Source: an uncultured Alphaproteobacteria bacterium (GTDB lineage: Bacteria; Pseudomonadota; Alphaproteobacteria; Rhodobacterales; Rhodobacteraceae). Taken from it: 64,000 nt of DNA. The stretch lies in assembly GCA_902540655.1 (NCBI GenBank), contig CACBNQ010000001.1, positions 1-64,000 of the forward strand, in the 5' to 3' direction. The notes under the pieces are model-generated. The model had not been told where the DNA came from and did no database searches. It was given only the letters and a program-made list of their open reading frames with translations. This document shows, one piece after another, positions 1 through 64,000 of this stretch (its first letter is position 1; the number at the start of each line of letters is the position of its first letter). Position numbers and translations under genes: made by a program.

Positions 1-188
1 GTTTAAATTTTTTTAAGAGGTCAACCCTAAAATAACGCTGGAGTATAACACAGCGTCAATTAATCATATAACGTAACGTCAACTACATACCACGCATAAA
101 AAAACCCCCATTCTGGCCAAAAAAAAAAAGAGTAAATCGTGATAAATCTCATTAAGATAGAGCCAATTCGATTCGGGGAGATTAAAAG

Positions 189-680
189 ATGACCAAGGTA
201 AACAATGATGGAGCACTTACAAAGCTAAGCTTTGAAGAGGTATCTGACAAAATAGGGCAAGTAGTAGGAAAATCAGAGTGGTATTCTATCGACCAAGACA
301 TGATTAACAGCTTTGCTGACCTAACTAAAGATCATTTCTTTATTCACGTCGATCCTGAAAGAGTAAAGAGAGAAACACCTTTAAATTCGACAATAGCGCA
401 TGGGTTTTTGTCCGTGTCGCTACTTTCAGCAATGTCCTATGATTGTGTCCCGGGGATAGAAGGAGCACACTTTGGTCTCAACTATGGATTTAATAAGCTA
501 CGATTTGTGTCGCCTGTACCAGTAAACTCAAGAGTAAGGGGGCATTTTACGTTAAAGGATATAGAGAAGAAAGATACCGGGGAAATAACAATGATTTACG
601 ATGTTATTGTAGAACTTGAAGATCAAGAAAAACCTGCTCTGGCTGCAGAGTGGGTCACAAAAGCCTTTGTTAAGCCATAA
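189..680 (+). CDS. MaoC-family dehydratase / (R)-enoyl-CoA hydratase-like
   Basis: Hotdog MaoC signature (FADLTKDHFFIHVDPERV...IAHGFLSVSLL); ORF with ATG start. Confidence 0.9.
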   Translation: MTKVNNDGALTKLSFEEVSDKIGQVVGKSEWYSIDQDMINSFADLTKDHFFIHVDPERVKRETPLNSTIAHGFLSVSLLSAMSYDCVPGIEGAHFGLNYGFNKLRFVSPVPVNSRVRGHFTLKDIEKKDTGEITMIYDVIVELEDQEKPALAAEWVTKAFVKP

Positions 681-774
681 AAGTCTTAAGTTTAAAGATT
701 GTACGAAAAAATTTGTGTGATAAGATTAAACACATATAACACAAGAGATTTCATTTAATTATCGGAGAAAAGAA

Positions 775-1977
775 ATGCGAGAAGCCGTAATAGTATCAAC
801 TGCGAGAACACCTATAGGAAAAGCTTACCGGGGAGCTTTTAACGACACATCCGCCCAAGAGTTGGCCGGACATGCAATTGAAAAAGCAGTTGAAAGGGCT
901 GGAATAGAGACTGGTGAGGTAGGTGATGTCATTATGGGAGCTGCCTTACAGCAAGGATCAAGTGGGGGTAATATTGCACGACAAGCGGCCATACGAGCTG
1001 GGTTGCCCGTTACAGTTCCCGGAATGTCTATAGATCGTCAATGTGCAAGCGGAATGATGGCAATTGCGACAGCAGCGAAACAAATTATTAACGACGGCAT
1101 GGATATCACGGTGGGTGGAGGAGTAGAATCCATAAGCCTTGTTCAAAACGATAAAATGAATGGATACAGAGCATATGATCCATGGTTTAAAGATCACCAA
1201 CCAGATATGTATATGACTATGATCGAAACTGCAGAGACTGTTGCCTCTAGATATAATGTTAGTCGAGAGTATCAGGATGAATATTCTCTTCAATCTCAAC
1301 AGAGAACCGCATCTGGGCAACAAAGAGGAGCATTCGATGATGAAATTGTGCCCCTCAAAACGATCATGAAAGTTCAAGATAAAGAAACAGGTGAAATAAG
1401 TGATAAAGAAGTAACCCTCGAGAAAGATGAAGGAAATAGACCAAGCACAAACATCGAAGGGCTGTCTTCGTTGTCACCAGTCTTTAAAAATGGACTGAAT
1501 ATCTCTGAAGGTGGGTACATAACTGCAGGCAATGCAAGTCAGCTGTCGGATGGCGCATCTGCATCTGTACTAATGGAAGCCAAAATTGCAGAAAAGAAAG
1601 GGTTAGAGCCCTTAGGGCGATATGTAGGGATGATGGCAGCTGGTTGCGCTCCTGATGAAATGGGTATTGGGCCTGTTTTTGCTGTTCCAAAACTACTTGA
1701 AAAACATAATTTAAAAATGGATGATATTGATCTTTGGGAGTTGAATGAAGCCTTCGCTGTACAAGTTCTGTATTGTAAAGACAAGCTAGGTATTCCAGAT
1801 GAAAATCTAAACGTAAATGGAGGGGCAATCTCTATCGGCCATCCTTATGGAATGTCTGGAGCTCGTATGGTTGGTCATGCGCTAATTGAAGGAAAGCGAA
1901 GAGGTGCGAAATATGTCGTATGCACCATGTGCATTGGAGGAGGAATGGGAGGCGCGGGCCTTTTTGAGGTTCTATGA
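775..1977 (+). CDS. acetyl-CoA acetyltransferase (thiolase)
   Basis: Thiolase motifs: [50 protein letters not shown]. Confidence 0.95.
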
Positions 1978-2972
1978 TGAATTTACATAGTATCACAAAT
2001 ATTCCGGCAGTATTGAGCGCGGGAAAGCTTCCAGTGGTAGCAGCCCCACTATTTATTATATCAGTACCGGATTTGGTAATTGCACAGTGTAAAGCTGGAG
2101 TTATTGGTAGCTTCCCAGCCTTAAATGCCCGCGAAAAAGAGGGTGAACCCATCGAGCTAGAGAGATGGCTCAAACGTATAACAGAGGAACTTGATCGACA
2201 TAACCAAGGAAATCCAGATAATCCTGCGGCCCCTTTTGCCGTAAATCAAATAGTGCATAGATCAAATCCACGATTGATGCGAGATATTGAGATTTGTGTG
2301 AAATGGAATGTACCTGTTTGGATTACTTCACTTGGAGCTCGACCAGAAGTTAATGAAGCGGCTCATTCATGCGGTGGCATTGTTTTACATGATATTATCA
2401 ATAATACTTTCGCTAGAAAAGCTATCGAAAAGGGAGCCGATGGGCTTATAGCAGTAGCAGCCGGTGCCGGCGGACATGCTGGACCTCAATCACCCTTTGC
2501 TCTTATTCAAGAAATCAGAGAATGGTTCAAAGGGCCATTATTGCTTTCAGGCTCCATTGCAACAGGACGAGCTTTGCTTGCTTCACTAATGATGGGAGCA
2601 GACATGGGATACATCGGTTCACCATTCATTGCAACAAAAGAGGCAAATGCCACTGATGCATATAAAAATATGATTGTCGATTCCTCTGCCGAAGATATAC
2701 TTCTTTCATCACTATTTACTGGAGTTTCTGGAAATTACTTAAAACCATCCGTTATCAATGCTGGCATGGACCCAGACAACCTTCAGGAGGGATCGGTCAA
2801 AGATATGAACTTTGACCCTTCATCTGAAAAGCCAAAGGCGTGGTCACAAATTTTTGGATGTGGGCAAGGCATTGCGTCAATTAAAGCAATTGAAACTGTT
2901 TCGGAGTTTGTTCATAATTTAGATTCGGAATTCAAGGCAGCTGTTTCAGAGTTTAAATTAAAATTTAGTTAG
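1974..2972 (+). CDS. nitronate monooxygenase family protein
   Basis: NMO/2-nitropropane dioxygenase TIM barrel features ([48 protein letters not shown]); overlaps the thiolase stop. Confidence 0.9.
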
Positions 2973-2985
2973 TTAGGAGAAAGAC

Positions 2986-4212
2986 ATGGATTTAGGCGTT
3001 ACCGACAAAGTAAAACCGTTAATTGATAAAGTAAGGCAGATGGTTTCAGATGACATAGAGCCACTCGACCAAGAGTTTCACGAAGAAGTTGGGAAGCATC
3101 CGTCCGGGAGCAGATGGCAGTTTACCGAACGCCAAATGGAAATATTAACCCATCTGAAGTCTCTTGCTAAAGAAAGAGGCCTCTGGAACTTCTGGCTTAC
3201 AGATTCAGAGAAAGGCTACGGTTTATCAACCGTTGAGTATGCTTATCTCGCGGAAGAGATGGGAAAAGTTGGCATCGCAGCTGAAGTATTTAACTGCAGC
3301 GCACCAGACACAGGAAATATGGAAGTAATTGAGCGCTATGGCAATGAAAACCACAAAAAGAAATGGTTAGCAAAGTTACTAGAAGGAGAGATCCGGTCTG
3401 CTTATTTAATGACGGAGCCTGACGTTGCTTCTTCAGACGCTACAAATATATCGCTTGAAGCAAAAAAAGACGGAGATTATTGGGTATTGAATGGTCAAAA
3501 ATGGTGGTCTTCTGGTGTCGGTGATCCTAGGTGCAAAGTTTTTATTGTTATGGCGCTAACGGACCCAGATGCTGCAAAGCATTCGAGGCATTCAATGTTT
3601 TTTGTAGACGCCGACTCTGAAGGATTCGAAGTTCTCAGATATATGAATGTCTTCGGTGCAGACGACGCTCCACATGGGCACGGCCACTGTAAATTCACAA
3701 ATGTGAAAGTTCCCGCTGAAAATCTTATTCTTGGAGAGGGTCGTGGTTTCGAGGTGTCACAAGGAAGGTTAGGACCTGGAAGAATTCATCACTGTATGAG
3801 AGCTATTGGGCAAGCAGAGAAAGCGCTTGAGTTGATGATAAGGCGCTCTAAAACACGAACAGCCTTCGGAAAGGAATTAACAGAACTCGGAGCAAACTAC
3901 GATATTATTGCTAACTGTCGTATGGAAATAGAGCAGAGCCGGTTACTTTGCTTGAAAGCCGCTTGGATGATGGATACTGCAGGTGTGAAAGCAGCACAAC
4001 CATGGATTAGTCAGATAAAAGTTGTAGCACCTCTTATGGCATTAAAGGTTATCGATGAGGCAATACAAATGCACGGTGGAATGGGGATCAGTCAAGACAC
4101 GCCTCTTGCTCATATGTGGACACACGTGAGGACATTACGACTTGCTGATGGCCCAGATGCCGTTCACAGAAGACAGGTCGCTAGAGCTGAACTAAGACGA
4201 TACTCAAACTAA
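2986..4212 (+). CDS. acyl-CoA dehydrogenase, ACAD10/11-like
   Basis: ACAD motifs (YLMTEPDVASSDATNI, GRLGPGRIHHCMRAIGQAEKAL, MHGGMGISQDTPLA, RLADGPDAVHRR). Confidence 0.93.
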   Translation: MDLGVTDKVKPLIDKVRQMVSDDIEPLDQEFHEEVGKHPSGSRWQFTERQMEILTHLKSLAKERGLWNFWLTDSEKGYGLSTVEYAYLAEEMGKVGIAAEVFNCSAPDTGNMEVIERYGNENHKKKWLAKLLEGEIRSAYLMTEPDVASSDATNISLEAKKDGDYWVLNGQKWWSSGVGDPRCKVFIVMALTDPDAAKHSRHSMFFVDADSEGFEVLRYMNVFGADDAPHGHGHCKFTNVKVPAENLILGEGRGFEVSQGRLGPGRIHHCMRAIGQAEKALELMIRRSKTRTAFGKELTELGANYDIIANCRMEIEQSRLLCLKAAWMMDTAGVKAAQPWISQIKVVAPLMALKVIDEAIQMHGGMGISQDTPLAHMWTHVRTLRLADGPDAVHRRQVARAELRRYSN

Positions 4213-4226
4213 AAGTTTAAATCTTT

Positions 4227-4874
4227 ATGAGTGAGCTAATTCTAATTAGACATGCTCAGGCATCTTTTGGTCATGAAAATTACGATAACTTATCCGATTT
4301 AGGTCATGACCAAGCAGCTCTTTTAGGTTCCTTGTTCGACAAACTAAATATAGCGCCTGACAGAGTTGTTATAGGGACCCAAAAGAGGCATCAGCAAACA
4401 CTGGAAAACTTTAATTTGCAATGCCAAGTTGATAAGCACCCTGGCTGGAACGAATATGACTTTAGAGACTTATTATTAGCAGAGTTTGGCCCTAATATCC
4501 CGGAAGAGATTTTTACTGACAGAAAGACCCACTTTAAAACTCTTCGATCAACTGTAACCAACTGGATGAATGCAAAACTACCAAATGCGACTGAAAGCTG
4601 GGAAGACTTTGTTTCGAGAATTAGTAGTGCGCTCGAGTTTAGTTGTGATCTTGACTGTAAACAAGTTGTTGTTGTCACATCAGGAGGACCAATAAGTAGA
4701 GTGGTAGCAACAACCCTCAATGCTCCTAAAGAAGAAATGATGACATTAAACTTACAAATAAAAAATACATCAATTTCAAAATTCATTTACACTCCCAAAG
4801 CCTTTTACCTACACAGCTTTAACTACGCACCGCAATTCGATGGAGACAACGCTCATTTGCTGACCTATAGTTAG
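4227..4874 (+). CDS. histidine phosphatase family protein
   Basis: RHG-type N-terminus (LILIRHAQASFG), second His region TSGGPISR. Confidence 0.8.
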   Translation: MSELILIRHAQASFGHENYDNLSDLGHDQAALLGSLFDKLNIAPDRVVIGTQKRHQQTLENFNLQCQVDKHPGWNEYDFRDLLLAEFGPNIPEEIFTDRKTHFKTLRSTVTNWMNAKLPNATESWEDFVSRISSALEFSCDLDCKQVVVVTSGGPISRVVATTLNAPKEEMMTLNLQIKNTSISKFIYTPKAFYLHSFNYAPQFDGDNAHLLTYS

Positions 4875-4878
4875 GAAG

Positions 4879-5904
4879 ATGTCTAAAGATCCATTAAACA
4901 AAGAAGAACTTCTCCCCTATTTAGCAAACAACATTGACGGGTTTTCACATTTAAAGAATGTTAAAAAATTCTCTATTGGCCAATCGAACCCAACCTTTTT
5001 ACTGGAGACAGATAAGGCTAGCTATGTTATTAGGCGAAAACCAGATGGGCCCTTATTAAAATCAGCACACGCCATAGACCGAGAATATAGAGTGCAAAAG
5101 GCTTTATATGATACACCCGTACCCGTAGCGAAAATGCTTCATTATTGTGATGATCAATCCATTCTAGGAGTTGATTTTTATATAATGGAATTCGTTGATG
5201 GAGTAGTTTATGAAGACCCTGCTTTACCAAGTCTAGCTAATGACGATAGAGCAAAGGTTTTTAGCGAAATAAATAGAGGATTGTCTTCGTTACACGAAGT
5301 AAATATCGATGCGTTGGGTTTAACAGATTTTGGTGCGGACGGAAACTACTATGAAAGGCAGATAAGCAGGTGGGCAAAACAATATTTGTCATCGGAAACA
5401 GAGAAAATTAGTGAAATGAACGAAATGATGGAAGAGCTTCCAAAAAGGATACCTATGGATAACTCGCCTCGTTCACTAGTTCATGGTGATTTTCGACTTG
5501 ATAATATGATATTTGATAAAAATGAGGCAAAACTACTGGCAATCATAGACTGGGAGATTTGTACAACTGGACATCCCATTGCTGACCTCGCATCTTTAAT
5601 CATGCAGTGGGAACAAACTGCTGGAAAAATTAGTAGGGGACTAAGAGGTGTTGAAAGAGAACCTCTCGGAATACCAAGCGACGAAGATTTTATTAAAGAA
5701 TATTGCGAGTTAAGAAACATCGAATACATAAAAGATTTTAATTTTTATCTCGCGTTCTGTTTTTTTCGAATGGCATGTGTTATACAGGGTGTAAAAAAGA
5801 GGGCTTTGTCTGGAATTGCCGCTAACCCTGAGCGCTCAAATCGTGAAACATTATCTGTTCCAAAGCTAGCTAAGCGTGCGTATGAACTAATGAAGGCACT
5901 ATGA
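4879..5904 (+). CDS. APH-type phosphotransferase (ACAD10/LvaA-like aminoglycoside-phosphotransferase fold)
   Basis: Kinase motifs LVHGDFRLDNMIFD and IDWEICTTGHPIADLA. Confidence 0.9.
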   Translation: MSKDPLNKEELLPYLANNIDGFSHLKNVKKFSIGQSNPTFLLETDKASYVIRRKPDGPLLKSAHAIDREYRVQKALYDTPVPVAKMLHYCDDQSILGVDFYIMEFVDGVVYEDPALPSLANDDRAKVFSEINRGLSSLHEVNIDALGLTDFGADGNYYERQISRWAKQYLSSETEKISEMNEMMEELPKRIPMDNSPRSLVHGDFRLDNMIFDKNEAKLLAIIDWEICTTGHPIADLASLIMQWEQTAGKISRGLRGVEREPLGIPSDEDFIKEYCELRNIEYIKDFNFYLAFCFFRMACVIQGVKKRALSGIAANPERSNRETLSVPKLAKRAYELMKAL

Positions 5905-6770
5905 AGGAAAAAATAGAAAAGCTTCTTGATATTGAGACTTTGGACCGCAATCTTTTTCGAGGAAAAGGTGAAGGTGGCGAGGTCGCATCAAGAGTATTTG
6001 GCGGGCATGTTATTGCACAGGCACTAGCGGCGGCCTACAAAACCCTTGAGGAAAGGCTTTGCCATTCTCTTCATGCTTACTTTATAAGACCTGGAGACCC
6101 ATCAACACCCATTATTTACGAGGTTGACAGAGCACGAGATGGTGGAAGCTTCACAACGAGGAGAGTGGTTGCTATTCAAAATGGCAAACAAATATTCAAT
6201 ATGGCTGCGTCATTTCATATTGAAGAAGAGGGTTGGTCTCATCAACATAAAATGAAAGAAGTAAAAGGGCCTTCGGGAGTTCTTAATAGAAATGAACAGA
6301 GAAAACTAATTGCGGATAAAGTTCCTGAGAAAAGGCGTGCAAATTTTTTAAACCCCAAACCGATTGAAATAAGAGATGTTGATCCACCCGATTTATTTAA
6401 CCCTGAACCAGCTTCAGACAAAAACTTTTTGTGGTTTAAAGTGGATGGGACCCTAGATACAAAAGACCAGTGGGTACATCATTGCTTTCTTGCATACGCC
6501 TCTGACGTATCACTGTTGGGCTCCGGTAATCGTCCTCACGGTGTTTCAGCTTATTCGGGAGACGTTATGCTAGCGAGTTTGGATCATGCAATGTGGTTTC
6601 ATGAAAAAATAGATTTTAATAATTGGTACTTATATGAAATGGATAGTCCATTCTCTGGAGCTGCAAGAAGCCTAAATAGAGGAAAAGTTTTTTCACAGGA
6701 TGGAACTCTCGTTGCCAGTGTAGCTCAAGAAGGACTTATGCGACCTTTAAAACGAAAGCCTAATACCTAA
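5901..6770 (+). CDS. tesB: acyl-CoA thioesterase II
   Basis: TesB double-hotdog sequence (RVFGGHVIAQALAAAYKT; DHAMWFHEKIDFNNWYLYEMDSPFSGAARSLNRG). Confidence 0.92.
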   Translation: MKEKIEKLLDIETLDRNLFRGKGEGGEVASRVFGGHVIAQALAAAYKTLEERLCHSLHAYFIRPGDPSTPIIYEVDRARDGGSFTTRRVVAIQNGKQIFNMAASFHIEEEGWSHQHKMKEVKGPSGVLNRNEQRKLIADKVPEKRRANFLNPKPIEIRDVDPPDLFNPEPASDKNFLWFKVDGTLDTKDQWVHHCFLAYASDVSLLGSGNRPHGVSAYSGDVMLASLDHAMWFHEKIDFNNWYLYEMDSPFSGAARSLNRGKVFSQDGTLVASVAQEGLMRPLKRKPNT

Positions 6771-7530
6771 ATCTATCATTTAATTTCGCCATGCCAGCAA
6801 GCCATCCGTCATAATCGGACGTCTTATATTGAATATATTTTTCAACTACAGGGTGTGGCAGTACTAAGAAACGCTCTTCATTAATAGTTTTAACACACTC
6901 CTCGGCGACATCATCGGGTTCAAGCATTCCATCTTTCATAGCGACAGCAAGCTCTGGATCTAATCCATCAGTCATTGCAGTTCGTACCCCCTGGGGACAC
7001 AACATAGAAATCTTTATCCCCTTTTTCGCGTATGAAAAAGCAAGCCACTCTCCTAAACCAATTGCAGCATGTTTGGTAGTTGAATAGGAGGCATCACCAA
7101 CTTGTGACAAAAGACCAGCAGCGGATGCCGTATTTAGCAAGTATCCCTCTCCTCGTTTCTCCATTAAAGGGACCAAGTGCCTGGCTGCCCATACATGTGA
7201 CATTAGATTAATTTCCCAAATTTTTTGCCAATCATCATTCGGAACCTCGATCCCGCCTAGATGACCAATGCCTGCATTTGAACAAAAAATTGATATTGGA
7301 CCAATTTCTCTTTCTGTTGTTCTTATAACTTTTGCAATATCCCCTTCTCGACTAACATCACATTTCATCGCAGTGCCACCATATTCCTTTGCTACCTTGC
7401 TTATTCCGTCCATATTTACATCTGCACTCACAACATGCTTTGCGCCATGTTTATAAAAGATTTTGACAAGAGATCTACCTATTCCACTGGCTGCTCCAGT
7501 TACCACGATTACTCTATCTTTAATATCCAT
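6760..7530 (-). CDS. SDR family oxidoreductase
   Basis: TGAASGIG and YSTTKHA motifs; start taken at MDIKDR inside the longer ORF (6760..7572). Confidence 0.9.
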   Translation of the reverse strand: MDIKDRVIVVTGAASGIGRSLVKIFYKHGAKHVVSADVNMDGISKVAKEYGGTAMKCDVSREGDIAKVIRTTEREIGPISIFCSNAGIGHLGGIEVPNDDWQKIWEINLMSHVWAARHLVPLMEKRGEGYLLNTASAAGLLSQVGDASYSTTKHAAIGLGEWLAFSYAKKGIKISMLCPQGVRTAMTDGLDPELAVAMKDGMLEPDDVAEECVKTINEERFLVLPHPVVEKYIQYKTSDYDGWLAGMAKLNDRFRY

Positions 7531-7546
7531 ATCTTTCTCCCTTTTA

Positions 7547-8320
7547 TTAACGCCACATATAGCCACCGCCACATACAGTCATCGCCTGACCTGTGATATA
7601 ACTACTCGCATTAGATGCCAGAAATACCGCAAGCCCTTGTAGATCCTCCGGTTCTCCTAAACGACCGAGCGGTATTTTAGAAATGGCTTCCTTAGCCTTA
7701 GTATCATCGTCCCATAATGCCTTGGCAAAATCCGTTTTAATTATTGCAGGACATATTGCATTGACTCTAATATTATTAGGCCCATATTCTGCAGCTAAAT
7801 TTCTAACTAGCCCTATAACAGCTAACTTTGAAATTGCATAGGTGCCAAGATGTAAAGAAGGCTCAAACGCCCCAACGCTTGAGGTAATCATAATTGAACC
7901 CCCTCCCCTTGAAATCATATCTGTTGCAACCATTTGGCACAGCCAATGATTTGATTTTACGTTCGTTGCCATTGTTTTGTCATATGCTTCATCGGATATA
8001 TCTGACATAGGTCCGTAGTGTGGATTAACTCCAGCGTTTCCTATTAAGACATCTATCTTACCAATGACCTTATTGGTCTCTTGAACGAGCTGGTTCAGAT
8101 CTTCTTTACGCCCAGCATTAGCAGCTATAGGCACAATATTTTGACCTCCAACTTTCTTATTTATTTCATTAGCTGTTTCCTCCAACTGATCTTGCTTCCG
8201 GCTTGATATCACAACATTTGCTCCATGTTCAGCTAAGGCTAAGGCCATAGCTTTACCCATACCCTTTGAAGCTCCTGTAACTAAGCAGTTTTTTCCTTCA
8301 AGACTAAACAGTGTAGACAT
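7547..8320 (-). CDS. SDR family oxidoreductase
   Basis: TGASKGMG, NAGVN, YAISKLA motifs. Confidence 0.92.
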   Translation of the reverse strand: MSTLFSLEGKNCLVTGASKGMGKAMALALAEHGANVVISSRKQDQLEETANEINKKVGGQNIVPIAANAGRKEDLNQLVQETNKVIGKIDVLIGNAGVNPHYGPMSDISDEAYDKTMATNVKSNHWLCQMVATDMISRGGGSIMITSSVGAFEPSLHLGTYAISKLAVIGLVRNLAAEYGPNNIRVNAICPAIIKTDFAKALWDDDTKAKEAISKIPLGRLGEPEDLQGLAVFLASNASSYITGQAMTVCGGGYMWR

Positions 8321-8344
8321 AAAAATTCCTTTCTTTAAACACGA

Positions 8345-9127
8345 TTACTTATTCTTCCATTGGGGAGCGCGCTTTTCAACAAATGCAGACACTCCCTCTT
8401 TGTGATCCTCTGTTTGCCTCAATAAGTCTATTAGCTCATAACTTTTTTCAAGCGCAGATGACATTTCTTCTAACTGATCCATGTGGTTTAAAGCTTCCAG
8501 AGAATACTTTATAGACGATGGACAATTGCCAGCTATTACATTAGCCTTTTCAATTGCTTTATCTAATAATTCTGACTGAGAAAAAACCTCGTTTACGATA
8601 CCGAGCTTCAGTGCTTCTTTAGCATCCACACTGCGCCCTGTTAGTATCATTTCGAGTGCCGCCTTTTTGCCTATTTGTCTACTAAGTCGTTGAACCCCAC
8701 CAGCCGCTGCGAAAAAACCTACTTTTACTTCAGGAAGGGCAAATTTAGCGTTCTCTGACGCCAATATAATATCACACGAGAGAGCTGTTTCCATTCCACC
8801 ACCCATAGCAAACCCATTTACAGCTGCAATGATAGGTTTGGTACGATCAAATCTATTTGTCAGCCCCGCAAACCCACTTTTCGGTTGCTGAACTTTATAT
8901 TTTCCTGGTTGCGCTGAGTATTTCAGATCATTTCCAGCAGAAAAAGCTTTGTCCCCAGCTCCAGTCAAAACAGCAACCCATTGCTCACTGTCTTCAAGAA
9001 ACTCATTCCAGACTTGATTCAGTTCTAAGCTTAGTGGAGGATGGACGGCATTATACACCTCTGGTCTATTTATTGTTACTATTGAGATGTGGTCTTTTTT
9101 CTCAACTTTTACAAATTCATACTCCAT
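8345..9127 (-). CDS. enoyl-CoA hydratase/isomerase (crotonase)
   Basis: Crotonase motifs AFSAGNDLKY, AAVNGFAMGGGMETALSCDII. Confidence 0.92.
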   Translation of the reverse strand: MEYEFVKVEKKDHISIVTINRPEVYNAVHPPLSLELNQVWNEFLEDSEQWVAVLTGAGDKAFSAGNDLKYSAQPGKYKVQQPKSGFAGLTNRFDRTKPIIAAVNGFAMGGGMETALSCDIILASENAKFALPEVKVGFFAAAGGVQRLSRQIGKKAALEMILTGRSVDAKEALKLGIVNEVFSQSELLDKAIEKANVIAGNCPSSIKYSLEALNHMDQLEEMSSALEKSYELIDLLRQTEDHKEGVSAFVEKRAPQWKNK

Positions 9128-9138
9128 TTAAGCACCTC

Positions 9139-10425
9139 CTATACTCTGATTTTTTGATCTTGTTTATCAAAAATGTTTTCATTCTTTTTGACCATGCCTT
9201 TTAGCATTTCAGATATGTTAATCTCCAAGCCACTATCTTCCATTTTCTTAAGGCCTTCCAAAATTTGAGCACTACCAATTTTGTTTGCCCAAAACAATAG
9301 ACCTCCTTTATCTCTTGGAAATCCATAGCCATTCAGCCATACCACATCAACATCAGAGGGTCTTTGTGCCATTCCTTCTTCTAAAATTAATAGTGCTTCA
9401 TTTACCATTGGGAAAATACACAGCTCAATTATCTCAGCACTTTCCATATTTTGTGCTCTTTCTTTTCCGGTAATATCTTTTATCAACTCTTCGGTAATTT
9501 TGGATATTCTGGGAACTCTGTTCTCATCATAATCATAATACCCAGCACTGGTTTTCTGACCTCTTCTGTCCAATTCACATAGCGCATCTCTGATAGGATT
9601 TGTTGTCTTTTCTCCTTTTTTCCAACCTATGTCTAACCCTGCCAAGTCAGACATTTGGAAAGGTCCCATTTTAAAACCAAATTCGTTTAACGCCTTATCA
9701 ATATCCCAGGGCATTAAGCCATTATAAACCATATTTAAAGCTTGTTTTTGACGAGCAAATAAAATTCTATTACCAACAAATCCGGGGCAAACGCCTACAA
9801 TTGTTGGTATTTTATTAATTTTCTTTACCAATGATAGACAAGTTGCTACAACGACATCACTGGTAAACTTAGCGCGTACAATTTCCACAAGTTTCATTAC
9901 ATTTGCTGGTGAAAAAAAATGAAGTCCAATTACGTCATCCGGTCTAAGTGTAGCCAAAGCAATTTTATTTATATCTAACGCTGATGTGTTTGTTGCCAAG
10001 ATTGAGAAGGGCTTGCCAATTTTATCCAGCTCTTTAAATATGTTTTTTTTTAAATCTAAATCCTCATAAACAGCCTCAATAATCAAATCACAGTGCCCTA
10101 AATCAGTTAATTGTGTTGATGAGGAAATCAGTTTTAAGCGATCAGTTACCTGTTCGTTTGAAATTTTACCTCTGTTAACTGATCTTTCATAATTATTGCT
10201 TATGTTACGTATCCCGTTGTCAAGTTTATCTTGGCTTGTTTCAACAATATGAGCTGGAATTCCCACATTTGCGAAATTCATGGCTATACCACCACCCATC
10301 GTACCAGCTCCTATTATTCCGACACTATTAATTTCCCTTTTAGGCAAACTTTCCGGCAACCCTTTAATATCCAGAACTTTTTTCTCTGCTTCCAAAATAT
10401 AGTTCTGTTCATCCATCTTCATCAC
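9139..10425 (-). CDS. 3-hydroxyacyl-CoA dehydrogenase
   Basis: GIIGAGTMGGGIAMNFANVG Rossmann motif; HFFSPANVMKLVEIVR; GFVGNRI. Confidence 0.93.
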   Translation of the reverse strand: MMKMDEQNYILEAEKKVLDIKGLPESLPKREINSVGIIGAGTMGGGIAMNFANVGIPAHIVETSQDKLDNGIRNISNNYERSVNRGKISNEQVTDRLKLISSSTQLTDLGHCDLIIEAVYEDLDLKKNIFKELDKIGKPFSILATNTSALDINKIALATLRPDDVIGLHFFSPANVMKLVEIVRAKFTSDVVVATCLSLVKKINKIPTIVGVCPGFVGNRILFARQKQALNMVYNGLMPWDIDKALNEFGFKMGPFQMSDLAGLDIGWKKGEKTTNPIRDALCELDRRGQKTSAGYYDYDENRVPRISKITEELIKDITGKERAQNMESAEIIELCIFPMVNEALLILEEGMAQRPSDVDVVWLNGYGFPRDKGGLLFWANKIGSAQILEGLKKMEDSGLEINISEMLKGMVKKNENIFDKQDQKIRV

Positions 10426-12103
10426 TCCAACTATTATTCAGACACATTTCTTTGATCTTTATCCTATCAAACTTATCGGTTGCACCCCTTGGTAGAGATC
10501 GATTTACCCACCAATAATGAACAGGTATCTTGAAATGTGCTAATTTATCTTTCAGAAAAGAAGATATTTCCTCATTTTTATCTTTCGTATCTCCAGACAT
10601 ATTTATACAAGCTCCTACTTCTTCCCCAAATCTTTTTTCAGGAACAGAAAAAACAACAGACTCAATAACACCAGGGAACTTCTGGAGAGCTCCCTCTACT
10701 TCTAAACATGAGATGTTTTCTCCACCTCTAATTATTATATTCTTCTTTCGATCAAGTATTGTTACAAGTCCTTCATTATCTAAAATTCCTAAGTCCCCAG
10801 TATGCATCCACCCATCCTTTAAGACAGCATCTGTTTCCTTTTCCTTATTAAAATAGCACCTCATATTTGCTGGGCTTTTTAGACAGATCTCACCTAGTTG
10901 TCCATTTGGCAATTGAACATCATTATCATCTACTATTTTAATTTCTTGCAGTGGAGGGTACAGTCTTCCGGCTAACTCTGGCTTTTCAACATACTCATCA
11001 CCAGATATACCTAACCCTAAAGCATTTGTTTCAGTCATTCCATATCCAGAGGCAATATCTGCAAGTGGCAGAGTCTGTTTTTCAACACCAACCTGGGCAG
11101 CTGGTCTTTTAGCTCCACCTGCACCTAGAAATTCAATCGTATCCAAAGACGCATTTTGGTCTCTTGACAGTTGGACAAGGTCTGCTACTACAGTCGGTAC
11201 AGCGGTTATTCTAGTAATTACCTCGTCACGAATGATATCGATAGCTTTCGCGGGATCCCATTTATACATCAAAACAATCTTGGATCCTCTTGCTATAGAA
11301 TAGAAAAAATTTGGGTGAGATCCATTAACATGAAACATTGGTGATAAAAGTAGAACACTCGAAGCTCTTCTTCTCGCAAGCTTTTCAGGATCAGCCAAAA
11401 GACCTCCAACTCTTTCAGCCATTAGCCATGAAAAAGTTGCTGTAATGGCACCTCTGTGGGTTAAAACAACCCCTTTTGGATGTCCTGTAGAACCTGATGT
11501 GTACATAATAGCAAAATCGTCATCTGGCATTAAGTCCACATCAACTAGGTCAACTCGTTCAAAATTATTAAGAATGTCGTCATACTTTTCAATCTCAGGA
11601 TCATCTAGACATCTGACGGAATATAATTTGATACTTTTCTTTTTCGCAAAGGGTTTTATTGTTGCTAAACGCTCTTTATCAGCAAAACAAACCTTTGCTG
11701 TGCTATCATCAAACCCATATTCCATTTCGTCTGTTGTCCACCAGGCGTTTACAAAGACAACGATACCCCCAATAGAGGCCACTGCCATTAATATGGTTAA
11801 ATACTCGGGGTAATTGCGCATCGCAATTGCCACTTTGTCACCTTTTTTGATGCCTACCTCTTTTTGCAGGAAGGAACTAAGCTTACTAACATGATTACAA
11901 AAATCCAAATACGATATTTTTTCTTTTTCATAGACGATAAACTCTTCCCACTCTCTTACTTTCTTTCCATACTCAAGTAATTCTTTTAAGTCTGGCGGCA
12001 CCCTATTAAATGCTTTGTAAGTCGTTCCCCTTATCTCAACATTTTCAGTTTGAAACAATTCATCAGTATTCAGAATTTGTTGTACAGCTTGATTAAAGTC
12101 CAT
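10409..12103 (-). CDS. AMP-binding acyl-CoA synthetase/ligase
   Basis: MYTSGSTGHPKGVVLTH, GYGMTE, HTGDLG, KNIIIRGGENIS motifs. Confidence 0.95.
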   Translation of the reverse strand: MDFNQAVQQILNTDELFQTENVEIRGTTYKAFNRVPPDLKELLEYGKKVREWEEFIVYEKEKISYLDFCNHVSKLSSFLQKEVGIKKGDKVAIAMRNYPEYLTILMAVASIGGIVVFVNAWWTTDEMEYGFDDSTAKVCFADKERLATIKPFAKKKSIKLYSVRCLDDPEIEKYDDILNNFERVDLVDVDLMPDDDFAIMYTSGSTGHPKGVVLTHRGAITATFSWLMAERVGGLLADPEKLARRRASSVLLLSPMFHVNGSHPNFFYSIARGSKIVLMYKWDPAKAIDIIRDEVITRITAVPTVVADLVQLSRDQNASLDTIEFLGAGGAKRPAAQVGVEKQTLPLADIASGYGMTETNALGLGISGDEYVEKPELAGRLYPPLQEIKIVDDNDVQLPNGQLGEICLKSPANMRCYFNKEKETDAVLKDGWMHTGDLGILDNEGLVTILDRKKNIIIRGGENISCLEVEGALQKFPGVIESVVFSVPEKRFGEEVGACINMSGDTKDKNEEISSFLKDKLAHFKIPVHYWWVNRSLPRGATDKFDRIKIKEMCLNNSWSDEDG

Positions 12104-12117
12104 CCCTCTCCCTTTAC

Positions 12118-13113
12118 TTATGGATCAGGAAAAACTCTGACCATGCTTTTACCAAAGTTTTTACCGTTTAAAAGGTTAACCAAAGCTTCAGGTGCTCTTT
12201 CCAATCCTTCGGCGATATCTTCAACAACTTTAATTTTCCCATTGTCTAATAAAGTTTTCATATGATTAATAGCCTCTAAGTGCTTTTTCTGGAAATCCAT
12301 TACAATAAAGCCTTCCATCTTTAGTCGCTTTGTAATGATAAAACCGGGAACATTTCTTGGTCCTACAGGAGAAGAGCTTTCATACTGACTTATAGCCCCA
12401 CAGCAAACAATCCGTCCCCTATTTTGCATTCTTACTAGAACAGCTTCTAAGATATGTCCTCCTACATTGTCAAAATACAAACTTATTCCCTCCGGGCAGT
12501 GTTTTTTAAGGTCTTTTAGTAAGTTACCAGTTTTATAATTTATGCACCCATCAAAGCCCAAACTATCGACAACCTCTTTACATTTGTTGTCATTTCCGGC
12601 GATACCTATAACTTTACATCCCATTGCCTTAGCTAATTGTCCTGCGTATATACCAACCGATCCAGCAGCAGCCGAGATTACAACAGTATCACTAGCTTCC
12701 AATCTCCCCACATCAAATAAGCCATGATATGCGGTAAGACCCGCTATACCGAAAATAGATAGTAAATATGAAAGCGGGACGTTTTGAATACACTTATTAA
12801 CATCCTTTGCTTTAACTAAGCTAAACTCTTCCCAGTAGCTCTCGGAAGTAACAATTTGCCCAATTTTAAAATCTGAGTGATTACTTTCAACAACCTCAGC
12901 GATGGAATAGCTTGGCATCACATCGCCAGCAAAAACTTGGTCTCTGTATGTTCTTCCCTGCATCCAAGTTCTATTTGCTGCATCTATGGAGAGTAAAATA
13001 TTTTTGACTAAAATTTCATCTAAAGAAGGCTTTGGTATATCGACTTCTTGCATCTCAAAATTTGAAATTTCTAAATTGGTTTTTGGAATTTCCTTAACGA
13101 TAAATTGCTTCAT
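12118..13113 (-). CDS. MDR-family NADP-dependent oxidoreductase
   Basis: AAAGSVGIYAGQLAKAMGCKVIGIAG, YFDNVGG motifs. Confidence 0.9.
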   Translation of the reverse strand: MKQFIVKEIPKTNLEISNFEMQEVDIPKPSLDEILVKNILLSIDAANRTWMQGRTYRDQVFAGDVMPSYSIAEVVESNHSDFKIGQIVTSESYWEEFSLVKAKDVNKCIQNVPLSYLLSIFGIAGLTAYHGLFDVGRLEASDTVVISAAAGSVGIYAGQLAKAMGCKVIGIAGNDNKCKEVVDSLGFDGCINYKTGNLLKDLKKHCPEGISLYFDNVGGHILEAVLVRMQNRGRIVCCGAISQYESSSPVGPRNVPGFIITKRLKMEGFIVMDFQKKHLEAINHMKTLLDNGKIKVVEDIAEGLERAPEALVNLLNGKNFGKSMVRVFPDP

Positions 13114-13115
13114 AT

Positions 13116-13721
13116 TTATTCCGATTTACTCAATATAAGTTCTTCAACGTCTTGCAAGCTTTCCTTTCCAAAAAACAACTCATCCTCTACAAGCATACTT
13201 GGAGCTCCAAATATTCCTCTTTCAACAGCTTCGTTAGTATTTTGGATAAGCTTATCTTTTATTTTTTGATCTTGGGTTCCCTCTAATATTTCTTTGACGG
13301 GCAGTCCATTCTCTAAAAGAACAGTTTGAATAACTCCCAAATCATCCATTTTTTTATTGTCAACCCACATGCTTTTAAAAATGACCTCTACATACTTATC
13401 AAAAATGCCATTTTCCTGAGCAAATATGGCACCCCTCATTAAGTTTAACGTATTAATAGGAAAATTTGAATTAAAGTTAAAATTAATATCATGCTTTTTA
13501 ACAAATCTTGCCGTATCTAAATCATCATATTTTCCCTTTGCTGGCACCGTCTTGAATGACTCAATCGGCGACACATTGTTGGTTGACTTAAATATACCTC
13601 CTAACAGAACTGGGACATACTTCGCTTTCGTTTTGGTTCTCTTTTCTATCCCAGGTAAAAGTTTGTAGACCAGGTAGGTTTTTGGACTCCCAAAATCAAA
13701 TATAAACTTAAAATCAACCAT
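13116..13721 (-). CDS. DsbA-family / 2-hydroxychromene-2-carboxylate isomerase-like
   Basis: KFIFDFGSPKTYLVYK N-terminus; GIFGAPSMLVEDELFFGKESL C-terminus. Confidence 0.85.
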   Translation of the reverse strand: MVDFKFIFDFGSPKTYLVYKLLPGIEKRTKTKAKYVPVLLGGIFKSTNNVSPIESFKTVPAKGKYDDLDTARFVKKHDINFNFNSNFPINTLNLMRGAIFAQENGIFDKYVEVIFKSMWVDNKKMDDLGVIQTVLLENGLPVKEILEGTQDQKIKDKLIQNTNEAVERGIFGAPSMLVEDELFFGKESLQDVEELILSKSE

Positions 13722-13739
13722 AAAGTTTCTCCTTAATTG

Positions 13740-14570
13740 TTACTTCCCAACAAAGTTTGGTTTCTTTTTTTCAACAAATGCTTTTGCTGCATTTTTGTGA
13801 TCTTCTGTTTGAAAGCATCTTATCATTCTGTCCGCTTCCATTGCCAAGCTTTCCTTAAAGTTTGCAGACGTAGCTCGATTGTGATTTTCTTTCATATACT
13901 GGAGAGCAGTAGGCGAAAAATAGGCGATCTCAGATGCCTTTTGTAGAGCAAAAGACTCTAGATCTGACTCACTAACTACATAATTTACAATTCCCTCATC
14001 AAGAGCGTCCTGAGCTTGAATGCGCCTATTTGAAAAATAAATATCCTTGGCCTTTGACGGGCCAACAAGTTGGCTCAATGACCAACTGCCTCCATAATCA
14101 CCAGAAAGGCCAATGCCACCAAAGGCTGGCACAAGAAAGGCTTTCTCAGATGCAATTCTGATGTCACAGGCTAACGCAATGGACATTCCTGCGCCTGCAG
14201 CCGCACCGGGCAACACAGCAATGGTTGGTTTTGGCATCTCATGAATTTTTAAGGATACGCCTTCCTGTCCAATTTGCAATTTTCTAATTTGTTGTTCTAA
14301 GCTGAGATCTCTTGAAAGGCCTGGGTCACTATCACTCGCAAAGCTCTTGACGTCTCCACCTGAACAAAACGATCCTCCATTACCGGTGATGATTATAACT
14401 CTTACATCTCGATCACTTTCAAATTCAATTAACATTCTTCTCAACTCTGGTGTTAATTCATCTGATAATGCATTTTTTGCCTCTGGACGATTAAATGCAA
14501 TAATACCCACTCCATCTCTCACCTCAGCCTGAAGATGATCTGTATTTTTTATAATATTATTTTTTATCAT
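13740..14570 (-). CDS. enoyl-CoA hydratase/isomerase (crotonase)
   Basis: GSFCSGGDVKSF, AVLPGAAAGAGMSIALACDIRIAS. Confidence 0.92.
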   Translation of the reverse strand: MIKNNIIKNTDHLQAEVRDGVGIIAFNRPEAKNALSDELTPELRRMLIEFESDRDVRVIIITGNGGSFCSGGDVKSFASDSDPGLSRDLSLEQQIRKLQIGQEGVSLKIHEMPKPTIAVLPGAAAGAGMSIALACDIRIASEKAFLVPAFGGIGLSGDYGGSWSLSQLVGPSKAKDIYFSNRRIQAQDALDEGIVNYVVSESDLESFALQKASEIAYFSPTALQYMKENHNRATSANFKESLAMEADRMIRCFQTEDHKNAAKAFVEKKKPNFVGK

Positions 14571-15172
14571 AGTGAACGCGCTTTCTCTAATGCTGGCCTT
14601 TTTAAAAGTCTATTTATATATGCATTTAAATGTTCATAATCGTCAATTTCTGCTCCTGCATTCATAGCACCGAAGCAGGCATGACCGGTCATTATATCAG
14701 CCCCTGTAAAGGACCCCGTTAAGTATTCTCTGTCTTGCAATCTATTATCTACATTTCCGAGTGCTACCCGTAATAATTTTAATGCTCTATTTACGTTTAC
14801 ATCATTTCTTTTTTCAGGCGGCAGAAGTATCGTCTCAACAACTAAAATATTAACCTGTCCCATAATTGAACCCTCGGCGTAGTGCAGCCATTGTAAGTAT
14901 TCAGGAAACGACGGATCTTCGACAGCCGGTACAAATTTTCCATTGCCATGTCTAGCTAAAAGATATTGAACTATTGCACCTGATTCATAGATTCTGGTTT
15001 CTCCATCTTCTAAAACAGGAATCCTCCCCATCGGATGAATTTTATAATACTCTGGGGTTCGCAGTGCTCTATCCCCAACTTTATATTTTTCGACGTCATA
15101 CTCTAAGCCCAACTCTTCAAGAAGCCACGCAATTCTTACGGCTCTAGAATTAGGTGCAAAATATAATTTCAT
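14567..15172 (-). CDS. glutathione S-transferase family protein
   Basis: MKLYFAPNSRAVRIAWLLEELG, GRIPVLEDGETRIYESGAIVQYL. Confidence 0.92.
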   Translation of the reverse strand: MKLYFAPNSRAVRIAWLLEELGLEYDVEKYKVGDRALRTPEYYKIHPMGRIPVLEDGETRIYESGAIVQYLLARHGNGKFVPAVEDPSFPEYLQWLHYAEGSIMGQVNILVVETILLPPEKRNDVNVNRALKLLRVALGNVDNRLQDREYLTGSFTGADIMTGHACFGAMNAGAEIDDYEHLNAYINRLLKRPALEKARSL

Positions 15173-15310
15173 TCTAATCTCCATAAAAGCATAAGTTTAT
15201 ATTATGAACCGACTTTAAAGAAATTGAAAATATTTATTTTAAACAGGCATATTAAGATACGCCAAAAATTGAAATTTTGCTAAGCTATTAAAAAACTCGG
15301 GAGACTAAAA

Positions 15311-16099
15311 ATGAAATTTGAAGGTAAAGTGGCTGTGATAACGGGTTCTTCGGCCGGAATAGGCGCCGAGGCCGCAAAAAAAATAAGTGCTCTAGGTGGT
15401 AGAGTCACAATTAATTATTCTAAGAGCAAAGAGGCCGCAGAAGAAGTAGCACATGAATGCTCACACCTCGGAGAGTCTCCACTCATAATAAAATCTGATA
15501 TTGCAACTGATGAAGGTTGCAAACATTTAATTGATAGAGCGTTTAGCGAATTTGGAGCAATTAATATTTTAATCAATAACGCAGGTAGAACAAAATTTGC
15601 CGATCATTCTAACTTGGATGCATTGCAAAGAGATGATTTTGAAAATATTTTGGCTTTAAATCTAAATAGCAATTATGAGCTAATAAAACACGCACGCCCA
15701 CATCTTGCCAAGAATAAAAAAAGTAGTATCGTAAATATTTCATCTGTTGCAGGGTTGCGTGGGTTAGGGTCATCAGTTGCTTATGCCGCGTCTAAAGGTG
15801 CTCTTAACTCAATGACTTTAGCACTCTCGCGCTCCCTTGGACCGGATGGAATAAGAGTGAATGCGGTATGCCCTGGCTTCGTTGCTACTGACTGGTGGAG
15901 AAACAGTCTTGGAGATGATAAGTTCAAGAAGGCCATAATAGCTTATGAAAAAAAAAATCCGCTCCGAGAATGTCCAACAGCTGAGGATATACTTGGATCT
16001 ATACTTTTTTTTGCAAGTGATCTCAGTAATCACGTTACAGGTCAACTATTAGCAGTTGATGGTGGTCTTTTGATTGGCATGCCATTAAAATTAGACTAA
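15311..16099 (+). CDS. SDR family oxidoreductase
   Basis: ITGSSAGIGAEAA, NNAGRT, YAASKGA. Confidence 0.92.
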   Translation: MKFEGKVAVITGSSAGIGAEAAKKISALGGRVTINYSKSKEAAEEVAHECSHLGESPLIIKSDIATDEGCKHLIDRAFSEFGAINILINNAGRTKFADHSNLDALQRDDFENILALNLNSNYELIKHARPHLAKNKKSSIVNISSVAGLRGLGSSVAYAASKGALNSMTLALSRSLGPDGIRVNAVCPGFVATDWWRNSLGDDKFKKAIIAYEKKNPLRECPTAEDILGSILFFASDLSNHVTGQLLAVDGGLLIGMPLKLD

Positions 16100-16140
16100 T
16101 TAGCTATCCATGAGTTATAAATAAATATCGATTGTCGCTT

Positions 16141-17406
16141 ATGAGAAATTTGTGGGAGAATACGTCTAGAGAAAGAGAAAATTTTTCTGAACCCCTGAAA
16201 AGCCAAACTACCGACTTATTAATCGTTGGAGGAGGCTTTACAGGTTGCTCTGCTGCTCTAGAAGCAGCAAGGCAAGGCGCTAAAGTCACATTACTTGAAT
16301 GTGAAAACATCGGGTTTGGTGGTTCCGGTAGGAACGTTGGCTTAGTAAATGCAGGGTTGTGGTTACCCCCTAAAAAAATCATTTCAATTTTAGGAAAAAA
16401 ACATGGAGAAAAGCTTATATCCGCCCTTGGATCAGCTCCCGACTTGGTCTTCTCAATTATTGAAGAAAACAAAATTAAATGCGATCCCAAACGAAATGGA
16501 ACTTTGCATTGCGCTCACTCAGAAAAAGGAATGGAATATCTAATTGAAAGATTGAGGCAAGGAAAATTGTTTGAAGAGCCATTAACACTGTTCGATAAAA
16601 CTGAGACTGAGAATAAAGTAGGAAGCTCAAAATTTATTGGATCACTTCATGACTCTAGAGCAGGAACAATACAACCACTAGCGTATTGTAGAGGCCTCGC
16701 ACGAAAAGCAAAAGAATTAGGCGCAAATATATATGAAAAATCAAGGGTATCTCAGGTTAAAAAACAAAATGGTATGTGGCAAGTCAATGTCCAAGACATT
16801 GTAATAAATAGCAAATATTTATTCCTGGCTATGAATGCCTATGAAGATTTAAATAAGGCAAACAATAAGGGCAAATTTTCTACCGTTTATTACTCACAAT
16901 TTGCGACGAGACCACTAAACTCTAATGAAATGAGTACGATCTTGCCTGGCAAAGAGGGTTGTTGGGATACAGCTAAAATTATGTCTTCCTTCCGAGTGGA
17001 TGACGCTGGACGTCTCATTCTAGGAACAATGGGCAACTCTGAAGGCTTTGGAAAATATGTTCACACGAATTGGGCAAACAAAAAGCTTAAGGACCTATTT
17101 CCTTTTTTACCCGAAATAGAGTTTAATTTTCGTTGGTCGGGTAAAATTGCAATGACTAAAGATCACATACCAAAAATTGTGAACTTTGAAGAGAATGCTC
17201 TTTCATGTTTTGGTTATTCGGGGAGAGGTATTGCCCCCGGAACTCTTTTTGGGAAAAGGTGTGCAGCGGCCTTATTATCGGAAAACTTATCTATGCTACC
17301 TGTTTCCGCAGTACGACATTATAAAGAGGCTTTCACAAGAGAGAAGAGCACTTTCTTTGAAATGGCAGCAGTGGCAAATAATTCTCTGATGTCTTTCAAA
17401 ATGTAG
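16141..17406 (+). CDS. FAD-dependent (DadA-type) oxidoreductase
   Basis: LLIVGGGFTGCSAALEAARQGAKVTLLE dinucleotide-binding motif; start taken at ATG 16141. Confidence 0.88.
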   Translation: MRNLWENTSRERENFSEPLKSQTTDLLIVGGGFTGCSAALEAARQGAKVTLLECENIGFGGSGRNVGLVNAGLWLPPKKIISILGKKHGEKLISALGSAPDLVFSIIEENKIKCDPKRNGTLHCAHSEKGMEYLIERLRQGKLFEEPLTLFDKTETENKVGSSKFIGSLHDSRAGTIQPLAYCRGLARKAKELGANIYEKSRVSQVKKQNGMWQVNVQDIVINSKYLFLAMNAYEDLNKANNKGKFSTVYYSQFATRPLNSNEMSTILPGKEGCWDTAKIMSSFRVDDAGRLILGTMGNSEGFGKYVHTNWANKKLKDLFPFLPEIEFNFRWSGKIAMTKDHIPKIVNFEENALSCFGYSGRGIAPGTLFGKRCAAALLSENLSMLPVSAVRHYKEAFTREKSTFFEMAAVANNSLMSFKM

Positions 17407-17414
17407 CTTTTTTA

Positions 17415-18263
17415 TTACTTGGATTTTACAGCAGCCGATAGGTCAGGTAAATCTTTGCTGACTTTCATCGAAAAATTAGGAGCTCTCTTTTCTAAAAACG
17501 AAGCTATTCCTTCTTTAATATCTGGGGACTTCCCCATTCTCTCCATAGCGATAGAATCTAAAATATGTGCTTCCTCTGGGTGGGTTGCGGCAAGCATATT
17601 CCACATCATTTGTCTGGCAAGAGAAACAGATATTGCAGAGGTCTTACTACTATAGCTAAATCCAATCTCAAGTGCTCTTTCTATCAATTTATCATCGGAT
17701 ATTACTTCGGAGACTAGGCCATGTTGCAAGGCCTCTTGAGAGTTAAATACTTTGCCTGTATAGCACCAATCCAGAGCTTTTGAGATACCTACTATTCTAG
17801 GAAGAAACCAGCTAGAACACGCTTCGGGTACTGCACCTCTCCTTGAAAACACAAATCCAAACCGAGCCGATTCCGAAGCAACTCTTATATCCATTGGTAA
17901 AGTCATTGTTGCCCCTACACCAACAGCGTCTCCATTAATTGCACCTATTACTGGCTTTTTAGATTTAAAAATTCTTAGCGCTACTAATCCACCTCCATCT
18001 CGATGGTTATCGTTAGAGAGCCTGTTTCCTTCTTCTGCATAATTAAACGTGTTTGGCCCATCAACCAAATCAGCTCCTGCACAGTAGGCACGCCCTTCTC
18101 CAGTAATCACGACCGACTTAATTTCATCATTCTGATCAGTGTAATCAAAAACTTTAATAAGTTCGTCTTGCATGGTTTTAGTAAATGCGTTTAACTTTTC
18201 TGGTCTGTTAAGAGAAATCATGAAGGTATCGCCATGCTGCGAAGTTAACAATTCTTTATACAT
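17415..18263 (-). CDS. enoyl-CoA hydratase/isomerase (crotonase)
   Basis: GRAYCAGADLVDGPN, GAINGDAVGVGATMTLPMDIRVAS. Confidence 0.92.
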   Translation of the reverse strand: MYKELLTSQHGDTFMISLNRPEKLNAFTKTMQDELIKVFDYTDQNDEIKSVVITGEGRAYCAGADLVDGPNTFNYAEEGNRLSNDNHRDGGGLVALRIFKSKKPVIGAINGDAVGVGATMTLPMDIRVASESARFGFVFSRRGAVPEACSSWFLPRIVGISKALDWCYTGKVFNSQEALQHGLVSEVISDDKLIERALEIGFSYSSKTSAISVSLARQMMWNMLAATHPEEAHILDSIAMERMGKSPDIKEGIASFLEKRAPNFSMKVSKDLPDLSAAVKSK

Positions 18264-18395
18264 TTTTATCTAATCCTAAACTGGTTCACCGAAATTTAAT
18301 ATTTTTTTGAATTTTATACACTTATTACGTTATAGTAGTTTAATGTCCAAGGTAGTAAAGTTTTATCAACTAAAACATTTAGAAAGAGGTAACGC

Positions 18396-19130
18396 ATGAA
18401 TCCCGAAAATAAGGCCCAAATACAATCTAATCGCCGAAAAATATTCGAGCTTGAGATACTTATAAATTCAAATAAAACAAAAGTGGAAGTATGCAGGGCC
18501 TCTATAGAACAAAATTATGCCTCTATTATGAGAAATTATAATGCAGCTTACATGGGGAACCATCACTTGGCTAATCAAGAAACAGATGAAATTCTAAGAA
18601 ACAGACTAGCTATAATGAGCAATATGATTGCCGAGAAAGATGTGGAAATAAACTTCAGAGAATCAATGAATAACAAAGCCCAATTAGATTTTTTAGAACA
18701 CAAATCTTCAGTTAATAAAACAATCCTTGAAGTAAACAAACAACTCACAGAGATAAATAAAAAGCTTATCGAGTTAAACAGAATGATTATGAAAAAAAAT
18801 GAGGACACCCTCCAATTTAATACAGAAAATTTAACGACTAATGAAAAATTTCTAAAAGGTGAGTTTCATCCATCAAAGGCCACTGAAAAAGACAATAAAA
18901 AGCGTATAGACCAAAACACAAAAAGGTGCACAAAAATAGAGGAGATGGCTTCTGAAAATCAAAAGCGCATTATTGAGATACAATCAAAAACACAGACTAA
19001 CGCTATTGATATTATGAAAAACTCAGTTCAGATTTCTGAGAGGCGTGAACGAATAAACGACTTACAAGAAAAGGTCAATGAAAATCAGAACTCCGTTGCC
19101 GAAATGATATCAATCAAAATCAAAAACTGA
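18396..19130 (+). CDS. coiled-coil hypothetical protein
   Basis: Long charged/Asn-rich helical heptad-like sequence; ATG start preceded by AGAGG. Confidence 0.65.
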   Translation: MNPENKAQIQSNRRKIFELEILINSNKTKVEVCRASIEQNYASIMRNYNAAYMGNHHLANQETDEILRNRLAIMSNMIAEKDVEINFRESMNNKAQLDFLEHKSSVNKTILEVNKQLTEINKKLIELNRMIMKKNEDTLQFNTENLTTNEKFLKGEFHPSKATEKDNKKRIDQNTKRCTKIEEMASENQKRIIEIQSKTQTNAIDIMKNSVQISERRERINDLQEKVNENQNSVAEMISIKIKN

Positions 19131-19136
19131 TATCGA

Positions 19137-20144
19137 TTAGTTTTCTAAGACTATTCTATATCTCGCCTTGCCACTTTTAAGGTGAGCTATAGCTTCATTA
19201 ATTTCTGACATTTTGAAAAACTCAACCTCTGGAATAATTTTATGTCTAGCACAAAACTCTACCATCTTCTTCATTGCTTCTGGCCCTCCGACAGGACTTG
19301 CAGACACAGAATTTTGTCCTCTTAACATGTGAAACATAGTTATGTTTAAAGGTTCGGGTAATAATCCAAGAAAATGGAGCCTACCTTTTGGCTTAAGGGT
19401 ATTCATAAAAAGGCCCCATTTACCCGCAAATGCATGACCGGTGAAAAATAAATAATCAAAAGATTTTTTCAGCTTTTTGATAGCATCAATGTCACTAGCG
19501 ATAACTACTTTGTGTGCACCATAGCTTTTTGCCTCCTCTATTTTGCTTTCAGAACCGGTTATAGCTGTTACTTCGCAACCCCAGGCATTAGCAAATTTAA
19601 TTGCCATGTGACCAAGCCCACCTATCCCAAAAATACAAACACTGTCTGTAGGTTTAACGGCGTATTGGACAAAAGGATTGAAAACAGTGATACCACCACA
19701 CATCAGAGGACCAGCTGTCCTAGGATCAAGGGCATCAGGAATTGGGATGGCACTTAAATCTTGAACTCTAATTTTATCTGCAAAACCTCCATTTCGCCCC
19801 ACGAAAACACCAACTCTATCTTCACAAAGATTATGATCCCCATTATAGCAACATTCACACGTTTTGCAGTAACCAGCCTGAAAGCCAACTCCTACCCTTT
19901 GCCCTACATACCTGTCTTTTACCTGACTACCAATTGCTGTGATTTTGCCGATCACCTCATGGCCGGGAACAAAAGGATATTCGTTATTTGAAAAATCATT
20001 GTCTATGTAATGAACATCGCTGTAGCAAAGTCCGCAGTTTTCTATTTCTATGTCTACATCATCTGGCCCTATTTCTCCTAATTCATATTCAAAAGGTTCC
20101 AAAAGGCCTTTTTGATTTTTTGCGGCATATGCTTTGACTATCAT
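19137..20144 (-). CDS. zinc-dependent alcohol dehydrogenase (CAD/YahK-like NAD(P)-dependent)
   Basis: CGLCYSDVHYID, GHEVIG, Cys cluster YCKTCECCYNGDHNLCE, GIGGLGHMAIKFA. Confidence 0.93.
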   Translation of the reverse strand: MIVKAYAAKNQKGLLEPFEYELGEIGPDDVDIEIENCGLCYSDVHYIDNDFSNNEYPFVPGHEVIGKITAIGSQVKDRYVGQRVGVGFQAGYCKTCECCYNGDHNLCEDRVGVFVGRNGGFADKIRVQDLSAIPIPDALDPRTAGPLMCGGITVFNPFVQYAVKPTDSVCIFGIGGLGHMAIKFANAWGCEVTAITGSESKIEEAKSYGAHKVVIASDIDAIKKLKKSFDYLFFTGHAFAGKWGLFMNTLKPKGRLHFLGLLPEPLNITMFHMLRGQNSVSASPVGGPEAMKKMVEFCARHKIIPEVEFFKMSEINEAIAHLKSGKARYRIVLEN

Positions 20145-20266
20145 TATACACTCCCTTTTGCACGATAAAACGAGCCATACTCAATATAAGTATAGTCATC
20201 TAGGGTATATTAATAAAGTTATTTTCGATTGAAAAAAAAAAATTTCTTTATATTATTCACTTCATC

Positions 20267-20356
20267 GGAGGAGTGGCAGAGTGGTTGAATGCACCGGTCT
20301 TGAAAACCGACGTAGGTGAAAGTCTACCGTGGGTTCGAATCCCACCTCCTCCGCCA
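20267..20356 (+). tRNA. tRNA-Ser(UGA), CCA encoded
   Basis: GGAGGAG/CTCCTCC acceptor pairing, anticodon loop CTTGAAAAC (TGA), long variable arm, GGTTCGAATCC T-arm, discriminator G + CCA. Confidence 0.96.
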
Positions 20357-20373
20357 CTAGCCTAATCTTTCTC

Positions 20374-20388
20374 ATGTCATTAGATGTC
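20374..20388 (+). repeat. Direct repeat copy 1 (ATGTCATTAGATGTC), candidate integrase arm site
   Basis: 13/15 identical to ATGTCATGGGATGTC at 20447-20461, both between tRNA and integrase. Confidence 0.5.
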
Positions 20389-20446
20389 CTCCGATTTCAC
20401 AACTCCCTGTTTTTATTGACGTTTTAACACTATGCGTGTTCATCCT

Positions 20447-20461
20447 ATGTCATGGGATGTC
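20447..20461 (+). repeat. Direct repeat copy 2 (ATGTCATGGGATGTC), candidate integrase arm site
   Basis: See copy 1 at 20374-20388. Confidence 0.5.
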
Positions 20462-20539
20462 ACGTACGTTTGGGGCCATTTTGTGGACCAGTTGTGGGCT
20501 GGTTTGTGGGCTGGAACCAACAGAAAGGGAAAGAAAGAT

Positions 20540-21721
20540 ATGACAAAACTCACGGTTAGAGAGATCAAAGCCGCCTCTAAGGGCGCGCGTCTTCATGACG
20601 GTCACGGATTGTACTTAACACTAACATCTGCTGATCGCGGTAAGTGGTCCTACCGCTACCGGATTAATGGCTTGAGCCGGGAAATGGGATTAGGCCCCTA
20701 CCCTAAGGTTTCCATCAGCGACGCACGATCGCGTCACGCAACGTATCAGTCGCACAAATTGCATGGGCGTGATCCGTGCGCCTATCGCTTGGAGAAGGAA
20801 AAAATTGCCCTCCAAAGAGCCAAATTAAAATTCTCCCCAATTGCGGAAAAACTGATTGAAAGTAAAAAAGCCGGATGGAGAAACAGCAAACATATCAACC
20901 AATGGTCGCAATCATTGAAAAGCTACGCCGCACCTTTACTCGATAGCAAACCGCTTAACACTATAACAACACGCGATATCCTCTCCATACTGCAACCTAT
21001 ATGGGCCACTAAACATGAAACCGCGCGAAGGGTGCAGCAGCGTCTCAAAAAGGTATTTGGTTATGCCAAAACAATGGGCTGGTATGATCACCCTAACCCT
21101 GCGGTATGGGAAGATAATTTAGAACATCTTCTGGCACCAACACGTCAGGTCAAACGCGTGTTTCACCATCCCTCCTTACAATGGATAGAACTCCCCTATT
21201 TTTATAAAAAACTTATGGCCATCGATACAACCGCGTCAAAAGCCTTACAGCTTTTAATTCTAACCGCATGCCGCACGCATGAAATTCGGCATTGTGAGCG
21301 CGATCATATTAACTGGCAGGATAAGCTCTGGGTAATCCCCTCTGACCTAATGAAGGCTAATCGTACCCATCGTGTGCCGTTATCGGACCCTGCCTATGAC
21401 CTTCTTAAAGGCGTGCTTATGGGACATAATAGTGACTATGCCTTTAACCCACCGGGGGGGTCCCACCCTTTGAGTGATATGGCTATGTTGAAATTGATTA
21501 AGACGGAATTCCCTCGAAAGAAGATCACCGTTCATGGTTTTCGTTCAACGTTCAGAGAATGGGCCGCGCACCAGGGATGCTATGATCATGACGCAATTGA
21601 GTTTTCGCTTGCCCATAAATTGCCTGATCCTACAAAGGCTGCATATCTTCGGTCTGATCTTTTGGATAAGCGCCGTTCCCTTATGAATGACTGGGGCGGT
21701 TATGTGCAAAGCTCAATATAA
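20540..21721 (+). CDS. int: tyrosine recombinase/integrase with DUF4102-type N-terminus (tRNA-targeting island integrase)
   Basis: MTKLTVREIKAASKGARLHDGHGLYLTLT N-terminus, catalytic ACRTHEIR / HGFRSTFREWAAH / terminal Tyr region; sits just 3' of tRNA-Ser. Confidence 0.93.
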   Translation: MTKLTVREIKAASKGARLHDGHGLYLTLTSADRGKWSYRYRINGLSREMGLGPYPKVSISDARSRHATYQSHKLHGRDPCAYRLEKEKIALQRAKLKFSPIAEKLIESKKAGWRNSKHINQWSQSLKSYAAPLLDSKPLNTITTRDILSILQPIWATKHETARRVQQRLKKVFGYAKTMGWYDHPNPAVWEDNLEHLLAPTRQVKRVFHHPSLQWIELPYFYKKLMAIDTTASKALQLLILTACRTHEIRHCERDHINWQDKLWVIPSDLMKANRTHRVPLSDPAYDLLKGVLMGHNSDYAFNPPGGSHPLSDMAMLKLIKTEFPRKKITVHGFRSTFREWAAHQGCYDHDAIEFSLAHKLPDPTKAAYLRSDLLDKRRSLMNDWGGYVQSSI

Positions 21722-21850
21722 AAATTTACAAAAACACCTGTTTTATGGGGATTCGGGCTTGACAACCAAAAATAGATCGCGCACTTATAAGCGGTAAGCC
21801 GACATGTCTCACGTCGATATAGATTAAATTTTTGCTAAGAAATCTATGTC

Positions 21851-22048
21851 ATGAATGAGATTATAACCCGAAAAGAAGTAGCGCGAATTCTCAACGTAAG
21901 TGAGTATACTGTTTACCGTTGGGTTTGCTCAGGCCACCTCACACCACCTTTTGAATTGGGACCCAATCGTATTGTTTGGACGCGTAGTGAAATTCTGAAG
22001 TGGGTTGAAAAACAAAAAAATAATCGCATCTGGCCAAATAAGAGGTAG
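21851..22048 (+). CDS. AlpA/helix-turn-helix excisionase-like DNA-binding protein
   Basis: ITRKEVARILNVSEYTVYRWVCSGHLTPPFELGPNRIVWTRSEILKWVE winged HTH of the MerR/AlpA type. Confidence 0.85.
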   Translation: MNEIITRKEVARILNVSEYTVYRWVCSGHLTPPFELGPNRIVWTRSEILKWVEKQKNNRIWPNKR

Positions 22049-22126
22049 CAGGAATATGAGCCATTAAAAAAAAATATGTGACTGAAGACATTGAGTTTCA
22101 ATTGATAAATAATTAAAGTTAAGGCA

Positions 22127-22822
22127 ATGCAGAAATTTTTTTATAGATGTTTTCTCCTATTAGCATTCTTAATTTACCATCATAGTTACGTCATTGCTTG
22201 CAGCATGGTGATAGAAGACTTTTCTCTAAAGCCAAATTTTTCCGTTAATGATGAACTAGGCAAATCCGTTAGCAATGCTGCAAACCTAGAGGAATTAATG
22301 CCCCTTGAAATTGAGACACTAGAACTTTTTGATGAGGACAGGATAATTTTAAATGGTTACATTTTTTACCTAAACAGAATGGCTCCAGGGGGCAGAGGCG
22401 TGGACTGCCGTTATAGATTCTACAGAGAGCCTATATTTTTTACTGATAATTTTAATTACATTCATCTTGGTAACATTGAGGGTTATTCAAGGGACTTAAA
22501 AAATTGCTCTGGGTCAGAATTGGAGTTTGGTCTGAACGTAGAGGATTATTCTAAAGATTATATTGTTCCGATTCCTTCAGCTGCGAAAAAATGTGTAATT
22601 ACCCTAGAAGGAACTCTAAAGGAAAGAATTGATCCACTTGCAATCGAGTATCCTTGTGCTTTCGAGTTTGAAATGAACAGCAAAGGTGATGAATGCGCTA
22701 ACTTCCCATTTTTATCGATAAAGCCAGAATTAATTAAAATGAAAAGGTATCGAATGGTGCTGGATATTCATTTTATCTATTCACTTCAAAAGAATACAAA
22801 AGGAAAAAAAGAGATATATTGA
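22127..22822 (+). CDS. hypothetical secreted protein
   Basis: Signal peptide-like N-terminus (MQKFFYRCFLLLAFLIYHHSYVIACS), complete ORF. Confidence 0.55.
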   Translation: MQKFFYRCFLLLAFLIYHHSYVIACSMVIEDFSLKPNFSVNDELGKSVSNAANLEELMPLEIETLELFDEDRIILNGYIFYLNRMAPGGRGVDCRYRFYREPIFFTDNFNYIHLGNIEGYSRDLKNCSGSELEFGLNVEDYSKDYIVPIPSAAKKCVITLEGTLKERIDPLAIEYPCAFEFEMNSKGDECANFPFLSIKPELIKMKRYRMVLDIHFIYSLQKNTKGKKEIY

Positions 22823-22860
22823 TTTGAACGCCTCTAATCCGCCTCAGTATCTCAGGGGGT

Positions 22861-23229
22861 CTAATTGACTATTTCGCCGTCAATATAGTGCTCTTCTCTC
22901 TCAAGGGTTCCGTCAACTTTGTAAGTAGTCCATATCCCATCGCGCACACCATTTTTTGAATGCCCTTTTAATTGAGGAGTTCCATCCTCATAAAAAGTTT
23001 CAGTTAACCCGTTGGTCAGCCCTAATAAGAATGGTATTTTTGCATACACTTTTCCGTTTTCATAATAATAGACCCATAACCCCTCCATCAAACCATCTTC
23101 ATATTGCCCGACATGCTGTGGGTTTCCATTTTCATAATATGTTTGTGATGACCCTGTATAAAGCTGGTCAGAGCCCTCTACATATTCGAGCTGACCGTCT
23201 GTATTTATTTTAATGTCATTATGAACCAT
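22861..23229 (-). CDS. MORN-repeat / YwqK-like variant repeat protein
   Basis: Repeats of YYENGN(P)..GQYEDGLMEGLWVYYYENGK..., FYEDGTPQLKGHSKNGVRDGIWTTY. Confidence 0.75.
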   Translation of the reverse strand: MVHNDIKINTDGQLEYVEGSDQLYTGSSQTYYENGNPQHVGQYEDGLMEGLWVYYYENGKVYAKIPFLLGLTNGLTETFYEDGTPQLKGHSKNGVRDGIWTTYKVDGTLEREEHYIDGEIVN

Positions 23230-23286
23230 TTTTCATCCTCTATTTAAAGCTACACAATATATCGGCACCCTATCACACTTGTCATT

Positions 23287-23691
23287 CTAAATATCAATTT
23301 GCTTCTGGGTAGATTCTAAATTGAAGTCACTAATCAAGCGACACTTTATAGAGTCGATAAAATATCCCATCGGCATCTCTAATACTTTGGACCTCAAAGT
23401 GTTTGAAACTTCAGCAAAATTTTTATTTATCCAGAGCTCACAGTTTTTGTTCCCAATAAATCGTTTTTCTTTAAACTCTAAAAGCTTTGTTGGCTTATCG
23501 CTTACAGACTTTAATTCTGCGACGATAAAAAACTTCTGCACTGGTGTGGCTTCTTCTTCAGATTCACTGATGTTTTTTTCTTCCAAGTTACTATAGCTTC
23601 TAAAGACAAGGTCTTTATCATTCGTCATACAGCCACTAAATGATAAAAAAGCCATTGACGTAATAATGTACGTCACCATTTTCAATCGCAT
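23287..23691 (-). CDS. putative lipoprotein; member of the small two-Cys family
   Basis: Lipobox-like LSFSGC; C-terminal KFFIVAELK...LLEFKEKRFIGNKNCELWI...KCRL matches the 31139-31381 family pattern. Confidence 0.6.
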   Translation of the reverse strand: MRLKMVTYIITSMAFLSFSGCMTNDKDLVFRSYSNLEEKNISESEEEATPVQKFFIVAELKSVSDKPTKLLEFKEKRFIGNKNCELWINKNFAEVSNTLRSKVLEMPMGYFIDSIKCRLISDFNLESTQKQIDI

Positions 23692-23719
23692 CCGTTAACC
23701 TCATGATTAATCTCTTATG

Positions 23720-23750
23720 ACTAAACGAATGACGAATTAAAAATATTTTC
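23720..23750 (-). promoter_or_regulatory. Candidate alternative-sigma promoter (GAAAATA-N12-CATTCGTTTAGT)
   Basis: One of four 31-bp sites with the same layout; ends 28 nt upstream of the 23691 start. Confidence 0.6.
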
Positions 23751-23802
23751 ATATTCTCGGCGTTCAAGAATTTATTAAGCCAAATAAATAAGAAGAAACT
23801 CT

Positions 23803-24972
23803 CTAATTCTTCCGTCGTCTTACTCTTATTTCAATCCTTCTTCTCTCAGCATCATCCTTAATACCTAAGCCAGAAGTAAGTGTTTCATTTGGCAGAATAA
23901 GCTGACCCGCTGAATAAGGTAAAATCTCATATTCTTTGAGCTCTGGGATAGTTCTTAATACTCGTAGCACTGCGACTGCTCTTGCAAAACCTAGTCCCGC
24001 ATTATCCATCGCAACAGGGGTTTTGTTATCTTGCCCAAGAATAAATGCGATCGTGTTGGCATCTAGTGTGCTTCTTTCCTTTTTTCCTACTGCAACTTCG
24101 TCGGTATGCCCAATTACCTCAATAATATTTCCTTCATACTCTTTTAAATTTTTCAAGATTTTATCTTTAATATCAGTTGTCAATCTTTTGGAGAAAGCAG
24201 TGCTTAGAACTGCTTGGCCACTCATAAACGAAAATTCTTCTGCTTCTGGCAAATTTATTATTGGAGGACCTTTGCTATCTTTTTCTTTTGTTTTGAGTTC
24301 ATTAATAGTTTTATTTGCCTTTTCTAGCTCTTTCTCAGTTTGTTTTACCCGCTGACTTGCGTCCAATACATCTTTAATATTTTCTTTAGTGGCAAATATC
24401 TCGGGATTATCTCTTTCAAGTTCAGTCAGAACCTTCAGCCTCTCTTCTAACAAATTTAATTCCTCAAGAGGCTTATCGGCAAGCTTTGGATATAGGTCAC
24501 TGGTCATTAGTTTATTTACGAATTGCTCAGCAGTTGTAAGCTCGGCATATCTATCAAAATCAATTATTGTTGACGTGAATAAGGTTTCAGGATTTTTCTT
24601 AAATTTTTCCGCAAGTTCCTTAGCTCTTTGAGGGTCCTTGAGTTTAAGAAACTCAATATTAGAAAAAATAGCTACGGCAAGCTCTTGGTCGGTTTCATCA
24701 AATTTTGTATCTTTTTCAACCTTTAACTCCTTAAGCTGCTTTTGAATGGTTTCCCAGTCCTTCATCATAATCTCATTTTTTTGAGAGAGTTCCTTATTTT
24801 TCTTGTCTACTTTCTGCTTCTCGTCATAAATCCACTTGAACGCGATGAGCAAACAAAAGAGTAATAAAAGAAGTACCTCAGCCATCGTAAGACCAAAAAC
24901 AACTCCCCTCTGATAGCTTTTGTTCTCTTCAGATAATGTAACTTTTGTACTGTTTTCTAATTGGTCACTCAT
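23803..24972 (-). CDS. OmpA/MotB-like membrane protein
   Basis: N-terminal TM with acidic residue GLTMAEVLLLLLFCLLIAF (E32); C-terminal OmpA domain EVIGHTDEV...GFARAVAVLRVL...DDAERRRIEIRV. Confidence 0.85.
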   Translation of the reverse strand: MSDQLENSTKVTLSEENKSYQRGVVFGLTMAEVLLLLLFCLLIAFKWIYDEKQKVDKKNKELSQKNEIMMKDWETIQKQLKELKVEKDTKFDETDQELAVAIFSNIEFLKLKDPQRAKELAEKFKKNPETLFTSTIIDFDRYAELTTAEQFVNKLMTSDLYPKLADKPLEELNLLEERLKVLTELERDNPEIFATKENIKDVLDASQRVKQTEKELEKANKTINELKTKEKDSKGPPIINLPEAEEFSFMSGQAVLSTAFSKRLTTDIKDKILKNLKEYEGNIIEVIGHTDEVAVGKKERSTLDANTIAFILGQDNKTPVAMDNAGLGFARAVAVLRVLRTIPELKEYEILPYSAGQLILPNETLTSGLGIKDDAERRRIEIRVRRRKN

Positions 24973-26105
24973 TAAGTTTTTCCAAAAAGAAATTCAAATA
25001 TCCAATTTCTCTTTCTTTTATTTGGTCTTGGCGTTTCAACCAAGTCATCAGGGTCAGCTTTAGTTTGCTTTTGAGCCTTAAGTCTCTGTTTCGCAATTCT
25101 TTCCATCATTAATCTATTCGCCACACTTTGCTCTTCTGTGGTTTTGGCAATAGTCTGTCTTATGGACGCACCTATTGTATCTTTAGTACGATATTCTTCA
25201 GAAAACTTTTCCATTGCCTCTGCAATTTTTAACGTTGCTTGCAGTAACTTTTCTTGTCTTTCACTAAATTTCTCAGTATTAGATGCAAATTTTTCGATTT
25301 GATTAGACATTGCCTCTATTGCTTTGGATGATACGTTAATCATTTTGTTAATCGGCTCAGCTGACTTTTCTGAAGTGCTTCTAAGCGACTCCATTATAGT
25401 AGATGATATATCTTCAATATTTTTTTGAGTGTCTTTGAAGCCTTCTCCCACGAGCTGTTGAGAGACTTTTCGGAAAGTATCAAACTCCTCAACTGATTGG
25501 TTCAATTCTTTTGCTACACGTCGACTAGCTTCTGAAAGCTCCTGTCTAGATGCTTCTTCAACCTCATTTGGGTCGAACCTAAGCTGATTTACTGCAGTAC
25601 GCAAGACTATACCCCAGAGCGTGGACCAAACAGCATTTCCAAAATTCACTAGGATATTTTCCAAGGCATTTAAATCTAAAAGAGAATACGCTAGGGACCC
25701 TAGGGTAAATATAAAACCTAAGTAATAAAGATTGTCTCCCGTCTGGTCTTTTCTAGTATTTAAAGCATCAAAGTTCCAACAACATAATAAATAAGCAGAT
25801 AATATTAACAACGGTGTTATCAAAGACACCCAAAAGATATTTCCCAAAGCTTGTGCATCATTTTGTTCAGTTGGAACCACACCTTTTACTAGTATCAAGA
25901 GTATCATTCCCCCCACTGCAAATAACAGAAAAACTACAGCATTTAGTGTAGATGCACTTATCTTAGCAGTTGACTTTTTCAAGCTGCTTGCGGGTCTAGG
26001 AGATGCGCTCGGTGAAACTACAGGTTTTACCAGCGTACTCTTATCTTTAGAAGAACCTGTCTTGGGAATTTCAGTGGTGCTTTTCTTAACTGGTCTCTTT
26101 GCCAT
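24972..26105 (-). CDS. MotA/TolQ/ExbB-like membrane protein with long helical tail
   Basis: Multi-TM; VNFGNAVWSTLWGIVLRTAVNQLR resembles the conserved TM3-4 of proton-channel subunits, followed by a long helical tail; abuts the OmpA gene. Confidence 0.6.
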   Translation of the reverse strand: MAKRPVKKSTTEIPKTGSSKDKSTLVKPVVSPSASPRPASSLKKSTAKISASTLNAVVFLLFAVGGMILLILVKGVVPTEQNDAQALGNIFWVSLITPLLILSAYLLCCWNFDALNTRKDQTGDNLYYLGFIFTLGSLAYSLLDLNALENILVNFGNAVWSTLWGIVLRTAVNQLRFDPNEVEEASRQELSEASRRVAKELNQSVEEFDTFRKVSQQLVGEGFKDTQKNIEDISSTIMESLRSTSEKSAEPINKMINVSSKAIEAMSNQIEKFASNTEKFSERQEKLLQATLKIAEAMEKFSEEYRTKDTIGASIRQTIAKTTEEQSVANRLMMERIAKQRLKAQKQTKADPDDLVETPRPNKRKRNWIFEFLFGKT

Positions 26106-26107
26106 CT

Positions 26108-26968
26108 TTATAATTCTCCTGGAAGTGGTATGATTTGAAAAGTTCCCGGGTCAGTTTTATCAAAATACTGTTTGAAAACACTGAGCCAAAATTTTTTAAC
26201 CTCTGTAGTGCTTGGAGCGTTAGGATGATTTCTCTGGACTAACCATATTTCAATATCAATTTCACTAAAATTTGCACCATACTTCTCAAAAGCCCTGCTA
26301 CTCTCAAAATTTTCTAAAAGAGAATTTTTAAGGCCATACATCGAAAATACATCTGTGTTCTCTAGAAAGTCAGTAATGAATATAACCTTATTTCTAGTAG
26401 CACTAGCTCCATGAGATGCTGAATAATCTGTTGGCTTTTTTAAAAGCAAACTTACTTTTTGTATTGATTTAAGTAGCGGTGACTCATTTGCTTCAAAGCT
26501 CCTATTTAAAATTTTATCCACAGCGGTAAGAGAACTTGAAACAAATTGATTGTATTTTTTTTGTATTAAAATAGGGTTCGCAACTATTCCCTTTTGACCA
26601 AGGTTACTTAAGTCGCTCTTATTACCTGGATTGCATATTTCATCTAATGGTAGAGATAATCCTTCTCCACTGACAACATACAATTCCATTTTTCCATACC
26701 TCTGCAAATTTTTAATTTCATTCTCAATTTTGTTTTTTATACTTAGCTTTGTTATCTCCGTCACCCCATCGGTAGCGTCTAATAAAATTGCTAGAGTGTA
26801 AATTGGTCCCTCAACAGGGCAAAAGTTTTCAGTAAGTTCAAGCGACTTTTCTTGATTTCTGTACAAAAAGGAAACTACCACAACTACTCCACCAAGAAAA
26901 ACCAACAGAAAAAAAATTATCATTAGGCTTCCTAAAGATGTCGACCTGCGTCTACGGCGACGAACCAT
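26108..26968 (-). CDS. single-pass membrane protein with vWA-like domain
   Basis: N-terminal TM; LAILLDATDGVT (degenerate MIDAS) ... KVIFITDFLENT. Confidence 0.6.
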   Translation of the reverse strand: MVRRRRRRSTSLGSLMIIFFLLVFLGGVVVVVSFLYRNQEKSLELTENFCPVEGPIYTLAILLDATDGVTEITKLSIKNKIENEIKNLQRYGKMELYVVSGEGLSLPLDEICNPGNKSDLSNLGQKGIVANPILIQKKYNQFVSSSLTAVDKILNRSFEANESPLLKSIQKVSLLLKKPTDYSASHGASATRNKVIFITDFLENTDVFSMYGLKNSLLENFESSRAFEKYGANFSEIDIEIWLVQRNHPNAPSTTEVKKFWLSVFKQYFDKTDPGTFQIIPLPGEL

Positions 26969-28403
26969 TATTCATCTCCGTTTCCATACCAAGCTCATCC
27001 AAGACTTTAAATTGGCTTAAGCCTGACTCAAACTCTTCCTGTATCTGTTGTATAAGTTCTTTCAGCTCCTTCCGGATGTTGCTAATTTTTTTATCTAGAC
27101 TATTTCGGTTGACTTGATTGAGTTTAGAAAGTGATACTTTGTTTAAACGTTCATTTCTGTTCCAGCGTGCAGGAAATTTTCTACCCTTCCTTGCTTCAAT
27201 ATTTGCATCCCTATAAATTGCATGCAGACTATCGGAAGCTACTTGGAGATTTGTCTGAAAATTATCATATAAATTAGATAATTTTCCATATTGCGCGATC
27301 ACGTTCTCAAGTCCAGAAAGTCTGTTTGTCAAATCACCTCCTATGGTCTGAAATGTTGCTAAAATTCTCTTTTTCACATCATTTAAGCTTTGCAAGCAAT
27401 CTTCATATGTATCTCGATAAAATTCACTCTGTTCATTAAGACGTGATTGAAGAAAGGTATAACGTGGGTAAGGGTCATTCCAATAAATACCCTCCAATCC
27501 TGCTACAAAGGCAAAGAGCAACCCTATACCAACTAGAACCCAAGTTTCAGCATCGTTAAAAGCAAATGGAGCAAGTAAAAGTTTGTCCATGACAAATAGT
27601 CCCATTTCTGTTGACAGTATAGCCCCTGCCTCTCGCATGTGGCCAACTCCGATATTCAAACAGAAGGCAAAAGCTAAAAATATTAAAAGGAAAATAATGC
27701 CTACAAACTTCCTAATAATGCTAACATGGAAGAGCTGTCTGACAAAAATTAGATTTACCAAAAATGCAAACCCAATATTAACCAAAGTTATTGTAAACGC
27801 GACAATCGTCCCTCCAAAAAGGCCAGCTTCATTCCCTTTTGCGAAGAATGAACCATTCATCACCGTCTCAAACACAAAAATGAGTAAGATAAGAAGCACT
27901 TTTATGGTCTGGTGAAGCACAGTGGGAATATATGCAACCTTATTTTCCAACCGATTTTCTTTTCTGAATACATTGACTTCATTTTTTAAGTCTTTGAGGT
28001 AATTTCTTTCTATGTGTAAGGCATTTAATTGATCTTTAACTTCTGACCTGAATTCCATTACTGCCTCAGGTCCTAATTGGGTAATCCGTCCAAATTGCCC
28101 CTCAAAATCAAGGGAAGCTATTCTTCTATTATATGCTAGAGCCTGGTTCTCAGCTTGCTCTGAAGCGGTAACTTTTAGTGCTTCTAATCTTTCACTGATC
28201 TGAGTTTCAATTTCATCCAAAGCCTTTGAGGAAACCGGAGGTAAATCTGATGAACCTCTTTCTTCGCCTAACTTTTCTAGGTTTAATTCTCTGGCGATCA
28301 AGCCTACATTCACTTGCCCAAAATAATCGGCTGTAACTTTAAAATCATGTCCTGGCGAATACAGTGACTTTTTGATTCTTTCTAATGCAGTTCCCTCAGC
28401 CAT
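26952..28403 (-). CDS. multi-TM coiled-coil membrane protein, hypothetical
   Basis: Four or more TM segments (VLLILLIFVFETVMNGSFF, IVAFTITLVNIGFAFLVNLIF, FVGIIFLLIFLAFAFCL, WVLVGIGLLFAFVAGL) flanked by helical regions; overlaps the next gene by 17 nt. Confidence 0.65.
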   Translation of the reverse strand: MAEGTALERIKKSLYSPGHDFKVTADYFGQVNVGLIARELNLEKLGEERGSSDLPPVSSKALDEIETQISERLEALKVTASEQAENQALAYNRRIASLDFEGQFGRITQLGPEAVMEFRSEVKDQLNALHIERNYLKDLKNEVNVFRKENRLENKVAYIPTVLHQTIKVLLILLIFVFETVMNGSFFAKGNEAGLFGGTIVAFTITLVNIGFAFLVNLIFVRQLFHVSIIRKFVGIIFLLIFLAFAFCLNIGVGHMREAGAILSTEMGLFVMDKLLLAPFAFNDAETWVLVGIGLLFAFVAGLEGIYWNDPYPRYTFLQSRLNEQSEFYRDTYEDCLQSLNDVKKRILATFQTIGGDLTNRLSGLENVIAQYGKLSNLYDNFQTNLQVASDSLHAIYRDANIEARKGRKFPARWNRNERLNKVSLSKLNQVNRNSLDKKISNIRKELKELIQQIQEEFESGLSQFKVLDELGMETEMNNGSSP

Positions 28404-28423
28404 AGTTTCCTTAGATTAGAATT

Positions 28424-29173
28424 TTAAAAATTAATATAACCAATTAAAAGCAATACAGGAAATAAATATCTTACAAGTCTTAATTTCGGTAATACTAAAA
28501 TCAGGAGGATTCCACTTATGGGATAAATGAGCGAAAAAGCCAAATTTGTTATTGCATACAGTAAAATAGTTATCAGGCCAAGTATGGTAATTGGTCTTAA
28601 AACAAATCGCCAAATAGTGTAAAAGCTTCCTACATTTCCTCCATAGCTAATTTTATCATTACCGTAAAAATCCTCTGCATAGGGGAGTCCCTCTTCTTCT
28701 AATAACTTAATTGCATTATTCGCTCTTGAGCGTTCAATATTCCAAAGAAGATATAAAAAAGCAAAGATGAAAAAGTGTAAGCACCAATACAAAATTTCTA
28801 TTGTCTGGTTACTTGAGGACATTGCGTTTTGCTCCTCATCAGTAAGTGCTTGTTGACTATCATTAGTTTCCTCATTTTTCTCACTGAGTACAGAATCAAC
28901 AGCTTCAGCGATTTTTTTTGCCTCACTAAGCTCTTTAAAATTGGATTTTATGCCACATGATAGCTCTCTATTTTCCGCCTCGGACACGTGCCTTGAAAAA
29001 TTAGCTTTGCTCCATTTACGCTCATCTTTAATTACTTCTGTTGCCCAAAAACATAATTTTTTATCATCGCACGCCTCAGGATTTAGAACGCACCTTGAAT
29101 CCGCAAATACGAGAGTATTGGCTAGTAGTAAAAAAGAAATTAAAACAAGTTTAAGCAAAAATATCCAGACCAA
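28424..29173 (-). CDS. membrane protein with signal peptide and CxxxxxxC..LC..AT...KW...L.CG periplasmic motif
   Basis: ADSRCVLNPEACDDKKLCFWATEVIKDERKWSKANFSRHVSEAENRELSCGI followed by 4 TM-like segments. Confidence 0.65.
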   Translation of the reverse strand: MVWIFLLKLVLISFLLLANTLVFADSRCVLNPEACDDKKLCFWATEVIKDERKWSKANFSRHVSEAENRELSCGIKSNFKELSEAKKIAEAVDSVLSEKNEETNDSQQALTDEEQNAMSSSNQTIEILYWCLHFFIFAFLYLLWNIERSRANNAIKLLEEEGLPYAEDFYGNDKISYGGNVGSFYTIWRFVLRPITILGLITILLYAITNLAFSLIYPISGILLILVLPKLRLVRYLFPVLLLIGYINF

Positions 29174-29224
29174 AGGTTATGAATTTTGTTTAGCACAAAT
29201 TATAGTATTCTTCAAAAAGTCTAA

Positions 29225-29482
29225 TCAAATTACTTCATTTTCTTTGAGAAACTTTCTTAGGTCTTGTTGGGCTACGCATAATAATTGCCGTATTGGCCTC
29301 TTACCATAATGTTCTTTAAGCTTTACAAGAATAAAAGATGCGCTATCACTCACAAAAAACTCACATAACTCTTTCGACTCAAAACCTGGTTTTTTTTGCG
29401 GCTCTCTGAATATATAAGCGTCAAGCTTTCCATCTGACTGAATGCCAAACATGATAGCAACCAAATACCATAAGTCTGACAT
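29225..29482 (-). CDS. small two-Cys family protein
   Basis: LWYLVAIMFG...FESKELCEFFV...LLCVAQQ matches the local paralog pattern. Confidence 0.5.
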   Translation of the reverse strand: MSDLWYLVAIMFGIQSDGKLDAYIFREPQKKPGFESKELCEFFVSDSASFILVKLKEHYGKRPIRQLLCVAQQDLRKFLKENEVI

Positions 29483-29485
29483 TCT

Positions 29486-29671
29486 CTACCTACCTGAAGA
29501 ATTTAATGCACCAGAAAAACAAGAGAGAAAGGGCTTAGGCATTACTGAGGAATTGTAACTTTTTTCAATTTTATAGCAATAGTCTGCATATGCCCCATAA
29601 TACACAACCCACTCATCTATTCTCAATATGTATATTAGCAATGTAGCTGATAATAAAAGTTTCCAATTCAT
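29486..29671 (-). CDS. small TM protein with DEW/YY motif
   Basis: LLLSATLLIYILRIDEWVVYYGAYADYCYKIEKSY; ATG 29671 overlaps the upstream stop; paralog of 61755-61958. Confidence 0.5.
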   Translation of the reverse strand: MNWKLLLSATLLIYILRIDEWVVYYGAYADYCYKIEKSYNSSVMPKPFLSCFSGALNSSGR

Positions 29672-29880
29672 TAATGTATAGTCATCGGTGTGATAACTCC
29701 TATTTGTAACAGGAGAAAGAAAAGCGTGGAAACAATCAAAAAACAACTAATCCACTTTTGAAATTTTATATTTTTATCCCTTTTCCGAATGATTTTGTAT
29801 CTACTATCTGCAAAAAGTTCTCTTCTCTGAGAAAGGCTATTTTTTTCTGCGTACTCAAAGTGGTTTTCATCAAATGGCAT
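29671..29880 (-). CDS. small TM protein, hypothetical
   Basis: ORF with C-terminal TM (FQKWISCFLIVSTLFFLLLQIGV), coupled to the next gene. Confidence 0.45.
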   Translation of the reverse strand: MPFDENHFEYAEKNSLSQRRELFADSRYKIIRKRDKNIKFQKWISCFLIVSTLFFLLLQIGVITPMTIH

Positions 29881-29906
29881 TATGTTCTCCTTTTTTTATG
29901 ATTTTA

Positions 29907-30185
29907 TTAGCCTCGTTTGTAATACTGGTCGTAACCTAATGATATTTTGCTAAGCTGTATCCTGTCTCCGCAGCCTAAAATTATAACTCGTCCATTCCTT
30001 CTATCTGCATGTCGTTTAAGCGCTGTGTCTAAAAGTACGTAGTTATCATGAAGGAATTGATAGCACTGACTTTGTGTAGAGAACTCTTTTTGGCTGAACT
30101 CAGTCAGTTCATTTTCATCACCATTACCCTGGGGATTGAAGATAAGGAGTTGTGCGAAAACGATCCATGTTGTGCTGTTAACCAT
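29907..30185 (-). CDS. small two-Cys family protein
   Basis: TTWIVFAQLLIF...FSTQSQCYQFL...GRVIILGCGDR; start taken at internal M, overlaps the preceding gene. Confidence 0.55.
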   Translation of the reverse strand: MVNSTTWIVFAQLLIFNPQGNGDENELTEFSQKEFSTQSQCYQFLHDNYVLLDTALKRHADRRNGRVIILGCGDRIQLSKISLGYDQYYKRG

Positions 30186-30477
30186 GATGCCTACCTCTTC
30201 GAGTTCGCTCACAGAACCATAATATAAAGAAGAGCAGTATTAGAAATGGTTGCAGCAGGACAAAAATTAAGATGTTTATTAGGTTATACCCAAGACCTGT
30301 AAGTTCGCCCCAAACTTGTAAAACATCGACACACCACCAAAAAAGCATATCAATAAGACTCATAAAACCAAAAAATGTAGCCTCTAAAAGCATATTAAGC
30401 TCCTCCTCGGCTGCGCTAAGACTATTGGGCAAAGTATCGATTACCGAAGGCTTTCTTGTCGGGATTTTAACTTCCAT
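30178..30477 (-). CDS. small TM protein (TGLGYNL-NI family)
   Basis: TGLGYNLINILIFVLLQPFLILLFFILW; near-identical motif in 36002-36208. Confidence 0.6.
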   Translation of the reverse strand: MEVKIPTRKPSVIDTLPNSLSAAEEELNMLLEATFFGFMSLIDMLFWWCVDVLQVWGELTGLGYNLINILIFVLLQPFLILLFFILWFCERTRRGRHHG

Positions 30478-30498
30478 TATTTTTTTCCTTCAATTTAA

Positions 30499-30786
30499 TT
30501 ATTTGCAAAAGCGCATTTTCTTATGAAAGACGGTCACTATTACTTCATCTTTAGCAACAACCACTACCCCGTCTACTAACGCCGCCTTTGCAGGAGGCAA
30601 AACATTTTCTTGAATGAGTTTTTTAACCTTACGTTTAGAAATAAATTGTGAGATACAACTCGCATTTGCATACTTATATTTATCGGCATATTCCAAAATA
30701 AAATTCACAACCCAAGGCCTTATTCCTCTTTGCTGTGATCGCTTGATAGCATGATTTGAAAAAGTACTTTCAAGTATAACGCTCAT
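30499..30786 (-). CDS. DUF4258-like (RelE-superfamily-like) protein
   Basis: FSNHAIKRSQQRGIRPWVVNFILEYADKY...DGVVVVAKDEVIVTVFHKK. Confidence 0.65.
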   Translation of the reverse strand: MSVILESTFSNHAIKRSQQRGIRPWVVNFILEYADKYKYANASCISQFISKRKVKKLIQENVLPPAKAALVDGVVVVAKDEVIVTVFHKKMRFCK

Positions 30787-30817
30787 AATTTTCTCCGAAT
30801 TTTTCGTTAACTAATCC

Positions 30818-30848
30818 ACTAAACGAATGGGACAGAAAAAATATTGTG
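30818..30848 (-). promoter_or_regulatory. Candidate alternative-sigma promoter (CACAATA-N12-CATTCGTTTAGT)
   Basis: Same 12-mer as the 23720 site; 31 nt upstream of the 30786 start. Confidence 0.6.
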
Positions 30849-30886
30849 GTTAAATACACTTTTGACAAAATTACCGTCTTCTGTTT

Positions 30887-31132
30887 TCACGTAGTTCTGT
30901 CTAAACCATTATATTTTTTAAAATTAGACCTTGCACCACATGCCAACATTAGTAATTTTCCGCCGGGATATTTTTTATTAATGTGTTCGTTGAGAGTTTC
31001 GAGAACGTAACCTTCTTTTATTGTTAAATACTCAATACACCTTTCCTCAGTTTTAAATATCCCACCCTTATACTCTAAGTTAGTGGCCTCTCCATTAAAC
31101 GCCACGGTTGCCCAGATAATAAAAAGACTCAT
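30887..31132 (-). CDS. small two-Cys family protein
   Basis: FIIWATVAFNGEATNLEYKGGIFKTEERCIEYL...GKLLMLACGAR. Confidence 0.65.
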   Translation of the reverse strand: MSLFIIWATVAFNGEATNLEYKGGIFKTEERCIEYLTIKEGYVLETLNEHINKKYPGGKLLMLACGARSNFKKYNGLDRTT

Positions 31133-31138
31133 TGCAAG

Positions 31139-31381
31139 TCAGTTCCATGCGCCGAAGTCATTTCGCATAATATTTTTCCGTGCGGAGCACCCTATGACAA
31201 GAAGCCTACCCGTAGGTTGGATGCTTTGCCGTATGTCATCTACAACCTCACCAAAGTGCTTGTCGTGTTTAGCCATATATTCATAACACTCTTCTTTTGT
31301 TGAGAAATCGATTGCCTTATATTCCAATTGTTTTACTTCACCCTGAAAAAAGATTGTCGCAAAGACTATAAATTTATCCAT
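31139..31381 (-). CDS. small two-Cys family protein
   Basis: FIVFATIFFQGEVKQLEYKAIDFSTKEECYEYM...GRLLVIGCSAR; start taken at ATG 31381. Confidence 0.65.
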   Translation of the reverse strand: MDKFIVFATIFFQGEVKQLEYKAIDFSTKEECYEYMAKHDKHFGEVVDDIRQSIQPTGRLLVIGCSARKNIMRNDFGAWN

Positions 31382-31412
31382 TTCTTTCACCTATTTTTGT
31401 GCGCTCAAAAGT

Positions 31413-31443
31413 ACTTAACGAGTGGAAGATGGATTTTATTGCA
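31413..31443 (-). promoter_or_regulatory. Candidate alternative-sigma promoter (TGCAATA-N12-CACTCGTTAAGT)
   Basis: Same layout as the other three sites; 32 nt upstream of ATG 31381. Confidence 0.6.
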
Positions 31444-31512
31444 GTTGTTAAAAAAAAAAGTTTGTCCTATTTTTTCTAAGCAATTTAGAAGAAATGATTC
31501 GAGGTTTTAACA

Positions 31513-32073
31513 TTGGACCGCAAAACAAACTGGCAAGTTTTGATTGAAGATCAGCTTAAAGACTCATACCAAAAGCTGTTTGATAGGATGTTTTATCTAC
31601 AGAGTAAAAATGGTTATAGGAATGAAAGTGAAGCGGAAGAAATAGTTCACGACACGTGTGTACGATGCATAGAAAAAATGGACCAATTTGATGGGAAACA
31701 TTTTCTTGCCTGGGCACGTACGATCCTCGAAAGAATATACATAGATAAAGGACGGCGTAAAAAAAATTATGACGTTATCCTTACAGATATCAGAAACATG
31801 TCAGAGGCATATCTCAATGTTGACGTTTCAGAAGAAGTATATACCAACATAGCGTACGAAACTTGTCTTAAAAAACTTAGTGAAAAACAATATCAAGTTT
31901 TCTATTTGCAAATTAATGGACGCGATGATCGATCAGGGAAGCCAATGACGACTGAAAGAATGAGTAAGCTTCTAGGCATGCCACTTGGAACCCTCTTACC
32001 TCTCCTTGCCAGGGCAAAGAAATCATTTTCGAACTGTCTTTATAAACAATTACAGAGCACTAATGAGGAATGA
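31513..32073 (+). CDS. ECF-type RNA polymerase sigma factor
   Basis: Region 2 (EAEEIVHDTCVRCIEKMDQFDGKHFLAWARTILERIYIDKGRRKK) and region 4 (QVFYLQINGRD...MSKLLGMPLGTLLPLLARAKKSF); TTG start. Confidence 0.85.
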   Translation: MDRKTNWQVLIEDQLKDSYQKLFDRMFYLQSKNGYRNESEAEEIVHDTCVRCIEKMDQFDGKHFLAWARTILERIYIDKGRRKKNYDVILTDIRNMSEAYLNVDVSEEVYTNIAYETCLKKLSEKQYQVFYLQINGRDDRSGKPMTTERMSKLLGMPLGTLLPLLARAKKSFSNCLYKQLQSTNEE

Positions 32074-33404
32074 GTAGAATGAACTTTACAGATGAACAAA
32101 TAATGCAATATGTGGATGGCGATGCCAGTCCCGAACTTGTAAGAAATATAGGTGATGCTCGCGTGAAAGATAAAGATTTGGAAGCACGAATTTATAAGTT
32201 TCAATTAGCAAATACAATGATGCTAAAGCACACTAAAGAAAAGAAGGAAATGCCCGAACTTCTTTATGCAAGACTTCGAAAGAAAAGAATTGAAAAGGAA
32301 GAAAGTTTAGAAAAAAAGAAGAGTGCTGGCTTCAGCTTTGGCAACTTTGGTCGTGGAGCAATAGCCGCCTCAATAGCCGCTTTTGGTATTTTCATTGGGA
32401 CAGGCGCTTATCAACTGCAGACAACAAGAAATGAAAACTTGGCAAGGGAATTTTATTCTTCCTTCCAAGCAAGTGAGCGCTCTGATCAATTGGTAAACGA
32501 AATTAAACTTGCTAATGTGGGTGCTTTTTTAGAAAAAGAAAAATCTCTGAAAAAGAAGGGTCTTGAGCTGAAGTTTGATAAGCAACGGACATTATCCACA
32601 AATATGAAAGGCACAATTGATATTACTGTTAATCTTAAAAAAGATTTTTCATATAGATTAGAGAGTGGAGATTTTGTTGTGACTGGGGCTGAGCTTGGAA
32701 TAGATTTAAAGGGATTAAGCTCTGGCCTCATAACTTTAATTTATCAGGACTCAAAAGGAGAAAAACAGGTCCTCCTCGATAGAAAGCCCATAAAGAAAGG
32801 TGAAACTAAGTCGCTTGGCCCATATGAAGTTATTGGCCCCGTTGGTCTAGACTACATTCAGTATATTCATACACCTGAGAATAATGAGGAGAAAATTGAA
32901 TCTCAGATAATTGGATTCACAATTCTAAAAAATGGAGACAATCTTTTAAAAACGGCATCAAGTAATTTTATGGCGGTACCAAGCTCCCTATTTTCCAGAA
33001 CGGTGAAAATAGAGTTGGGTAATAAAATCATTGATAAGTCGATATTATCAATAGCCAATAATGCATCAGAGACTGGTAATGAGATTAGCGATCCTAATAC
33101 TGCTATTTGGCAGAGAGACGGAAGTTTTTATATAGATGTAAATGATAGTGGGTATGCAAATATAATATCCCATCGAAATAAAGAAAATACAGGATGGCAG
33201 ATATCTATAGACCGGGACGACAACAGAGTTATAGATGGTCTTGGGTTGGTATCAATTGATAATGAGGGAAAGTATTCATTCCGATGGCTGTTGGATGAAA
33301 ACGAAGATGGTGTTGTTGATAGAGTTGCTATCGATAAGGATGGTGATTGGAAAACTGAGAAAGTCTACCCGCTTTATCCTAAAGGATCCTCATTCAGTTT
33401 TTAG
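32070..33404 (+). CDS. anti-sigma-like single-pass membrane protein with EF-hand-like C-terminal loops
   Basis: FTDEQIMQYVDGDASPE anti-sigma-like N-terminus, one TM (AIAASIAAFGIFIGTGAY), ATGA overlap with the sigma gene, C-terminal DRDDNRVIDG/DENEDGVVD/DKDGDWKTE. Confidence 0.75.
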   Translation: MSRMNFTDEQIMQYVDGDASPELVRNIGDARVKDKDLEARIYKFQLANTMMLKHTKEKKEMPELLYARLRKKRIEKEESLEKKKSAGFSFGNFGRGAIAASIAAFGIFIGTGAYQLQTTRNENLAREFYSSFQASERSDQLVNEIKLANVGAFLEKEKSLKKKGLELKFDKQRTLSTNMKGTIDITVNLKKDFSYRLESGDFVVTGAELGIDLKGLSSGLITLIYQDSKGEKQVLLDRKPIKKGETKSLGPYEVIGPVGLDYIQYIHTPENNEEKIESQIIGFTILKNGDNLLKTASSNFMAVPSSLFSRTVKIELGNKIIDKSILSIANNASETGNEISDPNTAIWQRDGSFYIDVNDSGYANIISHRNKENTGWQISIDRDDNRVIDGLGLVSIDNEGKYSFRWLLDENEDGVVDRVAIDKDGDWKTEKVYPLYPKGSSFSF

Positions 33405-36012
33405 TGCGCACAAAGATAAATTCGCCACCTCGACTATCTACATTCTTAATTTGGGTATATGTAGGCACTTGATTACTATTTAGCTCAACGCTGTTTTTTA
33501 TGCTTTGATCAAAAAGTTGCATTGCAGTAATAGGTTGTGAAACTTTAGTAAGTGCTAACAAAAAATACTTAACAAAAATCGAATTTTCTCCTTGAGCAGC
33601 ATCAAAGATAGGTTCATCACCACCAGCAGTCATTACCCATCGTGACTTCAATTGACTTTTCTGTTCGAGGAGCTCTCTTTGAATTGATTTTACAGCGTTT
33701 TTCTCCTTCAGTCGTTTCTCTGCAAATATTCCTGAGAAACATGAGTCAATAACGAGTAAAATATGTTTGGCATCTGAGGCTTCTATTTCGTCTAAGATAG
33801 CACTATTGGAAATCCATGTGTACTTCTTCTCAGGGTCCGCATCAACTGGAAGCCAGTGACCTCTATCAGTCTTTTTATCTTTTTCACCGTGGCCAGAATA
33901 AAAAATTAATAAGTTATCACTTTCAGTAAGTTTGGTTCTGTAACTATATAATGTATCCAAAATCTGTGTTCGAGATTGGTTTATCAGCAATTCGGTTTTA
34001 AAATTGAATTTTGTTTTAAGTATCTCATTTACAGCCTTCGCATCAACAGCTCCTGTGTTTAATTTATCGACGTTTTGATAATTATCATTTCCAATTATAA
34101 GAGCATAATAATTACCAAACTCTATCTCTTTACCCTCATCAAAGACAGGATCACTTTTTATATCCGTCGAAGATGACAAAACCTCCACTAAAAAAGATGC
34201 TTCTGAAATTCCGAGGGATAAAGCTTTTTGAGCTTTAAGGAGGGCCATATTACTATCTTTCTGCGTTCCATCTCCCCTGAAATATGCCTGAGCAAGTAAA
34301 TAATGGGCACGACCATCATCGTTCTCGGAGGCCTTATTAAGCCACTCGAATGCCATGAATGGATTTTTTGTTGTACCCACGCCTTTGCTGTAAAACTCGG
34401 CTAACTCCCTTTGAGCCACAACGAGCCCATTTAATGCAGCACTCTGCATCAATTTGAATGCTTCTGTCGGGTTAGGAGAAATATGTACTCCTGAAGAATA
34501 CATTTTTGCCAGATGGTATTTAGCGTTAGCATCATCCTGATCAGCGCTTTTTCGGAACCATTCTATTGCGTCTTGGATGTTTTTGATAACTCCTTGGCCA
34601 TCAAGATAGGCTAACGCCACATTTGTCATCGCCTCTCTATAGCCAAGATTAGCGGATTTAACAAACCAACCAAAAGCCTGTTGCATATCTTTAGGGGCTC
34701 CTAAACCATCTCTTAAAGCTCTGCCAACTTCATTTTTCGCAATCTTATTTCCTCCCTCTGCAGATAGAAGAAACCATTTGTATGCCTCTGAAAGGTTTTT
34801 CTCAACGCCACTCCCAGTGCTGAAAGCCAATCCTAATTCCAGTTGCGCGTCAGGATTATTTTTATCAGATGCAAGCATAAACCATTTGAAAGCGTCTTTT
34901 AAATTCTGTTGAACACCCATACCTGTTTTAAAAAGAAGCCCAACATCATATTGGCTATTTGCATCTCCTTGATTTGCCGCCTTTTCAAACAAGGTGAAGG
35001 CTTTATTTATATCTCTCTCAACAAAATCACCTTGTAGATACAGCTGACCAAGAGCAAACAAACTGTCAACATGTCCTTCATCTGCTGCTTCTTCAAGCAT
35101 TTCTAATGCCTTTAATCTATCCTGTCTAATCCCATCACCATTAAAATATGCCTGTGCTAGGGCATGTTTTGCTAAGATGTTGCCTTTATCAGCGGCTTTA
35201 CTGTACCACTGTATTCCATCTCTTTTATTTTTTGGGACTCCGAGACCTTTGTAGAGCGCATCCCCAACTCTAAACTGACCTTCAGCGTTTCCCTCTTTAG
35301 CTGTCTCAGCAAAATTTCTAAAAGACGTTACAAGATTTCTTTCAATACCTTCCCCAAATAGATAGTTATTTCCAAGTCTTATGAGACGCTGGTGCTCTAA
35401 GTTCGTCATCGCTCTTTCATACCATTTTTCAGCCTCTGCTTTACTGCGTTCAACACCTTGACCCGCTAAATATCTATCCCCCAATCGCATTTGCGAATAG
35501 GGGTTATCTGCTTCCGCACCACGTTTAAGCCATTCAAGCGCCTCTGTAATATCTTTTACTACTCCCTCACCCTCTAAATAAATTTGGCCAAGGCTTGCAA
35601 AGGCCATTGGGTTTCCATTCTCTGCCGCCATTTTGTACCAAATAATAGCTTCGTTTATATCTTTTTGTGTTCCTAGACCTCTTCGTATTGCATCAGCAAG
35701 GAGTACCTGTGCATCGGAATTTCCAGCAGAAGCAGCCAGACGAAACCACTTAATAGCCGCTTCAGTATTTTTCCTGATACCGTTTTTTCCCTCGGAATAT
35801 ATTAGTGCCAACTCCAACTGACTTTTTGGAATTCCAGCCTCTGCTGACCTTTTAAGTTTTACTAAATCCAGTTTTTCGGCAGCATATAAAGCAAAGCCAA
35901 AGCACAATATACTTAAAGTCATCATAAGAACGGTTAATACTTGACTGGACTTTACCCAAGCTAAAAATTGTGCTGAATTGAGAGGCCTTAAGTTTAAAAA
36001 ATTAGAAACCAT
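33394..36012 (-). CDS. Sel1-repeat protein with C-terminal caspase (peptidase C14) domain
   Basis: More than 10 Sel1/TPR-like repeats (A..W...AA..G...A...L...Y..G.GV..); caspase His LLIFYSGHGEKD and Cys LLVIDSCFSGIF; N-terminal TM. Confidence 0.92.
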   Translation of the reverse strand: MVSNFLNLRPLNSAQFLAWVKSSQVLTVLMMTLSILCFGFALYAAEKLDLVKLKRSAEAGIPKSQLELALIYSEGKNGIRKNTEAAIKWFRLAASAGNSDAQVLLADAIRRGLGTQKDINEAIIWYKMAAENGNPMAFASLGQIYLEGEGVVKDITEALEWLKRGAEADNPYSQMRLGDRYLAGQGVERSKAEAEKWYERAMTNLEHQRLIRLGNNYLFGEGIERNLVTSFRNFAETAKEGNAEGQFRVGDALYKGLGVPKNKRDGIQWYSKAADKGNILAKHALAQAYFNGDGIRQDRLKALEMLEEAADEGHVDSLFALGQLYLQGDFVERDINKAFTLFEKAANQGDANSQYDVGLLFKTGMGVQQNLKDAFKWFMLASDKNNPDAQLELGLAFSTGSGVEKNLSEAYKWFLLSAEGGNKIAKNEVGRALRDGLGAPKDMQQAFGWFVKSANLGYREAMTNVALAYLDGQGVIKNIQDAIEWFRKSADQDDANAKYHLAKMYSSGVHISPNPTEAFKLMQSAALNGLVVAQRELAEFYSKGVGTTKNPFMAFEWLNKASENDDGRAHYLLAQAYFRGDGTQKDSNMALLKAQKALSLGISEASFLVEVLSSSTDIKSDPVFDEGKEIEFGNYYALIIGNDNYQNVDKLNTGAVDAKAVNEILKTKFNFKTELLINQSRTQILDTLYSYRTKLTESDNLLIFYSGHGEKDKKTDRGHWLPVDADPEKKYTWISNSAILDEIEASDAKHILLVIDSCFSGIFAEKRLKEKNAVKSIQRELLEQKSQLKSRWVMTAGGDEPIFDAAQGENSIFVKYFLLALTKVSQPITAMQLFDQSIKNSVELNSNQVPTYTQIKNVDSRGGEFIFVRTKN

Positions 36013-36208
36013 TTCGTTTTTTTCTCTTTGACACTTCAATCCTCCAAAGAACGAAGAAAAGTAAGATAAGTAGCGGCTGAAGAATTATAAATATAATTAT
36101 ATTTAAAAGATTATAACCTAGACCCGTCCACCTTCCCCAATCTTGAAGTATTTGACGCAAGCCCAAAAAAGCCAATCCACATCCTTTTGAAATTCTTTTG
36201 CTGACCAC
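36002..36208 (-). CDS. small TM protein (TGLGYNL-NI family)
   Basis: WTGLGYNLLNIIIFIILQPLLILLFFVLW; overlaps the caspase start. Confidence 0.55.
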   Translation of the reverse strand: MVSKRISKGCGLAFLGLRQILQDWGRWTGLGYNLLNIIIFIILQPLLILLFFVLWRIEVSKRKKRNGF

Positions 36209-36306
36209 CAGTCAAAATATGTAAAAAAAACATACCCCGTACCTATAGTCAAAATTAAGATTATTATTGTAAATCGAATAACTTTCATCTTGAATTCTGC
36301 AAAAAT

Positions 36307-36492
36307 TTATTTTTCAAGCAACCATCCCCTTGTTGCAGGGTCATTAATTGCCCTACATTCATCGTAAAACATCCTGCTATTGCTATGTTCATCTCTCATA
36401 GCAGAATTACATAGCATTTCTTGCCACCAACAACCTGGTAAAAAAATAAATAACACTATTGGAACTAGCTTGATTGATCTAGAGTTGGTCAT
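36307..36492 (-). CDS. small putative lipoprotein
   Basis: Lipobox-like VLFIFLPGC. Confidence 0.4.
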   Translation of the reverse strand: MTNSRSIKLVPIVLFIFLPGCWWQEMLCNSAMRDEHSNSRMFYDECRAINDPATRGWLLEK

Positions 36493-36809
36493 TGTACTAT
36501 TTTATTAGCTCATGCAGATATTTCAATTATGCTAATGCAAATCAAATAAACATAAGGTTGTTGTTCAAATAATAAGGTAACTTTACTTTCAAATATAGCG
36601 TATCGTATTATTAATCAGTATTAAATAGCATTTAAGTTTAGATGAACATATTATGCTGACCCATCTTAATCGACCGATGAATAACACAGGCAATTACTTC
36701 TTAAAGTTAATTTATTTCCCAGATTGGATAACACTTTGTCTTTTTAAAATATGTTAATAAAATATTTTCAGAGCTTCAGTCTTGATATAAAATTAAACCA
36801 ATATATAGA

Positions 36810-37895
36810 ATGGAGAGGAAAATGATTAGTAGAGATGATGTAGACATTGATAAAATCATGTTGAATCCTGATAATCCAAGACTTGCTGAAGCAAAACACA
36901 ATAACCAATCCAAATTAGACCAGGCAGAGGTTGATTATTATTTGAAAGCGTCTGCAGATGACCACCAAAAAGCTTTGAGAGCATCTATAATAACAGTTGG
37001 AAGGATTACAGAGCCTATCCATATTCAGAAATTGAAAAAGTCTGAGGATGGATTTGAGTATGTTGTCTTGGAAGGGAACAATCGCCTTAAGGTATATAAA
37101 GACCTACATAAGGATTTTGCAGATAAAAGTGATTATAAAGGTCAATGGAAGAAAATCCCGTGTGAAGTATATGAGAACTATGACAGGGATATTTATGACC
37201 AAATACAATTAACTTCCCATGTTATAACAAAAAAACCATGGGAACCCTATGCTCGAGGGGAATATTTATACAAGTTACAGAAATCTGGTAAGACACTTGG
37301 CGAACTGGCCGCGATGTGTGGTGGCGATGTTAGAAAGAAAAATTTGCAGCAAGAAATAGATGCTTATAAGCATATGCAGAAATGGAGAGACCCAGAGAGA
37401 GATAGTAAACAGAATGAACTTGATTATAACCCTGGCGAATACCAAAAATTTTATCAATATCAGTTAAAAAAATCGAGTTTTAATGATATGGGCTTATCGG
37501 AAGACATTTTCTTGGACATGATAGCCCAAGACAAAATTTCCTATGCTAGAGATGTTAGAAAGCTGGATACAGTTTGGTTAAATCGAAATTTTACGCCTGA
37601 AGAAAATGAGCAGGTAAAAAACGAATTAATGAAAGATGGCGGTGACACAATACAAGCATTTGCAGAACGTGACCGATTATTGGCTGCGGGTAAAACGGAC
37701 GCTCTTAAGGTAGACGAAATCATCAAACAGGCAAAAAGCCTCACGAGTGGTATAAGAAGCTTTACCCAGCTAAGCGAAAGAGAAAAATTAGCAAAAGACG
37801 AAAACAGCGTTCAAGTTTTTGACCTTTTGGCTGAAGAAGTGAATGATTTTATTGAAGAACTAAGAGACATACAAAAATACATAGTAAACAACTAA
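36810..37895 (+). CDS. ParB/sulfiredoxin-fold protein 1
   Basis: IMLNPDNPRL ... YVVLEGNNRLKVYKDL ParB-like box. Confidence 0.8.
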   Translation: MERKMISRDDVDIDKIMLNPDNPRLAEAKHNNQSKLDQAEVDYYLKASADDHQKALRASIITVGRITEPIHIQKLKKSEDGFEYVVLEGNNRLKVYKDLHKDFADKSDYKGQWKKIPCEVYENYDRDIYDQIQLTSHVITKKPWEPYARGEYLYKLQKSGKTLGELAAMCGGDVRKKNLQQEIDAYKHMQKWRDPERDSKQNELDYNPGEYQKFYQYQLKKSSFNDMGLSEDIFLDMIAQDKISYARDVRKLDTVWLNRNFTPEENEQVKNELMKDGGDTIQAFAERDRLLAAGKTDALKVDEIIKQAKSLTSGIRSFTQLSEREKLAKDENSVQVFDLLAEEVNDFIEELRDIQKYIVNN

Positions 37896-37900
37896 ACTTC

Positions 37901-38359
37901 ATGCCCGACGCTGCACATGATATGTTTGAAACGTACCTACGGAAGTTTTTAAAAGACCGCTTCCCAGATTACTATAACTCTGAAAAATATGAAATTTATG
38001 GCAAATGGGACCCGAGCTTAACCTCAAATAAAAAGGAACGAAGATTTCGCGGTGCTATTCCAGATTTAGCCATTTTATCGAAAGAATCTTATGAGGTCGT
38101 TTGTATCGGTGAGGCAAAAAGGCTAGAAGATTTTAGTACAAAAGGATTGGACCTGTCCTACCGTAGTAAGATCCAGTCAATGGAGTATGTGGATTGGCTT
38201 TTAGCGCATAAAGATCAATATAAGAGGCTCGAGTTGGTTTACTCTGTACCAAGAACATTTCATGCGACTACAAACAACATCTTAAAGAGAATGCTATCAA
38301 AAAAAAGTATTCAAATTGACACATTTGTTATAAGTAAATGGCCATTGGAAAATGCATAA
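37901..38359 (+). CDS. PD-(D/E)XK-like nuclease-fold protein
   Basis: GAIPDLAILSKESYEVVCIGEAKRLED fits PD-x(n)-ExK; overlaps the next ORF. Confidence 0.6.
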   Translation: MPDAAHDMFETYLRKFLKDRFPDYYNSEKYEIYGKWDPSLTSNKKERRFRGAIPDLAILSKESYEVVCIGEAKRLEDFSTKGLDLSYRSKIQSMEYVDWLLAHKDQYKRLELVYSVPRTFHATTNNILKRMLSKKSIQIDTFVISKWPLENA

Positions 38360-39803
38360 TAAATACCAACATAGGCTGGAGCCACTTGACTTTCAGGAAA
38401 AAGCTTTCAATAAATTCAAATCCTCTGATATCGCAGCAATTTTTTTTGAGCAGGGTTTAGGAAAGACTAAAATTGCAATTGACTTAATGCTCCATTGGTT
38501 GCAAAACGGTGACCTTGACAAAATGTTTATCGTTGTCAAAAAAGGTCTCGTAAATAACTGGTATAGTGAAATTAAAAAACATACTTTCATGATCCCAGCA
38601 ATACTTTCCAATACGAAATCGAAAAATACTAGTGTTTTTATGTCTCGTGTAAATGTTTTGGTTTTGAACTATGAAATAATACTGAACGAATTTGAGAGAA
38701 TTTATGATCTTGGAAAGATTAGAAATCTTGGCATAATTTTAGATGAATCGGCAAAAATAAAAAACCCTGAAGCAAATATTTCAAAGAAGCTTCACCAAAT
38801 TTCAGACAGGTTCAAAAAAAAAGTAATCATGACAGGAACTCCTTCAGCAAATAGGCCCGAGGACTATTGGTCCCAAATATTTTTTTTAGATAGAGGCAAA
38901 TCTCTGGGCGAAAAACACAAGGTATTTTTTGAAAAAGTAAAAATTTCTAATGATCTTGTAGATGACCCTCAGTATCAAAATAAATTAATTAAAAACATAG
39001 AAGATATCAAAGAAAAGATTGCAGGTTTCACATTAAGAGAAACTAAAGATAGCTCGAGTATAGAACTCCCTGAAAAAATATTTGAAAATATCTTTATAGA
39101 ATTTTCTTCTGAACAAGGAAAAATTTATACGAAAGCGCTCACGGAATTGAGAACAAAAATAGAGAAGGAAAACATCTCATTTGAAGATAACGTAGAGGCA
39201 TTTTTAAAAAGAATAATTAGAATAAGACAAATTTGTTCGAACCCCAAAATGCTTGACTTAAGTTTTAACGAAAAGACTAACAGGTTACAAAAAACTCTGG
39301 AGCTAGTTCGATCGATAGCTGAGAAAAATGAAAAATGTATTATATGGACCTCCTTTAAATATAATATCAATTATTTGAAAGTATTCTTAGAGAAATTTAA
39401 TCCCGTTGCTTTAGACGGATCAATGCAGAATGATGAAAGAAAATTGAGTGTAACAAGGTTTCTTGAGCAAGAAGATACCAAGGTTTTGATAGCAACTCCT
39501 CAGTCCTCTAAAGAAGGACTTACTTTAACAGTTGCAAATCACTGTATATATTTTGACAGAACACTCAGCTTAGATGATTATCTTCAGTCACAAGACCGAA
39601 TACACAGAATAGGTCAGACTAAAAATTGCTTTTATTATAATCTTATAATAAAAAACTCGGTTGACGAGTGGGTTGAAAGTCTTATTGACGCAAAATCTTT
39701 ATTCGCAAAGCTTTCTATTGGAGACATATCTAATGTTGAGTTTTCAGAAAAAATAAAGTTTAATTTTGGAGAATTAATAAAAAAGGTACTCGAGGTAAGT
39801 TAG
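38352..39803 (+). CDS. SNF2-family SF2 helicase/translocase
   Basis: Walker A FEQGLGKTKIAI, motif II LDESAKIKN, motif III MTGTPS, motif VI QDRIHRIGQT. Confidence 0.92.
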   Translation: MHNKYQHRLEPLDFQEKAFNKFKSSDIAAIFFEQGLGKTKIAIDLMLHWLQNGDLDKMFIVVKKGLVNNWYSEIKKHTFMIPAILSNTKSKNTSVFMSRVNVLVLNYEIILNEFERIYDLGKIRNLGIILDESAKIKNPEANISKKLHQISDRFKKKVIMTGTPSANRPEDYWSQIFFLDRGKSLGEKHKVFFEKVKISNDLVDDPQYQNKLIKNIEDIKEKIAGFTLRETKDSSSIELPEKIFENIFIEFSSEQGKIYTKALTELRTKIEKENISFEDNVEAFLKRIIRIRQICSNPKMLDLSFNEKTNRLQKTLELVRSIAEKNEKCIIWTSFKYNINYLKVFLEKFNPVALDGSMQNDERKLSVTRFLEQEDTKVLIATPQSSKEGLTLTVANHCIYFDRTLSLDDYLQSQDRIHRIGQTKNCFYYNLIIKNSVDEWVESLIDAKSLFAKLSIGDISNVEFSEKIKFNFGELIKKVLEVS

Positions 39804-40903
39804 TGGCCGAAGAAGTTATTAATTATCAGAATTTCGAATTTGAAAAGGTTCCTTTTGAGAACCTTAAGTTTTGGCTTGATAATCCGAGAGTCTCCGATTG
39901 GTTTAAAGAAATGCAAGAAAGGCCCGGTGAGATTACAGATACTGATGCTAAACAGTATTTGGTTCACGGTGAAGGTAAAGAAGAATACAAAATTCAGAAA
40001 TTAGCTGATGATATTTGGAAAAATAATCTAGCTGATGAACTACTTGTTAATAAGATAAACCCATCGGGAGAATATATAGTTTTTGAAGGAAATCGGCGTC
40101 TCGGCGCACTTCATTATATATGGGAGACGTGGGGCGACCTCGCTAGCACCAAAGAAAAATTCACAGATATAAGTTGCAAAGTATATAATAACCTTGATGA
40201 AGACAGTATGCATCAGCTTGTCAAGATGTACCATGGGGAAGGCAAAAAACTTAGTTGGACACCTTATGCAACGGCTTTAAATAATTATTTAAGACATATG
40301 AACGGTACCCCGATAGAAAAGTTGGGCTATCAAGGTAAAAAAAATTCGATTCAAAAGGCGCGTACCGAAATCGAAGCAATTAGGTTAATGAATAGAAATG
40401 GAGTAACACAAAAAGACCGCTTTTCATACTTTTTGGTTTATCAAAAGTTTCTTGAACAAAAGGCGAGGAAAGATAGCAATCAACTTTTATTAGATAAGAT
40501 TTTTCCCGATGATAAGGAAGTAAATCTCAAAAAACTGGAGTACAATTTAGTCCAAGTATTTTTGTCAGATAGAAAGAACCACGGCGCAATAAATGTAAGA
40601 AATACATTGAAAGAAGTGTCTAAGAGTAAACTTGGTCAGCAAAAACTTAGAGCTTTCGTTCAATCAGGGGATTTCGATACTCTTCAACGTTGGGCTGAAG
40701 GAGCTGCTCCCTCTGGTAACGCTGAAAAGGTAGTATCTGGAATTGCTGATGATTTATGGAATCACCGAGACATAATTGAAAAAGCTATGGAAAAAAGTGG
40801 AGCAAATCTTGGGAAAAGAAACAAGATGAGACAATTACTCAGAAAAATTTATGCCTCTCTTTCAAAATATGACCCAGAACTATTTCCAGAAAAAGAAGAC
40901 TGA
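39803..40903 (+). CDS. ParB/sulfiredoxin-fold protein 2
   Basis: LKFWLDNPRV ... YIVFEGNRRLGALHYI; GTG start overlapping the upstream TAG. Confidence 0.8.
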   Translation: MAEEVINYQNFEFEKVPFENLKFWLDNPRVSDWFKEMQERPGEITDTDAKQYLVHGEGKEEYKIQKLADDIWKNNLADELLVNKINPSGEYIVFEGNRRLGALHYIWETWGDLASTKEKFTDISCKVYNNLDEDSMHQLVKMYHGEGKKLSWTPYATALNNYLRHMNGTPIEKLGYQGKKNSIQKARTEIEAIRLMNRNGVTQKDRFSYFLVYQKFLEQKARKDSNQLLLDKIFPDDKEVNLKKLEYNLVQVFLSDRKNHGAINVRNTLKEVSKSKLGQQKLRAFVQSGDFDTLQRWAEGAAPSGNAEKVVSGIADDLWNHRDIIEKAMEKSGANLGKRNKMRQLLRKIYASLSKYDPELFPEKED

Positions 40904-41009
40904 TTAAGGTTTCGGCCTAATTTTTAGGACTCATAATTTTTAAAAAATAAAGATATGGAAACCACGACTTAACGCTTTAACTTTGTGTTGCTCGCTTGTA
41001 TAATACGCC

Positions 41010-42626
41010 ATGGCAAATAAAAATATTTTACTTATCGAGCCCGACTACAAAAATAAATACCCTCCTCTAGGTCTTATGAAAATAGCACAGTATCATGGAC
41101 CTAATGGGAAGAGGGATAACGTCAAGTTTATTAAAGGAAAAGATAAAGAAGTCGAGAAACAAGTTTGGGATAGAATATACATCACTACCCTTTTCTCTTT
41201 TGAATGGAATAAAATATCCGAAACGATTGATTATGCTTCTAAAATAACAAACCAACAACATAATAAAATTTTTGTGGGTGGTATTGCGGCATCACTTATG
41301 AAGGGTAAGTTTTTAGAACAGGATAAATGGCGCGGCGTTCGAGTTATAGGAGGTTTGCTTGATAAATCGCCATCTGAGTCTTTAGAGCTTGATGAATTTG
41401 AAGAAGAATTATATTCAGATGACCTCTCGAGCACACCGATAGAAGACCTGATTCCAGATTACAGTATTTTGGACCAAGTAGATTACAAGTATCCAGTCTA
41501 TGATGCTTATTTTGCCTACGCTACACGAGGATGTGTTAGAAAGTGTTCTTTCTGCGGCGTACCAAAATTGGAAGGAGGAATGAGAGAGATGCCTCCATTG
41601 TCAAAGATTGTAAATGGGATAACCAATTTATATGGGGAAAAGAAAGACCTGATCTTGATGGACAATAACGTAGTAGCCTCTCCGCGTCTATCTGAAATAA
41701 TTGATGAGGTTGTGGACCTTGGGTTTGGTCCAGGCGCAACCATAATAAATTCGATAACAAAAAAACCAAATGTTAGAAGAGTAGATTTTAATCAAGGTGT
41801 TGATGCGCGAATCCTGGCTAAGTCTGAACATTTTATGAAACAATTAAGTAGGATTTGCCTATCGCCCCTTAGGATTGCATTTGACCATGTCGGTTTAATG
41901 AAACCTTATGAGCAAGCAGTTCGATATGCAAGTGCCTCTGGATTAAATTTTCTTTCAAACTATATGCTTTACAATTTCCACGATAGCCCTACTGACCTTT
42001 TTCAAAGAATGCGGATTAACGTGAGTTTAAATGAGGAACTAGGAACTCAGATATATTCATTTCCAATGCGCTATCAACCAACAGACAGGCCTGATAGAGG
42101 GCACATTGGTAAACATTGGAATAAATATTATTTGAGATCGATTCAGCTTATACTTCAGGCAACTCATGGGGTTGTTAGTGGATCGCCCGATTTTTTCAAA
42201 AAAGCCTTCGGTGATACTGAAGAAGATTTTCATAATATTTTGAAACTTCCTCACAAGTTTATTTTTCATCGTGACTGGTATCAAAAATATGAGGGGCGTG
42301 CTGAGTTCGATGAGTACAGGTCACAATATAACAGTCTATCAGAATCTGAGAAAGAAGAGGTCTTAGAGTTATTATGTGAAAACACACAATCTCGTTATAA
42401 AGAAGCCTCTATGATGCTCAAGAATACGAAAGTACAGAATGTAGTTAAATTTTTTGAACCGCTTACAGCTGAGGAAACAATTAACATTTCACAAAAACAA
42501 AAGAAGCTTAAAAGTGAAAGTTTTGAAATTAAGATGATGGACGATGAAATAGTAGAGGACGCTGGTTTAGATCATGACCCAGAAAAAGAAACCGTAGAAC
42601 AATTTAAATCAGTTATAAACAGATAA
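41010..42626 (+). CDS. radical SAM protein (possibly with a B12-binding-like N-terminus)
   Basis: Cluster motif TRGCVRKCSFCGVPK (Cx3Cx2C); N-terminal LLIEPDYKNKYPPLGLMKIAQYH. Confidence 0.88.
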   Translation: MANKNILLIEPDYKNKYPPLGLMKIAQYHGPNGKRDNVKFIKGKDKEVEKQVWDRIYITTLFSFEWNKISETIDYASKITNQQHNKIFVGGIAASLMKGKFLEQDKWRGVRVIGGLLDKSPSESLELDEFEEELYSDDLSSTPIEDLIPDYSILDQVDYKYPVYDAYFAYATRGCVRKCSFCGVPKLEGGMREMPPLSKIVNGITNLYGEKKDLILMDNNVVASPRLSEIIDEVVDLGFGPGATIINSITKKPNVRRVDFNQGVDARILAKSEHFMKQLSRICLSPLRIAFDHVGLMKPYEQAVRYASASGLNFLSNYMLYNFHDSPTDLFQRMRINVSLNEELGTQIYSFPMRYQPTDRPDRGHIGKHWNKYYLRSIQLILQATHGVVSGSPDFFKKAFGDTEEDFHNILKLPHKFIFHRDWYQKYEGRAEFDEYRSQYNSLSESEKEEVLELLCENTQSRYKEASMMLKNTKVQNVVKFFEPLTAEETINISQKQKKLKSESFEIKMMDDEIVEDAGLDHDPEKETVEQFKSVINR

Positions 42627-42628
42627 AG

Positions 42629-43936
42629 ATGGAAGAAAAAAGTAGTAGTGCGGTATCGGTAGATCAAATTACAGTAGGAAAAGACTTACTTGAGCTTTTG
42701 TCATCAGGTATGTACCTAGACCCTCTGACGATCTTTAGAGAGTATGTTCAAAATTCATGTGACTCAATTGAAGAAGCTGTCAAAAAAGGGGCGCTAAACT
42801 CTAATGACGAAGGACGAGTGTCAATAAGTATCAACCCTATAGACCGAACAGTGACCATTAAAGATAATGGAATTGGTATAGGATCAATATCTTTTCTTAA
42901 AACATTATTATCATTCGGTAATAGTGGAAAAAAAGAAACAGATGCCAGAGGGTTTCGTGGAATAGGGCGTCTTGCGGGTTTAGCTTATTGCCAAGAACTT
43001 GTTTTTCATAGCAAAACAAAAGAAGAAGATACGGTAAACGTTTTAACATGGGACTGCCGAAAACTTAAAAGTTTACTAGTCGATCCAAAGATAAAGTCTG
43101 GGCTGGCAGACATTGTGTCTCAGGCAACTAAATCAGAAAAGTTTAAGGCAACTAGTGAAACAGATAAGCACTTTTTTAAAGTAGAAATGAAGAAAATACT
43201 CAGAATAAAAAACGATGTCCTTCTAAACGCAAGCTTAATCGAGCAATATTTATCCCAAGTCGCTCCAGTTCATTTCTCAGATGATTTTAAATTTAAGGAG
43301 CAAATAAGGTCTCATTTAAATAAATACTGTAATCTACAAGAACATAATATCTTTATTGGGGAAAATAAGGTCTTAAGACGTTTTAGAAACCATTTTGAAT
43401 TCTCTACTAAGGTTACCGATTACTTTACAGAATTTGAGGAAATAAAAGTTGTAGATAATGATGAAAATTTGCTAGCCGTCGGATTTTTACTTCATCATTC
43501 TTACTATGGAGCGATAAATAGGACTGCCGATATCGCAGGATTAAGAGCAAGGTCTGGAAACATTCAAATTGGCACTAATGTATTGTTTCTCGATCTTTAC
43601 CCCGAGCAAAGATTTAATGCATGGACCATAGGTGAGATACATGTATTGAGCGATAAACTTGTTCCGAATGGGCGAAGAGACGACTTTGAAAAAAGTAACC
43701 AATATTACAATTTTTTAAATTATGTTAGCTTAATTACAAAAAGGGTTTCTGACATATGCCGTCAGAAATCTCTCCAGAGAAATCAAGAAAAGGTGTTCGA
43801 CTTTTCTAAAATTAAGTCTCAAAGGAAAGATGAAAGTGCAAAGAACATAATCAAAGAGGTTAAAAAAAGCATAAAAGACGAAAAAAAACTTACATTGATC
43901 AAAACAGTAATATATGACGAGCTTTCTAAGTACTAA
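42629..43936 (+). CDS. HSP90/GHKL-type ATPase
   Basis: FREYVQNSCDSIEEA, IKDNGIGIG, GFRGIGRLAGL Bergerat-fold motifs. Confidence 0.85.
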   Translation: MEEKSSSAVSVDQITVGKDLLELLSSGMYLDPLTIFREYVQNSCDSIEEAVKKGALNSNDEGRVSISINPIDRTVTIKDNGIGIGSISFLKTLLSFGNSGKKETDARGFRGIGRLAGLAYCQELVFHSKTKEEDTVNVLTWDCRKLKSLLVDPKIKSGLADIVSQATKSEKFKATSETDKHFFKVEMKKILRIKNDVLLNASLIEQYLSQVAPVHFSDDFKFKEQIRSHLNKYCNLQEHNIFIGENKVLRRFRNHFEFSTKVTDYFTEFEEIKVVDNDENLLAVGFLLHHSYYGAINRTADIAGLRARSGNIQIGTNVLFLDLYPEQRFNAWTIGEIHVLSDKLVPNGRRDDFEKSNQYYNFLNYVSLITKRVSDICRQKSLQRNQEKVFDFSKIKSQRKDESAKNIIKEVKKSIKDEKKLTLIKTVIYDELSKY

Positions 43937-43999
43937 AACCTAGAATAGAAATCTTTCTGCTGAATAAAAATTCAATAGACAAAACTGATAACAAAAAAA

Positions 44000-46528
44000 T
44001 TAAATACCTAGAATTTTTTGCCAAAAGCCTTTCTTTTGCCAATAAAATCCTTTACTTCTCTGATATTTTAAACCTTTACTCTTTGCCTGCTCAATTATCT
44101 CTAATAAAACGCTTGCCTGAGAAAAACTTAAAGACTTATTTTTTTCAACTTTAATTATACACATGTCAAGAAAATCGATATGTTCCTGCAAAAAATCACC
44201 CCTTGATTTTAACCATTGCCTGAGGGTTTTCAACTCACTTGGCGAATATGAATCTGCTTCACTGATAACCTCATCTTTATTAATTGATACTTCAAATTTT
44301 ATCTTTTCTTTCTCATCTTTTTTACTTTTAACTTCCTCCTTTTTTGAGGTAGCCTCAGAGGATAATTCTTTTTTGAGGTTTGCAGGCTTCCATTTATAGA
44401 GCTCCTGCAAGCTCACATTGGTCTCGGCAGTATTATAGGAGATACACTTAAAGACGATATGCACGGGTTTGTTTTGCTGAGGTACATGCCATTCATACTC
44501 TAACGTTCCACAGTAGATAAAAGGCAGTGAAGTTCCTTTATGCTTTTCAATCATTCGACAAAATAAGAGTACTGTTAACTCTTTATTTATTATTTTTTTA
44601 ATCATAGGTGTTTCAAGATGTTGATTATTTTGACTGTCCCAATGAAAACTATGTTCGTTAAAATAATCGTTGTATTTAAACTCGACCTCTTTATTTCTCT
44701 TATCTAAAGTGCAAAAGAGAAAAATATATTTCTTCTTGAATGATACAATTCCTTCTCGAGAGATCGAAAACCTATCAGTTTTTAGAACTTCATCTAAATC
44801 TCTCCTCTTATATTTTTTTCCACGCTCAAGACGATGGTGTATCTCAATAGTATTTTGTTCAGAGGAATTGGAGGGTTCTTTTGGAATACTTTTACCGCGT
44901 GGTTCAGACATTGCTGCACAGTACTGACAGCGGTTTGTTCCGGGCGCAACTTCCAGTCTAATTTTTTCTAGGGGCTCACCGCACCGCTCACAAAATTCAT
45001 TGGAATAAAGAGAGATTCCCTTTTTATCAAGCATATATATGAGAGATTTTCTACTCCTTTGGAAATATTTTTCTAATTCTTCAAAGTTTGTTTCTGACTG
45101 ATATTTATCGAGTAGTATGTTTTTCTCTAATTCCGTTATTTTGAAGCCATGATTCAATAAAAAACCTTTCTTCAAATTTTCCACCCTTTTTTCTTCTAAC
45201 TCTGTTTTTAATAAACCCGTTTCTTCAAAACCTTCTTGTTCCTCAATTTTAAAAAAATCTTTGAACTGATCTTGGTACTCTGGTGGTAAAGTGTCTCTAT
45301 TTTCCCCAAATTCACTTGCTTGATAGCCCATTCGTTCTGCTATTTGGAATAATTTTTCAACTCTATCTATTATCTCCTCACTCATTTTTAGATTGTCTGA
45401 TGGTAATTCACCATATTTACTATACTCCTCTAAAATCGGTAACGCTGACTGAAGGATTTCTCGGTCTTCAATCTCAATTTTTTTAGTCCTTTTTGACCAT
45501 TGAATTAATTGCTGTATTTCAGCGGATCCTTTTTCTTTAAGCACATGAAAAGTTTTAGAAACTTTGTCATTATGGCGCTTCTTAGGTATCTCCTGTGTAG
45601 TTGCCTTTGGTATTTTATTTTTTCCTAAAGGCTTATACGACTGCAACTCAGAAATTACTTTCTTGAAAGGATATTGATCAATTTTAGAATTTATATTGTC
45701 AGTTTTAATACCAAGAGAATCTGGTAGGTCATAATCAACAGAGCCCCTTAAAGCATAATCAGCAAACTCTTCATCTTCGTGTTCTTCATAAGTATCTGTT
45801 TGTTCATCTAAATCAAAAGCGTCCCCGGTCGTGCTATTAATCAAAATTTTGTCATCATATCGTTCTTTATGTCGAATTCTTTCCGGTTTATTTTCTTTCT
45901 GAATTTTCTCTTCCTCGTTTATTTTTTCAATAGTATTTTTTCTTATTCTTTTCTTTTCATCAAAGCTGGGGTCCTTGGCTTTAATTAGTGTCACTAAATC
46001 ACAAATATTAAACTCAATATTCAAATCGATTAAAGTTTTTGTCTTAATGGAATATCTTTTCATCATTATTCCATCAGAAAATAGTGATATACGCAGTCTC
46101 TTTACTGGATACTCGAGAATGATATCAGCTAGGTCGCTGGCATTCTCTGTTGCCCGGAAGTCATTTTTATTTGCTTTTTTCAGGCCAACAAAAAAATTGT
46201 AAACATTTAAAATTTTATCATAAAGCGAATCTTTATTGAGAAGATACTTTGACTTAGCACCCTCGAAACAGGTTGTATAGAGATCAAGTATTTCATCCTC
46301 GAAATAATATGCATAGCCTTCGACCATTTTTGCTTTCCCTTCAAAAGGTCCTGTAATCAATTCTCCTTTGAATTGAGAAAACTTATCAGTACAATGAATT
46401 AGAAAGTCATCAGATGATATTTCTTCCTGACCATTGCCGCCGCCCTTAATAAGAAATCTTAAATCGTTTAACTCTTTCGATATACGATCATTTATATCTC
46501 TTGTCTCGTTTAACTCATTATTTGGCAT
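44000..46528 (-). CDS. large hypothetical protein with DksA/TraR-like zinc finger
   Basis: FCERCGEPLEKIRLEVAPGTNRCQYC matches the C-x2-CG...RLEA.P....C..C pattern of DksA/TraR zinc fingers. Confidence 0.7.
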   Translation of the reverse strand: MPNNELNETRDINDRISKELNDLRFLIKGGGNGQEEISSDDFLIHCTDKFSQFKGELITGPFEGKAKMVEGYAYYFEDEILDLYTTCFEGAKSKYLLNKDSLYDKILNVYNFFVGLKKANKNDFRATENASDLADIILEYPVKRLRISLFSDGIMMKRYSIKTKTLIDLNIEFNICDLVTLIKAKDPSFDEKKRIRKNTIEKINEEEKIQKENKPERIRHKERYDDKILINSTTGDAFDLDEQTDTYEEHEDEEFADYALRGSVDYDLPDSLGIKTDNINSKIDQYPFKKVISELQSYKPLGKNKIPKATTQEIPKKRHNDKVSKTFHVLKEKGSAEIQQLIQWSKRTKKIEIEDREILQSALPILEEYSKYGELPSDNLKMSEEIIDRVEKLFQIAERMGYQASEFGENRDTLPPEYQDQFKDFFKIEEQEGFEETGLLKTELEEKRVENLKKGFLLNHGFKITELEKNILLDKYQSETNFEELEKYFQRSRKSLIYMLDKKGISLYSNEFCERCGEPLEKIRLEVAPGTNRCQYCAAMSEPRGKSIPKEPSNSSEQNTIEIHHRLERGKKYKRRDLDEVLKTDRFSISREGIVSFKKKYIFLFCTLDKRNKEVEFKYNDYFNEHSFHWDSQNNQHLETPMIKKIINKELTVLLFCRMIEKHKGTSLPFIYCGTLEYEWHVPQQNKPVHIVFKCISYNTAETNVSLQELYKWKPANLKKELSSEATSKKEEVKSKKDEKEKIKFEVSINKDEVISEADSYSPSELKTLRQWLKSRGDFLQEHIDFLDMCIIKVEKNKSLSFSQASVLLEIIEQAKSKGLKYQRSKGFYWQKKGFWQKILGI

Positions 46529-46555
46529 AGACGCTTCATTACACTATTTAGCTTT

Positions 46556-49189
46556 TCAATCATCAAAAGTTAATGTCCTATTATTTCTTATTTCTCCCAC
46601 AACACTTCTTGAAAATAAGCCTCGGACCCTGGGTGATTTTTCAATATCTCTTAACGCGTCATTGATAGATTTCCATTTTACTCGTTCTCCATCCCGAACA
46701 GCACCTCTACCATCAACCAGTTCAATAAATTTAGCTTGAGCTTCTCTCGACAAACCAATTGCACTTTTTGTGAACATAAAATCTTTTCCAGAATATTCTT
46801 TAGGGTCATCTGCAATGAACTCTGCATCGTCAGCACTAAATTCCGGTATTTTTTCAGGCTTTACAAAATTATCGTAGTTATACCCATCTGGAAACCAATC
46901 CTTCCACTGAGCATTTTGGATTAATCTTTCTTCAACATTTAACCAATCACTTTTTTCGCCATTAAAAGATAATATCAATTCGTCCTTTGCTCTTGTCATT
47001 GCCACATAAAGCTGACACCCATATCGATATCTTTCATCTTGGTCTACATCTGCCGGAGGAAGAATATCTTTACTACAATTCAAAATAACCATTAGATCAA
47101 ATTCGTAACCTTTGGTCTGCTCCAAATCCGATAATACTAACCTGTCATTAATAGGTGTATCATGACCTTCCAAAAGTCGTAAGCCTACCTCAGTGGCAAA
47201 CCGCCTCATTTCAAAATGAGTGTAGCCAGCAATTGCTATGCAGCACCTCGAATTATTATCTTTGGTATATTCATTTATATATTGTCTGGCATAAGCAAAT
47301 TCCTCTTCAAGCGAATTTGCACTGTATATCCAGGGAGCACTTGAGTGACGATTTGCAAATTTTGGGTCAAGCAACTCTAGGTCATCATCTTGAACAAAGT
47401 CATCAACCAGATTTTCAAGCAAAACATGATAAGCGACCTCTAAGATTTGTTTCGTATTCCGGTAGTTTTTTAGAACCTTTCGTTTATTTGCATTATCTAT
47501 TTGAATACCCGCTTCCTTGAAATTTCTTTGCTTTGGAAGGACAGTTTGTGAAATATCTCCACAAAGAAACAAATTTTGGTTCGTATCTGCTGATCTAGCC
47601 AAAATTGCTAATTCTGTGGTTCCAAAGTCTTGCGCTTCATCAACAATTATATGTGTATACTTTGGCTCAAGTTGCTCTAAATATTTCGATAGTGCCGTAG
47701 TAAGCCCCAAATAGTCAATAATACCTACCGACTCCATTTTTTCTTCCCAAAGCTCTAGACCGGTTAGGATCTCTTGTTTGCTTTGTTCATCAAGACTTGT
47801 TCTTCTACCCTTCCTGCTAGCGTGTAAATAGTCACTCCTTTTATCCTTAAACCAACCACTGCGTATCCAATCGAACTCCTCTCTAATGTAATGTTCTGCA
47901 TTTACACCTCTTGCAAGTAAATTGCGGTGTACCCTCTCTAGCACTTTTGCATCATCATTATTATTTTTTTGCCGGTAATATTCACGAAAAACCTGGTCTA
48001 TGTGCTCGTCTAAATCATTTTTTTCTGAATAGTAGTTTTTTCTCTTTGGCTCAAACTCTCCAAGATACTTTTGAAATAAAGAGAATAGTGAATGTACCTC
48101 AATTACCTCAGAGCATTCCTTTTCTGGGTCCATATGCTCTAATAATTTTTTTATTAAGCCAGCAAGGCAGGGGTTTAAAGTAACCACCAGAATTTTTCTA
48201 TTTTTATCCTCTTGAGCTAGTCTAAAAGCACGTTTAATCGCTATGCAAGTCTTTCCGGACCCAGAAATGCCAGAAAGCTGTGAGGGGCCCTGAAAGTCTT
48301 CTCTCATTATTTTATCTTGGTCTGGATGCATAAATAGAAACCAGTCTTCCAGCGAACCATACTTTGAGAAATTATTGATATAGTCATTGTACTCTTCGGA
48401 GCCAATTCTAAGAACTTTAAAACTATCCCCGCTAACAACTTCTATCAAGTCTTCAGGGTCGACATCAGAAATCTCTTTTGCTTCGCCTACATGAAGCTCA
48501 ATTAAATCTTGTGCTGTCTCAACATCTTTTTGCAAAAGAGCATCAAATACGTCTTTAAGTAATAAGCCAAGCTCTTTCTTTTCGATACTTTTGCTTACCT
48601 CTATAAGTTCTTCGGGGGAACAGTTTGTTGTCACTCTGCTAATTTCCAAAACTGCAGAGCTTGGAAATAATTCTACAAATTTTTTAGCTTCATTTTTGGG
48701 AAGCCGGTCAAGTAAAGGTACCGATGCTTGTTGGTGGTCAGAAAGCCAGTCTGTGCCAGTCACGACGTCCTCCACAACATCGATACTTGGTTTTAGCGCC
48801 TTTATTTCGCCGTTTTTGTCCACAATTGGTGTGAAGTTCTTATTTTTATTGATCCATTTGTCTACACTGTCATGGTCACCAGCAAAGCATAAAATTATCA
48901 TTTTATCTTTTTGAACAGTTACTAACCTAGGAGCTTGTGGCCCCCCAAGTTCATACTTTATACAACTTTTAATTCTATTTTCACCGTGGTCCGTAACTTT
49001 TAAATTTCTAAACACATCTCTAGGATTTGTTTTATGTTCTTGCAAAGCGACTAGAACACCAGCAACTTTTTCATATGGTTTTTTAAACAAACTACCCTTA
49101 TTTCTAAAATCTCGTAATGACGAATGGAAATCTTTATATACAAGTGCTGCTTCCATAATTTTCTTCAACAATAGGTTATATTCAGTCAA
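46556..49189 (-). CDS. UvrD-like SF1 helicase with RelE-like N-terminal region
   Basis: SGISGSGKTCIAIKRA, HIIVDEAQDF, LCGDISQT, QLYVAMTRAKDELILS; N-terminal RLVTVQKDKMIILCFAGDHDSVDKWI resembles RelE-like domains. Confidence 0.85.
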   Translation of the reverse strand: MTEYNLLLKKIMEAALVYKDFHSSLRDFRNKGSLFKKPYEKVAGVLVALQEHKTNPRDVFRNLKVTDHGENRIKSCIKYELGGPQAPRLVTVQKDKMIILCFAGDHDSVDKWINKNKNFTPIVDKNGEIKALKPSIDVVEDVVTGTDWLSDHQQASVPLLDRLPKNEAKKFVELFPSSAVLEISRVTTNCSPEELIEVSKSIEKKELGLLLKDVFDALLQKDVETAQDLIELHVGEAKEISDVDPEDLIEVVSGDSFKVLRIGSEEYNDYINNFSKYGSLEDWFLFMHPDQDKIMREDFQGPSQLSGISGSGKTCIAIKRAFRLAQEDKNRKILVVTLNPCLAGLIKKLLEHMDPEKECSEVIEVHSLFSLFQKYLGEFEPKRKNYYSEKNDLDEHIDQVFREYYRQKNNNDDAKVLERVHRNLLARGVNAEHYIREEFDWIRSGWFKDKRSDYLHASRKGRRTSLDEQSKQEILTGLELWEEKMESVGIIDYLGLTTALSKYLEQLEPKYTHIIVDEAQDFGTTELAILARSADTNQNLFLCGDISQTVLPKQRNFKEAGIQIDNANKRKVLKNYRNTKQILEVAYHVLLENLVDDFVQDDDLELLDPKFANRHSSAPWIYSANSLEEEFAYARQYINEYTKDNNSRCCIAIAGYTHFEMRRFATEVGLRLLEGHDTPINDRLVLSDLEQTKGYEFDLMVILNCSKDILPPADVDQDERYRYGCQLYVAMTRAKDELILSFNGEKSDWLNVEERLIQNAQWKDWFPDGYNYDNFVKPEKIPEFSADDAEFIADDPKEYSGKDFMFTKSAIGLSREAQAKFIELVDGRGAVRDGERVKWKSINDALRDIEKSPRVRGLFSRSVVGEIRNNRTLTFDD

Positions 49190-49385
49190 ATATCGGGAGT
49201 ATAAGAATCTCCAAAAGATAGATATTTTAGTACAGCTTATAAACCTTTCTCAAGAAATTAATTATTATTAGCAATTTGGTGTTGATAAAATTTTATAGAT
49301 AGTGTATCTGGATAGGATCTTTCAATTAGCTAAAAAAAATGTGGCAAACCTCTTTGCTCATTGTTGCTATTGGAAGGATTAAATC

Positions 49386-49733
49386 ATGACAAACTATTCT
49401 ATTATTTCATATGCAGTGGCTGATTACTGCTTAGACGATATTAATGTAAACATTTATTTTGCGCCTGAAGTCTTAACCTGTTTTTTTAATGCAACCGAGC
49501 TCGCTTCGGAAGTGGCAAAAACCGGTGGAAAGTCAAAAATTTTCGGTGGTATATTCTCAATAATTAAAAGTCAAATTTCTCAATATCAAACTTTTGAAAT
49601 ATGGTATGACCTGATCGAATATAAGGGAGTACAATTAGTGTGGAAATCAAAGTTTATCAAAAATACAAAGACTATGCTTGTTGATGTCTTGCATTTTGAA
49701 AACAAGAAAGAAGAAAATGAGGTTTTTCATTAG
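49386..49733 (+). CDS. hypothetical protein
   Basis: Complete ATG ORF with a rho-independent terminator immediately 3'. Confidence 0.55.
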   Translation: MTNYSIISYAVADYCLDDINVNIYFAPEVLTCFFNATELASEVAKTGGKSKIFGGIFSIIKSQISQYQTFEIWYDLIEYKGVQLVWKSKFIKNTKTMLVDVLHFENKKEENEVFH

Positions 49734-49756
49734 CGAGGGTGTATTCCCTCGTTTTT
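49734..49756 (+). terminator. Rho-independent terminator
   Basis: CGAGGG-tgtatt-CCCTCG followed by TTTTT. Confidence 0.75.
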
Positions 49757-49763
49757 CTTTGTG

Positions 49764-50456
49764 CTACTCCGTCGTATTTCCTTTTACTATTGGAACTACC
49801 TCTTTTAATGCTTTATTAAATCCTGTTTCGTGTTTCAATAAGGTTGAACGATCCCATTTTAAATCATCGGAAAAACAATTTAATGACCAAAGAGGTTCAA
49901 TGCCCTTTGGGTTCACGTATCTGCTTGTATTAATATTTTGAAAATGCTGAGCAATTCTTGCCTCTTGTCTATGCTCAAATCCCAACATTTGTGTTGTTTT
50001 ACTTTCCCCTACATAACAACGATAGTTTCCTTGCTTCGGGTTAGGGCTTTCTATCAAGACAAAGTATACAACACCAGCACCGATAGGTTCTTTTACCTCG
50101 CTTTTCTTATATAGGCGGACTGCACTCCTTGCTTTTTCTAACCATGGAATAGGCCATAGTTTCTTCTCTTTAAACAGGTTTTGAAACACTTTAAACTTTT
50201 TATACTTTTTTCTTTTAAATCTGATCTTCGCTTCATCTAAAGCTAGTGTTGCCATCTCCAGTGCGGGGTGAGGCCGATCTAGTGAGAGAGAAATAAATCG
50301 TTCAAGATCAGGCCAACAAAAAGTTATAAATGGTCTGTCTAGTGTTAAATCTAAATCATCTTTCATCGGTTTTTTTCTGAAAACTCTCGTTTCATTTTCA
50401 TCATCAGGTAATTTCTGTTCATGACTTAAAAACCAGTTTTCATCGAATTGTGTCAT
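49764..50456 (-). CDS. GIY-YIG-like nuclease-fold protein
   Basis: GVVYFVLIE...YRCYVGESKT...EHRQEARIAQHF resembles the GIY-YIG core. Confidence 0.6.
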   Translation of the reverse strand: MTQFDENWFLSHEQKLPDDENETRVFRKKPMKDDLDLTLDRPFITFCWPDLERFISLSLDRPHPALEMATLALDEAKIRFKRKKYKKFKVFQNLFKEKKLWPIPWLEKARSAVRLYKKSEVKEPIGAGVVYFVLIESPNPKQGNYRCYVGESKTTQMLGFEHRQEARIAQHFQNINTSRYVNPKGIEPLWSLNCFSDDLKWDRSTLLKHETGFNKALKEVVPIVKGNTTE

Positions 50457-50553
50457 TTGAAAGCTTCCCCATTAAACATGGTAAGTTTACACAGAAAAAC
50501 TGTAAAAAGTTAAGACCTTTAAAAAAAGTTCACGTGCACTTTTTTTAGTGGAA

Positions 50554-50583
50554 AAAGCGCACCAAATAGTATTGGTGCGCTTT
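50554..50583 (-). terminator. Rho-independent terminator downstream of 50600-50797
   Basis: Perfect 12-bp stem AAAGCGCACCAA-atagta-TTGGTGCGCTTT; T-run on the minus strand. Confidence 0.75.
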
Positions 50584-50599
50584 CTGTTTTCATTCGTTC

Positions 50600-50797
50600 T
50601 TACCATTTTATCAATCTGATAAGATTATTTTTAATTTTCTGATTTTTCTTTTCGGTCTCTATCTGATCTATAATTGTGAGAGCCTCAATAATAAAGGGTC
50701 TAAGATTATCCACACTGTAAAGTAGTTTTAAACTTTCCCTAAGCTGATCTTTGTTTTTAAAAATATTTGTTTTAAATTTCTGATAGTGTTTTTGCAT
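50600..50797 (-). CDS. small hypothetical protein
   Basis: ORF ending just before a terminator. Confidence 0.4.
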   Translation of the reverse strand: MQKHYQKFKTNIFKNKDQLRESLKLLYSVDNLRPFIIEALTIIDQIETEKKNQKIKNNLIRLIKW

Positions 50798-50813
50798 TTA
50801 TATATTCCTTAAG

Positions 50814-51077
50814 CTAGTGCTGGAGTTCTTTTCGGTCTTCTGCATACATCATCAAGTATGCCAGCTCGTCTAAGCTTCGACCTCTGTTGTAAAAGAAGCG
50901 ATAAATCTGAGAATGCTCTTTTTTGGTATCTGATAAATCCTCCAAATGAGCCTCAAAAATTCGCTGAGCTTCTTCGCGAGGTGTTTCGAGTAAATACTTT
51001 ACATGAAGCATTGTTTCTTCATACATATCTTCCCAATAATCGGAAGCTGTGTATGTATCTTCATACTCATCACTCAT
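50814..51077 (-). CDS. small acidic hypothetical protein
   Basis: Complete ORF, MSDEYEDTYTASDYWEDMYEE... Confidence 0.5.
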   Translation of the reverse strand: MSDEYEDTYTASDYWEDMYEETMLHVKYLLETPREEAQRIFEAHLEDLSDTKKEHSQIYRFFYNRGRSLDELAYLMMYAEDRKELQH

Positions 51078-51081
51078 CTAT

Positions 51082-51273
51082 CTACTCAACGATCTTCAGT
51101 AATGGCTGTTTCTTTTTATTTTCTTTTGGTAACCATCTTTTGAAACGATTTGGATTGTCACCTTCTGGTACATACCATCTCTTAGCTTCAGGGTCCCATC
51201 GACCACCAGCTCCTTTACAGATATCTTTTTCAGAATATGGACAATTTAAGTAAACTCGTTCTTTATTTGACAT
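51082..51273 (-). CDS. DUF5710-like domain protein
   Basis: RVYLNCPYSEKDICKGAGGRWDPEAKRWYVPEG; start taken at internal M. Confidence 0.75.
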   Translation of the reverse strand: MSNKERVYLNCPYSEKDICKGAGGRWDPEAKRWYVPEGDNPNRFKRWLPKENKKKQPLLKIVE

Positions 51274-51322
51274 TGATTTCTCCTTTTTTTGTTCAGCGAA
51301 AGGAGAAGAAAATAAGGACATT

Positions 51323-51389
51323 TTAGTCTTCTTATTTTTTTCTTTCCTTTCAAAGTATTCTCAAGGAAAGAAAAAAATAAGAAGACTAA
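51323..51389. repeat. Perfect 27-bp inverted repeat, 13-nt spacer
   Basis: TTAGTCTTCTTATTTTTTTCTTTCCTT (51323-51349) / AAGGAAAGAAAAAAATAAGAAGACTAA (51363-51389), exact reverse complements. Confidence 0.95.
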
Positions 51390-51492
51390 TAAAGATGATA
51401 GCAAAAAAAAGCTAACGCTCTAATACCACACAAAATTTAAATAAATTGGGAAGGCATAAAAGATAACTAAATAAACTTTAAAGTCAACTCTA

Positions 51493-51678
51493 TTATTTTT
51501 TCAGTCTTGCTAAACTTTGCTTAACTTTTTCCAGAAAAGTCTTTTTAGTCTTTTTTTTATCTGGTGCCCTGATATCTATTTTGGGATTAGAAATTATGAA
51601 ACCACCCTTAAAGATCGGGTCATCTTCTTTTAACTCAACCCACTTAATTTCCTCTTTTTTTCTCATCTTCTTTGCCAA
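51493..51678 (-). CDS. small basic hypothetical protein
   Basis: Complete ORF only. Confidence 0.35.
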   Translation of the reverse strand: MAKKMRKKEEIKWVELKEDDPIFKGGFIISNPKIDIRAPDKKKTKKTFLEKVKQSLARLKK

Positions 51679-51809
51679 TAATGTTAAAACCTAATTGTTC
51701 TAATTTGGTTATTAATCTGTTTATTAACTTTTCTTCATCAGTATCTTTATTAATGCCTTCAAGAAACAAAAGTTGTTTTGAATTTTTTTTTCTATGTTCC
51801 ATGATTAAA

Positions 51810-52265
51810 TCAACCTATTGAGTTGAGTAATTTATTAAACCTTTGCCTTGAAAATAGACCAGCTTCTATAAAGTGTTTAGGCTGTTCAAAGGCCGTTTTT
51901 TCCTTAATAAATACAGAAAACATTTCCTCTAATGCTTCAACTCTACTCTTTCCATCTATATGTCTTTTGCAAACTCTACCGTAGGTCAGGTCCTGACTAT
52001 GCCATTTTAAATTCTTTAAGAGAGCAGCCCCATCTCTCAAATCATATCTTGGAAGACTAAAGGCAGTTATGGTCCAAAGACTGTCTATTGTTCCTCTTGT
52101 GCCAGCTGTTACCGAATATAAGGCTTCCTCTATAAGGTCCATGCCAACGCTAACAGTGTAACAACAAACAAATTTTGTATGTCTTGGCCATATTGCTGCT
52201 CCGCCCACTCCACTAAAACCATTAATAGGCCATGGAACAACTTCAAAAACTTTTTCTTTTAACAT
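51810..52265 (-). CDS. hypothetical protein
   Basis: Complete ATG ORF, divergent from the MerR-like gene. Confidence 0.55.
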   Translation of the reverse strand: MLKEKVFEVVPWPINGFSGVGGAAIWPRHTKFVCCYTVSVGMDLIEEALYSVTAGTRGTIDSLWTITAFSLPRYDLRDGAALLKNLKWHSQDLTYGRVCKRHIDGKSRVEALEEMFSVFIKEKTAFEQPKHFIEAGLFSRQRFNKLLNSIG

Positions 52266-52384
52266 GATGTTTCTCCGCTTTAGTACTTCTGACCCTATGC
52301 CAAGGCGTACAAGTTGGTATTTAAATGCCTAAAGTGGTTTTAACATATAAATGCCTTTTTTCAACAAAAATTTAAATACTTTAA

Positions 52385-52403
52385 AAAATGTCATTGACAT
52401 TTT
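52385..52403. promoter_or_regulatory. Palindromic operator candidate AAAATGTCA-T-TGACATTTT overlapping a TTGACA -35 box
   Basis: 9-bp perfect arms; TTGACA-N17-TACATT reads toward the 52453 gene. Confidence 0.55.
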
Positions 52404-52452
52404 AAAATGTTACTATTACATTAAAAACTGTAAATAACATTAAGGAACCATT

Positions 52453-53217
52453 TTGGCATCAATACAGAGTGAACAAAGCTGGATAGGCACTACAGAGGAA
52501 TTCGCATCATTATGCGAGGTCTGGCTTAAAAATAAAAATATTGGGAAACCAAACACTCAGGTGAGCGTAAGGCTTGTTCGGGACTATGTAGCTAGAGGTA
52601 TTTTATCTCGTCCTTATCCCAAAGGTAAAGAGGTAGTTTTTGCCTATGAGCATCTAGTACAATTTTTAGCTTGTCGCTACTTGCTAGAAGAAGGATACGC
52701 TTTAAAAAGAATAGCGGATGATATTCAAACATCTGGACTGGATGTTGTCTTAAGCTGGATACCTGGAGAGGCTACTGATAGGGCGATGAGCCTAATTGAC
52801 GAGTTCAAAAAAGGTAACATAGAACCAGAAGTTCTTGAATCTAGGGCAGAACTTCCATTTGACGAAGACGCTTCATATGATGAGCCCTCTTTATCGGCTT
52901 CTGCCCCCTCAAAAGCGCCTTCAAATTATCACGAACGCACTCGTAAACGGGCAGCGTACAAGGTGGATAATAATCCTGAATACTTTGATCAGTATTTTGA
53001 TGCCGTTAGAGATTTTGATAAAGACTTCACAAAAGTTATAAAACAAGACCTGACAGCAATTCAACTAAAGTCATGGCTCATTTTATTTATTGATAGATTA
53101 AAACTCGGAAATCTTACGATTGAAGAGGCAGAAGAAATTGGAGAGGCCATTAAGGCCGCTTTAATTAACCAGGCGAAGCTACCTGACAGAGATACTTTTA
53201 TGAAAAAAGAAAAGTAA
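52453..53217 (+). CDS. MerR-like HTH regulator
   Basis: SVRLVRDYVARGILSRPYPKGKEVVFAYEHLVQFLACRYLLEEGYALKRIADDI; TTG start. Confidence 0.75.
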   Translation: MASIQSEQSWIGTTEEFASLCEVWLKNKNIGKPNTQVSVRLVRDYVARGILSRPYPKGKEVVFAYEHLVQFLACRYLLEEGYALKRIADDIQTSGLDVVLSWIPGEATDRAMSLIDEFKKGNIEPEVLESRAELPFDEDASYDEPSLSASAPSKAPSNYHERTRKRAAYKVDNNPEYFDQYFDAVRDFDKDFTKVIKQDLTAIQLKSWLILFIDRLKLGNLTIEEAEEIGEAIKAALINQAKLPDRDTFMKKEK

Positions 53218-53313
53218 CGCCCGGAATAAAATTTAAAATTCTACCCTAACGCCAAAAAAAATCGAATTTTGGTGAACAGGAGAGGTTTGTTTAAAATTGA
53301 AAGGAGAAAGCAA

Positions 53314-54645
53314 ATGATAGATTTAAAAATAAAAGCGCAGAGACCCGCAATAATTAAGGGATATGAAAATGAGATTTATGCATTAGTTAAAGCGTCGGCA
53401 AGTGATAACGCAGAGCACTCGGAAAGTTTACCCCTCAATTTATCTATTGTTATAGATAGATCGGGTTCTATGGCAGGAGTCCCACTTGAAGAAGCAAAGA
53501 AAAGCGCCGCATATATAGTCAGTAAAATGCGGGATATAGATAGATTAGCTATTGTGACCTATGATCATAATGCACGAGTAATACTACCTTCCCAAAGAGT
53601 ACTTAACAAGGCTGCGATTAACGAGGTTATTTTTTCAATTACTGGCGGTGGAAGCACTGATCTTCATCAGGGATGGCTTGCTGGGGCAGAAGAGGTAGCA
53701 AGAAATAAGTCTGCAAACAGTTTAAACAGAGTACTTCTGCTTTCAGATGGAAATGCTAATTCGGGAGAGACCTCTACAGAAGTAATAAGCTCGCAGTGCG
53801 GGCAACTTGCTGACGAAGGTATCATTACATCAACTTATGGGCTTGGACATCATTTTAATGAACAGTTAATGATTTCGATGGCAAGAACGGGTCTTGGTCA
53901 GAGCTATTATGGAGAAACTGCTGATGATCTACTTGATCCCTTTCAAGAGGAGTTTGACCTTTTGATTAATACCTTTGCCTGGAATCTAAAACTTAAAACC
54001 GAAGCTCCCAACTTTGTAGATTTTGAATTGTTAAATAAATTCAAAGTAGCAGAGAATGACCATGCTTGCTGGCATCTTCCTGACCTCGCTGAAGGCGGGG
54101 AGGCCTGGGCCTTATTCAAACTCAAGGTAAATGATCTGAATGAAAATGCGAAAACTATAGAAGTTCTTCGATGTAATTTATCGTATGAAACGAAAGTCAA
54201 TGATGAAGTTAAAATTCATAATGAGGGACCGATAAAGCTTGTGTTGGATCGATTATCTCCTTCTGCTTTTAACGCCATTGCAGAAGATGAAGAGGTAAAA
54301 AGACGCCTTGATGAACTTACTATTGCAAATCTTCAAGAAAGAGCAAGAGAGGCATCTCTTAGGGGCGATTGGGTAAGAGTAGAGCAAATTATTGTAGAGG
54401 GACGTCGCGTTGCGGGTACTAATGAATGGCTCCAAAATAATCTTTCAGAATTAGCAGTTTTTGCAAAGAGACAACAAAGAGATCAATTTAGTAAAGAAGC
54501 GATTTATAGCGCTGATAAAATGAATAGGAGATTAAGCAGCTCAACCGAAATGCACTCAATGGACTACGATATGTCAGCTGAAATAGATAAGAAAGCCTAC
54601 CTTAGACGTAAAGTAAGTAGAGGAAAAAGAATGCCCCGCCTTTAA
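53314..54645 (+). CDS. von Willebrand factor A domain protein
   Basis: MIDAS motif NLSIVIDRSGSMAG, GGGSTDLHQGW, LLLSDGNANSGE; start taken at the ATG of MIDLKIKAQ. Confidence 0.9.
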   Translation: MIDLKIKAQRPAIIKGYENEIYALVKASASDNAEHSESLPLNLSIVIDRSGSMAGVPLEEAKKSAAYIVSKMRDIDRLAIVTYDHNARVILPSQRVLNKAAINEVIFSITGGGSTDLHQGWLAGAEEVARNKSANSLNRVLLLSDGNANSGETSTEVISSQCGQLADEGIITSTYGLGHHFNEQLMISMARTGLGQSYYGETADDLLDPFQEEFDLLINTFAWNLKLKTEAPNFVDFELLNKFKVAENDHACWHLPDLAEGGEAWALFKLKVNDLNENAKTIEVLRCNLSYETKVNDEVKIHNEGPIKLVLDRLSPSAFNAIAEDEEVKRRLDELTIANLQERAREASLRGDWVRVEQIIVEGRRVAGTNEWLQNNLSELAVFAKRQQRDQFSKEAIYSADKMNRRLSSSTEMHSMDYDMSAEIDKKAYLRRKVSRGKRMPRL

Positions 54646-54697
54646 GATTGGCAGAATAAATAAAGAGATAAAATAAAATTTCTCCTTATAATAAAAT

Positions 54698-55216
54698 ATG
54701 GTCAATAAAGAAATGATGCATCCCTCAATTCAGATATGTTCACTGGAGGCTGCACGTGAAGGCGATCTTTCCATATACAACGGTGTTATTACAATTGAGG
54801 ACACAACTATTGAAAACCCCTTTAGGATTTTGGATAAGGCGTGTCCTCAATTGGTCCTTCGATTTGATGATATAAGTACACCTGTAGACGATTGGATTGA
54901 ACCATCAGAAAAACATGTAATTTGAGCATTAAACTTTGCGGATACTTTAGGTCCATCAGCTTCTTTGCTAATACACTGTCATTGGGGAATAAGTCGTTCT
55001 TCGGGCATAGCTCTTGCTATCATTGCGAAAGGTTTAGGCAAAGGCAAAGAAACAAATTCTGTGAAACTGCTAGAGCAAATCAACCCCTATTGTCGACCAA
55101 ATGCGTTAGTTGTCTACCTTGCAGATGAAATATTGGAAAGAAATGGAGATTTATTTAAAGCGACAAGTAAACAGCTGAACCTTACTGGTTCCATTAAACC
55201 CACTTACAACTTTTGA
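54698..55216 (+). pseudogene. dual-specificity/tyrosine phosphatase-like gene interrupted by in-frame TGA (54923-54925)
   Basis: Two ORFs in one frame; second contains LLIHCHWGISRSSGIA (HCx5R phosphatase loop); only a TGA separates EKHVI and ALNFADTL. Confidence 0.75.
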
Positions 55217-55248
55217 CCCCAACATTACCCCCATTCTCTTTCCATTAT

Positions 55249-55270
55249 TCAAGAAGATACTTGATTTTTT
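55249..55270 (+). terminator. Weak rho-independent terminator candidate
   Basis: TCAAG-aagata-CTTGA followed by TTTTTT. Confidence 0.45.
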
Positions 55271-55374
55271 CAGCGCCTCAAGACGGTCAAAAAATTACCG
55301 CCTCACCCGTCATAGGCTTTCCTATCTTTGCGAAAAACTATCGGACACTTACATACTTTTCATGCCATTTACTG

Positions 55375-56400
55375 TTAGCTATCACCTTGATTTTTAACTA
55401 ACTCTAATTTGTTCTTTATTGGTTCAGGACTGATATATGACCACAGTTCGTCCTCAGACATTTCCCCTTTATCAAGATATTTGAGTAGGTATTGCGCTGA
55501 ATGCTCGACTAGCAATCTTGTTTTATGCGATTGATCTAATATTTTCTGCGCGCTCTTTTTAATATTTTCTGCCTCGTTTTTAACTGTTTGATAATCATTT
55601 AGCACTTTAACGAGTTGCTGAAGCATAAGTTTTAAATGGTTGGTATTGATTTTTTTAAAATCAGATTTCGACAAAATTAATTCTCTACTTAAGACGTATG
55701 CTAAAGCTAGATTTTTGAAGTCATTTTTTTGCGTCGATACAATCACAATAAATCCTACATGTGGAATGTAAGTTATGCCCTCTTTCGCTTCTTTTTTGAT
55801 TGTATTATCAACCTTTTCCTCATCAAAAACGATAATATTTAGCTTAGATTTTCTATTAGCTGAGGTTTCTATAAGCTGTGCTAAAGCTGTATCCGATTTA
55901 GCAAGAGGATCACGTTTTAATAGCGAACCGAAATTAACACTTTTATCAAGTTTTACTTCCAACCCAATTTGCTGATTTTCATCACCATCAATCTGTATAA
56001 GGATATCGCCAGTCTTATTGCCTTTAATGTTTCCATCCATTTTGGATGTGTCATCTATCTTGTCTTGCTTAAAATTAAACTGATCTGCTAATTGCCGCAG
56101 AACTGTAATGACTTCTACTTCTGCATCAAACCCTTTAGATGCCGTCTCTTCAAATCGAATATTTTTAAGCTCTAGCACGGCTTTTAGCGTATTTAAGTGC
56201 TTACCTAGTTGCCCTTCTGTGCTGTGAAGAAAATGATGGAGGTCACCCTTAAGCGCCGCCATTATACCGATGCCTAATGCCTCCTCTATTGCCTTTTCAC
56301 GCTCTGCCTGTGGTAGCTTGTTCACATACTCAACGACTAGCTCATTATCAATTACTACCTTGTCTATATGTAACTTGTTGTCTCTAATCTGTATTGCCAT
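55375..56400 (-). CDS. hypothetical protein with PD-(D/E)XK-like core
   Basis: GDILIQIDGDENQQIGLEVKLDKS (D...ExK). Confidence 0.55.
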   Translation of the reverse strand: MAIQIRDNKLHIDKVVIDNELVVEYVNKLPQAEREKAIEEALGIGIMAALKGDLHHFLHSTEGQLGKHLNTLKAVLELKNIRFEETASKGFDAEVEVITVLRQLADQFNFKQDKIDDTSKMDGNIKGNKTGDILIQIDGDENQQIGLEVKLDKSVNFGSLLKRDPLAKSDTALAQLIETSANRKSKLNIIVFDEEKVDNTIKKEAKEGITYIPHVGFIVIVSTQKNDFKNLALAYVLSRELILSKSDFKKINTNHLKLMLQQLVKVLNDYQTVKNEAENIKKSAQKILDQSHKTRLLVEHSAQYLLKYLDKGEMSEDELWSYISPEPIKNKLELVKNQGDS

Positions 56401-56485
56401 AACTGTCTCACTTCAATTGGTTATTGGATTATATCATGTTTCATACACAATGCCTATAAACAGCGTTTGGACATCTCGCCGATAT

Positions 56486-56935
56486 TTACTGAGAAGCCTC
56501 TTCCCTGCCCTTGCCAACCAACTCATCCGCTTTTTCATTACCAAAGTCCCCTGCATGCCCTTTGGTCCACTTCCAGATAATATCAACCTTTTGAGCTCTC
56601 TCACGAAGTTCTTCCCAAAGCTCCTTATTTTTGACGGGCTCGCCACTAGCTAGTCTCCAGTTTCTAGCGATCCAACCGTCAAGCCTCTCATTAAAGTTTT
56701 TCATAACATATTCGCTATCGAGAACAATCTGCAGTTTATTCCCGCCTTTATCCTCAAGTATCCTGAGCGCCTGAATAACTGCTGTAAGTTCCATTTTGTT
56801 GTTTGTAGTATGTTGTTCTGATCCATAGAACTCTTCACCATTTTGAATATCATCACCTACAACCCAGTATACTCCCCACCCGCCTGCTCCGGGATTAGGA
56901 GAGCTTCCACCATCTGTATAAGCGGTATATGACAT
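56486..56935 (-). CDS. rnhA: ribonuclease HI
   Basis: YTDGGSSPNPGAGGWGVYW, NNKMELTAVIQAL, LDSEYV, GHAGDFGNEKADEL. Confidence 0.93.
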   Translation of the reverse strand: MSYTAYTDGGSSPNPGAGGWGVYWVVGDDIQNGEEFYGSEQHTTNNKMELTAVIQALRILEDKGGNKLQIVLDSEYVMKNFNERLDGWIARNWRLASGEPVKNKELWEELRERAQKVDIIWKWTKGHAGDFGNEKADELVGKGREEASQ

Positions 56936-57028
56936 TTGCGTGACCTATTTTTATTAATAACTTGAGCTTAACTTATCATTTTTATATCGTTAAACTCCAT
57001 AAGAAAAATTATTATATGAGCCTTTCGA

Positions 57029-58846
57029 TTGACTGAAGTTACAACAGATGCGTTGAAGAAAAGTTTAAAGAAAACGTATGGTTATGATTATTTTAGGCCA
57101 GGCCAAGAAGAGATAATTAGCAAAATCTTGAAAGGCCAAAATGTTCTAGCCGTTATGCCCACTGGGGCAGGAAAATCTCTATGTTACCAGTTACCGGCTA
57201 TTGTAAGTAAATTTTCAACAGTAGTTGTTTCTCCTTTGGTTTCCTTAATTGATGATCAAGCCGCAGGTCTTGAAGGAAATGGTGTTGAAGTAAGTGCAAT
57301 TCATTCAAATAAGGATCGAGAAGTAAATATAAACGAATGGAAGAAGTTTTCATCGGGTAAGGCTAAACTTCTCTATGTGAGCCCTGAAAGGCTATTGACC
57401 GAAAAAATGGTTAATGCATTACAAAAACTAAATGTTGGACTATTTGTGATCGATGAGGCCCATTGTATCTCTAAATGGGGCCAAGACTTTCGACCTCAGT
57501 ATCGCGAACTATCACGATTAAAAGATGATTTCCCAGAGGCAAATATAGCCGCGTTCACCGCTACTGCAGATCAGGCTACACGCGAAGATATCGCAAAACA
57601 GCTATCGAATAACAAGTTTTCTATAATCGTGAAAGGATTTGATAGACCTAATCTGTCTTTACGGGTTGAGTCAAAGCAAGATATTAAAAATGACATCATA
57701 GGTATTTTAGAGGAGAAAAAGGGACAAAGTGGAATAATTTACTGTCTTTCACGAAAAGAAACGGATGCCACTACTGAGTTTTTAAAGGAAAAGGGATTTA
57801 ATGCTATCGCTTATCACGCCGGAAAATCTGGTGATGAGCGTAAAAAAGCACAAGATAGGTTTATGACTGAGGCTTCAGTAATTATGGTAGCCACTATCGC
57901 CTTTGGAATGGGTGTTGATAAACCGGATGTACGTTTTGTTATTCACGCAAGCCTTCCAAGTAGCATTGAAGCCTTTTATCAGGAGATAGGGCGTGCGGGC
58001 AGAGACGGAAATAGTTCAGACACAATAATGTTTTATGGACTTCAAGACCTTGTAATGCGACAGAGAATGATCTTTGAAGGGGATAAAGATGAAGATTACA
58101 AATTTATGGAGTATAAGCGTTTAGAAACTCTTATGGGCTATTGTGAAACGGCGTCTTGTAGACGAAAAGCCCTATTATCACACTTCGATGAGCAGATAGA
58201 GGAGTGCGGAAACTGCGATAATTGTCTAGAAAAACCTCTGGTTGTTGATTACTCAAATGAGGCAAAGATGATATTGAACGCTATAAAAGACACCGGACAA
58301 TTTTTTGGTGCTGCTCATATCACCGATGTAGTGAGAGGAGCAGAGACAGCAAAAATCAAAGAACGAAAACATGATCAATTGAATTCATTTAATTCAATGT
58401 CTAGCTATCCGAAAACTTTTGTATCAAGTCTTATAAGGCTTTTGGTCGCTTTCGGTGCACTTCGAATAAATTTCGAACGCTATGGCGCAATCACACTAAC
58501 TGAAATCGCCAACGAAATTTTATCAGATATCAGACCTTTTGAAGCAAAAAAGATTGTGCAGGGTCAAAAAAGAACATCATCTCAAAGTTCAGTACAACGT
58601 GAAGAAGTGAAAATCGAAAACCAAGACCTTCTACAGATATTGAAAAATCTACGCATGGATTTGGCAAAAGAAAAAAATGTTCCAGCATTCGTTATTTTTC
58701 CAGATCGAACGTTGCACGAGATGGCTAATGCTAAGCCAACAAGTCGACAAGACTTTCTTGACATTAGTGGTGTTGGTGAAAAAAAATTGGACGAGTATTT
58801 TACTCCTTTTTCTGAAGCGATCCTCTCCTATTTAGCGCTCGAGTGA
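57029..58846 (+). CDS. recQ: RecQ-family ATP-dependent DNA helicase
   Basis: FRPGQEEII, MPTGAGKSLCYQLPA, IDEAHCISKWGQDFRPQY, RQC Cys residues CETASCRR...CGNCDNC, HRDC-like C-terminus; TTG start. Confidence 0.95.
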   Translation: MTEVTTDALKKSLKKTYGYDYFRPGQEEIISKILKGQNVLAVMPTGAGKSLCYQLPAIVSKFSTVVVSPLVSLIDDQAAGLEGNGVEVSAIHSNKDREVNINEWKKFSSGKAKLLYVSPERLLTEKMVNALQKLNVGLFVIDEAHCISKWGQDFRPQYRELSRLKDDFPEANIAAFTATADQATREDIAKQLSNNKFSIIVKGFDRPNLSLRVESKQDIKNDIIGILEEKKGQSGIIYCLSRKETDATTEFLKEKGFNAIAYHAGKSGDERKKAQDRFMTEASVIMVATIAFGMGVDKPDVRFVIHASLPSSIEAFYQEIGRAGRDGNSSDTIMFYGLQDLVMRQRMIFEGDKDEDYKFMEYKRLETLMGYCETASCRRKALLSHFDEQIEECGNCDNCLEKPLVVDYSNEAKMILNAIKDTGQFFGAAHITDVVRGAETAKIKERKHDQLNSFNSMSSYPKTFVSSLIRLLVAFGALRINFERYGAITLTEIANEILSDIRPFEAKKIVQGQKRTSSQSSVQREEVKIENQDLLQILKNLRMDLAKEKNVPAFVIFPDRTLHEMANAKPTSRQDFLDISGVGEKKLDEYFTPFSEAILSYLALE

Positions 58847-59724
58847 ATCCATTAATTTATAAGAATGGCAAAGTGAAGAAAAAACGTATTTTCAAAAAAG
58901 TTCTCCCTATTGTCTTCTTACTGATAACTTTCTGCTGTTTTTTCTGGTTTTATCAAAATTTGCAAATTGGTAAAAATACGCAAGCTATTTTTATACAAGA
59001 CCCCTCTCTAGATAAGGAAATAACACTCAAGATCGCTTTAATTGGTGATATCCATATTTCTGATACTGAGAGAGAATATGAAAAAATTAAGCATGTCTTA
59101 GAAAAAATAGAGACGGAAAACCCTGATCTGATTTTGTTTGCTGGCGATTACACTAGCTTACCTTCATCCGTCTCTGATATGGAAAACCACCGCTTTAAGA
59201 TTGCTAAATTGCTAACCAATGAAAGTAATAAAAAGAAAGTTTTTGTTTTAGGCAACTATGAAAGCTGGTCGCGCCCTGAAGCTTGGGTTAATGCATTTAA
59301 AGGTGAAAATGCAATTGTTTTGGAAAATGAAATTAGGAAAGTTGAGATTGATGGTCAAACTATTTGTATTAGGGGATTGGGAGATTACTATACGAATAGA
59401 TTTGAATATATCGATTATCCAAAATATTGTGTAAAGTCGGGCAAAATCACAATTACACATGACCCAGCGGGTGCATTTCATAACAATATCGAAGGCTTTA
59501 TTCTCGCAGCACACACACACTGCGGACAAATAAGGCTACCTTTTATTGGTGCTTTATGGATACCGAGTGACGCCCCAGTCGACGCCACATGTGGATTGTA
59601 TCAAGACCATCAGAGAACTGTTTTCACAACAGCTGGTGCAGGTACTACTATTTTGCCCTTAAGAATAGGCACAAAGTCAACGTGGGACTTATTAAATGTG
59701 ACTTTTTTAGTTCCAGAAAATTAA
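58843..59724 (+). CDS. metallophosphoesterase (YaeI/YkuE-like)
   Basis: IALIGDIHISD, LILFAGDYTS, VLGNYE, HTHCGQIRLP; 4-nt overlap with recQ. Confidence 0.88.
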   Translation: MNPLIYKNGKVKKKRIFKKVLPIVFLLITFCCFFWFYQNLQIGKNTQAIFIQDPSLDKEITLKIALIGDIHISDTEREYEKIKHVLEKIETENPDLILFAGDYTSLPSSVSDMENHRFKIAKLLTNESNKKKVFVLGNYESWSRPEAWVNAFKGENAIVLENEIRKVEIDGQTICIRGLGDYYTNRFEYIDYPKYCVKSGKITITHDPAGAFHNNIEGFILAAHTHCGQIRLPFIGALWIPSDAPVDATCGLYQDHQRTVFTTAGAGTTILPLRIGTKSTWDLLNVTFLVPEN

Positions 59725-59871
59725 AAAAACTAATTATATAATTTTAAAATAAAAAAAATTAGACTGTAGACTTTTCAAGAAATTTTTCAATTTTGTACCT
59801 TGCATATAAGATTGCGCGAACAATCAAAAGCTCTAAACTTAATTTAGATAAATGAAAATAGCGCAGCTTTA

Positions 59872-60378
59872 ATGGTCAATTTCAGTTTTGAAACTAATAA
59901 CTCGAAAGTATTGAGCATTGAACTATTGGACCACCTTTTAGAACAATTTCCATTGGGAAACTCTCTTATTCATGGTGAGGATCATTGGATGCGTGTTCTT
60001 TACAATGGGCGCCTGCTATCAAGAGAGACAAGAGCTAATCTCAATGTTGTAGAACTATTCTCTGTACTACACGACTGTAAAAGAGATAACGATGACTATG
60101 ATCTCAAGCATGGCAGAAGAGCGGCAGAATATATAAGAGAAATTCGCTCAAAATGGTTAAACATTAATGATGAAGAGTTAGAATTATTGGTCGAGGCTTG
60201 TGAATATCACTCCGATGGTTTTATCCAAGGAGATATTACCGTTCAAACGTGTTGGGATGCAGACAGGCTCGATTTGGGCAGAGTTGGCGTATATCCTTCC
60301 CCCAATAGATTATGTACTGATGCTGCAAGAAGAAGTGAGGTAATAGACGCTGCTTATAGGCGCTCAATAAGCGGATAA
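59872..60378 (+). CDS. HD-domain hydrolase-like protein
   Basis: HGEDHWMRVL...FSVLHDCKRDNDDYDLKHG...EYHSDG...CWDADRLDLGRVG. Confidence 0.85.
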   Translation: MVNFSFETNNSKVLSIELLDHLLEQFPLGNSLIHGEDHWMRVLYNGRLLSRETRANLNVVELFSVLHDCKRDNDDYDLKHGRRAAEYIREIRSKWLNINDEELELLVEACEYHSDGFIQGDITVQTCWDADRLDLGRVGVYPSPNRLCTDAARRSEVIDAAYRRSISG

Positions 60379-60484
60379 GCTATATCATATTGCAACAGAT
60401 TAACACCGGATGATATCGAGAAGCTTTTAATAGAATTTTCCCTAGAATTAGTTGCTAATATAAATTGAAACAAACAACTTCGTT

Positions 60485-61252
60485 TTAGTCTGAGTTCACT
60501 ACGAAGCAAGAAAATTTTCTCTTAAGTAGTAATGCGCAAGCTTCACTAGGCTCAGTTACAGAACCAGTTGTCTCGGCTATTACTCTAAAGCTCAATGTAT
60601 TATCTTTTTTTCTTTCAATTACTTTAATTTCATATTTATCGATGATATCTCTATTTCTTTCAAGGACAAACTCCCCCAACCTATTCGCTCTTTCACGATC
60701 ACTGAATGATCCTAAAAAAATACGTTTGTTTTTTGAAGCTAAAGGTTTTGTCTGAAAGAAGCGCGTGTACGTTGCTGGGCCTTCAGGCTGGGAAATCAAC
60801 ACGTCAATTCGTATAAAGCTCTGCTTATGAAGCATTATCCCCTTTCTGCGTTTGCGAGGAAAAACCACTTTTTTATCAGCATTTATTGCTTTCTTGGAAA
60901 ACATAAGCGGTCCCCTAGAGAGTTCCGTATGAATTTCACTTTGTGAAGAATTATAAAAGACCTCTAAGTCACCAGATACTGGTGGGTCAATTACAATGCG
61001 AAAAGGAGTATCAAGATTAATCACTGAATTATTTTTCATTAAAATTTCAGGTACGCCATACTTAAGTTTTATGACTTTCTTTGGGTCTTTAGCTATGTTC
61101 AGCTCTCTTATTTGTTCCTCAAAATCTTCAATGGTTAGAGTTTTTAAAACAATCTTACCGTCTAGTGAAACATCAGCAAGCGCACTGCTTACGTGCGCTA
61201 CATAAGAGAAAACTAGGATCAGAAAAATTAAGAAATATTTTATTAAAAACAT
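60485..61252 (-). CDS. secreted protein with SPOR-like C-terminus
   Basis: Signal peptide; RIFLGSFSDRERANRLGEFVLE...CALLLKRKFSCFVV. Confidence 0.6.
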   Translation of the reverse strand: MFLIKYFLIFLILVFSYVAHVSSALADVSLDGKIVLKTLTIEDFEEQIRELNIAKDPKKVIKLKYGVPEILMKNNSVINLDTPFRIVIDPPVSGDLEVFYNSSQSEIHTELSRGPLMFSKKAINADKKVVFPRKRRKGIMLHKQSFIRIDVLISQPEGPATYTRFFQTKPLASKNKRIFLGSFSDRERANRLGEFVLERNRDIIDKYEIKVIERKKDNTLSFRVIAETTGSVTEPSEACALLLKRKFSCFVVNSD

Positions 61253-61366
61253 GCGAACAGAATAATTGTTCAGGCATAAAAGTATATAAAAATTCTATAC
61301 AGTTTTTAACTTATAGTTACTAATCTCATACCAATTATTTAGGGCTATATATTTTAGGTAGACTGA

Positions 61367-61711
61367 TCAATCTTTTTTAAAATCCGAAAATTTTATCAAT
61401 TTAGCGGTTCTACCTTTATCTTCGACTGTTGAGACTTTCATATTGAAGGCATTAGACATATAAGGACCAAACTTATCCCTGATATATTCGTCTTCTTCTA
61501 AAAGTTCTGGAACCCGCATCATCATTTGGGCTAGATTTATCAATGCATTAAATTGACTTGACCCCAATGGACTATTTTCAAATGCATCGAGATTAATGTC
61601 TATATTCCCGTTCCATTTTCTGTCTCTCGTTAAGCCTGGTTTGATACGTATTATTACCTCCTCAGGCTCAAATTCTAAAACGTTACTATTATTCATTCTG
61701 ACCATCCTCAA
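61367..61711 (-). CDS. hypothetical protein
   Basis: Complete ORF in the same-direction cluster. Confidence 0.55.
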   Translation of the reverse strand: MRMVRMNNSNVLEFEPEEVIIRIKPGLTRDRKWNGNIDINLDAFENSPLGSSQFNALINLAQMMMRVPELLEEDEYIRDKFGPYMSNAFNMKVSTVEDKGRTAKLIKFSDFKKD

Positions 61712-61754
61712 TTTTTTTGTATCTAAAGACTACCCTCTTTTCACCTAGAATGTC

Positions 61755-61958
61755 TTAAAAATATAATTCTGGATAAAGACGCCAAACTTTATAATGGTAT
61801 ATACCGAGCTCGATGTAGTACTCAATCCACTCATCTACACCCAGAACCCATATTACTATTGTCTTTAGTACTAAGAACAAGACTTTTCTCAGTATCTTTA
61901 AATGCAACCTACTTTCTTTTGTGGCTAACTCAATTTCCTGATAATTATTAATCATCAC
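61755..61958 (-). CDS. small TM protein with DEW/YY motif
   Basis: VIWVLGVDEWIEYYIELGIYHYKVWRLY resembles 29486-29671. Confidence 0.5.
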   Translation of the reverse strand: MMINNYQEIELATKESRLHLKILRKVLFLVLKTIVIWVLGVDEWIEYYIELGIYHYKVWRLYPELYF

Positions 61959-62005
61959 AAAGTAATTAATGGGATGGTTTTTACGTAGTCCGAATGCAAT
62001 TTTGC

Positions 62006-62239
62006 TTAGATATCTTTTGAAATGGCTATTTTACGGCTGTATTTTAATCCATGCTCTGGTCTGCATTGAAATTGCTCTAGACTATATTTTGGTAAGACCC
62101 TACTAGAGTCTCTGTAAATCTTTTTGTTACGGTCAAGGCATTGGTCAATACTATAGTATGGGCCGAGCTTGTCTGACAAAAATAAGCATTCTTGCCTCAC
62201 TGTCATAAAGTTACATATAGTAATCATCGCATAAATCAT
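62006..62239 (-). CDS. small two-Cys family protein (divergent)
   Basis: YYSIDQCLDRNKKIYRDSS...FQCRPEH; same position next to a DEW protein; motif site upstream. Confidence 0.45.
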   Translation of the reverse strand: MIYAMITICNFMTVRQECLFLSDKLGPYYSIDQCLDRNKKIYRDSSRVLPKYSLEQFQCRPEHGLKYSRKIAISKDI

Positions 62240-62329
62240 ACTGACCCTTCCTCCACTTTAAAAAATTCGATAAACAATAATTTGAATGTTCAAAGCCCCT
62301 TATTGTTCGCTGACTAGGTTGATATAAAA

Positions 62330-62360
62330 ATTAAACGAATGAATTGTTTAAATTATTGCA
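62330..62360 (-). promoter_or_regulatory. Candidate alternative-sigma promoter (TGCAATA-N12-CATTCGTTTAAT)
   Basis: Same layout as sites at 23720, 30818 and 31413; 91 nt upstream of 62239. Confidence 0.55.
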
Positions 62361-62461
62361 TCGAGCCATGGAAATATTTCCTTCAAGCCGATAAAAAGTA
62401 CAAAAAACAAACTAGTTAAAGATAACTAGAACTGTATAAAAATTGCAACCACACCAATCAC

Positions 62462-63313
62462 TTGATGATTGCACCAACTTTGATTTCAAATAGACTTATT
62501 TGTATTAGCAATGTGGATTGCAGCATGAAACCAAAATTATTAGATTTGTTTATTCGCGCAGTATCGACAGCCAAACTTTCAAGAAACGTTCTGGATACTC
62601 CAAAAGGGACTTATATTGGTAGTGAAAAAGGTTTAGCAGGAGCATCAGTAAATTGGGAAGATTTCGTAAATAGACGTGTAAAAGTAAGAATATTGGAAAA
62701 CAAAGACGTACAGTTTATTGAAACTTTAGAAGATACTAATAGACCATCCCAGAATAAGATTTTTACAAGGGAAGACTGGAACAAAAACCCATCAAAAACA
62801 CGCTTTTTGTTCAACTATACAAGCAAAGACAATTGGGAACGCGTATCTGATAACTTAGTCCAACAAAGTAGAGATTGCCTAATATTTAAAGATAAAATCG
62901 ATAGAAAATTCAATGAGACCATCATGAGAAAAGTAGACATAGAGATACAAAAAAACGTAACTCTTTGTTGCGTTCCTCCGAGCAAAACCGATAATGACCA
63001 ACACTGTATTTTACAATTGCTTCGATTTCTGTCAGACCGCGGTAGAACCAATGCTTCTAGCTGTTTAAAACGTATTAAAGATATAGTACCTCTTCACAGA
63101 GGAGGAAATCGTATGCCTCAGACACACTATGATTCAATTGCCACTTTCAATAAAGAGCTTATTAATAATAAGACAGTTTTGTTGTTAGATGATGTTACGA
63201 CAAGCGGAATGTCTTTGGAGGCATGTGAGAGAATATTAAAGAAAAAGTGTGGGGCTAAGGTAGTATTCAAATTCGCTATTTGGAGAACATTGGGAAACTG
63301 GGAATTGGGCTAG
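62462..63313 (+). CDS. phosphoribosyltransferase-domain (ComF-like) protein
   Basis: PRPP motif VLLLDDVTTSGMSLEACERIL. Confidence 0.75.
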   Translation: MMIAPTLISNRLICISNVDCSMKPKLLDLFIRAVSTAKLSRNVLDTPKGTYIGSEKGLAGASVNWEDFVNRRVKVRILENKDVQFIETLEDTNRPSQNKIFTREDWNKNPSKTRFLFNYTSKDNWERVSDNLVQQSRDCLIFKDKIDRKFNETIMRKVDIEIQKNVTLCCVPPSKTDNDQHCILQLLRFLSDRGRTNASSCLKRIKDIVPLHRGGNRMPQTHYDSIATFNKELINNKTVLLLDDVTTSGMSLEACERILKKKCGAKVVFKFAIWRTLGNWELG

Positions 63314-63444
63314 GGTTTCTATTACAAAATACATTCTAGATAAAAATATCAAATAAACCAAAGACACGAATACTATACTTTATCCATATGCTAGTCTATT
63401 GACTACAGATTTACTTTTTTTTTATTTTTGAACGGCCAATTTTT

Positions 63445-64000
63445 TTAAAAATCAAAACTTTTCTGTTCAAGTTTTTTTTCGTAAGACTCAGCACTTTTGT
63501 CTTTTCCGTCATAAATTCTCTCTACAATTTTCGAAAAGTCTTCTTCTAGTGAATAGGGAATTGCCCTACCTTCTTTGATAAGCATTTTATTTCCGTTGGC
63601 AACGCCTTGAAGATAAGCATCTTCAGGAAAATCCAAGCAAATTAGGGGCCGCCTTTGGTCTTCAGCGAATTTAACTGTATGCATAGTTCCACTTTTTTCA
63701 CTCGTTTCTGCAACAAAAACAAAATCACTCAATCCACTCTGCATTCTATCTCTTTCCACGAACGTATATTTTGTAGGTGTTGTTCCAAGTGGATATTCTG
63801 TTAAAAGTAATCCACCATTATCGATTAATCTTTCTGCCAAACCTTTACTTGCAGACGGATAAATATTATCCAGTCCATGCGCTAACACTGCCAACCCAAC
63901 ACCATCTTTCTCTAGGCAGCCCTTATGTCCTGCAGTATCACACCCTATCGCTAAACCACTTACGACGACTATTACATTATCCACCATTTTTGCAGCAATT
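63445..64000 (-). CDS. DprA/Smf-like (SLOG Rossmann) protein, truncated by window edge
   Basis: VVVSGLAIGCDTAGHKGCL, LAHGLDNIYPSA, GLLLTEYPLGTTP; the frame stays open through the window end (IAAK before MVDN). Confidence 0.85.
   Translation of the reverse strand, partial: IAAKMVDNVIVVVSGLAIGCDTAGHKGCLEKDGVGLAVLAHGLDNIYPSASKGLAERLIDNGGLLLTEYPLGTTPTKYTFVERDRMQSGLSDFVFVAETSEKSGTMHTVKFAEDQRRPLICLDFPEDAYLQGVANGNKMLIKEGRAIPYSLEEDFSKIVERIYDGKDKSAESYEKKLEQKSFDF

Follow-up and report, generated by a model that had tools for sequence, protein, structure and literature searches.

The 31-bp two-block motif that recurs in the window (the whole 64,000-nucleotide stretch of alphaproteobacterial DNA analyzed here) very probably represents the -35/-10 promoter of the island ECF sigma factor encoded at 31513..32073, and is predicted to drive five transcription units under the control of a probable anti-sigma factor and, possibly, a caspase. 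All four copies described by the sequence-only reading, at 23720, 30818, 31413, and 62330, are present on the minus strand and match AATA-N12-CAYTCGTTWART with 0 mismatches, and the 16-nt spacing from AATA to CGTT is as claimed. Three of the four indeed lie close to start codons: site 1 (31413..31443), divergent from the sigma gene, ends 22 nt from a GTG or 31 nt from ATG 31381, site 2 (30818..30848) ends 31 nt from ATG 30786, and site 3 (23720..23750) 28 nt from ATG 23691. Site 4 (62330..62360), with a 90-nt leader to ATG 62239, is the exception. Genome-wide (1.66 Mb draft) there are five exact copies, the fifth being C1:65564 (site 5), 1.5 kb beyond the window, which heads a ShosTA-like anti-phage operon at a distance of ~240 nt from its first gene. 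All five are confined to one tRNA-Ser-integrated element. The sole match with 1 mismatch (C66:276) falls inside a CCCACTCGTTAAAAACGAGTGGG terminator-like hairpin and was rejected as a site, and matches with 3 mismatches occur at chance level (11 found vs. 8 expected).

The consensus of these sites, here termed motif A, is RCAATA-N12-CATTCGTTNART (31 bp); its blocks are conserved at 0.8–1.9 bits per column, and the spacer between them is variable in sequence but constant in length. Matrix scanning, which the sequence-only reading had suggested as a check, gave top scores at the island sites. With a matrix derived from six other genomes, the five sites rank 1–5 on both strands of C1:1-79000 (scores 34.6, 29.8, 24.9, 21.2, and 17.3), the next match (15.4) lies within a gene, and random sequence scored at least 20 only 3 times in 30 million positions. 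The core of sigma, anti-sigma, caspase, and small-protein genes is present again in six relatives, and motif-A copies precede the three units corresponding to sites 1–3 in every relative with the same type of sigma factor (type A); exactly these three conserved sites rank first in each locus with a leave-one-genome-out matrix. In 7/7 sigma genomes they point in the direction of the gene that follows, mostly 18–31 nt from a start codon. Within the genus, motif-A sites accompany the type-A sigma in all seven sigma-positive genomes, and no equivalent site was found in 15 sigma-negative genomes apart from chance coding matches; since the genomes compared are incomplete drafts (58–91%), such absences are soft. 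An exact motif match in genome G162 was discarded as lying inside an L,D-transpeptidase-like gene; matches to ACAATATCAAAAGCATGGAATTCGTTTTGT were also discarded, as they are found again in most genomes of the genus, sigma present or not. Outside the genus, the search for relatives of the type-A sigma yielded only one generic ECF factor (31%), and none in 385 genomes of the class, IMG/VR, plasmids, or phages.

A natural control is built into this comparison, with two sigma types, two promoter codes, and gene families in common. Two relatives, G166 and G156, encode an ECF sigma factor that is unalignable with type A (type B), together with its own anti-sigma and caspase. The type-B loci carry a different two-block motif, GGAACT-N15-TCTCTAC (motif B), which has exactly four matches in 22 genomes, all at the type-B loci, where it stands ahead of the sigma operons, an operon for the small proteins TM99 and two-Cys, and a membrane cassette. 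The -35 blocks thus read RCAATA vs. GGAACT and the -10 blocks CATTCGTT vs. TCTCTAC, but the distance from the start of the -35 hexamer to the TC of the -10 block is 21 nt in each of the five type-A and four type-B sites examined. Because this second, unrelated ECF system has another motif with equal geometry, motif identity tracks sigma identity, albeit in few genomes (two) on the type-B side. The motif, its conservation, its co-occurrence with the sigma gene, and the type-B counterpart all support the earlier proposal that the copies mark a regulon of the island's own sigma factor linking distant loci, as far as comparative sequence evidence can indicate.

An alternative is that motif A is an operator for an island DNA-binding repressor or activator that overlaps the promoters. 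Its location immediately 5' of start codons would suit such a role, and other DNA-binding proteins are encoded on the island, such as an AlpA-like excisionase/regulator (21851..22048, plus strand; Pfam AlpA/HTH_17). However, the motif is without dyad symmetry, keeps a constant orientation relative to the gene, and consists of two fixed blocks with -35/-10 spacing, and the ECF-like GGAACT/TCTCTAC pair of type B occurs in identical register, so that we consider an operator hardly credible. It is also very unlikely that the sites are promoters of another host sigma factor and that the island sigma controls something else. Co-occurrence of sigma and sites, which are physically linked and for this reason no proof by itself, cannot separate this explanation from control by the island sigma, but the sigma-less members of the genus lack such a site at intergenic positions, and the homologous small-protein operon of G166 has motif B, matching its own sigma type.

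The reach of the regulon might be smaller if only sites 1–3 were real type-A promoters and sites 4 and 5 chance or decayed copies, in which case it would stop short of the 62–66 kb loci. The longer leaders of both sites and the lack of an orthologous site in relatives point in this direction. Still, their matrix scores (21.2 and 24.9) are in the range rarely attained by random sequence, both are co-oriented with a unit within one att-bounded element, and the site-4 unit encodes a paralog of the small membrane protein "DEW" as well as a domain common to the type-B anti-sigma; we therefore regard this restriction as unlikely and retain all five sites as candidate promoters of the island sigma.

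The gene at 31513 (plus strand) had been called an ECF sigma gene, and its product passes the TIGR02937 (50.1 bits, cut-off 42.9) and Sigma70_r2 (34.1, cut-off 24) models. Region 4 scores below the Sigma70_r4_2 cut-off (14.4 vs. 25.7), and the TIGR02937 match spans residues 35–175; the type-B sigma passes both Sigma70_r4_2 and TIGR02937. Autoregulation through their own motif is common among ECF (group IV) sigma factors, but not universal. The type-B sigma is preceded by its own motif B, and matrix scans detected no plus-strand motif A ahead of the type-A gene. The adjacent gene (32070..33404, plus strand) shares 4 nt with the sigma gene, and such an overlapping gene is present in 7/7 genomes. 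Its 444-aa product has a helical N-terminus, a borderline TM segment at about residues 96–114, and a beta-rich C-terminus, and matches no Pfam family. Given its position and its N-terminus, the only part modeled well (the full model, pLDDT 38, is unusable), this protein is plausibly the anti-sigma factor. A DUF4384-like match (E 0.06) is a hint only. Convergent with this gene, a Sel1-repeat caspase (C14 family match; 33394..36039, minus strand) possesses an N-terminal hydrophobic segment and an intact His/Cys dyad, and is probably exported. It is linked to the type-A sigma in 7/7 type-A genomes and present, in three gene orders, in exactly the nine genomes with either sigma. Judging from this linkage, we see about an even chance that the caspase triggers cleavage of the anti-sigma.

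In the proposed mechanism, the anti-sigma would normally keep the sigma factor at the membrane until the Sel1-caspase, most likely upon detection of an envelope or infection signal, initiates its cleavage. RNA polymerase with the type-A sigma would then start transcription a few bases beyond CGTT, and both this step and the signal sensed, like any defense role, are inferred. Site 1 would yield the two-Cys pair encoded at 31139..31390 and 30887..31132 (minus strand, as are all genes of the units in the window; both identified by alignment and orthologs, the latter with a fold model of pLDDT 85). Site 2 would serve an operon beginning with a DUF4258-like gene (30499..30786; Pfam 23.0, sub-threshold against a cut-off of 25; orthologs 72–88%), followed by TM99, a 99-aa two-TM protein with a C-terminal half that is encoded in marine viral contigs as well (30178..30477), a two-Cys protein that shares 60% identity with a homolog of the type-B system (29907..30182), a 69-aa small membrane protein (29671..29880) and DEW (29486..29671), both with orthologs, and a further two-Cys protein with orthologs in three loci (29225..29482), plus any cargo inserted behind. 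Site 3 would drive a lipoprotein-like gene with a C-terminal two-Cys domain (23287..23691), which has orthologs (30–38%) in 6/6 loci; two-Cys101 matches these orthologs at E 8.6e-5 and 0.008. Site 4 would drive four genes (60485..62239), encoding a four-Cys small protein (62006-62239), the DEW paralog (61755-61958), the product of 61367-61711, and the protein containing the type-B anti-sigma domain (60485-61252; E 4e-15). Site 5, finally, would drive a small gene and overlapping genes for a ShosT PRTase and a ShosA DprA-like protein, the pair that defines ShosTA (PADLOC ShosT 6.3e-19, ShosA 1.8e-71). The earlier statement that every motif-headed unit encodes a two-Cys protein applies to the first three units and fails for the site-4 unit, whose first gene encodes a protein with four Cys that BLAST did not match to this family; the site-5 unit also lacks a two-Cys protein. 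A fold search with the two-Cys protein gave no significant match. Signal peptides were rejected, and a periplasmic disulfide role appears unsupported, because the fold model shows a beta strand at the N-terminus and there is no TM-like segment.

The probable cargo of the site-2 operon is a five-gene "motor-like" membrane cassette (23803..29173, minus strand), which is missing from the other six sigma loci. It comprises a protein with one TM and, by eye, an OmpA/MotB-like tail (23803-24972), a weak ZorA match (24972-26105), and the genes 26108-26968, 26952-28403, and 28424-29173. Against Zorya models, the cassette gave only weak ZorA matches in a coiled-coil region (3.5e-6) and no ZorB match. 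Tentatively, the island might constitute a portable immune regulon, in which the ECF sigma, membrane anti-sigma, and exported caspase jointly sense cell-envelope attack, cargo that can be exchanged (Zorya-like motor, ShosTA, Pbe) is placed behind sigma-specific promoters, and rival islands have diverged to orthogonal codes (motif A vs. motif B).

Like E. coli RpoE-RseA, the system pairs a small, probably two-domain sigma with an overlapping downstream gene, whose product is helical at its N-terminus and probably has a single TM, and shows a two-block promoter motif of fixed spacing. Unlike RpoE-RseA, it sits on an integrative island and apparently governs the island's own genes, is linked to a caspase-fold instead of a DegS-type peptidase, and has a sigma gene without an own-strand motif. 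In type III-E CRISPR CASP, Csx29 (TPR-CHAT), Csx30, and CASP-sigma likewise combine a repeat-domain caspase-clan peptidase, a sigma inhibitor, and an ECF sigma, with putative sigma sites upstream of cas1 and of two unknown genes in the same locus (PMC10028731); the island differs in its Sel1 repeats and C14 caspase (not CHAT), its N-terminal hydrophobic segment, and its putative membrane-type anti-sigma, the possible cleavage target. No Cas7-11 or other Cas gene was recognized among the window genes examined. CalpL-CalpT-CalpS is also a protease/anti-sigma/ECF sigma cascade tied to defense, but employs a Lon/SAVED protease that answers cA4 and follows a cytoplasmic logic (PMC11417357). ECF54 sigma factors are similarly linked to caspase-clan (CHAT-domain) neighbors, for which proteolytic control was proposed; they are described as lacking an anti-sigma (PMC8999054), whereas the island has a candidate. 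If the caspase step is true, the island would hold a membrane-type counterpart of the type III CRISPR protease/anti-sigma/sigma cascades and exemplify a mobile island inducing its own defense cargo, with regulon and control logic predicted for an uncultured marine lineage purely from its sequence. The island's integration site is a tRNA-Ser(TGA) gene (20267..20356, plus strand), whose 14-bp 3' end CACCTCCTCCGCCA is found again at C1:65710 and C1:70197. It is followed by a tyrosine integrase (20432..21721, plus strand; Pfam PF22022/PF13356/PF00589), and a matching pair of tRNA-Ser and integrase is present in L028.

All four copies of motif A (RCAATA, a 12-nt spacer and a block containing CGTT) that the sequence-only reading had reported on the minus strand, at 31413, 30818, 23720 and 62330, occupy exactly these positions. 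A pattern search of the whole draft genome (1.66 Mb in 84 contigs, 72% complete) returned five exact matches, namely these four and one at C1:65564 on the same contig, 1.5 kb past the window end; the sole match with one mismatch falls within a terminator-like hairpin and was discarded. Downstream of the fifth site are an 85-aa gene and, after it, ShosT-like and ShosA-like genes. The earlier generalization that each unit encodes a two-Cys protein fails for this ShosTA-like unit and for the first gene behind 62330, whose product has four Cys. The type-A sigma gene (31513–32073, plus strand) is apparently not autoregulated through motif A.

A genome-collection scan found type-A sigma orthologs at 88–99% in six uncultured marine alphaproteobacterial single-cell genomes, and in each of the six, motif-A sites precede the same three units. 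Each column of RCAATA and CATTCGTT carries 0.8–1.9 bits of group-weighted information; most spacer columns carry no more than about 0.4 bits, and the length of the spacer is invariant. A matrix trained on the six relatives places the five sites of this genome at ranks 1–5 over C1:1-79000, and with leave-one-genome-out matrices the conserved sites are the top matches in every locus. The sigma occurs in seven of the 22 draft genomes of the genus, six of which have sites of the strict pattern and the seventh of a relaxed one; a strict match in one sigma-less genome lies inside coding sequence and was rejected. Because sites and sigma are physically linked, their co-occurrence alone is weak evidence.

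A natural control is provided by a second system, to which a search with TM99 (a 99-aa two-TM protein, 30178–30477, minus strand) pointed. Genome G166 lacks the type-A sigma and instead encodes a different ECF sigma (type B; Sigma70_r2 and r4_2 both above cut-off), which does not align with type A beyond chance. It is accompanied by an anti-sigma and a caspase, then TM99, a two-Cys protein (60% identical), the small membrane protein DEW and a 70-aa protein. G156 has a type-B sigma (61% identical), an anti-sigma and a divergently encoded caspase. Motif A was not found at the matching position of the G166 locus. Motif B (GGAACT-N15-TCTCTAC) precedes the 118-aa/sigma/anti-sigma and TM99/two-Cys operons in G166, and the 113-aa/sigma operon and a two-gene membrane cassette in G156; these are all its matches in the 22 genomes, where the reversed pattern gave none. 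In this comparison, which covers two draft genomes for type B, the distance from the start of the -35 hexamer to the -10 TC is 21 nt at all nine sites compared, five of motif A in this genome and four of motif B, a register that, judged from sequence, would be expected of an ECF holoenzyme making other contacts with the DNA. Mainly for this reason, we accept on sequence evidence that motif A is the promoter of the island sigma, as originally proposed.

The recurring core comprises genes for sigma, anti-sigma, Sel1-caspase, two-Cys proteins (modeled as a small beta-beta-alpha-alpha-beta domain, with no signal peptide), TM99, a DUF4258-like protein and a lipoprotein, some small members being missing or broken in individual relatives. 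The putative anti-sigma (32070–33404, plus strand) is plausible by its position beside the sigma and its partly modeled N-terminus. PF00656 occurs in exactly nine of the 22 genus genomes, once in each and in every case next to a sigma of type A or type B, the caspase gene being convergent, downstream on the same strand or divergent. This linkage, the His/Cys dyad and N-terminal hydrophobic segment conserved in type-A caspases, the single borderline TM segment of the anti-sigmas, and the similarity of a domain of the gene at 60485–61252 to the type-B anti-sigma in its C-terminal part (E 4e-15) suggest that the caspase would be exported and act on the anti-sigma as a peptidase. Known analogues are Csx29/Csx30/CASP-sigma for the caspase/anti-sigma/sigma set (PMC10028731), CalpL/T/S for the protease/anti-sigma/sigma set (PMC11417357), and ECF54 with CHAT neighbours for a sigma linked to caspase-clan peptidases (PMC8999054). 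Elsewhere in this genome (G000:C41:184-694), another TM99-like gene precedes a truncated caspase start; the pair is, by its gene content, a decayed copy of the system.

Downstream of the tRNA-Ser(TGA) gene at 20267–20356 lie genes for an integrase and an AlpA-like protein; tRNA-Ser and integrase are arranged in the same way in locus L028. The last 14 bp of the tRNA are repeated at C1:65710 and C1:70197 and recur within the longer GACACCTCCTCCGCCA in loci of three relatives; the tRNA and the first of the repeats enclose all five exact motif sites. We read this as an island inserted at tRNA-Ser, probably in tandem with other islands. In several genomes, copies of GACACCTCCTCCGCCA, matching the tRNA-Ser 3' end (C1:65710, C1:70197, L025:14093, L026:19883, L027:17595), likely mark the att sites of islands inserted in tandem. 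The stretch behind the operon at 30818 differs between loci: the window has a motor-like cassette of five genes there, L027 has about 7 kb of other genes, L028 an ankyrin gene and L024 nothing. The membrane cassette (23803–29173), unique to this island, has a weak ZorA-like match and, by eye, an OmpA-like tail; it is possibly an undescribed motor-type defence system.

Defence genes near the system are ShosTA at the fifth site, Pbe in L025 (with PbeC on the same strand downstream of the lipoprotein gene, which follows the counterpart of the 23720 site, and separated from it by a gap of 226 bp and by two small genes) and Mza genes adjoining the L024 locus; these associations make a defence role of the regulon plausible. 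The first genes at C1:65066-65323 (the 85-aa gene before ShosTA) and L025:3252-3545 (upstream of the PbeC region) have a short Y-PD-W-(SDGT) motif in common, their products being identical at 12 of 27 positions (E 9e-5). A plus-strand cluster at 36810–43936 lacks motif A and is a candidate for a defence operon; it encodes a ZorD/DpdE-like SNF2 helicase, PD-Lambda-5_A-like proteins and a HATPase protein. At 44000–49189, an AIPR_N/DUF3427 protein adjoins a UvrD-like helicase (GajB/NERD-UvrD-like), and a second ShosT-like PRTase gene (62462–63313), with no adjacent ShosA on its strand, lies 1.1 kb from the ShosTA-like pair. Relatives of the C-terminal half of TM99 occur on 56 IMG/VR contigs, and on two of these (L090 and L095) they adjoin ribonucleotide-reductase-like and terminase-like genes; TM99 thus appears to represent a family of small viral membrane proteins that the island has recruited.
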